NCBI RefSeq assembly: GCF_921293095.1
Contig: NC_060252.1
Location: 1,984,001-2,048,000, forward strand
From: Ischnura elegans
Taxonomy: Eukaryota; Arthropoda; Insecta; Odonata; Coenagrionidae
DNA: 64,000 nucleotides
Direction: 5' to 3'
The translations under genes were made by a program, and so were the position numbers. This document shows, piece after piece, positions 1 through 64,000 of the stretch. How positions within the stretch are numbered: the stretch's first letter is position 1; the number at the start of each line of letters is the position of its first letter. The notes under the pieces were generated by a model. That model did no database searches and was not told the origin of the DNA. It was given only the letters and a program-made list of their open reading frames with translations.

Positions 1-1500
1 ATTTTTCGGCATTGGCAGCGACGAAAAAATATTGTGGCAGTAAAATGAAGACAAAGCCCTTTGTAAACTTCCGCAGATTTTTTTCTTATCTCGTTAGCGA
101 TCAAGCATCATTCGGAACATCGTTATAAAAACATGAAATCTTGCACAAAAGTTGTAAACGGGGGGAATTTTAGAGAGGAAAAGGGTCATGGTGTAAAGAA
201 TTTGCCGGTCGTTCACGAAGTAACGCGGCAACGCCTTCGCATATAGTAATTTTTAACGGTCAATTATGCGATGCAAATTGAAGTGCGCGCTAGCGCTACT
301 AAAAAGGGATTTCAACAAATCAGAATTCATATTATTTAGGTAAGTAATTTAGTTATTTCATAAATGCATAATTTTTTACTTAGCAGACAGCTCTCGTGTT
401 ATTTATATTTTGCGATGGTGGAAAAAGGTCGCCGGCTTTGTAAGTGACACCTACGATTTACGTACGCTACAGAAAATTCTGGGAATAAATAATACCTATT
501 AACATATTTATAATTAGAAAGAAAGAGAGGATTGGATTAAAATAATTTTAAAGATAAATTTGCTTTAAAACAATCAATTATATTTAATTCATTGAATAAC
601 TTAATAAATATATTCTTGTAATTTTGTACGTATGTACTTACCGAGTTTTCAATGAAATTTTTTAAAACTATTTATGACATGATTTTATTTTATAGATTTT
701 TGTCATAATGCGTAGCAAAATAGAGGATGCAAATTCAAAGATCATCTAAGAAGTGAATCTCATTTTATTAAAAAAATCCAGGAGCGATTACTTTGTCTAA
801 TATGTGAAATGTAACGGGTAATTTTTTATTTTTCACGGCAGTAGGAATGATATTTCGAAGCACTTGGAGACGCAAGAGCATTAAAGATATTTAAATACTT
901 CTACATCTTCCTCCAAAATACAGAAATTTATAATAAAAACGAAGAAAAGAAACTTGCATCAGCAGAAGGATGTCTTTCCATGCCATTTTCCATAGTCATT
1001 CCTTCAGATCTAAGGCCTGTGCATCACAAGTTATCAAATCGGTTTTGCAGCGCACATGATACACAACGCCGTTCAAACAGCTGCTGTTTTGTTGCCCGCA
1101 GATGTGGAAAATATTGTCATTAAAATATATTTCTATTTCTACATTACACTGTGCGTCTTCAAATGCTGAAAGAATTTTGTGAAACTGCGGAAGTCGCATG
1201 TATAAGAAAATACTTGGTTACTGAAAAACGCGCTAGTTACCTCTTTAGTCAGCTGTATTAGATAGAATTTTTAAATTATACCACACCATGAATTCCTACT
1301 TTCTATATCAGGCTTAATGTCCTATAATTGTAGAAGAGAGTTTTGAAAAAGAATCCTCAAATTTAGCTAGAGTTTAAAAACAATCAATCACCTTTTTTTA
1401 AAATGCTATTGAAGTTATTGAGGGTGATAAAATTTTGGTAATCGAAGTAGCGAATCAAGTTTAAAATATCTGAATCAAAAGCGGTCAGAAAGTCAAAGCG
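1..1500. other. Unassigned AT-rich DNA
   Basis: I see no supportable gene, RNA or terminal repeat here. Short open frames in both strands have no recognisable domain and no splice context. The stretch is AT-rich, as expected for intron or intergenic DNA of a large arthropod genome. Confidence 0.5.
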
Positions 1501-1504
1501 GTCG

Positions 1505-1975
1505 ACTAAAATCTCTTTGACTTTGACCCCCAATATGACTTTCGGAGGTCAAAATAAATTGTTGTACGGATGAATGAACTGCGTAACTGACTTTGGCACC
1601 CTTCAAAACCTATGGTTTGACACGTTGGTTGTCATGATGGCCAGACATTTAACTCTATGACCTTTGACCCCCATTGAGACCTCGGTGGTCAAAAAATCAA
1701 CAATATGGATCTATTAACTGAAAAATCGACTTTGGAACCCTTCAAAACATATGATTCGAAACCTGGGTGTCACGATGGCCGGACGTTTATCTCTATGGCC
1801 TTTGACCTCCGTATTAACCTTGGAGGTCAATTAGTGAATAATACGGGTATTTGGACAACACCAATGACTTGGGTCCCCTATAAAATCCATGGATCGACAC
1901 CTTTGTTGGTATGCTATTCTTTTGGCCACCCTTATGACCATGACGGTGACCTTACTGGGTCAACGGTTGAATTTT
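1505..1975. repeat. Three diverged tandem copies, period about 140 bp
   Basis: A unit containing CTTTGACCCCC, then GGAGGTCAA, then CCCTTCAAAAC and GATGGCC-GACNTTTA recurs near positions 1520, 1663 and 1799. The third copy trails into related but more diverged sequence. A 91-residue open frame over the last two copies is probably a by-product of the repeat. This is an old short satellite or an internal transposon repeat. Confidence 0.7.
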
Positions 1976-2518
1976 CGTAAATGAAAGTGTTTTTTTCGGG
2001 TTTCTTGTGTTCGAAAACCCAAGAATTGACATTTTGGTCAATGGAATTCAGACATTTTTCAATCTCTTGCTTAAACTCAACAAAACTTAGGACCTTTCCC
2101 CATATAAGTGTGCCAATTCTCATGAATATTCTTCGATGCAAAGTTACTAAAATTACGGGTTAAAAATGACACACGACCGTTGGGACAGTCTTAATATTCA
2201 TTTTCTAGAAATGTCACCGTTAGGTTAATCTACTAGTAATAAGTAATATTTCTAAAATAATTTTGCCTTTTTATGGACCACTCCCTTCACCCTTTGTGAG
2301 ATATCGTGGGATTTTGCTCCGCTTCTTCTTTCTAATCTCACGTAGGATTTTTCAAAATGCGTATTTTCAGTGTAAATACGTTAATCTCGGCTTCATTGTG
2401 TTGGGTTCATAAATAAAACAATTTGTTTAATTATTTTTATTGAATATTACCGAGATCGCAATAAACTGGTTTTTGCGGAAAAAATTACGTGGTACTTTCC
2501 AGAACCCCTTCTTTTTAC

Positions 2519-2590
2519 CTAGAGGGGGTGAAGCCATGGTCTAGGGGGAGGAAAGCCATGGTCTAAAGGGGGAAGCCATGATCTAGGAGG
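2519..2590. repeat. Short minisatellite, three copies of a unit of about 24 bp
   Basis: The words GAAGCCATGGTCTA, AAAGCCATGGTCTA and GAAGCCATGATCTA follow one another, separated by G-rich spacers. No gene overlaps them. Confidence 0.7.
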
Positions 2591-4795
2591 TGCGAGCCAA
2601 GTTGTGACATTTTAGCATGGAAAAGATGAATGAAACCAACATTATAAGAAAATTATAGCAGCGCTTTATTGGTTAATGAGATTATTTCCTTTAAAAAAAA
2701 TAGTGTTATTTCAGCTACTTGTCTCATACTAATACATATCATTTTTCGTTGGTTTGAAGAAATTTTTTTTAATACTTTCGTTTCAATTCGGTACTGATTT
2801 TACTTAAAGACTTTTGCGATTTTTGCTTCTAGGGGGTCAGCTGCTCCCCCTGCCCCTCGCTGGGTACGCCCATGTTTACATATGACATTCTTAATCAATT
2901 TATTTTATACGATCGCTTCTCGCTTTATCTTGATTTATTTAGCTTTTTGCGCAGAGTCAAGGCTATAAAATGCCTTAGTTCATCGTAAAAATATATTTAT
3001 TAAGTGTATAATCATTTTGCGTGCCCAATATCGTCACTTTTCAGCGACTTTGCAGCGTATGAGCGTTAAAATATCTCAAGCGCGCATACGGAATATCGTC
3101 TGCAGTCCCAACCGTGACGTCACGCTCCCTCATCCCACTCACTTCCCCGCCGTGCGATGTTGGCCACAGCGTTCCGCCCGAACGGCAGGTCTAGGTAACA
3201 CTATCAAACAAAAGAAATTGATTCAGCAAAATGCATTGAAAAGTTTATTTCATAATGGATAATTCGATGTGATATCGCATCTCAGACATATTTTTTGATT
3301 GCTGTACACAAAAATTATGCAATACCTTTGGGAAAGGGTAGATTTATGAGTAATACCGAAGCATTTGTATGTTTGAGATGCAGTTATTGCTTTACAAACG
3401 GCCGTATATTTATTGATCATATACATTGCGTATTGTTTGCACTTCCGATATTTGTTTCCATTAGTGTATGCGTGATAAGTATGGAAAAACATAACTAGCA
3501 ACGTCAGTATTATACATATCTGTATTCGGAAAGCAGAAATACACCTCAATGTCGGAGTAGAAACGAAAACTTTTGCAATGCAGAAATGAAACGTTATGAA
3601 AATAACGTTCAGATAAATGTGTGAATGATACACATTTATCACGTTACAAACACCTACGTGCGAGCAATTAGTAACATATGTTTGCAACTCCTAAAATGTT
3701 AGTCAAGGAAACAACAATCTGCTTCGCTACATTTAAATATTTCAAATATTGACAGCGTGCGGAAATATACGGCATATAGTTTATTAGAGGTGGTTAATGT
3801 AAAATACAAAGCATAATTAACGTAACTTGTTTTACTTATTTATTGCTGATCATATCACAAATAGCACTACAACGCACACAACATTTCACTTCACATTTCA
3901 CGAGCTGTCTTTATGACACTTATAATCCGTACATTCTGAATCAACTGGTTCAATGAAAAGCTTGACTCACACTTAATTTAAAACACTATAACGTAACTCT
4001 AGTAAACAATGATAATCAGTTTTCCAATCACTCTGCACACACCAAAAGAATTCGCACTCGTTGACGTTCGAAAGAATTCTTCACATCTCACTTCCCACTC
4101 ATCACTAATGATTTAGAATCAGTTGATGTTATTTCACATTACCATTACGTAGACAATGAAATAAATAGGCTGAAAAAAAATTTTTAAACCAGAAATTGTA
4201 ACATCAACAAACTTCCAATCTCACTCTCCACTATCACTCGTACCGTAACCAAAACAAAAACAACAGCGCAACGAAATACGCGAAATGTAAACACTGCCGA
4301 AAGCTCACGATAAAGTGACTAGAATAAGTTATATGATCAAACACAAATTATAAGCGCACAAACGAATGAAAATTTATAATCGCTTGCTGTATCCCTAAAG
4401 AACAACTGCTTCAAATATGAAACATATCCCCTTCGCAACAGCTAGTAGATACCTTTGATCGAAATTGTTAAACCAGTATGAAAGAAATAAATAATTTTGT
4501 CGAAGCTCATACACTCACAAATCACTTCACTTGTCGCTTCACTCTTTACTTCATCGTCTATATGCAATCAATTCACTTAGGGGCGCATTGAATTTACAAA
4601 TTGTGTTCACTTACACTAGAGGCAAAAGTTCACTGCAAGTCGTAGCTTCCTCGCAGCTACGAAAAACTTTCAATTCCTGTCAACAATTACACTACATAGG
4701 TTGCCTGCCTTACTTGAAGAATGGATTCTCGTATTCCATTTTGGCACAAATGCATAAAAACTCTATAACAGTATACAAATAAAACCGGAGTTCGA
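2591..4795. other. Unassigned DNA with a possible transposon end near 2830-2875
   Basis: No gene is supportable. Around 2830-2875 the sequence reads CTCCCCCTGCCCCTCGC followed by TGGGTACGCCCATG, which resembles the end of a dispersed insect repeat that I have seen described, but I cannot find a partner end. A 145-residue open frame at 3250-3687 (minus) and an overlapping plus-strand frame have no recognisable domain. Confidence 0.35.
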
Positions 4796-4814
4796 TCATC
4801 CACAACGGTCCGCC

Positions 4815-4985
4815 ATATTTAGTAGCTCCCTTAGACAAGGAGGGCGACTAAGAACCGGCTACTAAGATAGTAGCATACTAAGCTTAGTAGCCCTTACTAA
4901 CGATCTATGAATACCATTTTGATAGTATGCTACTACTTAGAATGCTACTTGGGCGTTAGTAGCTTACTAAGGAAACTATGAATAC
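4815..4985. repeat. Cluster of inverted and direct TTAGTAGC words
   Basis: TTAGTAGC or its complement GCTACTAA occurs at least five times in about 170 bp. CTACTAAG near the left faces CTTAGTAG and GTTAGTAGCTTACTAAG near the right. This could be the remains of a small foldback or MITE-type element. No flanking duplication is evident. Confidence 0.4.
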
Positions 4986-5053
4986 GGCCGTATGAGTCCT
5001 CTGCAAAACGCGTCCAGAAAAACACTTTCCCAGATGCGCTCCGAACAAGGGCC

Positions 5054-5284
5054 GTCAAGCAACTGAAAAGTTGACATTGCGCGGGGTTGGGCAAAAACCC
5101 ACGCGATCTATTCCTGCCGGCAACAGTTCACTCACCCTCAGAATAGGTCCGGACGCAATTATTTAGTTGCGGCAACTAAAAAGCCACCCGTGCGCGGGGC
5201 CACAGTCAATGCCGTGTGTTTCATTTGCACTTCCATAAAGCAACTAAATAGTTGCTTTGAAAAAGTTTCCAGTGCGCGGGGGCC
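5054..5284. repeat. Three palindrome-plus-GCGCGGGG units
   Basis: Units near 5054, 5164 and 5239 each have a small palindrome (CAACTGAAAAGTTG, AGTTGCGGCAACT, GCAACTAAATAGTTGC). Each palindrome is followed 3 to 17 bp later by a TGCGCGGGG word. The spacing is about 75 to 110 bp. The arrangement suggests subterminal repeats of a DNA transposon, but I found no complete element. Confidence 0.45.
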
Positions 5285-5445
5285 CAATTCTAGCGTCGTT
5301 AAGGATCAATATAAACAATAAACATCAGAATATGCAATCTATTCACAGGATGGTCAATTGGTATTATTTTTTCGTGAGAAAGTTGCACTTGTAATTGTTC
5401 TTCACAATCAAACTTGTAATTATATAAGTGCATTCACGTTTGAAA

Positions 5446-5690
5446 TACCATTAGGAACTGTTGAAGTTATTTCGGGTTTCCCACCGGATAAGGTTCTCCA
5501 TCTCTGCCGACGTTTCGATGGTCGTGTCGTCCATCGCCATCAGGGCTCATTCAAGCCCTGATGACGATGGACGACACGACCATCGAAACGTCGGCAGAGA
5601 TGGAGAACCTTATCCGGTGGGAAACCCGAAATAACTTCAACAACATCATACGCCGGGAAAACCTCAGATCTTTCTTTACCATTAGGAACT
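5446..5690. mobile_element. Penelope-like 3' end in hairpin form with 14-bp target duplication
   Basis: Two 88-bp arms (5460-5547 and 5554-5641) are inverted copies with one mismatch and a 6-base loop. The right arm plus its extension to 5676 matches the 3' end of the Penelope-like element near 57274-57397. The 14-bp sequence TACCATTAGGAACT occurs at 5446-5459 and again at 5677-5690, so the insertion is 5460-5676 (217 bp). Inverted pseudo-LTRs are known in Penelope-like elements. This copy is severely 5'-truncated and retains no coding sequence. The right arm carries CTGATGA (5558-5564) and GAAAC (5585-5589) around a short stem, resembling a hammerhead ribozyme core. Confidence 0.85.
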
Positions 5691-5723
5691 TTTACGTACG
5701 ATACAATCAATGGTAACTACCAG

Positions 5724-5944
5724 TGTTCAGTGGCCAATGCTTTATTCGCGACAGATACAAACACTTTTACACCTTCCCTCCTCCTTCCGCACTCTCTCTT
5801 CCGTACTGTCCCTTCGACAGCGGACTGTAGACTGCCAAGAAAAAAAAGGAAGTCCACCCTCCCGCTCTCACGGCCCAGTAACGGCCCGCCGGCCAACCGC
5901 ACCAACACATTCAAAAAGGCGGCGGGAGACCCACTCCCCAAACA
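5724..5944 (-). repeat. BEL 3' LTR
   Basis: This is one of two 221-bp direct repeats that bound the element. On the plus strand it runs from TGTTCAGTGGCC to CTCCCCAAACA. It is preceded by the duplication ACCAG at 5719-5723. On the minus strand a purine-rich tract (GAGGCGGGCGGAA) lies just upstream and fits a polypurine tract for plus-strand priming. Confidence 0.93.
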
Positions 5945-6020
5945 TTCCGCCCGCCTCGTCTGAAGGACGAAAGAACTGCACAGGGAGCAGTCCGCCCGCC
6001 ATGATCGGCCGGTATCACGG

Positions 6021-6202
6021 CTACTGTCCCGCTGGCATTGGCAGCGGACTGAGTCTCACGATCGGACGTTGTAGCGTGGTATTCGCCATTTTCACTGTTA
6101 CCACGCGAACTAATCCATCCGGTCCAGGATGAACCTCGGTTATGCGGCCCAATGGCCACTTCGAAGGTGGGTAGCGGTCGTCTCGGACGATCATGAGCTG
6201 TC
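6021..6202 (-). pseudogene. BEL pol C-terminal tail (DUF5641-like), separated by insertion
   Basis: The minus strand encodes a segment containing IVRDDRYPPSKWPLGR, then EVHPGPDGLVRVV, then a short tail ending in LSPLPMPAGQ. This is the conserved basic domain found after the integrase in BEL/Pao polyproteins, ending here in its own stop. It is cut off from the integrase (which stops near 10507) by the Harbinger element. The flanking TTA words at 6203-6205 and 10507-10509 let the two parts join in one frame when the insertion is disregarded. Open frames that run past 6202 into the insert are artefacts. Confidence 0.9.
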
Positions 6203-7074
6203 TTAAGGTCTGGTTTCGCTGGTGCGTCCCGCGGCTGCGTCCGACTGCTGCGGCCGGCCGCCACTGACTCATCATATGTACTATACATTGTAGTGGTTTC
6301 TTCGACGCGGCTCGGCCGTCGCGTTCAACGTCTGGCCGCCGACGTCTGCGGCCCGACTGCTCGTGAAGCAGTCGAGACGCAGACGTCGCTGCGGGCAGTC
6401 GTGCACTTGGTCGTGAGCTGAGCGATGGCTACCAAATTTTCTGCCTGAGACGAGAGCCTGATAGAAGAATGAAGGAAATATGCACCTCTTTACGGCAATC
6501 AGGATAAATATTTCAAATATTACGCGATAAAGTAGAATACCAGGCCTGTGATTACATAGAAACTAGGGAAAAAGCAAGAAAATGTTTTTCTTTTATATTT
6601 ATTAATAGGTTTATATCATTGGCACTGAAATAATTCACTTCCTTCGTTCATATACAATGGGTCGGTCAATGCTCATGAGTCGATATACACGTTCCTGCTG
6701 CCAGATTGAAGCTCCTTCTTCATTGAAAAACTTCATTAAAATGTCTCTCTCAGATCAAAACCTTCTGATCCAGCGAAGCCCCCAGTTCTTCCCGAAGGGC
6801 GATGTTTGCTGGTCGGTCTACATTAGCTTCGAACTCCTATTGTGGCCGCTGTTGCTTCTCTAATAACCATCCCTCAATAAATTATGCAGAAGGCATGCTG
6901 TTATTATCAGGTGTTCGCATATTTAAGGGGTAATCGATATTGGTGGATAAAACACAAGAAACACTTGACTTAGCAGCCCAAATGCATTTTCCGTTGCTCG
7001 ACGAGCACGAGTTTACCTGTTATTTAATACAATCTTGGCTCTCTCCCCCCGAGATTTTACTTTTTTATATGGCT

Positions 7075-7440
7075 TCATTGTGTGTTTGTGCAATCTGAAC
7101 ACTTCTTCACCAACGATAACATGGGGCAAAAGCTTATGACACACGGGAAGTCTTTCATCTGGCGGGAAAAATTTGATTTATAGAATATTCCACTGCCTCC
7201 TTCTTTTTCATATGATCCAACATCTCTGGCAACAAAATTAAAATTAGCGCCATCCATGGCTAGTAACACAATGAAAAAGTATTCCTTGTAGTTAAAGAAC
7301 AAAGATCCGCTGGCTTTTGGGCAGAATATTCTAACGTATTTTCCGTCAACGGGGCACACACAATTTCGAAAGTTCCATCTCTCCCAAAAATCCAAAGCAT
7401 TCTTCTTCAAAGACTTATGAATTTGTGGGGAAGTATACAA
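7075..7440 (-). pseudogene. HARBI1-like transposase fragment (DDE_Tnp_4)
   Basis: The 121-residue frame contains WNFRNCVCPVDGKYVRI, then CPKASGSLFFNYKEYF, then LAMDGANFNFVARDVGSYEKEG and GIFYKSNF. These blocks follow the central part of PIF/Harbinger nucleases, with the first catalytic aspartate in VDGK and the second in DVGSY. The usual family length is about 350 to 450 residues, so both the N-terminal helix-turn-helix region and the C-terminal part with the catalytic glutamate are missing or unreadable. It sits within terminal repeats of the same superfamily, which supports the call. A domesticated HARBI1 gene is unlikely because the frame is short. Confidence 0.88.
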
Positions 7441-7639
7441 AAGGTACTAAACGGCTACACAATGCTTTTAGTGTTTCTTTAAGTATCGCACTTTAATAAC
7501 TGTATGAAATACGAAAGGAAAAGCTCAGTGACCAAAAGGTTTCTCCTGTACCTAGACACTTGAAAAAGATTATTCCTTTATTAGTTGATTAATTGGTATT
7601 TTTTTCTTTTATCATAAAGGGGATTACTGTAAAAAAGGT

Positions 7640-7765
7640 GGAAGAATGAAAGGGACAATTACTTAAAATACAAGCGAAAGCAAAAGCTCGGGACAGGCTC
7701 TGCTGCTTCTGTCAAAACGTCAAAATGGCATTGACATTGAGCTGTTAGGCCAAAGAACTTCTGAA
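7640..7765 (+). pseudogene. Possible MADF/Myb-like accessory ORF remnant of the Harbinger element
   Basis: A short plus-strand stretch reads KYKRKQKLGTGSAASVKTSKWH, close to the KSGSG-(A/S)-D-VYKSKW block of MADF domains. Harbinger elements commonly carry a second DNA-binding protein of this kind, often in the opposite orientation to the transposase. Upstream and downstream frames are broken. The match is short and made from memory, so this is tentative. Confidence 0.3.
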
Positions 7766-8250
7766 CCATTATCGCTAGAAAAATTGTTAAGAAGAAACAA
7801 ATTTCAGATGATTCATGAGCGCTAACCCCAGACTCCGTTGCACTCAGAAGTGTACGAAATTGAGGAAGACTTCAAAGGCAGCTAAGTATTACTTCATGGA
7901 TGGCTGAATATTTTGAAGAGAGAGCAAGAAAGAGATTGGAAATAATAAAAGACATGAGAAAACGATGAAATTGGCCATTTCGTGAAAATCACGGCTTTAA
8001 AATTGAAAAAAAATATCCCCAAAGTTAATTGCGAAGGCTCAATGTATCCGGAGAAAATCGTTGTCCATTTTCACCATGCTCCAAGCCAACCTCTCGAAAG
8101 GCAAACAGATACTGAAATGTATTTTCTGCTGAAAACAATGTTGTCGGGCCGCAGCCGTCTTGCGACCGGGACGCGCGAAAGAAACCACCCTGCCGCAGCG
8201 TCCAACCGCAACGACCGAACGCGGCAGTCGGACGCAGCCGCGAGACGCCC

Positions 8251-10485
8251 CACAGTGGGCGAAATGCCCCAAAAGATGGTCAAAACTAAAAATCATTCCT
8301 ATATGGCCTAAAAGATGACGTTTTATATGTTTTTGAGGTTGCTGAGTGCGATTCTGAAGTCATAATTTAAAAAAATCATGGTGAAAGATGAATTATGATA
8401 TATAAATTAAAAGAAGTTCAGAATAAATAAGGCATAAACTATGAAATATAGGCAAAGTAAGAAGTTTTAAGTTTACAAAAATATGAGTGAATAATGGAAT
8501 AACATAGATGAATAAAGAATTTATCTGGCATTATTTTATAAATAACAATGAATGGGTAGTTAAATGCGTAGCAATTAAATTCATGACCCAAGCAAATGTT
8601 AATTATTGCAGTGATCTCAACTTTGTAAGCAGTTCCTCAAAAGCTCCTCAGTTCAGGTGGATCACTGCTTACAAAGTCGTCTGAAGAGTTGTCGGAATAT
8701 ACTTCGGGAGAGGTCGATGAGGATGGGCATGAAGCTTCAGACATTGTAACACTCGGTGGTATTATCAGAAGCAACGCCTCGCTGCTTAAGCATTGCAATT
8801 TCTTTTTCGGCAATGGCCTTGGGCTGTTTATTAAAGGATCTGAAAAAATCAACAGCCTGGAATAAACATCTTGCATATTTTTTCGGCGTGAACATATCCG
8901 TGCAAAAACTTCACGAAGCCTCTTAAAATATTTATTGCACGCCTCCTGGGCTTCTTCTGACATCCATCCAATGGGCAATATGGAATTTCTATTAAATAAT
9001 TCCTTTCAATGTACAAATAGTTTATGCACCGTTGTTGGCATGTTGAACCAGGGATATTAGCGCACGAATAAACGGGCAGTTTCAATTGCATACTCTTCAA
9101 ATATGTCGACATCTATTTGATGGCCGCAGGATATGACTTACAAAATGGTATGCATACGTTTAATCAAATTTAAGTCCAAGCCAGTAATGGACGCAGAAAC
9201 GCTGCTATTTTCAAAGGAACGACGAGCTGTGTTTCCGTCATTGCTACTCCCAAAACTTTGCTTTGGCCTCTAAACAATGAGGCCTAGGTGAGACCTGAAA
9301 AACTTTCTTTGTGCAGTCTGAAGGACAGATGTATGAAACATTCAAAGCATCGAAGCATACTAATACGTGCTAGTAGTATGGCATCCCCCGATCCGCCTCA
9401 CGGTTGGAAGCATTAAACACAATAGAAAGATACAACGTGTCGTTTGTACAGCGAAGGAATAAACATTGTAAATCACGGACGTGAGCCAATAACCAAGTTG
9501 AGAAAAGGGTGCATGGTGCACCCTCCACGTCCCTGCACACTATCAACCGACTCCTTCCCCGTAAACCAAACAGCCGATTCAACGCGCTGAAAACCAATTG
9601 GACTCTTCCCCCCAAACATCTCCAAACCAAGCCCACATTCCTCATGAAACATATCAAACTACAAATTGTACTTTTCACCGGAAGATTATCGGAATCGTCG
9701 AAATATATAGATCGAAAGTATTGGAATTACAAGTGAAATTTAAAACGTCTTTCAATGGCCCATTCAAAATTTGAATAGTTAATAACAAAACGTATAAACA
9801 ATTTTTGAAACTTGAAAATAAATACTCATAGTTCAATTTCATAACTAGACACATTCGCATAAAAATATTCATGTCTTCAACGGAAACATATGAGCGTGTA
9901 GAGTACCGACTATGGAACCCAACGCGTGGCCATGTGATTATCTTAATTAAATGGCTTAAACTTTGCGAGGGGCAGTTTGGGGCAGCAAATGTTTGTTTCG
10001 TAATAACAATTAAATGTGTAAGATTGATTATATGCTTGTTATTACGCAGAATACGATAGAATGCTAAACTTATGACTTAATTTTTAAATAATTTTTCGAA
10101 TAATATTGTATTAATTTTATTCAAAAAATAACTTTAATACTGCCAATTTATTAACCTATAGCAATTTTTAAGAAATTTATTTAGATTACACACACATTGC
10201 TTGGCTAAATACATTTTACAGAACGAAATTCGCCCAATTACAACAGCAGTAGCGTTATAATGAACTACAAGTACTTATTCTTGCGCTGGTCAGTGGCCGC
10301 TCTTACTCACGCGGACATCACTTTCACAGTGGTTTATCAACGCGTAAACATACTCACCAGCCTTTAAAATAGTATTTTCGGACGCTCCCATTCTTCCTTT
10401 AGCCAATACATAATTTCAAAAACCTTATATACTAAGTTCATATTTTCCTATTTTGGCCACGTTTTTGGGCATTTCGCTCACTGTG
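8251..10485. mobile_element. Transib element A (RAG1-related superfamily), 2,235 bp
   Basis: The left end reads CACAGTGGGCGAAATGCCCC. The right end, read inward on the minus strand, is CACAGTGAGCGAAATGCCCA. CGCCC flanks both sides (8246-8250 and 10486-10490), giving a 5-bp GC-rich duplication as known for Transib. Without the insert and one duplication, the flanks rebuild the Harbinger terminal repeat, which confirms the boundaries. A decayed transposase lies on the minus strand at 8637-9280. The rest, roughly 9400-10460, is AT-rich with no domain I recognise. Confidence 0.92.
8637..9280 (-). pseudogene. Transib transposase C-terminal half, decayed
   Basis: From right to left on the minus strand: QSFGSSNDGNTARRSFEN (about 9230), TGLDLNLIKRMHTIL, YPWFNMPTTVHKL (about 9050), then ILPIGWMSEEAQEACNKYF with FKRLREVFARICSRR and a serine-rich tail ending at 8637. 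The order matches the C-terminal part of Transib transposases. The SEEAQEA-NK block aligns with ASEGNESGNK of RAG1, where the third catalytic acid lies. At least three in-frame stops break the reading (one near 9125 and two between 9000 and 9060). The N-terminal half with the first catalytic aspartate is not visible, so this copy cannot make a working enzyme. Assignment is by eye against families known to me. Confidence 0.87.
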
Positions 10486-10506
10486 CGCCCCAGCGAAACC
10501 AGACCT

Positions 10507-12800
10507 TTACAGTGAAGTTTTCCTTTGGATCACGCCATTTGGTCCTCTGCTGCAGGTGGTGAAGGTACTCTCGTGACCAGCGTTTCCAAAAGTTCAGCTG
10601 CAGCCGTTGAAGAAGACGCCATCTGGATAAGCAATTACCTGAAATATTGGGACACTCAGGTTCTGGAATTAGAAACAAAGTATCACCAATTAAAAAGTGG
10701 GCTGGGGTCAGAGCATTTAGGTCATCTGGATCAGAGGACATTGGATGGAGAGGTCGGGAGTTGAGACAGGCCGCAATTTGAATAAGAACTGTTGAGAACT
10801 CTTCAAACGTGAGGGTATGTTCACCAACTACTCTGAGAAGGTGATGTTTCGTTGACTTTACCCCAGCCTCCCATAGACCACCAAAATGTGGAAAATTCGG
10901 TGGTATGAAAGACCAACTTGTTCCATCATCGGCCAGGACTGAAGCAACTTCGGCGTAGAAATCCGAAGCTGCGCCGAACATCCTCCGCAGTTCCTTGGCG
11001 GCCCCTTGGAAAGTGGTCGCATTGTCGCTGTATAGCGTGCGGCAAACACCTCGACGTCCAGCAAAGCGTCGATAGGCAGCCAGGAACGAGTGAGTTGTGA
11101 GGTCACTGACGGCTTCCAGATGAATTGCTCGTGTAGCAAAACACACGAACAGTGCTACATAGCCCTTGTATGAGCGATGTCCTCTGCCTTTGGTAGTGCG
11201 CAGGTAAAATGGGCCTGCGTAGTCGAGTCCAGCTACACTGAAGGGGCGCGCTGGTGTCGTCCGCGTTGCAGGAAGGTCGCTCATCAGCTGATAGCCGAAG
11301 CGTGGTTTTGCACGATGACATTTCACACACTGCCGCGTGAGTTTTTTAACAAGTGCCACGTCCCCCAGTATCCAAGTCTGGCTCCGTAAAATATTGAGTG
11401 TAAGGGTAGGTCCGCCGTGAAGCGAGGAAAGGTGAGCAAATTGGACTAAAAGTTGGCTTAAATGGGATCTTTTAGGAAGGATGGATGGGTGTTTAGCAGA
11501 AAATGAAAGAGTGGAATTTTTTAGACGACCCCCTACACGAAGAATACCGTTTTCGTCCAGAAAAGGCTTTAGGCCCCGTAGCGGATTACGCCTGGGCAGA
11601 GGCTTGCCCGCTCGTAGTAATTTCAATTTCTCAGAAAAGGCAAACGATTGTGCTAGCTGGAGCACCTTGCAACGAGCGGCAGCGAGCTCGCTAGTTGAGA
11701 GAAAGTTGGTATTAGGAATTCGTGATCGTTGACAGCGCGCAATGAATCTTAGGCAGTAGGCCATTACTCTAATCGGTCTGGTTATCGAAGAGAACCGTTT
11801 CAATATTGCATTCTCTTCTGCAGCTTGAACGACGAATAGTTGAGGAACAATAACAGGTTCAGGTTGTCTTGGCCAATTTTCCAGGGTAGATAGCAGCCAT
11901 TCTGGTCCTCGCCACCATATAGATGAATTTATAAGAGCATCAGGGTCTAAGCCTCGACTTGGGAGGTCAGCTGGATTCTGCTCTGAAGATACGTACTGCC
12001 ACACAGCAGAAGGCAGCTCAGTTTGTATAAATGACACCATATTTGCAATGAAGGTTTTCCAATAACTTTGATGCTTTCTCAGCCAGGCGAGAGTTACCTG
12101 GCTGTCCGACCACGCAAAGACTGGTAGCGACGAGAATGCTTTTATTTTCTGCAAATGATTGACCAAACGAACAAGAAGTGCGGCTCCGCAAAGCTCCAAC
12201 TTTGGTATTGTTATAGTTTTAACTGGGGTAACCTTGGATTTTGCGGCGAGAAGAAATACTCGACATTGATTTGCGTCGTCAAGTACACGCAGATAAATTG
12301 CTGCAGCGTATGCTCTCTCCGATGCGTCTGCAAAGCCGTGAAGCTCGCATCTTGAGGTCGGCGTCGTTTGCAGCCAACGATCAATTCGCAGCTTCGAAAG
12401 TCTAGGAATTGCATTGAAGTAGCTAGTCCATCGAACCTTAATATCCGTAGGTAATGGTGTATCCCAACCTATCTTTAAAATCCACATATCTTGCATGAGT
12501 ATTTTTGCGACGACAGTGACTGGAGCGACCCAGCCTAGTGGGTCAAAGAGACGCGTCATCTTGGAGAGCACCGTCCTTTTAGTGAGAGCCATAGTGTGGA
12601 TTTCTGTTACTCGCAGGTTAAATCCAAACAGGTCAGCTGTTGGCTCCCATATAAGGCCAAGAGTTATTACAGGCTCCTTTGAGTCAATAGATGTTTCCTG
12701 CTCACATTCACGACGCTGTGAGGCACGTCGTTGCAGAAGAGCTGGATGGTTGACAGCCCATTTGTCGAGTTCTATTCCTGCACAGGCCAGCAGTTTCACT
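10507..12800 (-). pseudogene. BEL pol: RNase H and integrase
   Basis: The long open frame (its minus-strand 5' part above about 12800 is out of register with the true frame) encodes the end of the RT (CAGIELDKWAVNHP, then MTRLFDPLGWVAPV), an RNase H with GFADASERAYAAAIY and FAWSDSQVTLAWL, and a BEL integrase. The integrase has a zinc-binding HLSSLHGG ... CVKCHRAK module and catalytic acids in GLDYAGP, SDNATTF and GGLWEAGVKS. The open frame stops at 10478 only because the Harbinger insertion begins at 10506; its last residues come from that insert. The DUF5641 tail is at 6021-6202. Product would be processed by the element protease in the virus-like particle. Confidence 0.93.
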
Positions 12801-14336
12801 AGCTCCGAGAGGAAACCGGTGCTCCTCATCTTCGGCGAGTTGAAGAAGGGAACGCATCGCCAAAAATGGTGCGCAGGCTGTGCCATATGTGACCGTGGTG
12901 AGCCGGTACTCCACCGCTGGGGTGTTAGGATCCGGTCGCCAGACAATTCTTTGCAGGTCCTGGTCAGCAGGATGTACTCATATCTGACGAAACATCGTTA
13001 CAATATCAGCGGTAAATACGAAGCGGTGACGTCGCCAGTTGATTAGCACCAGCCCGAGGTCCCTTTGCAGAGGAGGACCAGATAGAAGAAAATCGTTCAG
13101 ACAGTAGTGCTGTGAAGTACGGCAAGACGCATCAAACACAACTCGAAGCTTCAACGATGGGGTATGAACAACAGCATGATGAGGTAGGTACCAAGCCCGC
13201 TTTATCTGAGAATCGGAAGTTGGAACCTTTACCATGTGCCCAAGTTCCTCATAAACCTTCATGAAGTCTCGGTAGGCAGCGGCTATCTCGGGCTCCCGAA
13301 CGAATCGTTGCTCAGTCGACGCAAGTGAACTAAGAGCCGTTCGACGAGTCTCGTCTACAGTTACAGGAAGCTCTGATACGATTGGAAGCTGAACGATATA
13401 TCTCCCGTCCGACCCACGAGAGTGAGTATCCTTGAAGTGCTGCTCACATCGCTCATCATCGGGGCGCAAAGTTCTCGCGGAGGGAGGAACTTCTTCTACT
13501 TCCCAAAATCGCTGAAGACCATCCAGCAGATTCTGTACAGCCGCGCAATGCAATGAGACGAGAGACCGTCTTGGAGTGGATCCCGCCCGCCGTGACTCGC
13601 TCCCTACAGTTGGTCCCGATATGACCCATCCAAGAGCAGTGTTCTGAGCGATGATCTGTCGGTGAGGGAATTTTTGCAGCCCTTGGCGTAGTAATATTCC
13701 GTAGACATCTGCACCAAGGATGAGGTCGATGTTCTCAGGCTTATAAAATAGTGGGTCAGCCATCTGCAGATTGGAGAACAAAGACAAATCTGTCTCAATT
13801 ATCTCTCTCGTTGGTAGTTGATTCGTGAGCCGCGGTAGTACTAATGCCTTAACTTCAAGGCAGAAAGATGGTGAATAAACGGAATACAGTGAGAGTTGAA
13901 CGATGTTCAGTGCAGTGCCAGCCTCAGCTGCGCCGATTCCTGACAGAGGAATCTGCGTTCGCTGGCGGGGTAAATGCAGAAGCTGTGCTAAGGCCTCGGT
14001 AATGAAGGATACTTCGGAGCCGTTGTCTAACAGCGCCCGAGCTTGTACTTGGACCCCTCGAGGACCCGTGACCAGTACCTGAGCCGTAGCGAGAATTACG
14101 GAGTGGATTGGAGCAGCCACGTTGGCCGTGAGTGTGTTTACTGCTATGCCATTTGCCTCAACAGGAGACTTTAATTGAGGTTCAGCCTCAGTATCTTTAG
14201 CAGAACACACATCGTTGCCAACCGTTACTGTATGTAACAAAGAATGATGTCGTCCACGACAAGTGACACAGCGCTTAACAGACTTACACTCCTTGAAGCG
14301 ATGACAACCCAGACAGTTGAAGCAGAGGTGTAAATT
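12801..14336 (-). pseudogene. BEL zinc knuckles, protease and N-terminal RT, broken
   Basis: From right to left: a CCHC-type stretch (CFNCLGCHRFKECK then CVTCRGRHH), a retropepsin-like segment with the active-site block ALLDNGSEVSFI, and the fingers/palm of the RT (KLRVVFDASCRTS, FVFTADIVTMFRQI). An in-frame TGA at 12978-12980 follows FRQI; the frame then continues with VEYRLTTVTYG and LLQLAEDEEHRFPLGA. Near 12800 the frame changes and the sequence jumps to the region after the active site, so roughly 30 codons including the YVDD motif are absent. An element without YVDD cannot reverse-transcribe its own RNA. Confidence 0.9.
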
Positions 14337-15483
14337 TCAAGCCTCATCTCTTCGTTCAACAGGAGTCTTTTCTAGGAAACCGGAGCAGACGGCTATATAG
14401 TGGTCTATTGAGCATATAGGACAATTACGGGTGCTTGTGGAAGATAGTCGCTTAGTCTCAACGTGAAAAGACTTCGCCCCAGACGAGGAAAATTTGGGCG
14501 TCGTGTTACTTCCTTTGTCCCAACTCGTAAGAGGAGCTATCATCTCTAAGGCACGGATACGACCCTCGAGAAACTCTACGAGCTCCCTGAAACTGGGAAA
14601 TAAGTTTGGATTCGCTTCACTATTTGGTGTGAGATTACTCAACCGGTCCTTGGTGGTCAGGTGCGACTCCCATGACTTTCGCGATTCTTTATCCAAACGC
14701 TGAGCCGTGATAAAGACAAGCCAGTCGTCCCATGTTGCCACTGGACGACCCAGGTTCTCTAGCGCTCGAACCACCTGAATCGTTCGGTCAACTAACGTCC
14801 GCAATTCCGATGCTGACTCCTTCATCATCTTTGGCAAATTCATTAGAGTAGACAGATGAGTGTGCAAGCACAGTCGTGGATTATTGTACCTGGCTTTCAG
14901 GGCCTCCCAGGTCGGTTTGTAGTTGGCGTCCGTAACAGAGATGTTTTTTTACAAACTCCGCTGCAGAATCCTTTAGGCACATCTTTAAATATTGCAACTT
15001 TGTAGCAGGAGAAAATCGATGTTCTCCGTCCACTATTGCTGTAAATAGATCGCAGAACGATTCCCAATCCGCAAATGTACCCGAAAAGCTCGGCAACGTT
15101 GTTCTCGGAAGCTGAATGGGAAGTTGGAAATTAGCGTGATCGGCCTGATCAGCTCCTCCTCGTCCAGATGAGGTCGTAGGTACATCAGGTAACTGGGCGA
15201 GCATGGCTTTTAGTTCAGCGCACGTATCATAATAAATCTCCTCCGTCTTCTCATATTGTCCATCCACTAAATAACGCTCCTTCGACACGTCTTCCCGCGT
15301 CACCAGCTCAAAGTACGTGGAAGTGTAATCGTTCCAATACTGCTTAAGTGAGTCGATTCTACTCTGAATGGCTTCCTTAGTGATATTTGCAGCGCCCTTC
15401 TTCTTTAAATTCGGCACTAACCTAGTAATTGCACGATCCCGTTGTTCCTGCTGCGCAATCAGTTGCTTCGTCGTCATAGACAT
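14337..15483 (-). pseudogene. BEL gag (DUF1759-like), frameshifted
   Basis: The first part (14881-15483, 200 residues from MSMTTKQLIAQQEQ) holds a coiled N-terminal region and the Pao gag core FSGTFADWESFCDLF and FSPATKLQYLKMCL. A run of seven A on the coding strand near 14945 shifts the frame. The downstream part (14337-14867) continues the same protein with ELRTLVDRTIQVVRALE and WDDWLVFITAQRLD. It ends at an in-frame TGA (14337-14339) directly before the zinc knuckles. The role is the structural protein of the retrotransposon particle. The start at 15483 is the first ATG after the leader. Confidence 0.9.
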
Positions 15484-16012
15484 AATGTTTACTAGGATCC
15501 TAACGGGTAGCCGGTATTGAAGTAATGCTCAGAACGAAGACGTGGGAAAATAAACTCTTAATGTACTTTGCGCCTCAAAAAGTGCGCAAAACAGACGAGT
15601 AACAGCCCCGTAAGAAACTTCGCTAACCAGGGCGAGCAGCGCACAGCTGATTTCGCGAGAGGAGGGAGGATAGGGAGTCAGTGGGAGAAGAGAGGGGAGA
15701 GACAGACAGCGAGGTGAGGGGAAGTACAGCACGCTCATTCGCGGGGGAAGAGGAGTAGGGGCTTTTGCGAGAGGAGGGAGGATAGGGAGCCAGTGGGAGG
15801 GGTGAGGTACACAGTCCACCATCCAAAAATTTGGGTATGGGTTAACTCACTGCGGCGTGACGGAGCGACGGCACAAAGTTCACAGGCACCTCCCCGGTCG
15901 AATGGCCGAGTAATGTTCACTGTAATTCACAATTGTTCCTCTGCAATTGTAGCCCCATGCAGTACTTATCACACATTCGCGAATAAACAGGTATCCGGCC
16001 CGAAGGACCATT
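15484..16012 (-). promoter_or_regulatory. BEL leader with tRNA primer binding site and internal duplication
   Basis: On the plus strand 15992-16010 reads TATCCGGCCCGAAGGACCA, which looks like the last 19 bases of a mature tRNA including CCA. Its complement would therefore serve as the primer binding site, two bases inside the 5' LTR. The tRNA identity is not assigned. The leader also holds a partial direct duplication: GAGAGGAGGGAGGATAGGGA occurs near 15657 and again near 15769. A second, GC-rich and purine-rich strand bias runs through 15650-15810. Confidence 0.75.
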
Positions 16013-16233
16013 TGTTCAGTGGCCAATGCTTTATTCGCGACAGATACAAACACTTTTACACCTTCCCTCCTCCTTCCGCACTCTCTCTTCCGTACTGTCC
16101 CTTCGACAGCGGACTGTGGACTGCCAAGAAAAAAAAGGAAGTCCACCCTCCCGCACTCAGCGCCCAGGAACGGCCCGCCGGCCAACCGCACCAACACATT
16201 CAAAAAGGCGGCGGGAGACGCACTCCCCAAACA
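16013..16233 (-). repeat. BEL 5' LTR
   Basis: This 221-bp direct partner of the left LTR is followed by the duplication ACCAG at 16234-16238. It begins TGTTCAGTGGCC and ends CTCCCCAAACA on the plus strand. It should contain the element promoter, which reads leftwards. I see no clear TATA box. Confidence 0.93.
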
Positions 16234-16478
16234 ACCAGTTTTTATTAAAGACTTCCTAAAAGCATGTAATAATTATGTCCCTTTTGGAACTTTGTCATTG
16301 GTAACGAATTATTTGAATGTAATTGTATTCGAATTCATGTTGGATTTTAAACCTTGTAATTATAAGCCATTTATAAATCGCAAAACCTTCCTTAATTATC
16401 ATAATAGGCAAAAAACAGTACATGGACGTAATTATTTAGCCATTTAATCATTACGAAAACATTTTCCTGCGAGTTATC

Positions 16479-16790
16479 TTGATTTTTTCGCCTAAGGTGC
16501 ACTTAAAAGTTCACAATTTGAATCCGCTCGTAAGGAAGGCCGGAAAAAAATTAAAACCAAATGATGTTCCGACGATTTTCGACGTCGCAAATTGTCTTAA
16601 GACGATTACATCAAAGACCTCTCATATTCGAATGCCGGCTGATAAGGAGGCGTCACTTGTGTCACCCGAAGTCTTTTCCTTTGCTGAAGTTGAAGAACCA
16701 TCGAGAGTGGTGTGTATTAAGGTTGTAATGTTATTCATATTATTATTTGCATTTGCTGAGAGCGAGTGCTTACCTTGTTACTTGTGTTAG
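16479..16790 (+). CDS. Fragment with a THAP-domain C-terminal motif
   Basis: The 103-residue frame contains RKAGKKLKPNDVPTIFDVANC, close to the end of THAP zinc fingers, where LKP-x-AVPTIF is the hallmark. The N-terminal C2CH part of the domain is not in this frame. THAP domains occur in host DNA-binding proteins and in P-element-type transposases. A possible splice donor (AAG then GTTGTA, near 16720) follows, so this may be an exon, and the hydrophobic tail after it would be intron translation. Either a host THAP gene exon or a P-element relic is possible. Confidence 0.45.
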   Translation: MIFSPKVHLKVHNLNPLVRKAGKKLKPNDVPTIFDVANCLKTITSKTSHIRMPADKEASLVSPEVFSFAEVEEPSRVVCIKVVMLFILLFAFAESECLPCYLC

Positions 16791-16799
16791 AGCATTGAG

Positions 16800-17460
16800 A
16801 TGAAAGGTATTATTACGATAACAAAGTATTGTGGCCCCGTTCTATAGGGTTATTGTCTTTAAGTCATCCGGTGGTTGGGCTTTGTTTTCATTTGTTATTT
16901 TGTTCCTCTTCAAATAAGCATTTTAAATTCCATCGCCCTTTCCTTACCACCACCATACCTTCGCTCAACAGGTAGCACAATTTTTTATTGCCCACCTACC
17001 TATTCTCATAACGACTAACGATTGGAATCATAAGTCAAAAGTGGCTATAAAGGCTGTCATGTTTAGATTATTCACCAGCATGAGGCAAAATTACCAATTT
17101 TATGTAGGCTGTAAAGAAAGTAAGTACAATTAATGTATATCTATGAGAAAAAAATATATATGTTACATTTGAAGGACACCACAAGTGATATAAATATAAA
17201 AATGCCATGAGAGGCCACAAAAAACTTAAAGTCAATGTCCCCCGGTAAAATGTGCATTAAAATATGATGAAACTGACGCGTACCCTGTCCCAAGGTCAAA
17301 ATTTCATCCAACTGGCTTTTAGCCCTATCGTTTGTACAAAACACCGTTTTGTCCAAATGGATAGGACAGGTTATAAATTTTCATCCAATTGGAAACCAAC
17401 CAATCACAGGGCTTTTGACAAAAGAGCATCGCCAAGCGCTGGCACACAGGCCACAGCTTT
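16800..17460. other. Unassigned DNA
   Basis: No recognisable gene or repeat end. AT-rich sequence with short, unsupported open frames. Confidence 0.4.
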
Positions 17461-18319
17461 GACGACGCTGTCGTCTATCGCGAAATTAGTGATCACTCTG
17501 ACTATGAAATTCTATCATCTGACTTAAACAACGTTCATTTGTGGAGCCAAGAGTGGGGACTCAAACTCAATCTGAGCAAATGCATGGCGGTACATTTCTT
17601 GCGGAATTCGTCCAACTCTAACCATGTTTATGCAGTGGATGGCATTAATGTAAAGGCAACAGACGAAGTGAAGTACCTGGGAGTTACGATAACCTCGAAC
17701 CTCACGTGGGGAACACATATAAAGAATATTTGCGGCACAGCCCTGAAGAAAATAGGTTTCGTCAAACGTATTTTGGGAAGATTTTCGGATGCGAAAGTAA
17801 AGGAAAGGTGCTATTTCGCTCTCGTCCGACCGCACCTTGAATATGCAGCGAGCATATGGGATCCGGTGCAGAAAGACTTAATCCGCGAACTGAATAAAAT
17901 TCAAAGGAAGGCTGCGCGTTTCGTCAAAAACTGCTACGGGCGTACAGACAGTGTTACCCAGATGTTAAGCGAATTAGGCTGGGAGCCGTTGGAGTCTCGG
18001 AGGCTGCGCGCTAGGCTTAGATTGCTTGAGCAATTGAGAATGGATATCTTTAAGAGCGACACAGAGAACATAATATTAGAGCCACACTATATTTCCAGGT
18101 CCTATAGAAGTGATAAATTAAGAGAGATGTTTTGCTGAACGGATAGATATGGGAATTCGTTTTTCCCCCGAACCATAAAGGACTTTAATAAACGCTAGTC
18201 CCAACTTCGTTTGAGCACTTAATTTTTTTTTTTTTTGCTGTAAACGGCTGGTGTCCTAACACCCCCTACCTCACGCCTTTTAGGCGGCTTGCGGGGTATT
18301 ATGTAGATGTAGATGTATA
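17461..18319 (+). pseudogene. LINE family 2, 5'-truncated copy (end of RT and 3' UTR)
   Basis: The sequence enters a non-LTR ORF2 at the FADD box (DDAVVYREI) and continues through LNLSKCMAVHFLRNSS, VKYLGVTITSNLTWG and VRPHLEYAASIWDP to the family's end. A stop replaces one codon near 18136. The 3' UTR carries a poly-T tract and ends in TATTATGTAGATGTAGATGTA, the family's short tail repeat. It is nearly identical to the full copy at 47241-51950 and is in the opposite orientation. 5' truncation is typical of incomplete reverse transcription. Confidence 0.9.
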
Positions 18320-18329
18320 TGTTAAACGT

Positions 18330-19950
18330 ACTCATCGTCTGCATGAGCATTTTAATAAATAAATAAATATATTATAGACACAAAAATAAACTTTGTTGTA
18401 TTCCACACAGTTTGCATTAAAAACCTAAGCGATATCCACCTTTTCAGGTCATTATCTAATTAACCTTAAACTTAGATAAAGACCTGAAAAGATCGAAGCC
18501 GGTTGAGTTTTTTCAGTAGTACTGTAAGGAATACTAAAAGGTTTAGTTTAGAATTTATAATGTCACCATACCGCGAAGTGGATTCACAAAACATTATTTC
18601 AAATATATTGTGACCGTACGCGTCGTCACATACGTGATTTGGGGGGAGATAATCACGATCGTCTCGAGCAAAGGAATACTGGAGTCAAACAAATCATCAC
18701 TCACTCTTAAACATACAAGATATATTTTACCCTTCATGAATTATTACATTTTTCACAAAACAAAACCATAAGAATAATACCCTGATGAGGATGATATGAT
18801 TGAAATGATTCCACTTCGGAACAAAATAATGACGATGATGATATCGTGATGCTTCCCACCCTCCAAAATAGTACAAGTTACAATACAACCACAAAAATCT
18901 AATGTGAATTATTTGGGCCACCATCAACTTGTATCCTTGGATAAAGTTTTTGTGTTCTCTTTGAACTTGGCTTTTCTGAGCACTTCTTAAAGTTATTTGA
19001 AAGGAAGCGATGCACTATGATCTTGGAGAAAACAATTTCTTTCTTCTGATTAGGGGAAATTAACGGTCGTCTGACCATAAACAGATGATATAAGAACTTT
19101 CTTACAGTTTGCTGATGAGGCTGGAACGGAGAAATGGTTTGTAGCACAAGAAGGTGGATCAGCTGATCCACGGCACCGAGGTAACTCCTCTCGCACCGGG
19201 CGTGGGACACTGCCGTAACTCGTCCCGGCTGATGCCAGCGTTGGCCACCAAAAATACTCCGCCCTCAGCTATGATGGCGATCACGCACATCAAAAACTTT
19301 CCCCTAATTCGTCCAGTCAATTATGCTCGCGACGCCTTCCCTTCACGGGCATTTATACTCCTCAGGAGGGGAAAAATCACAGGTGGAAATGGTTGTGGGG
19401 AGGGAGGGTGATTTCACTGGGGCCGGAAATAAATGGGTCACTAGCTGGTCCTAGATAACTGGGGCCAACACACCGGTCACCATACACATGACTCATTCAC
19501 TCTCTCACATACACACGTCGCAGGACGCTATATCCGACCCCAAGACTAACCCCTGCTCGAGTCGTCACGGTAGCGTGAGCAAAAACAAAAAATGCCCATT
19601 CGGCAATTATAATTAGAAAAAAAATACTTTCTGTACGGTTCGCTACATTATATATATAGGAGTTGAGAAAGATGGGCTGCGTCCCATCGAAAATTTGTAA
19701 AAACAACCATTCCCCGTAAGTCCCTCACTTTTATTTTATTTTTCGTTTTTCTGTCAATTTCTAAGTTTTTTTGTGTGCCCACCCCAGGGCAAGAAGAAGT
19801 TCTTTTACATTATGTTGGAAAAAGGGGAAAAGGTGGGGGGAAGAGGGGAGGGGTGTATAGGGGCGGGGCTAATTCAACAAGATACATTCAGACCAGGGTG
19901 CTTGTTGGCTTGCAAACGCCAGATGCATGTGGGGACTGAATTCAATTTTT
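18330..19950. other. Unassigned DNA
   Basis: No gene is supportable. GC-richer patches (19150-19420 and 19440-19580) could belong to an LTR or SINE, but I found no paired ends, primer site or coding block. Confidence 0.4.
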
Positions 19951-19954
19951 GAAG

Positions 19955-20270
19955 GGGGCGGGTGGCTTTGAAAATGGTGCTGAGGTTAGGTGGTCTCTTA
20001 TACGTGATCCGTGGAAGAGAGGGGAAAATTTGTGAGGTGGATTTGTGGTTGGAGAGAATGGGGTACAAGTCCTTCAGGATGTCCTGTAAGGCTTTCCCCT
20101 TTTTCCAACACACTCCTTCCCCACTCATTCTCTCCTTGACTGATGAAGCGGCTACAACCGCGAAAGTCTTTCAGTTTTATTTTTCGTGTGTGTTTTCTTT
20201 TTTTTTGTGTCTATGTTTAGTGACTGTGTTTTTGATATATATATATATACACACTTCGAAATGTTCCTCG
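19955..20270 (+). repeat. Repeat with a Penelope-like 3' signature (hammerhead-like motif)
   Basis: CTGATGA at 20140-20146 is followed by GCGG, a six-base loop, CCGC and then GAAAG at 20162-20166. Pyrimidine-rich sequence and a TA run follow. This layout resembles the 3' pseudo-LTR signature of Penelope-like elements. One extra base sits between CTGATGA and the stem, as also in the copies at 5558 and 57277. No Penelope coding sequence is adjacent. Reverse-complement-like related sequence appears to follow at 20300-20760. Confidence 0.45.
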
Positions 20271-20778
20271 GCGAGGTAAATATCATAAAAAACCCTAGGA
20301 TGGGCAGTATCAGAACACACACGAAAAAGATAATAAACTCACACTCACTAAATAACTAAATTTTCGGTGGCATTACCACCTTCCTCGGAGTTAGGTAAAA
20401 GACTGTAGGTAGAGGGTACAGGATAGCTGAGGGAAGGGGAAATAGAGGGGAGGTAGGGTCCAAAGAGGGGGGGAAAGAAGTGGGTTGAGGCAATTAAGGG
20501 ATTAGCGGCGGATGTTTAAGCCGGGAGGAAGAAATGCTTTGAATAGCCAAATGTAACTTAATTCAATAGAATTAAGTTTGAGTGGGTGGTCTGTGGGGGA
20601 AGGGAGGCTAAAACTGAAACATTGTAGCAATCATTGAATTGACGCTGATGAGTGGCCGCATGTTTCGCCACCGGGAAGGACGCAAAGTCAGAGGAAGTGC
20701 ATGATGCTCTGTGGTTATTGATTCTAAGGTTAAGGGGAGTTGAGGATTTGCCTATATAAAAGGAGGGATAGTGCTTGC

Positions 20779-20780
<2 letters not shown>

Positions 20781-20825
<45 letters not shown>

Positions 20826-20900
20826 GTTGAAATGGACTATCACGAACGTATATATATATATATATATATATATGTACGTTCGTGATAGTCGATAGTCTAT
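20781..20900. repeat. AT microsatellite hairpin with GACTATCACGAACGTA arms
   Basis: An (AT)n tract at about 20781-20820 is followed by GACTATCACGAACGTA. A second (AT)n tract then leads into TACGTTCGTGATAGTC, its exact inverse. The arms enclose only the AT repeat, so the structure can form a long cruciform. It looks like a small foldback element or an inverted duplication of a repeat tail. Confidence 0.75.
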
Positions 20901-21774
20901 TTCATCGCCTGTTGTGGTCCTAAAAGTAAAATGAGCAAAAATTGGTCTCGATAGGCGATGGAAACTCTCAACTAGAAAATCCGTAATAATGAATTCTTTA
21001 ATAAGGAGGATGCGATCTTTAAAATCGCATTATAAGGAGGGATGTTAAGGAAAGAATTAAAGATTTACTTAAGGTATCGATGCCGATTTCTACAGGTTAG
21101 CTTTGTGGAGGGCATACAATGCGAGCGAGCGAGCAGCTGGAAAAATGACTTATATGGACTGACGATTATGGATTGACAAATACTCTACTATTGAGAAATT
21201 AGCACAGTTGCAGCATAATAAGCACACTCTTTGTTGATGCATATCATCTATCAAATAAGATAGCTACTCATATTGACATATCTGTTCGAATGTAAGATTT
21301 AACTACACATTGAAAGTTTTTTTCCTGTCACATTGTATTTGTTCCTTTCCCCAGGGGCTACAACCATGTCGCGGTAGAAGGACTTCCGAGTTCCTATGTC
21401 CCCTAGAGCTGCACTGGCGGGATTAATTCTGCATTATTCGCGGTAGGGCCACCCATGCCAGATAGGTCAAAGGGTAGGAGCCAGACGAAAGGTAGAACAC
21501 ATGATGGTGTTACGTAAATAACAGTGTTGGGTTGGAAGGGGGAAACCCTACCAACTGTCTCTTCCCCGAAAACATGGAGTACAACCAAATGAGCCTCGGA
21601 ATCTCATCGCCCGGGACCCGTCCGCAACGGGCGGGCGTCGGGCACGGCGAGGTCGGAAAGGTCCTCGGGGTCGTCAACGTGCAAAGTCCGTGCAGAGACT
21701 TATCATCATCACCAGCAGCAGCAATGGAGAAAGAAAAAAAGAAGACAATGACAATGGAGAAGAAGAAGGCATCG

Positions 21775-22305
21775 ATGAATGTAGGTACGTGGAAAGTGAG
21801 GACAGTGATGAGGGCGGGGAATTTAAAAAACATCAAAAGGTAAAAGCATAAACGGAGATCTTAGGATTATGCGAAGTGAAGGATTGGGGGGGGCTATTTG
21901 AGTGATGGTTACAGGGTTATATATAGTGGTAAGGAGAAAAGCAACAGATGCGTTGCTTTAGTATTAAACGGGAAGATGGGTAAGCGTGTGGTAGGTATAG
22001 ACCAGGTAAGCGATAGAATTCTGGTGGTAGAAATTGAGGCACGGCCCACCAACCTCGTGGTGGTTCAAGTTCACATGCCCACTAGTAATCATAGGGAGAA
22101 AGAAGTAGATAAGGTGTATGAACAGCTCGAGGAAATAATTAGAGACACCCCGGGTAAGAGAAATCTAGTAGTGATGGGGGACTGGAACGCCTCAGTCGGC
22201 GAAGGCGGAAGATGGAAACGAAATAGGCGATTTAGAACTAGGAATACGGAAGGACAGGGGAGGAAAAAACAGCAGAATTTTGCAGGAGAAACATGCTATT
22301 CATAA
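21775..22305 (+). pseudogene. Endonuclease part of the RTE-like LINE
   Basis: MNVGTWKVRTVMRAGNLKNI is followed after a break by YRVIYSGKEKSNRCVALVLN, then EIEARPTNLVVVQVHMPTS and VVMGDWNASVGEGGRWK. These match the APE-type endonuclease order of non-LTR elements (N at the start, GDWN near the middle). The region between 21843 and 21898 is out of frame. The expected SDH block near the end is visible only as degraded sequence around 22430. Not functional. Confidence 0.8.
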
Positions 22306-22607
22306 CAAACACGTAGTTAAATAGAACACGTGGGGAGATATCAAATAGACTGCATTATGGTAAGACAAAGGTTTAGGAATAGAGTGAAAAACTCGAGCAG
22401 CTTCCCAGCAGTGGATGCGAATTCAGACCACAGCCTAAGTAGTTCTTATGAAATGCATCGTAAGATCCAAAAGACTTATGAAAGTTAGGAAGGCGATGAA
22501 ATGGAATGTAGAAGCCCTGAAGAGGACTAAGACTAGAGAAAATATCAGTAACTAATGGACATCAGAATACGGGAGATTAAAGGTACGCTGATTGTAGACG
22601 AAAGGTA

Positions 22608-22915
22608 GTCCAACGATTTGATCGCTGGGTTTTTCTCTTTAATAGGAAATCTTTGAAAATCGTTGGCACATTAATTGCTGATGCCAGGTTTCGCTAGTTA
22701 GTGGGTCCTTTCCGCTTCTATAGCGGTAAGGTGTTTTACCCCGTCCCATCCCTTCCAAACCTATCCCTACCCCAGAGGCGCCGACGGGCTCCTATCGCGA
22801 CGGCGCCTCTTTCCTTATTCCTTCCCATCCAAACCCCTCCCCGGGAGCGCGGGCATATAAGTCTCGGACTTGGTTCCCGGCCCCGGTGTGTTGTATCCTT
22901 CAGAGGACCCACTTA
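22608..22915. other. GC-rich segment interrupting the RTE-like LINE
   Basis: The LINE frame is lost near 22608 and resumes near 22930 with EEGWDNIKTGMVKTAEKS. The segment between holds GAGGCGCCG facing CGGCGCCTC (22770-22806), runs of CCCNTCCC and a GGCATATAAG word. It could be a solo LTR or a promoter-bearing repeat. I could not define duplicated target bases. Confidence 0.45.
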
Positions 22916-22929
22916 GGACTCCTCATCTC

Positions 22930-24180
22930 TCTGTAGAGGAAGGGTGGGATAATATCAAAACGGGAATGGTCAAAACGGCGGAGAAGTCAATTGGCTACGT
23001 TGACAGTAGAAGGATAAAGACGCCTTGGGTTACGGAGGCAATGGCAAAAGAAATGGAGGAGACAAGGAAGTGGAAGAACGTGGACACAGAGCAAAGCCAA
23101 AGAATGTATACGGAACTAAATAATCGATTACGAAGCAAACTAATAGGGCGAGGGAGGCTTGGTGGAAAAGATAATGTGAGGAAATGGAAAATTTTCAGAA
23201 GGAAGGAGAGGTAGGCGCATTGTACGCCAAGGTTAAGTCGCTATCGGGCGGCAAAAGAGGACAAGCCATGTCTAAAATTAAGGCTAAATATAGGAGAATG
23301 CTAACCGACCGAGAAGAGGTAGTAGATGGAAGGAATACGTGAAGGATCTGTATGACGGAAGAAACAGGCCGAATAGATTGATTTTAGAGGAGGAAAGTGC
23401 AGTGGAGGATGATAATCTTGGGCCTGGGATCTTAGATGCGGAAATCGAGAGAGCACTTCGTGATATGAAGGCTAGGAAATCGGTTGGCGTGGACAATATC
23501 CCATGTGAGCTGCTGAAGAATGTAGGGAAAGATAGTAAAAAAGGTTTTTCGAGCTAGTACGCAGGATCTATGAGGAGGGATGTTGACCGGAAGATTACGT
23601 GAAGACGGTTTTAATTCCGCTACCGAAATAGAAGAAAGCAGTGGAATTCGGAGATTAGAAGACTCTTAGTCTAATATCGCACGCGGCGAAAGGGGTACTG
23701 AGGATATTGAACAGACGATTGGAGGCGAGGATAAACGTTTTTTGGACGAAAACTAGTGTGGAATTAAGAAAAGGGAATTCAACTCGTTAAGCAATAGCAA
23801 TAATGAGGTCCCTCGTGGAGAGGAACCTAGAATATGACGAGGACGTGTATGCCTGTTTCGTGGGTTTTGAAAAAGCATTTTATCGAGTGAACTGGGTAAA
23901 GTTAATGGATATTCTCAAGAAACCAGGTGTAGATTGGAGGGATAGGTGACTAATTCGTACTCTGTACATGGCCCAGACTCAGCAAGTGAGGGTAGCGGAC
24001 GGAGAATCTGGGTGGGTAAGCGTTAGCCGGGGAGTGAGACAAGGTTGTCCTCTATCGCCGCTGATTTTTAACATGTACGCTGAGGAGATGTAAGAGAATC
24101 GTGGGACGAGTTGGAAGCTGGAGTGAAAGTGGGAGGAATGATGCTTAAATCGGTAAATTTAGCGTTTAGATGATTAGGCG
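22930..24180 (+). pseudogene. Reverse-transcriptase part of the RTE-like LINE
   Basis: Readable blocks include RIKTPWVTEAMAKEME, then EIERALRDMKARKSVGVDNIPCELLK near 23430-23520. FVGFEKAFYRVNWVKLMDIL and GVDWRDR lie near 23860-23945. SRGVRQGCPLSPLIFNMYAEE lies near 24025-24090. The palm motif FADD is not readable. Several stops and frame changes separate these blocks, so it is an old copy. Confidence 0.8.
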
Positions 24181-24237
24181 ATCATCAGTCGGTAATGGAG
24201 GGGACTGTAGGCCCTAATGAAAGCGATAGACGATAAT

Positions 24238-24486
24238 TTTGTGGAACATCTGTAAATGTTAAAATATCAGAGCTAATTCCGTCATGAACTACTTTTTGTT
24301 TACGATCACTGAGAAAGTCGCGTATCCAGTTTAAAACTGTTTCGTTTAATCCGCATGACTGTAATTTGTATAAAAGTTTGTTGCGATGTACAGTGTCGAA
24401 AGATTTCTTAAAATCCAGAAATAGTGCGTAAACTTGTCCCTCCGATCAACCAGATTTTATGACATCGTGAAGCAAGAGCGCGAGCT
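24238..24486 (-). pseudogene. LINE family 2 fragment inside or next to the RTE-like LINE
   Basis: On the plus strand this stretch matches 48177-48430 (antisense of the RT around SGVPQGS and FKKAxDTVPH) with many substitutions. It has neither the family's 5' nor its 3' end. It is more diverged than the other copies, so it is older. Confidence 0.75.
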
Positions 24487-27400
24487 CACTGTTTATTGCC
24501 AAAACGGGCTATTATTTGGACTTAGTGATTAATTATTTTCCACAGGTTTTGAAACATTTAAACCAGAGTGTCCGACGACTTCCCGATCTTCGCGTCGAAT
24601 ACGTTCGAATAGGGTAATTTCCTTCATCAAAGAAAACGAAAGGCATTGATTGCGATTCGTTACCCACCATTAGTGTATTCATAATATACAAATTATTTGG
24701 TTTTAGAATTCCCAATTTAGACGAATGGCAAGAGTCAATTTTATCCTCATTTGAAAAAGGCCAGATTGGCGCCCATGTGATGCCACTCCACGCGACGTAC
24801 CAGAGGCCTAGTTTCTATATGATTAGATAGGAGTTTTACCTTGTCTGAGGTTACCAATGCATGCATGAGGCACAGAGCTCAGGGAAACATGTCTTAATAA
24901 TCACCTATTAAAACTGGCTAATTTCGGAAAGTTTTCTTCGTTTGATGAGGAATTTATAATCCTTATTTAAGCCAAGCGCTACCAGCTAGCATGGTACTCT
25001 GCTATTTGCTAGCATCCTGCGTCGTATCAGCGCTCTAATCCTCGCCCCAAGGTCACCTCAGTTGCGGCAGCGGGAACCTGAACGACGTCACACGGAGTTT
25101 TCCCGGCATTCATACTTACCCGTTGCGTTTTCGCGCGCTTGAATCTTTTCACTTTTCATTTAATCGTGAAAAATAGATATCGTCATTTAAAAATCTAAAA
25201 GCGTGAAATACGTACTCCAGGTATTAATCTTTCGATTTAGGTAATAAAAAATTATAGGAAAAAACCTTATTCAAAGCTTCGGCGACCCTCCCATCAATCC
25301 ATTGGACTGGATGCTGTACATTTTAATCCGCGATAGCTGCAGCTCTCGCTGTTTTCCCCAACTTGAACCGCGAATGTAAATGATTGTAGATTGACCATGT
25401 TAGCAGTGCTGACAGGAGTGCGAGGAAATAAGGAAAAAAGAACGACCATAGAAAGGGCCCATACTGAAAGCGCCTAAACTCCACTCGAGATAGCGGAGAG
25501 AAAATCGAATTTCTCTCACAGAAACCGGGGTCGTAATTATGTCAATCGCCAATCAATATCAGCTCTCGAACGTTCTCTCATTTGATTTCAGGAATATGAT
25601 AAGTGGTCTGAGCTCTGATTGGAGGAATATTTCACTCTACGCTTGGCGTTGACATTGTGTTAAGTTACGCTACGTTGAGTAGTCATGAACGGGGCATGCG
25701 GGTCTGACGAAGACAAACCCCGAGATAAGTGGTAAATGGCCGACAAAACCCATTTCAAACTATTTATGCAAGAATATTACAGCAACAGACGATTCTCCAG
25801 TCACCCACGTTTTGTGTGTTGTCAATTACCGCAAAGTCATAAGGATTTTACAAAATAGAAAAACCTATTTGTACGATACATTTCATTGAATTCATAACTA
25901 TTAAATGCTGTTCCTAGCGAGTGCCAATTCTATACTGTTATTCTCTCCTATAGAAACCAACGTGTCCTGACTCACTCATCAACCTAAATCACTCGAGATA
26001 GAGCCACAGAATTTTCAAAATGCATTCCTTGCGTTATCTTTAGGCATACTTGCGAGAAAATATTTTTGGGGTTGTTTTTTAATCAATGCTAAAATTTTGA
26101 TTCCCTAACGAAAGGTATCGAATTCTTAGTAGACCTTTCTGCACTTGCACTTTAAGCAATTTACATTAAAGATATCAGCTAGTAATGAAGAAATTCCTCG
26201 AGACAAAGAAGGAATACTGCATTAAATCTGATTTTCAAATTTGGTTTAACATTGTTTTCTAGTATTTTTAGATAGAAATTTTCTTCCACTTTAGCAATTG
26301 GACTCTGCTACGCAGCTGATATTTTTGAAAACGGATTAAAACAGGTTACGGATTAAATGACACCTGTGTTTCTACTCCCCTCCCTCTATTAATTCAACTG
26401 CTTCGTCCATCCCTTACAATAATTAGGATATATCAATGATTTTAAAGAGAAAGTATACAACCATACACACAAGATGAGATTAGTTGATAGGAAAAATAAG
26501 CTCCCACAAACCTATGAGATAGTTTTTCCGACCTAAGATGATATCTACCATGTTTTTACCTCGTTTTATAGAGTTATTTTCTTGACTGTTTGTATATTTT
26601 TTGTCCTGCCGGGAAAAAATCTTGACTCACAAATTTGACCCACTTTGCGATAAGTTATCGATTTGAAATTTTCAGTACTGAAAAGAAATATATGGTAATA
26701 CAGAAAAATACTTGCTTCAATTTACATTGGCATCGATCGCTCAGCCCAAGCATAAATTTTCAGCATAATTCTTCGCGTTGTGGTGTAACAGATGACCCGT
26801 CTCTCCAAGGGTCAACAGATTCTACGTTCCATTCCTGATAAGGTCGTTACATTTTGCTTATACATTTATTACAGCATTTTACACATGGGGTTTGCGCGTC
26901 TTTCGTCGCTTATAGTTTCGCTATTTCGCACTTTTTTGCAAAGAACAATTTGTTAGCCTCAACGGCCGAGCGGCCCAACTTTTTAATAAATTAACAAATC
27001 AAAAAATAATAGAAAGATAGATTTAAAAATAATTTAAAAGCCTGCGTTTTAAGTCGAATTGTAAAGAACAAAATAAACTACCCTGCCTTGGTATAAGGTA
27101 CCACGTTAAAATTATATAGACGAACGACTGCATATTCAAAAACAAACACGTAGGGCGCATCAATTTCACTCATCAAAAATCAAATTATTCCCATTCATTC
27201 ATTGTAATACCACAACTAAAATCGCAAAGATGCGACGATGGATTTGCAATACTCCAGTGGTGTCTAATGTGAAGCGAACGCGGGCCAATTTTTTCGTTTT
27301 GAACTTTCTAGTCTTTTATCTGAAATAATTAAACGTGACGATTTGGTCCAAGGTGATGTTATTTTTTTCTTTTTTGTACGAAGAAAAACGTGTTTTTTTA

Positions 27401-28918
27401 ATCTATTTCCATGTTGTTTTCTCATATTATTAAATAAATTGTGGCCTATAACGCCAAGATTGTATTGTATATCATGTAATTATTTCCAGTGTTGTATGGC
27501 CACTTTTTCTTTTGAACTGAATCAGCCATTTTGTTCCCCATGCATCGCAATCTTAGTGTTACATAAAAAACTGCGAGGCAGCAAAGAAGAACAATCAATA
27601 CCTGCCTTGTATCCAGGACTTAGAGTTAGGGGAGACGCCGAGGAGTTCCACCGTCGCCGGCGAAATTATTTAAACGACTCTATATTGATTCGTTTAGATA
27701 GTCTCACTTTGTAAACATGATTATAAAATGAAAATTTTTCGGCAATATTCCTCAAATAGTTAAATCTCGGGGCCGGTTTCAATACTATTTGTATATTATC
27801 TTAGTTTACCGGAAAAACTGAAAATAGTACGATAAAATTCATCCGTAGGCAATTCAAAATTTATTGCCACAGGTCGTGAGATTAAACAGTCCTTGGAGAA
27901 TTCTGGTTATTTAAAAATTTACAAATACGTAATATTTCCACGAGATCGCAAAATCAATAGTTTTCAGCGAGTCTTCGAGGAAATACGATATGTTGAAATG
28001 AATAAATTCTCAATTTCACAGGGATGCATAAAATGTCGTAGTACTGATGTCACGTCGATATCTTTCGGAAGAGAATAACGGCAAAAGTATGAGGCAGGAG
28101 ATAAAAAGCAGAAGAATTGCGTAAGAGATCCAATGCCACAATGTCCCTACACGTCCCAACCACAATATGTCATTTATCAACAGTCATTCATTTTAAAATT
28201 GGTTTGACACAGCTTATGCTCTAAAAAGACACGCTAATCTTATGCTTTACATACCCTGCCACGGTCATCATATACCTCTGCTATACACGTTCTTCTCTTC
28301 CACTTCTATCCTTAGACGATCAATTTCATCATTCCATCGCGTCTAATGATGCGGCGGCCTATTAAACTGTTCGTATTCCACTCAAATAGGCTTTCAAAGG
28401 ATCTCTGCCGCTCTCCTTGAAACTACCGCATTGTCCACATCATCATTCTTCTATGGCACCCTATCTAGAAATCTTCCAACCATGTGTTCTCCGCTCCTGC
28501 CATCGCCCATGCCTCATTACCATTACAGATAGATAGATAGATACATGTCCAATAATTGCTAACTAACGCTAACATTTTCAGATGTAAAGGGAATCCTCTT
28601 TTTGAGAAATATTTTGTGAAATTGCAAAGGTTATCATTTCTTCATTACTCCAAGACATTAATCCTATCAACGATCTATGGAAAATAAAAAGCGCATGTGT
28701 TAGGTACCAATAGCCAGTCCAGCAGCCAATGACAGCCACCGCTAATACTTTCGAGCTCTTATTTGTGAATGTGTTTGGTTTACAAAAGTGCGAGTTAATA
28801 TCCGAGCTGGCCTTGCCAGTTAAGACTGCAGCACAGCCACCGCATCGTACGCGCTACTGTTGCGCGCCAGTCGGTCGGTAACTCGCAACCGAGTTGCTAC
28901 AATAAGTTTTGTTTTTAC
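24487..28918. other. Unassigned DNA, 4.4 kb
   Basis: No gene, RNA or element end is supportable. A (GATA)n tract lies at about 28527-28543. A GC-rich patch with ACTCGCAACCGAGTTG (about 28880) comes just before the LINE copy. A 123-residue frame at 27343-27714 has no recognisable domain. Confidence 0.4.
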
Positions 28919-29774
28919 TCTGGAAGAAGAATAACTCCCTACAGCGTAACTATGTCATTCGGGGCACGCAGTTAAAGGCAGTTGAATCTGTGAAATATCT
29001 AGGGGTTAGACTCAATAATGATCTATCGTGGAATAAACATATTCGAGAAATAACCGGTCAAGCTAATCGTAAAATGGGTTTTGTTAAAAGAATATTAGGA
29101 AAGTGCGACGACAAAGTGAGAGAAATTAGCTACTTTTCCCTCGTTAGACCACATTTGGAATACGCTGCCAGTGTTTGGGACCCTCATGAAAAAGGCTTAA
29201 TAACAGAGTTAGAACGCGTGCAAAGAAGAGCTGCCAGGTATGTGAAAGGTCGTTACGATAGTCTTGTTAGTGTAACTGACCTCTTAGATAAACTTGGATG
29301 GGAATCTCTGTCGGACCGTAGATTGAAAAATAGACTAAACCTTTTAGATAAATTCAAGAGCAGTGTCTTTTCTGACGAAGTTAACCATATCTTGCGGACG
29401 CCAACGTACTACGGAAGATCAGATCATATAAATAAAATAAGAGAGATAGATTGCAGAACAGACAGATTCCGAATGTCATTTTTTCCACGATCAATAAGAG
29501 ATTATAACGGCAGCAATAGAACGCGTAAATAGATTGCATGACTTGTAGTGTAGCCTACTAACCTATGTAAAACTTACTGCATGTTTCTGAATTTCTATTC
29601 TATATTCTATTTCTAACAGCATATAGTAGTATAGTTTGTTATTATACGGGACGTTCTTTGGACGGTGTGGTGTGCATGTGGGAGTCCAAATGCATGCTGC
29701 ATGCTGGTGATTGATCACCCCCTGCCAAACACCCTAGAGGTGGCTCGCAGGGTAATTTGTAGATGTAGATGTAC
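28919..29774 (+). pseudogene. LINE family 1, 5'-truncated copy
   Basis: The copy begins within ORF2 at KKNNSLQRNYVIRG and reads open through VKYLGVRLNNDLSWNKH, LVRPHLEYAASVWDPHEK and the C-terminal NGSNRTRK at 29532. It then has the family 3' UTR and ends in GTAATTTGTAGATGTAGATGTA. The protein differs from the full copy (39925-42969) at very few residues, so the two are recent relatives. It lacks the endonuclease and the RT active site. It lies opposite in orientation to the full copy. Confidence 0.93.
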
Positions 29775-31515
29775 TCGCCTTCCCCACCATATGCTGCCAC
29801 AAGCTGCTCCTCGCATCCCACTAGGACGCCAACTTGCACGGTAGTGCGAAATCACAGTAGCTCATAAGTCCGGGACCTCGCCGGGTGCGTTATTCGTGTT
29901 TCAAGTCGTGGTTAAAAGCAAGAAATGGCGGACTGATGGGTTTCCAAGCAGAATATAAAGTTTATGGAGCTATGCAAGGAAAAACTAACTAAAGGAATTG
30001 CTTGAACCCTAATTATAATGACTGCGATTTGCGTAAAGCCTCGCTTGAACACATTCGCATTGAATTAATTGGGTTCTAAACAACACTGGATGCACCCGCG
30101 CAGTAACTGTCCACTTCCACGCTGGCCAGCAGCTCGAACCTTAGTGACCGGGTGAGGCCAGTGGACTCGAGAACTGTCATGTCAGAACCCAGATCCAGCT
30201 GCCGTCTACTGTCAGGTCAGCTACTCGTATGAGGTAACCGCGTCCTAAGACTCGAGCACCCATTGCTGATGTATTCATGATATTGCCATTGGCAGATGCT
30301 GTGTATCTGGAGGTACTACTCGTTAGCAGCAGTTCGTCCGATGCTTGAATGAGATCTACGTGGGGAGGACTGGGCGAACTGCCAGGGAAGATTTCTCGGT
30401 TTCCCCACCGGGTTCCAATGTTGTTCCCACGAGCAACTCGCCCTTTGTTCTCCGCAATCCAATGGCATTGCGTTCTTGCCTCGGCTTCACAAACCATTTG
30501 CCGCGGTTGGGAGGAGGGGCTGCCCTCTCAGCGTCTCCCTTCCCTCGGATTGACTTTCAGAGGTGATCCCATATTTTGCTGATTTCGTGCCCGCAGTCTC
30601 TGTTGATCAATTCGTCGCATTTGAATACATTCCTTAAGTAAACGATGGGCACAGGAGCTTCACTCCGGTAAAACTAAAAAAATGCATAGGTACACCTAAA
30701 CTATTTTCATTCAGCTCACCAAAACAAGCATGGCTGGAGAACAGCATCACCTGGGGAGGTATTTAAACGATACGTATTTCATTTGAAAAATGTGAGGTGA
30801 TGGAAGCGGATATCTTGGAAGTCGGAACTTGTCGACTCAATTTGAGGTCGGACTGGTGTACAGTCACGTAATAAAAAGTCATCCGGCAAAGTGAGTAGTA
30901 CTATGGCTGACGCTCCTTGAAGAAATCTGCCATTCTCCCTCGTTCTATGCTATTCGTGGTTCGAAAACAGATGAATGCCATTGCGCACCTCTTATTCGGT
31001 TTCATCGGACGGAATCTTTGACGTTAACTGGAGCCTTAATATTGCTGTTTATCCGGCCCTATTCAAAGCTGACTAATAGTATGGAGTACTAGATAAGTGG
31101 ATTGATTTCAATTTTAGCTGATTCAAATGATTTAGTGTGAGTCTTGTCATGAGATTCGTGATTCGCCGAAGACTCTGAGGCAAGTGAGATTGCATTTGGT
31201 ACTTAGGTACCTGTAGGCTAATGGCAAGCATTCATGAAAAAATTACGGCGGAACCTCGATAAATTATCAAAAGAAAATTAGCTCGGTAAAAACATCACGC
31301 TGTCAAGTGAGTGCGAATAATTGGTTGCGATTTTTTCCCAAACGGCTGTTTTTTCTACTATTTGCAAACGCCGCGGCACCAAGGACGGGAAACAGCATTT
31401 TGAGGCATCACGCACGCGGTTAGGATTTGAGGCGACCGATGGCGCCACCAGTCAGCCTGTCTCTCCTCATGTTTCCCTCTGTCGCCGCCTGCGTCGCTAG
31501 CCTCGCGAATCGCGC
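29775..31515. other. Unassigned DNA
   Basis: No supportable gene. A 106-residue minus-strand frame at 30177-30497 and overlapping plus-strand frames fall in a GC-richer patch but show no domain that I can defend. A seven-residue likeness to GIY-YIG (IYVGRTGRT, near 30355) is probably chance. Confidence 0.35.
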
Positions 31516-31520
31516 TGGCG

Positions 31521-32838
31521 CACAGTGGGGCCAAAAACCCACTTCCGACGGACTAAAGTCAAAAACTTTTACTAACAACCCTAAAATATTCATATACATA
31601 CATATGTTTTAGAGGCCGCTTTAATGAAATCCGATATTAACTTTTCAAAATTTTCGATTTTTTTATTTTTTTCAATTTGATTACATTTAGAATTTTAAAA
31701 GTATCTTGATTAGTTGTAAAAATATATTATATATAAAAATTTGAAATAATAAAAATAAAAAAGCTCACGTCAAGAATATCAATGGTCAGAAAAAATCTGA
31801 TAAAAAATTTTCAAAATTATTTTAGCTTATCTTTGAAAAAACCTTCATGCTTAATAGAAAAATAAAGATTCGCTCTTAATTTTGCATGCACCATTTTCCA
31901 ATAAACAAAGAAAGAAAATACTGCATTGAAGAGGTAGTTTTAACTTTCAAAAATAAAATACAATAGAATGTGGTTTATATCGTGTAGAGAGTGAAAAAGT
32001 ACTAAATTGGCATTCCGGAATCGAATAAGTACACCTCAGTTGAACGGAAATAACCTTTTCAAGCACTTCATTCACGACAGGGTGGGAGCCTCGGGAATGG
32101 CCTCTCTACATTTCAAAAATCTCAGCCCTTGCGTAGAAAACCTCACCGCTTGTATCTATGAATAGACAAAATATATAATGCATGCAAATTTGATTTATTA
32201 CAAAATAATAATATCGTAATGGACACTGTTTATATTATAGTTTACCCGTTGCTATGCGGCCATAGCGGCCGGATGGATTCCCTTTCGGCTTGTCATGCAT
32301 AGCTAATCTTTTATCATAAAACTCTTTTTGCAACTCGATGGCAGTTGATTTCTTTTACATTATTTAGCTCATTCTTCAATTAAATATGTATCTAAAAATC
32401 AAGTTACGATTCCATTATATAACTTTTCTCTAATTAAATAAAACTTTTTATCGTGAAAAATTAACGACGTTCCATTCATGATAATTAATGCTCCGCGGCT
32501 ATCTTCTCCAAAATATAAATAAAACAGAAAACTTATACTTTTCCATACCGATTCCAATTCAGTGCAAGTTAAAAAAATAAAATCAAAAGAGGCAGCGTAC
32601 TGTAATCATAGTTTAAAATCCACCGTCCATTTAGGCCTCTGCGACTCTGGGGCCAGTGCTTCGCTTTTCTCTCACTTTGACACGTATTTCTACGCGAAGG
32701 TGCACACATACCAACCCGTGAAATACACTGTTATGCAGTTCGAACATCCTATTACCCAACCTAATATTTAAAAAAAACCATTTCAAACTTTAATTTTTGG
32801 ACTTTTGTCCACATAAAGTGGGGTTTGGCCCCACTGCG
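31521..32838. mobile_element. Transib element C, non-autonomous, 1,318 bp
   Basis: The left end is CACAGTGGGGCCAAAAACCC. The right end read inward is CGCAGTGGGGCCAAACCCCA, with one change in the heptamer. Beyond 25 bp the two ends share GGAC-AAAGTC-AAAA. TGGCG (31516-31520) and TGACG (32839-32843) flank it, a 5-bp duplication with one mismatch. The interior is strongly AT-rich and has no transposase, so the copy would need an enzyme made elsewhere. Confidence 0.85.
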
Positions 32839-32989
32839 TGACGCCTTCCTTCGTTTGGAAGGGCCAATGAATGCAAGGAAGGGGCAACAGAGGTCGTCTG
32901 CGCATATAGGGAAGGGAGGAGAGAAACCCGGCGTCGGGATTAGCCTGCTCTTAGCGAAAGTGGCCAAGGCAAAACGGCCCATTCGACGG

Positions 32990-33240
32990 GCGGAATGCTG
33001 CACTGAGTGATGACAAAGCACTCGATGCACACTGAAAAATCTCCGCCAACGCCTGGATTTGAACGTGGGCCTGTTGGGTGGGAACACCATCCCTATCATC
33101 GCTGTACTTCGTCTCCCCAACCCATGCACTGCAACGCGAGGAGCACCTTTTTCAGCCCAGGCCTCCGCTTCGATTCCCGGAGGTCCACTGAAATGCGACA
33201 AATTGGGAGCGACAAAAAGACCCATGGGTAAATGTTTAAT
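32990..33240 (-). repeat. Possible tRNA-derived SINE
   Basis: On the minus strand GTTCAAATCC (33055-33064) fits the RNA polymerase III B box. The A box is poor, and I cannot fold a tRNA. Plus-strand frames across it show no domain. Confidence 0.3.
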
Positions 33241-33631
33241 TAAGGCTGATGCCTGAAACATTTACTATTCCACGCGAAAAGTTACTTTCCTGAAAAGTAA
33301 ATGAAAAAGTGTAAAAATTGAAATTTTCGCAATGAATGCTGCTTTTCCAATCACTTTTAAATCGGTAATTTTCATTGAATGCAATGCTCGCATATAATAG
33401 TCACCAAACCTTCGTGGATTGCTTATTTTATTTCACCCATTTTTCCAGATTATACTGAGAAAACAAAGATACTACCGTTTCTATTTTCTCGTGTACAGTC
33501 ACGACCACCGAGAAAGAAGGCCTGAACGCTGATGCCTTTCAATTTGCTGACGTCACGAGCCGTAGGCTATCAACCACGCCTTCCGACCAGCCCCATGACA
33601 CTTTACAGGCGGATTTACTGAAAAAAGGAAA

Positions 33632-33725
33632 ATGCCGTGGACGTGTTTGGTACCGCGTTGCACCACTCCACAAGACTTCGGGGATTTCGCTTTTTAGAGT
33701 CCCCAAGGACCCTGAGATGCGATGA
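33632..33725 (+). pseudogene. THAP-domain N-terminal remnant with a frameshift
   Basis: From the ATG at 33632 the frame reads MPWTCLVPRC, matching the MP-x-x-C-x-VP-x-C start of THAP zinc fingers. After about 15 codons the likeness continues in another frame as GISLFRVPKDPEMR (33681-33722), matching the F-x-x-FPKDPE-R block, and stops at a TGA (33723-33725). The frameshift and stop mark a dead copy. It may be a relic of a P-element-type transposase or of a host THAP gene. Confidence 0.6.
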
Positions 33726-34162
33726 AATAGCTGTACGATTCCTTTTTTTTGTGTGCTAAAGCTCCAAAGTTTATACATATTTTAAATTACAGGTTCTGCT
33801 GTTCCAGTGGTCAATGTCATTCAGTGGAGGAATGAAGTAACACTGAGAAAATGCAAGATGTGCGACGGCTTTCATCAACTATTCATCATTCTCTCCTACT
33901 AAATTGAATCTCTTAGAATGATTGGTAATTAGAAATAGAAATTAGTAATAGAAAGAATTAATAGAAATGTTAAATGGTGAGTACTTAAAATTTATTTTCC
34001 ATGACATTACCTTGCATTGATTGTATAAATAATCTCAGTTTCAATAGCATTGTGTAATCATTCTGGAAATGTAGATTTGATGTGTGTGTACATTATATAA
34101 GTTGGAAAAATGTGAATCGTTTTCATTCTTAATACCTCTTTCGATGATTTCTTTTAATGCAG

Positions 34163-34261
34163 CTGTTATCGATGGTGCGTGCAACTCTCATGAAAAGTAC
34201 ATTTACCGCGTATTAGCAGTATTAGCCTGTGGTTTCGTCGTACTACTCATCTTATTTTTAG
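34163..34261 (+). CDS. Candidate internal exon encoding a transmembrane helix
   Basis: The 99-bp stretch is preceded by a pyrimidine-rich tract ending in AATGCAG and followed by GTGAGG. In the open frame it reads VIDGACNSHEKYIY and then a hydrophobic helix, VLAVLACGFVVLLILFLG. The length is an exact multiple of three. No protein family is recognised. Chance agreement of splice-like sites with an open frame is possible; RNA evidence would decide. Confidence 0.35.
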
Positions 34262-34269
34262 GTGAGGGA

Positions 34270-35305
34270 TAATATTTCAGATTTTCCAGCACCTGAAAGT
34301 GATCAGACATCCGCAAATCCCTCGGATTATATACATTGCACTGTTTTCGTGGAAGTTTATTCGGAAATTATTTGCAAAATCTCTTTCGTTCTTATCTTTC
34401 ATATGGTATTTTACTTCCTTAAATCTCAAATTATTCCTTTGGTGAGTTATTGGCAAGCATCGTTATAAAATAGCCTTTAACGGTAATAATGGTACTTCCG
34501 GAAATTATTCACCCTGTTCAACGATTAAATATGCCTATTCTATACCCGAAAAACGTCCCTAGGATAGAATCATTTTTTTTAGGTTTGCTGTGCCCTGCCA
34601 TTATTATTATCACTTGATCGAGACTCAGGAGATTAAAAACATTAACATACGTCACTTCATAAGGAGTATTTCACTTCGGCCTTGGTAAGAAGCCGTTTGC
34701 GTTTCTGATATTATATTTGTTAATAGTGTTTGAAAGCCAGGAATAACATCTATATTCTTATAAGGCCGTGGAAACATGCCGATGGGCTCAGAGGCAATGG
34801 TGCGTACGTAGCTTCTATGACAACTTGTATTAACGTTTACCACAAGATAGCTATAAATAATTATTTCCTTAAAAATACCTTTCCTCACTACATAAGGTTT
34901 TAACTGCTGACAATCTTTCGTTATGGCTGTAACTGATTTTACAAAGGTATGGAAGCAGACGAAGCTGAAATCCAACGCCTTCCATTTGATTAATACTCAC
35001 GTATGAGAACGATTTCTAGGTATTTTTCGCTATAAGATGTTAAGTGCATATGAACTTGTTAACTAGTAACCACTGTCGATGTGTTTATATTCATTTTTGC
35101 CATAAATTAGTTCATAATTACCGAAGTATCGTATACAGATACGTAGGAAACTTGCCCTTCATGATAGGTGGCGCTCCTACCGGCCTCAACGGGAAACGGC
35201 TTCATTAAATGACCATGCCTGAACGGAGAGTGTCCAGACCTTCTCATGTTCTAAGACCGTGCTTCCGACGATGCTTGCTTTTGTTTATATTTATAAGCCA
35301 TTGAG
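34270..35305. other. Unassigned DNA
   Basis: No supportable feature. A 107-residue minus-strand frame at 34652-34975 has no domain that I recognise. Confidence 0.35.
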
Positions 35306-35311
35306 GTGAAA

Positions 35312-35426
35312 ATGGTGATAAGGTTGTTGAACGCCACCTTTTTTTGGAGTTTTAAAGCTTTTGCGGTGGTTTTGTGGGCATTCTTACCATTCCAAGAAAG
35401 ACTTCCAGCCGACGAAATATTCCAAG
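35312..35426 (+). CDS. Candidate first coding exon (membrane protein, perhaps GT22-like)
   Basis: ATG at 35312 lies in a good start context (GAAAATGG) and opens MVIRLLNATFFWSFKAF, then a hydrophobic AVVLWAFLPF, then ERLPADEIFQ. The frame meets CCAAG then GTGAGT at 35427, a strong splice donor. A short cytosolic end, a membrane helix and a luminal P-x-DE-(F/I)-FQ block are seen at the start of GT22 mannosyltransferases of the GPI and N-glycan pathways (for example PIG-Z, HPDEFFQ). The similarity is only a few residues. A later exon was not found. Confidence 0.3.
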
Positions 35427-35779
35427 GTGAGTTAATATCTTTTTATTTCTATTTGGACGGCGTGATTATTCAGGGAAATGTTAGTATAATGTAAATGTTG
35501 ATCGTCATTAATTTAGATCCTAGATCCGGGAAATTGTATCCATGAGTCAGTCAGTTACCTCAAGCGCTGTAAGTAATAGGGATAATGAGAATGATAACTC
35601 TACATGTGGAGTTACATCTAATGAGTATTGTACGGATAGTAAGAAGGTAAATTCATTGATTAGGAAACAAAATTGGAATATTCTTCTCAGAAAACACTGA
35701 GATGTAAATAACTCACCCAATGTATTTTGTGAATTATTTAGTAATATAAATTTATTAAGATCCTCAAGTTAAGGCAAAA

Positions 35780-35985
35780 ATTTTTGTAGAAAACCAGGTA
35801 ACAAATGGGTTACAAAAGAGTTTACTGAATTATTTCAGCAAAGAGATAAAGCATTTAGAAGATGGAAAAGTCATCAAGACAGAATTCATCTTAAACAGGC
35901 ATACAAAACATTAAGAAATAAAGTGAACAAAGAAATTAGTAAATCAAAATTGAAGTACTATCATGACATGGAAATTGCATTTCTT
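35780..35985 (+). pseudogene. Non-LTR retrotransposon ORF2 scrap
   Basis: The plus strand reads KWVTKEFTELFQQRDKAF, then RRWKSH and LKQAYKTLRNKVNKEISKSK, the linker between endonuclease and RT in jockey/CR1-type elements. Related low-quality reading begins near 35680. Stops precede and follow it. It is not closely related to LINE families 1 or 2 of this window. Confidence 0.65.
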
Positions 35986-37035
35986 AAATGAGAGAGATTT
36001 CTTATGTTGCAAAGGAAACTATTCTGTTGTATAGCAATTGAGTGTTGATTCCACATGAATGGTTGCGTTTTCTTGCCTTTTTATATCTGTGGACGCACTC
36101 AATGTGTATTCTTTTGGATAATTTCCTGTTTACTATTTGGAGCCACTTTGGAGGCAGTTATACGGAACGTGCCGACAAACCAGGGAGGTTTTGCGGGACC
36201 GAATTGTTAATGGTTTTTACCTATTTCTTTATTGCACTTCCTGACGAGCCGATTTTGGCTCGTGAGGACCTGAGGTGCGATCTTGCTTGTACATAATTAT
36301 TATTGTAAATGTTCCTATTCGTGGAATATGTAACTACACAAATTTATTATTATTTTTGAACATTTATTCTTGTAATAATAAACTAATTATATTGCTTTTT
36401 AAATACCTATGATATTATTGAATGAAATAAAAAGGAAACTAAAAGAATATCTTAACACAAGATAGACATTAATCTTGCTGGAGACAGTTTTTTTTTGCTA
36501 TAGCAGGGTCTTTTCAACTCTTTCAAGTATACATCTGAAAATTATAAGAAGTTCACTGTGGATAAATATAAATTGAGACCAAAAATTGCGTGCTCTTCCG
36601 TTTCGAATTTTGAAATTATAGCAATTGTCAAAGGATATGAGTACACAGAATATTTAATGCTCATAATTGGGTTTTCCTTAAAATCCTGATGAATCTACTT
36701 CATCGTGAATGCTTCTCGAAAGCACTCCGGAAATCAGGGAAAAATAAAATTTCAAATCGAATAAACAGCATTTCGTAGTTAGCCAATCAGATCCATCGCG
36801 TGATTGTAGTAATAGAATCGCATCCATCATGGCCGCATGCGCACTAACGATCATGCTTAAACCTGCTCGAGAATTCGCAAGGCAACGCAGCGCCGCTCCC
36901 CGTGAACGTTGAACTCGAAACATTGGAATGCTGACGCCCCGCTCTCCCCAATTTGAAGCAAGAAACTACGTGAGTGAAAAAGTGGACGTGGACAACGGTA
37001 GTTGATGTAAAAAGTCAGAAATCAGAGGGTAAAAA
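35986..37035. other. Unassigned DNA
   Basis: No supportable gene or repeat ends in this AT-rich stretch. Confidence 0.4.
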
Positions 37036-37040
37036 TTCGG

Positions 37041-37112
37041 CCTGAGTAGGACTCGAACCCAGAATCCCCCGGCCGGGTGGTCAACCAGTTTCGCTACCTC
37101 GCAGGGCGCTTA
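37041..37112 (-). repeat. tRNA-like SINE head or tRNA pseudogene
   Basis: On the minus strand TAGCGAAACTGG (37085-37096) fits the polymerase III A box, and GGTTCGAGTCC (37049-37059) is a near-perfect B box. Their start-to-start spacing of about 37 bp is shorter than the usual 44. The acceptor stem does not pair and the anticodon arm is poor. This suggests a tRNA-derived SINE rather than a working tRNA. Confidence 0.6.
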
Positions 37113-39466
37113 GATTTACCATGACTTCGGCGGGGGTTTTACACAAAAAAACTCCCTTCGCTTTGGTCCACAAGTGTAACCAATAGATGGCACTGGGGCA
37201 GCTCACCACTCACCAACAGAAAATCGAATTCTACGCCTTTTCCCGATTCATATGCACAGGAGCATCATAAATAGGATTGCCACCGAGTTAGGAGGGCACG
37301 GGGGTGCTTCGAAGCAGCCTTATCACGCACCGCTCACAAGAGGTTCATGGTCCTCCGACGTGCGTTCGCACGACATCTGCACTACCGTCGCAGAACTACG
37401 CTCCCTTCGACGGGGAAAAATAATCGAGGAGGTTGTGAATCTCTGGAGGCGCTGTTTTACGAGTTTTTGGCGTGGCCGAAGTTTCTGAATCTTAGTCTGG
37501 CAATTTTCGGACTTAGTCTCAGACTGATATTTTTCGGTGGCTAAGTTTTGTTCTGAAAATGAACTACATCAAGGGAAAAATGCCACCATAATCATTAGTA
37601 TTGCGCCGGTGATTGTCATGGGATTTTTCCCATCATTCGCGATACTTCTATTAATGTATAAACTCTTTGTCTGTTAGCCGCTTTTCTGGTGGAGATATCC
37701 TTGAAATATACATTATTACTGTATTTGTTAAATTCCGTGGCCTATAATAAAATTCAATGCCAGTAAAAGTGCAGGTGTATGACTAGTTTACTCTCGTAAA
37801 ATTTTATTTTCAGCTGAGCTGCTTACAGAAAGTAATCCTGGTGATTGATAATAATTCTTCCCTGGAAAAAGATGTTAGAGTCATAACTTCGCGAAACCTA
37901 CCAATGTAGTAAGGAAAAAAGGTTTACGATGTGCGTTAAATAGTTTATTTCAATGTATTACCGAGTTATGACCAATAATTTCACCAAACAGTAAGCATTA
38001 TGGGATTATCAATGTTTTTGTGAAAGTGGGCTTGGCTCGTCCTTCCCAAGCACCCCCATTCCGGCCACACTCTACGCTCGAAACCAGTGGTCCCCCCCCC
38101 CCCTAGATATTTACAACCTCCTTAGGCATAAAGGAGTTAACAAGAGACGACCAAATTATATTATTGATAATATGCAGCAGATTCATGCATTGATATGGAT
38201 GTAGTTAGTTCCTGTTGTCATTTGTGGCTGCATTTTATATTGTGGCTATATTTTACCCCAACCGTAACATAATATGATTATTTATATGTCAGATAATTTT
38301 ACAAAATTTCGGAGATATTTTTGCCATGATGGGTTACGAAAATAAATTATTGCCTATACAAGAAACAAATTTTTTGCTGAACTAACATTTAAAGTAATTT
38401 TGAATCAACTTCCTCCCGTAATAGTATTCCACCTTGCTTGAACTTACTTCACTCTACATTGGGCCCGAAATATTTATCGACGTTTATGGCTATCGAAATG
38501 GCCAATGGTTATGTCATTTCCATTTCCAGGTTTCTTACTGTGCGACGAGATTCATTCCAATTTACTTTGCATGTCAACTCTCCACCGGGAGTCAATAGAT
38601 ACTAGAACTAAGGAGAAAGATGCGCTTGACCGTGACGTCAGTGTATTCCTTCTCTCGCGCGGAGCCAAAGGCAACAAACTAAGAAATGCAAAGAGACGGC
38701 ATTGAGTCATCACTCAAAATACACTTATTTTTATGTGAGCTTGAAACTTCAAAAGACCAACCATGAGGCCCAGAGGATGTTACATGCCTATTGAATTCTT
38801 AAACGCTAAATTATTTATTGAAAATCAACTCCCATGATGCGTTACCATTTGGGCAGTTGACCGAGGAGTGCATTTTCACATCCATTCTCCGCATTTTCGT
38901 GTCCCACTACAATAGCACTAGCAATTAGCTGCAAAGGCGATGAGTCACGACCTCACTTATTTCACGGACAAATTCCTTCGCAGAGCTGACAGAAGGCAAA
39001 GCATCGAGCTGCCTATTCTCTGTAGCTTTTTATCGGGAAATTTTTCGCGTCTGTGTATGTTTCATCAGGCACATTGAGCAAATGATTGAGTTAACAGAAT
39101 GCTAGGCTTACCCTAAAATTTTCCGACAAAGTGTGCATTACACATAAAGAAACCTCTAAAAATTTCATCCACTCCGCAAACTGGCAGTACTGGTTACTAG
39201 TGAGGTGATTGGCTAGCTAAGTTTTGGTGATATTATGACGCCACCTCTGCCTACACACGCGAGGTCACCTTCCATTTACTCACCCCTTGGGTGTGAATTG
39301 CGCTTACACTCGTTATATGAAAACCTGCGAGTTAGGATGTGCGTTCAAACGATGTTTTCGACCCTCGCACGCGCCTCGCACATGGTGCGAGGGTCGCGCA
39401 TTCCACAGTTTTGATTGAGTACTTATGGTGGCCGCCACAGCGATGAAAACGTTGAAATGTACTTAC
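37113..39466. other. Unassigned DNA, probably intron of the KCNQ gene
   Basis: This lies downstream of the channel exon on the minus strand. No further channel exon was recognised, including the next expected segment S1-S2. A C12 homopolymer lies at about 38094-38105. Confidence 0.4.
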
Positions 39467-39642
39467 ACTGTGAAGTGGTAAATGAAGCACTTCCATCCAG
39501 TTGGACGCTCCAGGAAGTTGTACACTTGGCCCTGGAAGGTGGCGTGTCCGGCTCGGCGGTGGTCCTTCATCAGGTAGCGGGCTTCCCAAAGGGTCCTCTC
39601 CTGGATCAGGGCCCGCGGGTCGAGGCCTTCAAACGAAAACAT
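39467..39642 (-). CDS. KCNQ1-like: KCNQ-type potassium channel exon (N-terminal to S1)
   Basis: The minus strand encodes [19 protein letters not shown] preceded by [16 protein letters not shown], then GTAAGT at 39466-39461. The block [17 protein letters not shown] is the signature just before helix S1 of KCNQ1 channels, which form voltage-gated potassium pores in the plasma membrane. The exon ends after two bases of the valine codon, the same position and phase as I recall for the human KCNQ1 exon 1 donor. An in-frame ATG at 39642-39640 (MFSFEGLD) follows an in-frame TGA by one codon. It could start the protein, which is why 39642 is given. Alternatively AG at 39628-39627 is an acceptor and the exon begins at 39626. 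A LINE ends only about 40-57 bp upstream. Confidence 0.88.
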
Positions 39643-39924
39643 CAGTCATTTCCATTCGGGCAGAGGATGAAAATATACGAGACTACATCTACATCTACAA
39701 ATTACCCTGCGAGCCACCTCTAGGGTGTTTGGCAGGGGGTGATCAATCACCAGCATGCAGCATGCATTTGGAATCCCACATGCACACCACACCGTCCAAG
39801 AAACGTCCCGTATAATAACAAACTATACTACTATATGCTGTTAGAAATAGAATATAGAATAGAAATTCAGAAACATGCAGTAAGTTTTACATAGGTTAGT
39901 AGGCTACACTACAAGTCATGCAAT

Positions 39925-42900
39925 CTATTTACGCGTTCTATTGCTGCCGTTATAATCTCTTATTGATCGTGGAAAAAATGACATTCGGAATCTGTCTGTT
40001 CTGCAATCTATCTCTCTTACTTTATTTATATGATCTGATCTTCCGTAGTACGTTGGCGTCCGCAAGATATGGTTAACTTCGTCAGAAAAGACACTGCTCT
40101 TGAATTTATCTAAAAGGTTTAGTCTATTTTTCAATCTACGGTCCGACAGAGATTCCCATCCAAGTTTATCTAAGAGGTCAGTTACACTAACAAGACTATC
40201 GTAACGACCTTTCACATACCTGGCAGCTCTTCTTTGCACGCGTTCTAACTCTGTTATTAAGCCTTTTTCATGAGGGTCCCAAACACTGGCAGCATATTCC
40301 AAATGTGGTCTAACGAGGGAAAAGTAGCTAATTTCTCTCACTTTGTCGTCGCACTTTCCTAATATTCTTTTAACAAAACCCATTTTACGATTAGCTTGAC
40401 CGGTTATTTCTCGAATATGTTTATTCCACGATAGATCATTATTGAGTCTAACCCCTAGATATTTCACAGATTCAACTGCCTTTAACTGCGTGCCCCGAAT
40501 GACATAGTTACGCTGTAGGGAGTTATTCTTCTTCCAGAAATTCATTACGACGCATTTTTCCAAATTTAATTCTAACTGCCAAGCATCGCACCAAGCTTGG
40601 ATAGCAGCAAGTTCATTCGTTAGTTCATCTATATCTTTGCTGGAACGGATTTCTCGGTAAACTACAGCGTCGTCTGCAAATAATCGTAACTTACTCTGCA
40701 CTACTTCGCCAATGTCGTTTATATAAAGAAGGAATAGGAGTGGACCAATGACACTACCCTGAGGAACGCCAGAAGTCACTCTAACCTCATTGGAGACTGC
40801 ACCGTCTAATACTACTCTTTGGACGCGGTCGCTCAAAAATTCTCTAATCCAGGAAATGACATCTTCGTCTAGGCCATAAGATTTCAGTTTTATTACTAAC
40901 TTTCCGTGGGGTACTTTATCAAATGCCTTTTTAAAATCAAGAAAAATCGCGTCTACTGGAATGTTGTCTTCCCCGGAGACTAAAATATCGTGGGCGAAAA
41001 GCGCTAACTGAGTTTCGCACGATCTGCTTTTCCTGAATCCATGTTGATTTCCCATTAATAAGTTTTGCTCGTCTAGGTGTTTCATTACCGAGCTGACTAC
41101 GATGTGTTCAAGGACTTTGCAAGAGATGGACGTTAAGGATATCGGCCTGTAATTAGATGGCTGTTCCTTGTCTCCACTTTTAAATATTGGCGTCACATTA
41201 GCGATTTTCCAGTCATTAGGTACTTCGTGTTGCTTGATGGATTTACTGAATATTAACTGCAAGTAGGGGGCAAGTTCTGAGGCTAGTTCTTTATATACGC
41301 GAGAAGGGATTTCGTCTGGACCAGGTGATTTATTTGGACTAAGCGATTTCAATATATTTTCTATTCCGAGCGTACTAATGTCAATAGCTGGAATATTATG
41401 TATACAGGGATTGTCATCGGTCTCGGGTGAGTTCTCGGAAGGCTCCGTGAACACGCTTTTAAAGTAGGAATTTAATAAATTGGCTTTATCGTAACTGCTT
41501 GTCAACACATCTCCATTGTCGTTTCTCAGCGAACATACGGTAGATCGTTTACCTTGAACTTCCCTAACATATGACCAAAATGCTTTTGGGTTATCCTGTA
41601 ACTGCTCTACTAGTGTTTTTCTTTTAAAATTCGTGAACGCATTCCTGAACGCTTCCTTCGTGGCGGCTTTAGTCATCCTATATTTTTTAATTATTAGCTC
41701 GCGTTCATTAGCGTATAAATCCGTGCTGACTTTTTTCATTTTAGCATGACACGCTCTCTGTCGCCTCAATGATTTTCTCACTTCCGCGTCGTACCATCTC
41801 GGTTTGCTGCCTTCTTTTACTATTTTACTAGGGATGTAGCTATTTATTCCCGAAGTTACGAGCGAAAGAAAAGCTTTCCAAGTATTCTCTACATTTAACT
41901 TTAATACTGATTCTTGAAACTCGGGGAAAGCATTTTTCATATGACTCTTAAACCCATCAAAATTAGCTCTTTTAAAAATGAAAACTTTACGCTCTTTTTT
42001 AAAGTTTACAGCGGTATTTAGAGAAAACTTTGCAGTTACTACCCTATGGTCACTTATTCCTTCGACAGTGCCAACGTTTATTACCTGATGTGGTATATTT
42101 GTCGCTAATAAATCAAGAATATTTTCTCCTCTGTTTGGTGCGGATGCTATTTGAAACAATGAATTAGATGTGAAAGTGTGTAATAAAGCCTCGCAGATCA
42201 CTTTATCCCTCCCACCAGGAATGAAGCTATAAGTCTCCCAATCTATAGAAGGTACGTTGAAATCTCCACCCACAATCAAGTTTCTTTCAGGATACATGGA
42301 TGCTACGCTGTTTATTTGATTTTGAAAATCCAACATTGACGTTATATCTGAGTTAGGTGGTCTGTAATACGAACATAATAAAATAGTTTTGAATTTTGAA
42401 CATTTAATTAAACACCACACAGATTCAACGCTGGTCTCAGTTACGGTTATCGCTTGGCTGACGATTGAATTCTTTACAGCTATAAAAACTCCGCCCCCAA
42501 CTCGATTAATTCTATCTTTCCGATAAACAGTGAACGATTTTGGGAAGATCTCATTGTCTGAATCATCATCTGTTAGCCAACTTTCTGTTCCAAAAATGAC
42601 GTTACACTTCGTACTATGAATTAAATGGTGGAATTCGGGAATCTTATTTCTTAAACTACGGCAATTAACCACAGCCACGATTAAAACTTCGGAAGTAGTA
42701 ATATTGCGATTCGGGAATAATTCTGATTTGCTTTTGTCGAATAGACTATTCACAGGCTCTATACCGTTGATAAATGGAAATGCATGTCTTATTGACACAC
42801 TATCAAAATGATTTGAGCCTTGACTGCCTTTGAACGTGTTGCTCGACTGACGCTTCTCGTGCTTAAATGTAATACCTGAAACGCTGATTTTTCTCTCTAC

Positions 42901-42969
42901 TTCTCTATTCTCATACCTGGAAGAATTTTTGTCTGTGAAAAGTTTTGAACTTACCCCTTTATTTTTCAA
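39925..42969 (-). CDS. LINE family 1 ORF2: endonuclease and reverse transcriptase
   Basis: The 1,014-residue open frame has an APE-type endonuclease at residues about 95-315 (VVNCRSLRNK, GTESWLTDD with E129, GGDFNVPSIDW with D236 and N238, GISDHRVV with D307 and H308). The reverse transcriptase covers about 560-850 (NYRPISLTSISCKVLEHIV, IFLDFKKAFDKVPH, SGVPQGSVIGPLLFLLY, and the catalytic FADD at 764-767). A C-terminal region follows with YLGVRLNNDLSWNKHI and LVRPHLEYAASVWDP. These are the parts needed for target-primed reverse transcription. No internal stop is present, so the element may be competent. The start ATG lies 32 bp after the ORF1 stop. Confidence 0.95.
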   Translation of the reverse strand: MKNKGVSSKLFTDKNSSRYENREVERKISVSGITFKHEKRQSSNTFKGSQGSNHFDSVSIRHAFPFINGIEPVNSLFDKSKSELFPNRNITTSEVLIVAVVNCRSLRNKIPEFHHLIHSTKCNVIFGTESWLTDDDSDNEIFPKSFTVYRKDRINRVGGGVFIAVKNSIVSQAITVTETSVESVWCLIKCSKFKTILLCSYYRPPNSDITSMLDFQNQINSVASMYPERNLIVGGDFNVPSIDWETYSFIPGGRDKVICEALLHTFTSNSLFQIASAPNRGENILDLLATNIPHQVINVGTVEGISDHRVVTAKFSLNTAVNFKKERKVFIFKRANFDGFKSHMKNAFPEFQESVLKLNVENTWKAFLSLVTSGINSYIPSKIVKEGSKPRWYDAEVRKSLRRQRACHAKMKKVSTDLYANERELIIKKYRMTKAATKEAFRNAFTNFKRKTLVEQLQDNPKAFWSYVREVQGKRSTVCSLRNDNGDVLTSSYDKANLLNSYFKSVFTEPSENSPETDDNPCIHNIPAIDISTLGIENILKSLSPNKSPGPDEIPSRVYKELASELAPYLQLIFSKSIKQHEVPNDWKIANVTPIFKSGDKEQPSNYRPISLTSISCKVLEHIVVSSVMKHLDEQNLLMGNQHGFRKSRSCETQLALFAHDILVSGEDNIPVDAIFLDFKKAFDKVPHGKLVIKLKSYGLDEDVISWIREFLSDRVQRVVLDGAVSNEVRVTSGVPQGSVIGPLLFLLYINDIGEVVQSKLRLFADDAVVYREIRSSKDIDELTNELAAIQAWCDAWQLELNLEKCVVMNFWKKNNSLQRNYVIRGTQLKAVESVKYLGVRLNNDLSWNKHIREITGQANRKMGFVKRILGKCDDKVREISYFSLVRPHLEYAASVWDPHEKGLITELERVQRRAARYVKGRYDSLVSVTDLLDKLGWESLSDRRLKNRLNLLDKFKSSVFSDEVNHILRTPTYYGRSDHINKVREIDCRTDRFRMSFFPRSIRDYNGSNRTRK

Positions 42970-43001
42970 CCCACTAATATATCTACACTCTGCCCTACTC
43001 T

Positions 43002-44027
43002 CTACTCTAAAAAAGACCTACAGTGCTCAAATATGCTACTCGCTACACGACTAGCCGACTCGGCCGTGTAATGGACTCCCGAACGGTTCAGAGGGATCCG
43101 ACACGATCGGATTGCCGGCCTAAGGTCCACGAAGGAGGCTCCGATGTCCGTGCAGAAACGACGCAGCCTCTGGTTTATGCCTTCCACTCGGCTCCAAACC
43201 AGAGAACCACGATCGATCTTCGGGACAAGACTACAAATCGAAAGCTCAATGCCGACTCCAATGGTCCCACCCACCCGCTTCACTTCGGAATTCAGATCCC
43301 GGAGGGAATCTAGAATTTCCTCAGATCCACGGAAGGTGGCATCATTGACGCCGACATGAGCCACGACCCGCAGTCTGGAGCACTTCGTGCCCCGTACCGC
43401 CGCACCAACCGCCTGCGTCACCTGAGGAACACCGCCACCAGGGATGCACCATGACGTTACACGGTCGCTTACACCTTCGCGGTCTGCCCTCTCCCGTAAC
43501 GGGACCATCACACGACGGACATTGCTACTCCCTAACACTATGATCCCCCCCTTCCCACTCTGACGCCCCTTCCTAGGTGCCGGTTTCGGGGTAGGAGTAG
43601 GCACGTAAGGCACCTCGGAGTTTCCATCCGACAGCAACTGGTACCTGTTCGAGACGGGGACGAGATTTGCCTCAGCATCCCCCAAACCCCGTCTTAGAGT
43701 GACACTACCACCGTCCCTCCGAGACACGACCCTCCAAAACTCAGATTTACGGGGTGACGTGACCCCGTCATCGAGAGATGGACCTCGAGGAAGGCTCTCG
43801 ATCGACCAGCCGCTATTTGCAATCGGGCGAACCCGTGCAGCCCCTGTGGCACGGCGACCTTTCGAAGAACCACCCCTCGGACCATTCCCCTCAGCGGTAT
43901 CAGCCACCCTTTCAAACTGGGCCCGAAGTTCCCGCACCATCGTCTCCAACGCGGTAATGCGGTCTCCGAGAGCCTCGCATTCACCGGCGTTTTCAACTCC
44001 GGCAACGGGTGACCTATTCGAAGGCAT
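43002..44027 (-). CDS. LINE family 1 ORF1 with SGNH/GDSL-esterase-like domain
   Basis: The 341-residue protein has an N-terminal coiled-coil-like stretch (residues about 15-45, EALGDRITALETMVRELRAQ), a low-complexity linker and a domain from about 160 to the end. In the latter IIVLGSSNVRR (166-169) matches SGNH block I. HVGVNDA (G226, N228, D229) matches block III. SGVHYT (H319) matches the catalytic histidine block, although the usual aspartate three residues earlier is not there. CR1 and L2 ORF1 proteins are known to carry such esterase domains. The role is probably RNA or membrane association during retrotransposition. The ATG at 44027 is the first in frame. Confidence 0.88.
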   Translation of the reverse strand: MPSNRSPVAGVENAGECEALGDRITALETMVRELRAQFERVADTAEGNGPRGGSSKGRRATGAARVRPIANSGWSIESLPRGPSLDDGVTSPRKSEFWRVVSRRDGGSVTLRRGLGDAEANLVPVSNRYQLLSDGNSEVPYVPTPTPKPAPRKGRQSGKGGIIVLGSSNVRRVMVPLRERADREGVSDRVTSWCIPGGGVPQVTQAVGAAVRGTKCSRLRVVAHVGVNDATFRGSEEILDSLRDLNSEVKRVGGTIGVGIELSICSLVPKIDRGSLVWSRVEGINQRLRRFCTDIGASFVDLRPAIRSCRIPLNRSGVHYTAESASRVASSIFEHCRSFLE

Positions 44028-44078
44028 CCTATCATTATCGCAACTTTGGATTTCAGAAAAGCTTACCTGACGGGAGAT

Positions 44079-44218
44079 ACGCTTAATAGATATTTGAGAG
44101 AGTAAAACAAACCGATAAACTTACTAGCTTGTCTCTTTTTAATAGATTTTTACGCTTAATAGATATTTGAGAGAGAGTAAAACAAACCGATAAACTTACT
44201 AACTTGTCTCTTTTTAAA
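44079..44218. repeat. 73-bp tandem duplication in the LINE 5' UTR
   Basis: ACGCTTAATAGATATTTGAG begins at 44079 and again at 44152. The two units share AAACAAACCGATAAACTTAC and CTTGTCTCTTTTTA. It lies directly upstream of ORF1, where tandem units sometimes act as internal promoter repeats in LINEs. Confidence 0.85.
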
Positions 44219-45815
44219 CGTAAATAAGGGAATGTGGTTACCTGGATATGGATTAAGTCGATTAATGGGTTTAAAACTAGAAAACTATATAGTTCCAAAG
44301 AAGACTAATTAACGAAATTAAGATATAACTTAACGTGGGACAAATAGATTAAAGATAATAATCAACAAGAGAGCAAAGACGAAACTAACCAGCTAAAATA
44401 TAAATTCCCCGCAATATGATCCCCACGAAAGAGCAAAGCTATAAAAAGGGTGATAGACTAACAAAAATGTATAAATAAGGGTAAATAAGTAATAAAAGTA
44501 CTAACAACAATATATAAATACGCGTAAATAGACTTTAAATAAATAAGTATAAATAGACTTTGGATAAATAAGTAAAAAAGAGTATATGAGTCCTTGGGAT
44601 AAAAGTGTGATCAGTTGCAATGCGTTTGGTGAAAGTATATCCTAACACATGAAAAACGCTAACAAGGCAAAAATATCAAAACCGCACTCGAAAATGCAAT
44701 GGAAAATAACTGAAGAAGAAAAAGGTCAACCTCCTACCCTCTAAATAGTCACTCGAGTTAACCGAAAGTGGAAGAAACGGATTAGCAAAAGGGATTGATA
44801 GCAGGGGGGGAGGTGTGCCTAGCTCTTCAAGGACGCAGGTGTTGTTTTGAGAGGGCTAGGAGTGAAGGGGTGAGTCAATGACTAACAACAAGAGGGACGG
44901 AAGAAACTACCTGTGTTTCAAGGGGAGATATGTGCTAAAATGACCACTACTGGAGAACGGAACGAGAGTTTTCAAGATCACAATGAGAGTGCTGCGCTAC
45001 GAAAATTACAATAAAAATCCTAACAGTCAAAATAGACCTCAAAACAACGGTAAAACAAATAATATATGAAGAGCTTTATAACAGAAAAAAATATATTAAA
45101 ACAATATGTATATATATCGTTAGCCTATAATAAGAATTAAGAGTTAGGATTACACACCTGATGCAAAAGAAAGAGGGCAACTATCACAAAATTACTTAAA
45201 TAATATTAAGACACTATTCCGATAGAAAAATTAAATCTAAAGCAGCCAAATATATATTCTACTTAACGACCGTAACACCAGATTAGTAAAGGCGCAGCGA
45301 CACAAATAAAGATAACGTGCAACTAACTATGCAATAAATAATACTAAAGGGAAGAGAAAATTTTGAGATATACGTAAGTTTTCTACTTATCACTACTAGC
45401 AGATACTCGATAATCACACGTCGCAGGAACCGGGATCAAACAAAATCAGGATAGTCACTCACTCGCACACACCACACACAAAACCCACACCAACTAACAA
45501 TTAATATTGCACCCCTATATTAAAACTAAGACTAATTTAAATATCCTACGCCAATAAACAAATAAGCTACGACAATATATGTCACTGCACTATATTGCAC
45601 AAGCAGCAAGACCCAAGCAAGCAGCAGCAAGCGCAGGTAGCAAGAGCAGGTAGTCAGGTGGCCCTGGGGAGCGCGCAAGGGGTGCGTCCGTTCCGGTCAG
45701 GAGCTGGAGGCAGAATGACTAGCGGATGACGGAGAAGGGCGACGGATGAAAAGTGGGAGTTATGGCAACTTCAGACTCATCTTACACGAGGCACACGTGT
45801 GAGACATATTTTAGG

Positions 45816-46495
45816 CATAGCCCTGAAGAAGTTAGGATTCGAGGAGCGTATAGTGGGAAGATTTTCGGATGAGTGAAAGTGAAAGAACGATGTTATTTAG
45901 CACTCGTCCGACCGCACCACCTACTGTCTGTAAAAAAAAAAGCAAGATACCCGAGTTTGAGGAGCTCTATCCTCCAAACGAAGCAATGAATTTCAATGCA
46001 ACAAAAAGTAAATGTAGAGAATTCATTTCTACATGGATCATTTACTACAAAAAAAATTTCGGCCTCATAGTATACCCTGCACTTAATGTTTAAAAAGTAC
46101 CCGATTTTTTACCGTAAAATCAAGTTGTCCAACTTTGAGCGCTTGGTATTCCCGGAGATTTGGTTCCAATAACTTGGAATTTTGATATAAGAAAGACATA
46201 TCTACCATTAATAGTTTATAGAAAACAATTGTTCATACAACTAAAATTGATTGGTTTGTTGTAAACAAAGCAAATCTGTGCTAACTTCGAAACCAATGGG
46301 TCAATTGGAAATTGATGGGTACGGTTGCGTGCCGTACAACGTAAGAGATGCAGGTACGTACAGTCATACACAATAAATGTCAAGGGATAGCCATAGGCGT
46401 TCTTTTTCCCAAAATATAATAAAGGACTTAAATAAATGCTCGGCGAAACGTACTTTAAGGCTTTTTTTTTATAGCGGCTGGCGTCCTACAATGGA
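45816..46495 (+). pseudogene. Old, disrupted LINE family 2 copy
   Basis: The part at 45816-45925 matches the RT tail region (GCCCTGAAGAAGTTAGGATTC through CTCGTCCGACCGCACC). The part at 46383-46495 matches the 3' UTR (AAAGGACTTAAATAAATGCT, then a poly-T and GCGGCTGGCGTCCTA). About 450 bp of unrelated sequence lies between them. The divergence is higher than for the copies at 17461 and 47241. Confidence 0.7.
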
Positions 46496-47337
46496 AAAAG
46501 TGCAGTTGGAAATACCAGATTCTGAAGAAATTCATCGGACTTTTGGGTTCATAAGGAACATTGCATATTTCGGGAACTTTTACCGAACAAGTTTGATAAA
46601 TACATTTCGATAAATACTACCACTATGACACATGTCGCACATGGGGCCAAATGCTTAAAAGATGGTCATAATTATTAAATTTCATGTAATCTGTTTGAAA
46701 TTTGGAATATAAGTTTTCGAGGTCGCTTATTCCGAATATCATATTGAAATATACAGAAAAATTATATTTTTCCAAAAAAACTGTAATTTTTCCTAAAGTA
46801 AAGCAGTAATTGTTAATTATGTCCAGTAAAATGGGAGGAATATTTTTCATGATATTACATTATGAATTTGAAACTGGTTTTTAAAATTATTCTTCTCTGA
46901 AATACATATGCGAAGCTTTAAGGCACTCGATTAATAATTTTATGATTTATTTTAAATAAATAGCATCATTTTATGTCAATTTTTTAATTTTCAAATATTC
47001 TAAACGAATTAATTTCCGATACTGTTACATGTATCTAAACGCACACGTTATACGCATGTAGGTACCTATGGCTTAAAAATATATGCTGGAACATAATATG
47101 GTAGCCAAGAAATCTCAATAAAACATTACTGTATACCAGTCAATCTGCGAAGAATATGAACAGGCCCGCGACCACTCACGTAGACAAACGCAAACACTAG
47201 TTGTAATCCGTCTCTGATTCTTCCCTTGAATTATCTAAGCATCTACATCTACATAATACCCCGCAAGCCGCCTAAAAGGCGTGTGGCAGGGGGTGTTAGG
47301 ACACCAGCCGTTTACAGCTATTAAAAAAAAAAGTGCT

Positions 47338-50335
47338 CTAACGAGGTTGGGACAAGCGTTTATTAAAGTCCTTTATTGTTCGGGGGAAAAACGAATTCCC
47401 ATATCTATCCGTTCGGCAAAAAATCTCTCTTAATTTATCGCTTCTGTCGGACCTGGAAATATAGTGTGGCTCTAAGATTATGTTCTCTGTGTCGCTCTTA
47501 AAGATATCCATTCTTAATTGTTCAAGCAATCTAAGCCTAGCGCGCAGCCTCCGAGTCTCCAACGGCTCCCAGCCTAATTCGCTTAACATCTGGGTAACAC
47601 TGTCTGTACGCCCGTAACGGTTTTTGACGAAACGCGCAGCCTTCCTTTGTATCTTATTCAGTTCGCGGATTAAATCTTTCTGCACTGGATCCCATACACT
47701 CGCTGCATATTCAAGGTGCGGTCGGACGAGAGCGAAATAGCACCTTTCTTTTACTTTCTCATCCGAAAATCTTCCCACAATACGATTGACGAATCCTAAT
47801 TTCTTCAGGGCTATGCCGCAAATATTCTTTATATGTGTTCCCCACGTGAGGTTCGAGGTTATCGTAACTCCCAGGTACTTCACTTCGTCTGCTGCCTTTA
47901 TGTTAATGCCATCCACTGCATAAACATTGTTAGTGTAGGACGAATTCCGCAAAAAATGTACCGCCATGCATTTGCTCAGATTAAGTTCGAGTCCCCACTC
48001 TTGACTCCACAAATGAACGTTGTTTAAGTCCGATGATTGATTTCCATAGTCAGAGTGAACACTAATTTTGCGATAGATGACAGCGTCATCAGCAAATAAA
48101 CGTATTTTACTGCTAATGCGGGAGCAGAGATCGTTAATGTATATAATGAACAACAGGGGGCCGATTACGCTTCCTTGTGGAACACCTGATGTAACTTTTA
48201 CAACATCAGAGCAAATTCCGTTAAGAACTACTTTTTGTTTACGATCTCTGATAAAGTCGCGTATCCAGTTTATAACTGTTTCGTTTAATCCGCATGACTG
48301 TAATTTGTCTAAAGGTTTGTTGTGAGGTACAGTGTCGCAAGCTTTCTTAAAATCTCGAAATAGTGCGTCAACTTGTCTTTTCGATTCACCAGATTTTATA
48401 ACGTCGTGAAGAAAGAGCGCGAGCTGTGTTTCGCGGGATCTATTTTTTCGGAATCCGTGCTGACAGTCATGGAGGAAGTTACGTCTGTCCAAGAAAGTCA
48501 TGATATTACTAACAACGATATGTTCAATTATCTTGCCTATAATTGATGTTAGTGAAATTGGACGGTAGTTGCCTGGGTCATTTCTGTTTCCCTTTTTGAC
48601 AATGGGTGTAACGCTTGCAATTTTTCAGTCAGGCGGTAACTTCCCTTCGGAGAGTGACTTCTTGAATATGATCTCTAAGTAAGGCGCTATCTGTGGGGCT
48701 AACTCTTTGAGGACACACGCGGGTATTCCCTCCGGACCCGGAGATTTACTATTCTTAATCGATTGTAGTTGTTTAGTTATCCCATCACGTTTTATAGGTA
48801 TTTCTTCCATCAAATCCTCAGTATATGGGATGTCTAAATTGAATTGAGTATCGTCAGTAGAGTATACACTTTCGAAGTGGGCATTTAAAGTGTTAGCTTT
48901 GTCAATATTTTCGTTGACAAGTTTACCATCTTTATCAAATAACGAATCTACGGTTGAATGTTTTCCCTGGAGCTCTCTCGCGTACGACCAAAAGGATTTC
49001 GGATTTTCTTCGAGTAATTCACCAAGTACTTTTTTCTTAAACTTTCGCATTGCAGTTCGCATTGATTTCTTGGTTATTGAGCGTTGAGAAGCGTAACTTT
49101 CTTTAGCTTCAAGTTCCTTCGATTTATTACGAGACGTGATGGACTTTCTGTGCAAGTTGTATAGTTTTCTCTGTTTCCTAAGTTCTCTTCTGACATCGTT
49201 GTTGTACCAGCGAGGTTCCTTATTATCACATTTCAGTTTTTGCGGAATATGTTCGTTGATTCCTTGGCGCAGAATTTCTAAGAAACGTGTCCATATTACA
49301 TCTGTGCTTTGGTCCTTAGATGTAACAACGAATTTTTTGTAGGAGTCATTAAGCATCTCGCCAAATTTAGTGAAGTTACATTTACCGAATAGGTAAATAT
49401 TGCGTTTTGGTTTTACGGCTGACACCACATCAACTTTTAACGTTGCAAAGATTACTCTGTGGTCGCTTATACCGTCAATAATATCGACTTGTTTTATCAA
49501 CTTAGGATCGCTTACTGCTAAAAGGTCTAATAGCTTGTTTCCTCTCGTAGGTTTGTCAACTACTTGGGCTCGAGATTGATTTGCAGGTACGTTGAGTAAG
49601 ATCTCGCTGATTTCTCTGTTCCTTGAATTCGTTTTTACGGTTTAAGTATCCCAGTTTATGGATGGAAGATTAAAATCTCCCCCGATTACTATTACACCTT
49701 TACTGTCTCTCTGAGTAAATGCGGATATTTGATTTTCTAGAAGGTACATAATATCGACTTCGGAGTTCGGCGGTCTATAAAAAGAGCAAACATGAATACT
49801 CCTTTTGTTTCGTTGTTTAATTGTACACCATACGATTTCAATTTCGTTGTCAATTATTTCGTGGGCGGCGCTTTGTAAATTGGATTTAACTGCAATAAAA
49901 ACTCCGCCACCTGTTCTATTGCGTCGATCGCATCTGTAAATTTTATATTCTGGAGGAAAAACTTCGCTGTCGCTTCTATCTTCCGTAAGCCAGCTCTCTG
50001 TCCCTATGACCACGTCTGCGTCCTGAAAAATATGCTCGATTTCGGCGCGCTTGTTTTTTACGCTACGGCAATTAACTACAACAAGGTTAATGTCATATTT
50101 TGTAGTTAGAGTTTCGGTTGGTTCTTTTCTAGGCTTTTGTATACTCAGCGGGAGAATTTTATTGGCAGTACTAATAATATTTGATATTTTTTCTCTCTCT
50201 GGAGCACGCGTTTTGGGAATAATGACGCTATTGTCCGGCGTTAACGCTTCTAAGCTTACTTTCTTGTATATTTCGCATTGCGGATTTCCTCGGAGGCTAC
50301 GTTCAATTAAATCATTGATAACCCCGCTAGATGAC
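47338..50335 (-). pseudogene. LINE family 2 ORF2 with two in-frame stops
   Basis: The endonuclease begins near 50100 (LVVVNCRSVKNKRAEIE), with IGTESWLTED and IGGDFNLPSINWDT. A TAA at 49642-49644 follows. The frame resumes with GISDHRVIFATLK and the RT start. A TGA at 48625-48627 replaces a codon after GKLPPD. The frame again resumes to NYRPISLTSIIGKIIEHI, VDALFRDFKKACDTVPH (substitutions in the usual FLDFKKAFD), SGVPQGSVIGPLLFIIY and the FADD box, ending at 47338. All parts share one frame, so the damage is limited to point changes. Confidence 0.9.
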
Positions 50336-50342
50336 CTACCCT

Positions 50343-51371
50343 CTAGTCTAAAAAATACCTACAGTGCTCAAAAATCCTACGAGCCACCCGTTCCGACGCC
50401 TCTTTGGAGTAATGCACCCCAGACGAATTGAGGGGAGCCCGGCACGATCTAAGCACCGGCCGAAGACCCACGAACTCTGCCCCAATGCTCACACAGAGTT
50501 CCCACAGCCTCTTGTTGATCCAGGAAATCCTGTCCCAAACTCGAGGGCCGCAGTCCGTCCGTGGAACAATGCTACAGATGGACAGTCGCATATCAACACC
50601 AGTGCCCCTCCGAACGCGTTCCACTTCCGAGCTTAGATCCCTGAAGGAATTTAAGATCTCATCAGCTCTGCGCTCGGAGGCATCATTAGTGCCGACATGG
50701 GCCACCACCCGCAGTCTAGAACAGCCCGTGTCCTTCACCGCTGCTTTTACCGCCGCCGTAGTGTGGGATACAAGACCTCCTGGGATACACCAGGAAGAGA
50801 CCCGTTGGTCCGCTCCGTCTCTCCTTGCCCTCTTCTCCAACTGGGGGAAAATCCGCCGGACGTTGGAACTCCCTAACAGAACAATCCCCGCCCTCCCTCC
50901 CCGGCTGCCTCTCGAAGCTGCATCCCTCGCGACAGGGGGTTCCTTCACGACCTCGCCAATTAGCTCCCCGGAATTGTCCTCCGACAAGACGTCGAAGCTG
51001 TTGTGAACGGGGATGGGGTTAGCCTTCGCTTCCCCCACTCCCCGACTTGGCCGTGCCACCGCCCCCCGCCCTTGGGGTACAACCACCCACTCGGGCCTCA
51101 GGTTATGCGTAATCCCCCGACCCGAAGACTTCACCGTCCTCTCCAAGGTCTCCGCGCAGGCTACCGCCCCCGAGCTTGCTCGAGACTCCACCTTGGAATT
51201 GCGCGGGCCCGTAGAGGGGACGCTACGATCCCCGGACCGTGGGATTTCCACAAAACCCGTTACCCGGGCGTGCATTTCTGCCACCAATTTCTCGAGTTCG
51301 GTGACGCGTGCCTCAAGAAGGTCGCTTTTCGCCTTACTCTTGATCTTGGTGACGGAAGATCGGCCAGCCAT
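50343..51371 (-). CDS. LINE family 2 ORF1 with SGNH-esterase-like domain
   Basis: The 342-residue open frame mirrors the family 1 ORF1. It has an N-terminal coiled stretch (LLEARVTELEKLVAEMHARV), a variable linker, then GIVLLGSSNVRRIFPQL, VVAHVGTNDAS and NSSGVHYSKEAS near the C terminus. These are SGNH blocks I, III and V. It is intact although ORF2 is not. It ends just before ORF2 begins. Confidence 0.87.
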   Translation of the reverse strand: MAGRSSVTKIKSKAKSDLLEARVTELEKLVAEMHARVTGFVEIPRSGDRSVPSTGPRNSKVESRASSGAVACAETLERTVKSSGRGITHNLRPEWVVVPQGRGAVARPSRGVGEAKANPIPVHNSFDVLSEDNSGELIGEVVKEPPVARDAASRGSRGGRAGIVLLGSSNVRRIFPQLEKRARRDGADQRVSSWCIPGGLVSHTTAAVKAAVKDTGCSRLRVVAHVGTNDASERRADEILNSFRDLSSEVERVRRGTGVDMRLSICSIVPRTDCGPRVWDRISWINKRLWELCVSIGAEFVGLRPVLRSCRAPLNSSGVHYSKEASERVARRIFEHCRYFLD

Positions 51372-52260
51372 ACTACTCTAGCGGCTTTATCGGCTTAATA
51401 AAAACGCTATGAAATTACAGAAATCGATAATAATGATACAAATATTGCGTAAGAGGAAGTTAGTTTTCTAAACGAGTTAGATAAGACAGGTTATAATGAT
51501 GAAGAACAAGGGTGAATAATAGAGCTCGCACACAAATGAAGGTTCAAGTAACTTTTAGGAATTAACACTAATACCTTAAATCTATCAATAAGTTCTAAAA
51601 GTATTACAACTAGGCAATCTTTACAAACAATTAAGGCAAATTGAAATAAGGAAGAGAGAAGAGAAATTAAAAGCAAGTAAGTTGGTCAGCGACTACTTAT
51701 CCGTTTCCCCTAACGTGGCAGGCACAGCAGCAGCTACAGGACCAGGCGGCTTCACAACACTACTTCACTATTACACTTTTACTACTCTTACTACTTCGCA
51801 AACAATGATTAGCAGAAGTACACACTAAAATCACTACACTAAGAAAAACGGAAGCAACGGCGTTGAAGCCCAAGGTGATCGCTGTCGGTCAGTGAAGAAC
51901 CGGTTTCAGGAGCGCACGGAAAACACAACCTCACTCTACGAGAGCTGGTCAGAGAATGAATGAATGAAAGACTACATTATATGAATGAACCCACTTATTT
52001 TTTAAAATCTTATATGAAAACTGAAAAATTAACTTAAAACTTGACTTAAAAAACTTTACATGAAAATATAAGAAGCTAACAAACACCTTTACATAACACA
52101 TTATTATAGTAGGTTTTCTACGTTGAATATGAAAAGAGCCGCGCACACAGACTTAGATACGTTAATATTAATTTCAATCAAACTCCGTTCCATCCAAAGA
52201 ATCCTATTCCGATGAAGATACTGATTATGTCAAGTAGGATACATACAAAATATTCATGGC

Positions 52261-52931
52261 CTAGGAACATAAAACTCTCGATGGCTTGGATCGCATCGCA
52301 GTCTGGCTTACAATAATCGAGTCGGAATGTAACATCATTCTCACGAACAAGGCAGCTACAGTTTTTTTCCTCGAGCACTTTCGGATAAAATCTTCCCTGA
52401 ATTTCCTCAGCAATTTGTTATACGCTTCCTGTGCTTCCTCTGATATTTGTCCGATTGGTAACAATGAATTTTGTACGACATCCCTTTCGTGCAACAGTAT
52501 CTAGGGTAATCATTGTTGGCATACAGTACCAGGGATATAATTCAACAATAGCCGTACTGTCAATAAGATGGAATACTCTTCGCAGATATCTATATATATC
52601 CTATAGCCAGATGACAGAACTTGTAAAATAGTACGAAATGTCTGAAGAAGCTCCAAATTGAGGCCTGTTTTTATTGGCGGAAATTTCAGAGTTCTCGAGC
52701 TGTGTTGCCGTCATCACTACTACCATACACCTGCTTTGGCCAGTCATCTATGAAATTAAGCTCCCTATTAAGTCCTTCCCGTATCCTCTTCTTAGGCTTC
52801 TCCACCAATTCTTTAGATTTAGTATCGCAAATCTGCCAGGTTTTAACTTCCATTCTAAAAGCCACTTGCAAGCAGCATTCGAAAATTCGAATCCATGCAT
52901 TCAGCGTGCTTAAACCACGCTTAAACCACAC
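52261..52931 (-). pseudogene. Transib transposase C-terminal half in element B, decayed
   Basis: From right to left on the minus strand: LNAWIRIFECCLQVAFRMEVKTWQ split by one linker, then PKQVYGSSDDGNTARE (52690-52730). YPWYCMPTM lies near 52530, and LLPIGQISEEAQEAYNKLL with RKFREDFIRKCSRKK at 52380-52470. The blocks and order agree with element A, with the DGNTAR and SEEAQEA motifs shared. The parts are in different frames, so the gene is dead. The N-terminal half is not visible. Confidence 0.85.
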
Positions 52932-53595
52932 TTCAAAGGTATAGTAAAAAACATATCATTGACATTGATGCATCAATTCTACTTTTTAAATTTAAAATTG
53001 ATCCATTTGGATAGCTGTAGAGCAGTGTTGAAGATCGGAATATTTCGCAGCGAGTGGGAGTCTATGCATCACAGTAGCGCACCTCTCACTTTGCCAGTGA
53101 TACGAACTTACTTAACTGCTATTCATATTAATTTCTCAACAGCTCAAATAAGTGTCTTCCCAACCATGATATGAAAGGTCAAAATCCCGAACTTTTATTT
53201 TTCTAATTATGACCACCTTTTATAGATTTGGCACCACTGTGCGTCGCACAGTGGGCGGAAATCGGAAATAGCCGGACAAAATTACAAAATGGCTTTTTTT
53301 GAGTTATTAACTTGAAACTTTGCAATTATACTCAAAAAGGATTGAAATTTATGGATATGTACTTCATTTGACAAAGATCTGACCCGTTACTGAGATACAG
53401 AGGCTCAAACGTGAACAAATTTCCATAAAAACGCCCGTCTTCAATTTTCTCTGAAAATCTTCCAAAGTAAGTAGATGGTGAAGTTAAAGGTGGATTCTTG
53501 CGGAATAAAAAACCACATAATCTGTTGGCATAGGTTTTTTCTTTAATTTTCCGTAATCTTAAAGAATATCATCGATAAATTGTTACCGTGCAGTT

Positions 53596-54335
53596 ACAAA
53601 ATGGCTGACGGTAGCGTTTTGAACTCTGAAGATTACCACCAAAAGATACTGGATATTCTACGGGACCAGGCATACAGGAAAATTAACCGCGATCCCACAG
53701 ACTCCGTTACCCGGAAAACGATCGCATTGATCAAGAGTTGCGGCCTCCCCACGGACACCGCCAAGAATCTGCATCCTCCAGCACCCGCACCTCCAAGGCT
53801 TTACGACCTGCCAAAGATCCACAAGGATGACGCGCCTCTGAGGCCAATCGTGAGCGCCATTGGATCACCCACCTATAACCTGGAGAAATTTCTCACGAAC
53901 ATCTTATCACCGCATGTAGGCAACTGTGATCACCACATCAAGAATTCATCAGAGTTCGTGAAGACCCTTGCAGATTTTCAACTTGGTGAAGACGACATAA
54001 TGATAAGTCTTGACGTAGTGTCTCTGTTTACCCGAGTGCCTCTACGGGATACGCTGCGTCTGCTGGAGTCCAAGTTTGAAAGTGACATGATGAAACTTTT
54101 TCATCACGCATTAACGACTACATATTTCAAGTACGACGGAGAATTCTACGAGCAAGCCGATGGAGTCGCCATGGGATCACCACTCTCCCCGCTAATTGCA
54201 AACTTCTTCATGGAGGACTTTGAGGAAAAGGCTCTCGCACCGCCCCCCTGCGGCCCACATGTTTTTTCCGGTACGTTGATGATACCTTCATCGTTTGGCC
54301 ACACGGACCGGAGACGCTCAACCAATTTTTAGATC
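53596..54335 (+). pseudogene. Penelope-like reverse transcriptase, frameshifted
   Basis: Blocks include LYDLPKIHKDDAPLRPIVS, then DIMISLDVVSLFTRVPL and GVAMGSPLSPLIANFFMEDF. After a T6 run near 54265 the likeness moves to another frame, where RYVDDTFIVW (54271-54300) carries the catalytic YVDD. The open frame of 250 residues therefore ends in out-of-frame sequence. The frame then runs into the inserted element at 54339. Family RTs are usually longer at the N terminus, so the start here is a truncation point. Confidence 0.88.
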
Positions 54336-54338
54336 ATA

Positions 54339-56333
54339 AGGCCGCTGTACACGGTGAAAGATCATTCGAAAGATCTTTCGAAAGATCATTCGAATGATCA
54401 TTCGCAAGAAATTCATTCGCCGGTACCGCTATACACGGTGAAAGATTTCGGTGAATGATTTCGGTGAAAGTTCTGCGCAGAAACGATGCGCACTGGTGCG
54501 ACTATCGATAGTGTATTTCGATTCTAACGATATTTCCGACCGTTTCTCACCACATGATTTGTTTAGGAGCTCGCAGACGATGGAACGCTTTGTTTACATG
54601 TGCGATTCAATATACTTTGGTATTGCTTTGACTTTCGGTGGGGTATGACGCACTAAGTAATGAGAGGAATTAGAACGATACGTTTTGACAGCGGAAAACC
54701 ACTTTAATAAATCGTGCGTTTTGTACTCCCGTAACGAAGTACATAATTGGTTGTTTTCGCTGCAGAGCAAAGATGATTATGCTTCAAGATAGTGTGCTCT
54801 GTAACAAGATCATAAGGGAACTTACTCTTCAAATGGCTGCCCGAGGTCTTTTCCCTCCCGATTCATTAAATTATAAAGTTAGTGAAAATATAATTTGGGG
54901 AAAAACTGCACATTGTTACTCGTTCAGAAAAATCCTATCTCAGTCCCGTATTGACGCCGCAGCGTCCAGCTCCCATAAAAAAAGAACATAATAAGCATAC
55001 AGCAAAAGCTCCTCAAGGTTGAAGGCCGGTCGACCATGAGTTTTTATGTTTGAGGTTCCTTCGTGTACACAGCCTTTACAATGTAGTCGAACAAAGGTCA
55101 TTCCTGTGCGAGAAAAGAAAGGTAACGTGAAGAGAAAAAAGGAAGCGACCTGTTCTATTTTCGAAAGAGTGCGCTTCAGCATCCTCATACTTTCTACAAT
55201 GAAGTTGGCTCAGTGCTTGCTATCGAAGCAGGGGAAGAAAGTGGACTGTGATATTCATGGGCTAACTTATAGGGTTTTCCCCTTGAATTATAGGCAACCC
55301 CGTGAGATTGTGACTCCCTAGGTGGGCCAATGTGATGTCACGGCTCGTTTTGGCTGGAATGTGTTCACCGAATAAACAGATATTTTGTCATTAATTGGCA
55401 GTCTCACCCCAAACTTTAGCGTTCCAATCATTGAATACAGTTTGATAATTGTAAATCAAACAAAATATAGACGCAATCGAGGAGAAAAACTACGATTTTG
55501 AACTTTAAAAATCCGGAATGTTTTTTCCAAATTACTCAATTTTGAGGAATGATGTTTGTGAATTTACTTTCTTTCAAAGTAAATATTTATGATTTAAGCT
55601 ATCGCATGAGTTAATATGCTTCCAAAGTTTATATATATTATCTTAAAATTCCGAGGTGGTGCTAATGGCAAGATGGACGCCATGCGCTCATATCATTCAC
55701 GGAATCATTCAAGCAAATTAGGACATGCTCGAAATTTCTTTCGGGTGAGTTCCTTGAATGATTAGAGATAGGCAATATTGTGATCCCATAGGTGAGCCAA
55801 GATAACGTAGCGGCTCGTGTTGGCTGGAATGTGTTCACCGAATAAACAGATATTGTGTGATTAATTGGGACTCTGACCCGAAACTTTAGCGCTCAAATAA
55901 TGAACTATAGTTTAATAATTGTAAATTAAACAACATAAAGACGCAATCGAGGAGAAAAACGACGTTTTTATTCATTAACTATCCGAAATATTATTTCCAA
56001 ATTACTGACTTTAGACAGTTGATGTTTGTGAATTTATGTTCTCTCAAAGTACATATTAATTATTTGAGCTATTTCATGGGTTACTATGCTTCCGAAGTTT
56101 TAATATAAAATATTAAAATTCCGAGGTGGATGCCAATGGCAAGATGGACGCCGTGCGCTCATATCGTTCACGGAAATCATTCAAGCAAATTAGAACAGGC
56201 CTGAAAGTTCATTCGAATGATCATTCACGCTGGAAATTTCCAGGAAATTTCCGTTGTACACGGTGAATGATGGATCATTCGAATGATCTTTCGAAAGATC
56301 TTTCGAATGATCTTTCACCGTGTAAAGCGGCCT
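54339..56333. mobile_element. 1,995-bp terminal-inverted-repeat element inserted in the Penelope-like ORF
   Basis: The ends are AGGCCGCTGTACACGGTGAA and its inverted partner (ending TTTACAGTGT-less GCGGCCT at 56333, read inward AGGCCGCTTTACACGGTGAA). They continue as GATCATTCGAAAGATC in both. ATA flanks both sides (54336-54338 and 56334-56336). The subterminal zone is made of GATCATTCGAAAGATCTTTC palindromes, which fold on themselves. No transposase is recognised; a 72-residue frame at 54773-54991 is of unknown nature. The superfamily is undecided; a 3-bp duplication fits PIF/Harbinger, but a TA target is also possible. Confidence 0.88.
55321..56205. repeat. Tandem duplication of about 465 bp inside the TIR element
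   Basis: AGGTG(G/A)GCCAA, then GGCTCGTNTTGGCTGGAAT, TTCACCGAATAAACAGATAT, GACGCAATCGAGGAGAAAAA and GATGTTTGTGAATTTA occur in the same order from 55320 and again from 55789. The two units have diverged by many substitutions, so the duplication is older than the insertion or was present in its parent element. Confidence 0.85.
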
Positions 56334-56336
56334 ATA

Positions 56337-57226
56337 CGAATAGCCAGCACCCCAATATAGAGTTCACCGTGGAGACGGAAAAAGACAACAGGATACCCTT
56401 CCTTGACATACTCATCTATCGGAAGGGAAATGGAAGATTAGGACATAGCGTCTATCGAAAGCCGACCCACACCGACCTCTATCTTAACGGTCGAAGTCAT
56501 CATCATCCTTCCCAAAAGGCAGCAGTCATGTCCACCCTGATCCATCGGGCCAAATCAATTTGTGACTCAGAGAGTCTCCCCGAGGAGTTACTTCATCTGA
56601 AGAAGACTTTACGGCAGAATGGCCACAACGGAAGAGACATTTCCAAGGCCCTGAAAAGGGCCTTCACCAACCACAAAACCGCCACCAAAGAAGAAGGAGA
56701 AAAACCATTAGCGTTTGCGGGCCTACCTTTCGTCTCGACCGTCTCATGCAAAATAGCTAGAATACTCAAGAGGCATGATATTAAAGCCTATTTTCGCCCA
56801 CCTGCAAAACTTAGAAACCAACTAGTGACGGCCAAGGATCCCTGCGGCCTCATGACACCAGGGGTCTACCAGATTCCATGCGAATGCGGCCAGGTGTATG
56901 TCGGTGAGACAGGAAGGACTATCGCCACCAGGATGAAGGAACACCAGCGGCATTTCAGGCTCGGCCAACCCGAAAAATCCGCCGTGGCTGAGCACAGCAT
57001 ATCACGTGACCATGCCATTCGCTGGGAGAACACGAAGGTTCTGTGCCGTGTGGACAGATTCTGGGAAAGGCTGACTAAGGAAGCTGTTTTGATTCGGACG
57101 ACGTCTAACACCATGAACCGTGATGCTGGTTACGCCCTAAGCAATTCCTGGAAACCGGTGCTTAAATATGTCAGCGAAGCCCGGGAAAAAAGACGGGAAA
57201 AGGCGGACCAATCACGAGTCACCTGA
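56337..57226 (+). pseudogene. Penelope-like thumb and GIY-YIG endonuclease
   Basis: The open frame (56267-57226) has about 24 leading residues from the inserted element; genuine sequence starts near NSQHPNIEFTVETEKDN. KDNRIPFLDILIYRK and GHSVYRKPTHTDLYLNGRS form the RT thumb. GVYQIPCECGQVYVGETGRT (residues 199-218) is the GIY...YIG core, followed by KEHQRH and AEHSISRDHAI. This nuclease nicks DNA for integration. The domain is uninterrupted to its stop at 57226, but it is cut off from the RT. Confidence 0.9.
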
Positions 57227-57397
57227 CCTGGAGCCCATACTATATAAGTGGGATCACTCAAACGGAAAGACAAGCCCTGATGACGATGGACGACTCGGCC
57301 ATCGAAACGTCGGCAGAGATGGAGAACCTTATCCGGTGGCAATCCCGAATAAACTTCACCAACATCATACGCCGGGAAAACCTCAGATCTTTCTTCA
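57227..57397 (+). promoter_or_regulatory. Penelope-like 3' UTR with hammerhead-like motif
   Basis: CTGATGA (57277-57283) and GAAAC (57304-57308) flank GATGG...CCATC, which pair. A single C lies between CTGATGA and the stem, which is not the textbook hammerhead core. Penelope-like elements are known to carry hammerhead ribozymes in their terminal repeats. The same motif occurs at 5558-5589. Confidence 0.6.
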
Positions 57398-57405
57398 ACA
57401 ACTAC

Positions 57406-58220
57406 GGCCCTTTCTCGTGATAAGAGAGTTCTTTCAAAGTATAGGACGAGTGAAAAGGTCCACACTGAGGTGACAGTGGAAGAGGCACTGTCATTGATGA
57501 TTGCCTCTGAGTTGACCAAGAGTCAATATCGGTCTTTCCATAGGACAGCTCTGAACCATGGACACGAATTGTATCCCAGCTATGACAGAATAGCGCTAGC
57601 AAAAAAGGCAGTTATAACGAAGGAATTAAAATAACTGAGACCATGTGCGAAGTAAACCTTCAAGCACTACTAAACCACACTATAATGGGAATAATAGCCT
57701 GCTTAGCTACAACTTCCACCACTCAAGAATTAAAATGTGTGGTGAAATGCATATTAGTCTCTAAGTACGGTTTTGATGGAAGTTCGGGCCACTCTCAATA
57801 TAAGGAAATGTTGCAACAAGTGGATGCTTCAGGCGAATTCCTAGTCTTGAGTTCCCTTGTACCTCTTAGTTTGATTAACGGCGCTATAGGTAACGGCTGA
57901 AGTTTTATTTCAACTTTCTCTTGGTTAATCACATTTATCTATAAACTTTTGATAAAGAATTTAACTTGCCCCGGAGGCACTTCTCACATCTAGGCGCTAC
58001 AATTTTAGGTGACACCAACTGGAAAAATCCATGGCCGTCGTCGACCCATCCGCTTTAAGTGAAAAAAAGGGACAAAAGAAGTTACAAAATCAGAAAGATA
58101 TTATATTGAAAGGCAGGTTGTTAACCTTCATAATTTCAACTCTGGAATTTACACGATCAAGTTCTGTTTACTACTGACAATGATCAACGGAAAGTCAATT
58201 ATTATATTGCTTACTTTTTT
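57406..58220 (+). pseudogene. Transib transposase N-terminal and central part in element D
   Basis: The plus strand reads SRDKRVLSKYRTSEKVHTEV, EEALSLMIASELTKSQYRSF and HGHELYPSYDRIALAKKAV. After a shift near 57635 it continues as EVNLQALLNHT and KYGFDGSSGHSQYKEM, then LVLSSLVPLSLINGAIG. DGSSGHS is the block with the first catalytic aspartate in Transib. A possible intron (GTAACG at about 57888 to TTTTAG at about 58011) leads in frame to DTNWKNPWPSSTHP. A later TMINGKS block lies near 58185. Shifts and stops show decay. It complements the C-terminal halves seen in A and B. Confidence 0.82.
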
Positions 58221-58259
58221 TCCTAATTTTTTATTAATCTTAATGCCAATATAATTTAT

Positions 58260-60240
58260 TATCCTTCAGGAAAGTATAGTCATTTCGAAATCAAGAAAAA
58301 CGATTGTTTTTAGTTTGCAACACACTGACGGACAGCTGAATCATTAGGTGCTAAATCTGCGGAGCAAGAGCTTCGGGTATGAATAACTAAGGAGATGTAA
58401 AGTATCGTACACGTGATATCGATAAATATTTTGTTGGTGAGAATATACAAGAAAACGTGAGAATGTCTGAATCTCAGAATGAACGCGAAAATGCACCGTG
58501 TAACCTCGCAAAATGTAAGAATGTGTGCATTTCTGAACGCCTGCTCTAATTTCGTTCCGACAATCATACAATTTGAACTCAGAGTCACCTGGTGGCAGAC
58601 TACGAAAACGACACATTCATTTCATCTGGCTTGTAAAGGCGACCGCTTTGCTTACGTACGGCCCCGATAGTTATTTGGATTTGATATGATCTTGCTTGAC
58701 TTGGATATCTCACTGATTGGATATGGGTAGCGAAAGAATGGAACACAAGAAAAGGGGATGGGTAAACGGAAGGATCAGATCCCCTAATGGTAATTGTATA
58801 AATTGTATAAAATTTTGAAACAGGTTTATACAATTTTTTCATTGGGGATGGAAAGGCCATTAATGTATGAACCGCGAGAATTATCCAAAAATGAGATCAA
58901 ATGATCGTTAAAAGGTCATAAAAAAGCATGTGATAGGCAAAGAAATAAATTTCAAGTACTATTTACGCTGTATTTACTCGAGTTCCTGTTTTTTAATCAA
59001 GACCGACTGCAAAACGAGTCGAAATTTTAGGTGTTGCGTTGACATGCAGCGAACGCAATGGGCATCGCAGTAATAAATATTGAATTTACCTTGCTAAAAG
59101 CCTCATATTTCTAGTATATTCCTGTAGCGTGCGCCGATTCACAGTAGAAGGATGGAGGGAAATTACGACACACTCGCTTTCAAGACTAAAATTCAACTGC
59201 CTTTATTATGTCCTATTTTTTATATCACAAGGCACGAGAAAATTTTAAAATGTGCTTTTATTATGGAACACTACTATCCAACAAAATTTGAACGATATTG
59301 GCGAAAGACACTTCGTGGATATTCCTTGTTAGGGGCTCCTTTCGACGAGAGGCCGGCCGCCCATTACATTCCTTATTTTTTCCGTAGTTTAAACGTAATC
59401 AGTATTTATTCTCGTAAACAGCCACTTTCCTTATAATTTGATCCTACAATGGGTAGAATGATAGGTATATTTATAGAGTTGCTTACAAAGTGAAATAAGT
59501 AACTTGATAAAATCCTGCGGTAACCATAATTTAAGAGTGTACTTACGTTGAGGATATCCCGTTGACAATATAGATAATGTATTTGACTCCGTTCTGTGAA
59601 TCATTAACCACTTATTCCTCTTATTTTTGTCCTTTCGAACACAAGCAAAAAACTTCTCCGGCGAGTAAGTAAAGGTACTAGACGACGAAGCACTTTATAT
59701 GGCTTTATAGGATACACGATTTAAATGCTTTTCACACGTTTTTCTATTGAAGGTCCATGCTGCAATACACTTACTGCATTAAGCACATGATGTAGATGTG
59801 TAACGTAGATCACCGTCTGCAATCAACTTATTTGGATTTAATCTTTCCAAAGCTCCCCTAACAATCGCCTTTATTTATTTCAACAACGCCTTGGCAACCC
59901 AAAATATTCACAATCCGAAGTTTGACGTTAAAACAGCAATTATATTCGCCAAATATGCGTTTGAGGCCCCACATAGACAGTTTTTCTATCCACTTCCTAG
60001 GCCTGTCATCAGTGGATACCGTGCCGTGATGTAACGTGCGCACGCTCCGTCACGTGTTTTCAAACAGTCGATAAAGATTATTTTTAAAGACTCATATCTC
60101 AGCTATAAAACATTATTCATCCGCGAAATTTTCGGCAAGTACATTTGAGGTAAGGATCTTATTGTTCTAGTACTTTTAAAAAAGTTTGCATGTTCCTCAT
60201 TGGTTTATATTTGAAGTTGAAATAAGTTGTTGCGCATTTA
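58260..60240. other. Unassigned DNA
   Basis: This should contain the rest of Transib D, but I recognise neither its C-terminal blocks nor its right end. Overlapping short frames at 58310-58670 have no domain. Confidence 0.35.
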
Positions 60241-60242
60241 AA

Positions 60243-60405
60243 ATGTACGAAAAAATGTACGAATAAATGTACCGTGTAACCACCTACTCGTGGATCTTGT
60301 TTAATCTAAAGCTACAAGAATCTGTTCAGAAAACCATTCAGAAAAATGTACAGAATCTTGTACATTCTAATGTACCGCGTAACCAGGCCTTTAGACATCT
60401 TGGCG
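60243..60405. repeat. Terminal fragment of a possible TIR element (GGCCTGGTTACGCGGTAC)
   Basis: GTACCGTGTAACCAC (about 60270) and GTACCGCGTAACCAGGCC (about 60375) are direct relatives. Between and before them ATGTAC(G/A)-type words and TGTACAGAATCTTGTACA form local palindromes. Read from the right, the end is similar in design to the 54339-56333 element (GGCC, then TACACGGT, then self-complementary units). Confidence 0.45.
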
Positions 60406-62675
60406 CGGCCATCTCGGCACGGCCGTTTTGACTACATCTAGACTGACTTTGATCAGATTTAGCTTGAACGCTTGCTAAAACAATTTAATAGCTTTATTAC
60501 TTGCATCAAATTTTAAGCATATTGAACAAAAATACTCCCCATCAAACGCGTTCGATGCTTTTGCTTCGTGTGACACTCCCCTTCGCAAGCCGATTAATCC
60601 GGTTCATGGGGTAATGTGTGAATGTTGCGGTTTTATTTCAACGGGTAGTTAGAACCGAAACACAACGCAGTTATTTAAGCTGTGGTTTTCTGTTTACAAT
60701 TGGTTGAGGTGAAAAAATTTTCGCTACTTTATATGTTTGAATGCTTGTTTGCGCCAGATCTATACAGTTAGTTGCTAAAACTACTGCAAGAAAAAATATA
60801 AATTTTTACGTAAAAGGTCAATTTTCAGAAGAAAACGGGGAATTATAGCAAAGTTGAACAAAATCATTAAATAAAGCTTTCCCTTTTCTGCTCAGTGACA
60901 GAACTTCCGACCAACTTTTCTGGTGCGAGTACAATGAACATTCAAAATTAAAACGGAATTCAGTTGTTTTCCAATTAGATTTCAAGAATGTAGCAACAGC
61001 AGTGTAAAAGAAACAGAAAACTGCATCAAAATGCACATATTCTTTTTTATTACGCGTGATGATGACACAGGAATATTATCTCATAAAGTTCATGGCTGTA
61101 TCAGTTCAGTAGTTTGGATTACGCTTTGATGAAAGAGTAAATCAGTCTGCCTGAAAGGACACCACCTTTTAATAAGAGAAAAAGACACGCCCGTCCAGCA
61201 TTACGAGAGGGAATGCGGTGCAACAACATGGCGAATGAACTTTAACTATCTAACGTTTTCGTACCTAGTCCATTTTTATTGCGAAGAAGTATTTTCGATT
61301 CATCTCGCAATCATCAGGTCGATTAGGTAATCATCTCTCCAGTATCGGAGTAGAACATACACACACTCCTACACCCAAGGGGCAAACTGGCAAAGAGGGG
61401 GCAGTCGCCAGGGCCCTACTTTGCCTGAATGAATCATCTGTGCACAACAGTATTTTGAGAGCCAGCTGCCGATCTCGTCGTCACAATAAAAAAACTGAGG
61501 AATGTTTACATGCCTTAAAAACTATTATCTAAAGGTAAATAATAATAAAATGCATGCTGAATCAATCATCAGAAGGACTGAAAACGCTTTCTCTTTCGAT
61601 TGTAAAATGAATTATTCAGTTAAAGTCATTTTAAAAATTTGTACGTAAATGTTTTCTTTCGCAATTTATCCAAAAGGGGAATTTGCATCTTGGTTTACGT
61701 TCGACGCCGGACCCTTGGGGTACACGGCCACTTTCTCTCCACCGATGTCTATTCAAAAAGTGGCGAATAAAATTATCACTAAAATCTGAAAAAAAAACTT
61801 TCATTTCTCACAGAGGAGATTATTTTCGCGGGAGGGACGCAGGTGGATGAAGAGTTAATGGTCAAATGACCGTAACGTACTCTTTACAAATGCTATGCTG
61901 TCGTAGCGGCGTCTGATTCGAGTGCCCTATGAATCGCTACAGGAACAAGGGAAAGCATGCAACGATGACGTCACACGCTTCGGACTTGCCTCGGATGCCA
62001 AATAAAATTCTGACACAGGGATCAATCTCTTTCTCTCTTTTGAGCCAAACGGCTGTTTCAGCAAATGCAAAAAAATATTAAAATATCATTAAAGGGTCTA
62101 AAAAGTTTACCATCCTACGGGGTCGTCGCATATATGCTCGGAATATTTGTTACTCATTATATTATTTACAACGTGCAGCAAAAAATATACGCCTGGACTA
62201 ACTCTATCACAAAGATATAAAGATTTGCTGACAAATCCCTCACTCAGTACCCAATGGCCCAAATGCGAATTAAACTCCACTGATAAAATGCCGCATGAAA
62301 TCTTTCTTGTTTCCAACTGAAAACTCATAAAAACTAAACTTCATAGTATGCATTGTAAGTAGCGATAATAAATTCATCTGAAGACTTTTTCGATGATATC
62401 GCTACAAAAATACTCTAGTAGTCTCCCAAGTATAGTCCTTAATCGTCAACAGCTACTGAGTCTTCCCTCGGACTGAACAAGCGAACGTCCTTCAGAGCGT
62501 GCGTGACAGTTTGCCGCTTTCAGAGCATCCAGGGTCCAGGGTTACCGAGCAACCGGCAGCAAAAATGCCATCCCAAAGATTCCTGCCTGCAACCTCTTGC
62601 TGCTTCTCCAGCAGACCCTGTTCTGCCCCCCGCACCTTCTTCCTCAAAGTGAGAAGCGCCCTGAAAAGACGCAAC
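60406..62675. other. Unassigned DNA
   Basis: No supportable gene or element end was found. Confidence 0.4.
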
Positions 62676-62679
62676 CACG

Positions 62680-63030
62680 CACAGTGGGCGAAAATCGGAA
62701 AAAGCCGGACAAAATTACAAAATGGCTTGTTTTGAGTTATAAACTTGAAACTTTGCTAATATACTCAAAAATGATTGACATTTATGGATATGCATTTCAT
62801 TTTACATAGATCCCACCCGTTACTGAGATACAGATGCTCAAACGTGAGCAAATTTCCATAAAAACGCCCGTCTCCAATTTTCACTGAAAATCTTCCAAAG
62901 TAAGTAGATGGTGAAGTTAAAGGTGGATTCTTGCGGAATAAAAAACCACATAATCTGTTGGCATGGTGTTTTTTCTTAGATTTTCCGTGATCTTAAAGAA
63001 TATCATCGATAAATCCTTAACGTGTAGTTA
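62680..63030 (+). mobile_element. Transib element E, left end
   Basis: CACAGTGGGCGAAAATCGG starts at 62680. The following about 345 bp match the left arm of element D, including GCCGGACAAAATTACAAAAT and GTGGATTCTTGCGGAATAAA, with about 90 percent likeness by eye. Likeness is lost near 63030. The right end is not seen in the window, so the element may run on beyond 64000 or be broken. Confidence 0.8.
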
Positions 63031-64000
63031 ATAAATACTAATAATAAATAATAGCGGATACTATTTTTCGACAAAGTTTTACATTTAGGTAGAGTTTCAA
63101 ATGGGTTTTCGGAAAAGTCACGCGGAGTAACTTATATGAGAGCATATTTTGAAGATTTCTTGAGGTGTTTATGCAGTTATCATTGAAATAAGTTTGCGAC
63201 GCCGGAAATTACATTGATTTTTCGATCGCGCGGCAGGATTCGTCTCCGCGCGTCGGGAGTTGGATTAACCGCGACGCGGTAAGTTTATCGAAGCTTTATG
63301 GGTTTTAACGCTCAGCATTCCCCCTTTCTATGTTTTGATTCAAGACACCGATTCTCAAATGGTCTATGGTGAAGACGGCATAGGTTTTTCAGCCGAGGTT
63401 TCTTTTGTGACACTGCAGTGAGACCAACAAAGAAACCAAGGAAGCTGCGATAATAATGACATTGTATGACAATGTATGTGCGAGGAAGATAAAATGGAGG
63501 AAATGATAAAGCGTATGAAATATCAAATATTGATTTGTGCTAAAAGCGCGTAATTGGGGAAAGAAGAGAAAAGGTGTCCCTACAATGTCTATTAATAGAT
63601 GTATTGACTGGCAAGGTACAGTAAAATCCTTGTAATTATATTGATCCAAACTGCTATGGATTTATATAGTTTCACTGCAATGCAATGGATTTATATACTG
63701 AGTAAACCTACCGCAAGAACAACTTAACGCAATAGATTAGGACATAAAACGATGATTTTACGGTTAAAACCACAGAATACCTCCTACAACTGATTCGATA
63801 AAATTTTGACTTTATTGACTGCTTCATAAGACCACAATATCTAAAATTTCAAAAGTTAAAACATAAAAATAAGAAAATTCATTGAAAGAAATCCACGTAT
63901 ACGTGCCTCGGTCTATCCTACGTAGATTGAATAAATGAAATGTCTCTCTTACAATCCACTCTACGATTATACTTACTTTTGTAAGTCTGTTGATTTTTTC
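63031..64000. other. Unassigned DNA, possibly Transib E interior
   Basis: No transposase block is readable. A GC-rich patch (63225-63285, CGCGCGTCGGGAG and CGCGACGCGG) stands out in AT-rich surroundings. An 86-residue minus frame has no domain. Confidence 0.35.

What the first reader, a model, noticed from the sequence alone, without database searches (positions are those of the whole stretch)
8251..63030. Five Transib (RAG1-related) elements or ends in one 64-kb window, most with a perfect RSS heptamer
Elements start or end at 8251/10485, 31521/32838, 46638/53241, 53247 and 62680. Six of the eight termini read CACAGTG exactly; the two exceptions are the left end of B and the right end of C. 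CACAGTG is the V(D)J recombination signal heptamer. Three have 5-bp GC-rich duplications. The transposase blocks place them in Transib, the family proposed as kin of RAG1. Such a density in one locus is unusual.
Basis: partly seen in the sequence, partly recalled or inferred. Interest (0 to 1): 0.85.

Follow-up and report, generated by a model that had tools for sequence, protein, structure and literature searches.

The report
Five dead Transib jumping-gene copies
The window holds five decayed copies of Transib, the jumping-gene family related to the enzyme that shuffles our antibody genes; this genome has thousands of Transib ends, so the find is real but ordinary for this genome.

Summary
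In detail: five Transib elements or fragments, 6 of 8 termini reading CACAGTG. Only A has an exact target duplication (CGCCC); B and C match at 4 of 5 bases. Coding blocks of A, C and D hit HzTransib (1.8e-11, 2.3e-8, 1.3e-7); B and E are tied to Transib by DNA relatives in the same genome. No copy encodes a complete catalytic triad. The 1.72-Gb genome holds 5778 exact CGNCG-CACAGTGG ends against 115 for the reversed control. Two 3,264-bp copies are 98.8% identical, each with an open 691-aa frame, TIRs and TSDs. The window is denser than average but not exceptional: a C1 stretch has 6 strict ends in 57 kb, the window 2. C and D abut as heptamer-CGTCG-heptamer; nine other such joins exist. TIRs carry A-rich, nonamer-like blocks about 10 and 22 bp from the heptamer, but the canonical nonamer is hardly enriched (8 against 4). 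New members of a known superfamily.

The parts
8251..10485 (-). Element A: non-autonomous Transib, 2,235 bp, TIRs CACAGTGGGCGAAATGCCCC / CACAGTGAGCGAAATGCCC, TSD CGCCC
8246..8250 (.). Left target site duplication of A (CGCCC)
   Evidence: sequence
10486..10490 (.). Right target site duplication of A (CGCCC)
   Evidence: sequence
8703..9308 (-). Transposase C-terminal third in A, one frame with in-frame stops; residue aligned with catalytic E436 of HzTransib kept; no match covering the two catalytic D residues
31521..32838 (.). Element B: 1,318-bp Transib derivative without a transposase match, left heptamer CACAGTG, right CGCAGTG, flanks TGGCG/TGACG
   Evidence: both ends match the end of the L025 Transib; no match to L057/L058 transposase
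46638..53241 (-). Element C: decayed Transib, left heptamer CACATGG, right CACAGTG, flanks TGTCG/CGTCG, interrupted by a LINE
47242..51971 (-). Non-LTR retrotransposon nested in C (named by eye and by resemblance to the RVT_1 element at 39925-43017); C is colinear with relative L057 across the gap (L057 1169 and 1173)
52177..52934 (-). Transposase remnant of C (residue aligned with catalytic E kept, no match covering the two D residues), in more than one frame and with stops
53235..53253 (.). Back-to-back join CACTGTG-CGTCG-CACAGTG between C and D
53247..53604 (+). Element D, left end (CACAGTG TIR)
53605..57396 (+). Retroelement splitting D, called Penelope-like by eye (RVT_1 in the 53547-54332 frame is the only family hit); replaces about 1.4 kb present in the D relative L059
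57397..58194 (+). Element D, transposase N-terminal/middle remnant: first catalytic D present, second position reads N, stops; right end of D not found
62680..63399 (+). Element E: left-end fragment of the D family (92% to D over 300 nt; 89.5% to L059 over 724 columns); no right end found in the window

Best explanation
Five relics of Transib cut-and-paste DNA transposons from at least four families (A; B; C; D and E), in an arthropod-like genome with thousands of Transib ends. Working model: a Transib transposase binds the TIR, cuts at the heptamer CACAGTG leaving a hairpin on the flank and a blunt element end, and inserts into a GC-rich 5-bp site (CGNCG preferred), which is duplicated. This chemistry is reported for HzTransib (PMC6941560, passages) and was not tested here. 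None of the five copies encodes a whole transposase; they were mobilised in trans or decayed after insertion, and a LINE (in C) and a Penelope-like element (in D) landed in two of them. D lies one 5-bp target copy away from C, most simply because one element inserted into the other's duplicated target site. Shown: ends, TSD of A, homology of the coding blocks, open-frame relatives. Inferred: family count, insertion order, trans-mobilisation.
For: Coding blocks hit HzTransib 6pqn. Relatives L057 (706-codon open frame, nearest to C) and L058 (691) hit 6pqn at 6.7e-110 and 2e-106; chain residues 109/208/419, which with an offset of 17 equal D126/D225/E436 of PMC6941560, align with D290/D401/E611 of L058. 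L058 scores 27.8 bits on Pfam RAG1 (cut-off 25). A family, 20 copies picked from the best matches: by motif 17 left ends were recognised, all CACAGTG, and 15 right ends, 13 CACAGTG; 10 of 12 copies with one end of each kind have a perfect 5-bp TSD. Genome: CGNCGCACAGTGG 5778 against 115 reversed. B and E tied by DNA homology. D's left end: 1829 candidates, 40 scored including D itself, all covering positions 1-356 at 95% or more.
Against: B has no transposase match and its TSD is 4 of 5; its link to L025 is 67% over 460 columns and 87% over 55. C's TSD is also 4 of 5. D and E lack a right end. The N-terminal block of D is weak on its own (0.011). Pfam gave no Transib or RAG1 hit for ten window pieces, and L057 (22.0 bits) stays below the RAG1 cut-off.
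Confidence: 0.96

Rival explanations
1. The elements are RAG-like (RAGL) transposons carrying RAG1L and RAG2L genes rather than Transib.
For: RAG1 structures and a RAG1L are weaker hits of L058 and L057; L058 passes the Pfam RAG1 cut-off.
Against: HzTransib wins by about 100 orders of magnitude. No RAG2 family match in the genome, though that search rang in none of its 14 controls, so it is inconclusive. L058 shows only one frame of 180 codons or more.
Confidence: 0.02
2. The cluster reflects self-targeting: each insertion's CGNCG duplication attracts the next Transib.
For: C and D share one CGTCG; 10 places of the form CACTGTG-CGNCG-CACAGTG in the genome (control 1 place), all 10 read as Transib-like end against Transib-like end; about 2.3 expected if later insertions fall evenly over CGNCG sites.
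Against: The estimate takes CGNCG density from 219 kb, ignores regional clustering of insertions and counts only perfect ends; clustering could raise it. Only 10 joins among 5778 strict ends.
Confidence: 0.15
3. The CACAGTG hits are chance heptamers and the elements belong to another DDE superfamily.
For: 2 of 100 shuffles of the window reach 10 matches.
Against: Six of the ten coincide with ends supported by homologous copies, TSDs or Transib coding blocks.
Confidence: 0.01

Closest known systems
HzTransib (Helicoverpa zea; PDB 6pqn)
   Same: Transposase alignment over chain residues 9-461 of 497 with the three catalytic residues; element of 3,264 bp against 3,518 bp; 5-bp TSD (PMC1852546, passages)
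   Different: The open frames here, read from stop to stop, have about 190 residues ahead of the HzTransib match. The HzTransib heptamer was not read in any call.
Transib families of Kapitonov and Jurka 2005 (paper not held; known here via PMC8355894 and PMC6941560 passages)
   Same: Heptamer plus nonamer-like block at 20-22 bp
   Different: 12/23 asymmetric pairs are reported for a few families; they were not searched for here. The abundant pair listed is 22/22.
Vertebrate 12/23 RSS
   Same: Exact heptamer; ACAAAAATC (8 of 9 to the nonamer) 20-24 bp away at 329 places against 4 control, mostly at 22 bp
   Different: Canonical ACAAAAACC with 21-24 bp spacers: 8 against 4 control
RAGL/ProtoRAG transposons
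   Same: Related enzyme, 5-bp TSD, CAC start (PMC7204232 and PMC8289069, passages)
   Different: No RAG2-like match found (inconclusive); protostome RAGL TIR consensus in PMC7204232 is CACTWMCAAACKTYKBB

Membership tests
Transib | Transposase homologous to Transib over the catalytic core | tested here: met
   A, C, D pieces: 1.8e-11, 2.3e-8, 1.3e-7 to 6pqn; relatives at 2e-106 and 6.7e-110. B and E show no transposase match: tied by DNA only
Transib | DDE triad | tested here: met
   Complete in L058 and in the L057 alignment; incomplete in every window copy (A and C keep E, D keeps the first D; B and E none)
Transib | 5-bp GC-rich TSD | tested here: met
   A exact; A family 10 of 12; L058 CGGTG, L061 CGTCG. 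B and C 4 of 5; D and E not testable
Transib | TIR starting with an RSS-like heptamer | tested here: met
   6 of 8 in window; genome CGNCGCACAGTGG 5778 against 115 control, CGNCGCACAATGG 225 against 36 control; other heptamers not searched
RAGL transposon | RAG2-like partner gene | tested here: inconclusive
   PF03089: 0 matches in the genome, but none of the 14 control genomes rang either
12/23 RSS | Canonical nonamer ACAAAAACC at about 23 bp | tested here: not met
   8 matches with 21-24 bp spacers against 4 reversed control; 2 of 8 look like Transib TIRs by eye
12/23 RSS | Asymmetric 12/23 pairing of the two ends | tested here: inconclusive
   L040 is one 4,609-bp copy with two right-type ends and TSD CGCCG, which argues against a pairing rule in that family; the family has 22 bp at both ends. 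A 12-bp spacer was not searched genome-wide

The most novel reading that the evidence does not exclude
Each Transib TIR in this genome is a double signal: the exact RSS heptamer followed by two nonamer-like A-tracts, about 10 and 22 bp away, roughly one helical turn apart on the same end. Vertebrate 12RSS and 23RSS could then descend from one such end by losing one tract or the other, which would explain where the 12/23 asymmetry came from.
Probability: 0.08. Interest if true: 0.75.

Novelty: new member of a known kind. Interest (0 to 1): 0.35.

Why it matters
It points to a genome with thousands of Transib ends, in which CACAGTG is about 25 times commoner than CACAATG next to CGNCG, and with apparently recent autonomous copies (two at 98.8% identity). 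These are natural material for asking how TIR length and A-tract spacing relate to RSS recognition. The window itself is ordinary transposon debris.

Tried and rejected
Other superfamilies: no Pfam or PDB support. Canonical 23-type RSS: 8 against 4 control. RAG2: no match, inconclusive (first try, not answered). PF12940 over the genome was tried once and not answered. Signal-joint pattern CACTGTGCACAGTG not answered. Kapitonov and Jurka 2005 not held. Structure prediction and structure comparison were not run: the sequence match to a solved structure made them unneeded. Density as a special feature was rejected. The excess of joins (10 against about 2.3) is kept only as a weak rival.

Full report
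What was checked. The window is G000:C7:1984001-2048000 of a 1.72-Gb genome in 110 contigs. All eight claimed termini were read. Six read CACAGTG. A has an exact CGCCC duplication; B (TGGCG/TGACG) and C (TGTCG/CGTCG) have four of five bases in common. CACAGTG occurs ten times against a mean of 4.1 in shuffles; four of the ten are not ends.

Superfamily. Searched piece by piece against all PDB chains, the A block (8640-9005, minus) hits HzTransib 6pqn at 1.8e-11, the C block (52264-52500, minus) at 2.3e-8, and the D blocks (57586-57897 and 57353-57631, plus) at 1.3e-7 and 0.011; other hits in these four searches had E of 0.5 or worse. Pfam gave no Transib or RAG1 hit for ten window pieces. A search of the genome with A's block scored 150 of 1825 candidates, all with E of about 2e-8 or better (A itself and C among them), several in open frames of 670-714 codons. 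Two such frames were read: L058 (691 codons) and L057 (706) match 6pqn at 2e-106 and 6.7e-110. The RAG side is far weaker: for L058 RAG1 chains from 3.9e-6 and a RAG1L at 0.0015, for L057 RAG1L at 0.0061 and RAG1 at 0.025. L058 passes Pfam's RAG1 cut-off (27.8 against 25 bits) and L057 does not (22.0). The HzTransib chain residues 109, 208 and 419 plus 17 equal D126, D225 and E436 given in PMC6941560 (passages); they align with D290, D401 and E611 of L058.

Anatomy. A (8251-10485) keeps only the last third of the transposase, in one frame with stops. It belongs to a family of non-autonomous copies. I fetched 20, picked from the best matches, so this is not a random sample. Motifs that leave the first six bases of the heptamer free recognised an end in 18 of them: 17 left ends, all CACAGTG, and 15 right ends, 13 CACAGTG; 10 of 12 copies with one end of each kind have a perfect 5-bp duplication. 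Copy L032 is 99.9% identical to A over 1,446 bp and then differs. B shows no transposase match; both its ends match the end of the L025 Transib (67% over 460 columns, 87% over 55). C is colinear with L057 across a nested LINE at 47242-51971 (L057 564-1169, then 1173-2124). D's left end (53247-53604) and its transposase remnant (57397 onward) are colinear with L059, with a reverse-transcriptase element, Penelope-like by eye, between them and about 1.4 kb of Transib lost; its second catalytic position reads N. E (62680-63399) is a left-end fragment of the D family. No right end of D or E was found.

Genome context. CGNCGCACAGTGG occurs 5778 times against 115 for the pattern read backwards; CGNCGCACAATGG 225 against 36; other heptamers were not searched. 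The first 100 listed places, all on C1, show many plus/minus pairs a few kb apart with matching duplications (by eye). On average there is about 0.2 strict end per 64 kb; the window has two, both from the C-D join, so it is denser than average. The densest stretch in that list, C1:2442316-2498905, has six, so the window is not exceptional. Two copies of 3,264 bp with open 691-codon frames differ at 39 positions with no gaps (98.8%) and have different TSDs (CGGTG and CGTCG). That suggests recent activity; it was not dated.

The C-D join. C's right heptamer and D's left heptamer face away from each other across one CGTCG. The palindrome CACTGTG-CGNCG-CACAGTG occurs at 10 places (control 1 place); all 10 were read and show a Transib-like end on both sides, mostly of different families by eye. 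An even-target estimate gives about 2.3, but it ignores clustering, so the excess is only suggestive.

RSS likeness. In 31 ends (8 from the window, 18 from nine other joins chosen for a perfect heptamer, 5 from L025, L057 and L058), the match to ACAAAAACC peaks at spacer 22 (5.4 of 9) and spacer 10 (5.0), against a maximum of 3.9 in 2,000 shuffles. The ends are related to each other, so this is not an independent sample. CACAGTG-N20-24-ACAAAAATC occurs 329 times against 4 control, with a 22-bp spacer in 96 of the 100 listed, mostly one family with that block at both ends, usually 2.4-3.4 kb apart (counted by eye; a few of the 100 do not look like TIRs). The canonical nonamer is hardly enriched (8 against 4). 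PMC8355894 (passages) reports heptamer and nonamer-like sequences with 20-22 bp symmetric spacers for Transib. PMC8289069 (passages) says most Transib TIRs resemble the heptamer but hardly the nonamer. So the layout fits what is known. Copy L040 is a 4,609-bp element with two right-type ends and TSD CGCCG, its halves 99.4% identical; like ends evidently can pair in that family, on the evidence of one copy.

Conclusion. Transib membership is firm; the relics are ordinary for this genome. The species is unknown, so no paper on this genome was sought by name; literature searches were made, and of the six papers opened only matching passages were seen.

Noticed in passing
window 6206-10506: A DNA transposon with TIR AGGTCTGGTTTCGCTGG..., TTA on both sides and a HARBI1-like frame (7075-7446 minus, by eye; Pfam silent) sits in a BEL/Pao pol gene; Transib A is nested in its right TIR. 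DUF5641 of the BEL pol is split across it.
   Followed up: partly
window 5459-5642: 89-nt inverted repeat arms with a 6-nt gap, 99% complementary; the stretch 5552-5681 also matches 57271-57400 at 93%.
   Followed up: no
L040 1686-6294: Palindromic Transib copy ending in two right-type ends with TSD CGCCG and an internal left end.
   Followed up: partly
L052 (C1:95596102) and one search places: A Transib family with CACAGTG-22 bp-ACAAAAATC at both ends, usually 2.4-3.4 kb apart, making up most of the 329 matches by the look of the first 100.
   Followed up: partly
PMC8355894 and PMC7204232: The two papers disagree on N. geniculatus: a robber fly (Neomochtherus) in the first, a nemertean (Notospermus) in the second.
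   Followed up: no
window 15651-15807: Short purine-rich direct repeats of 45 nt.
   Followed up: no
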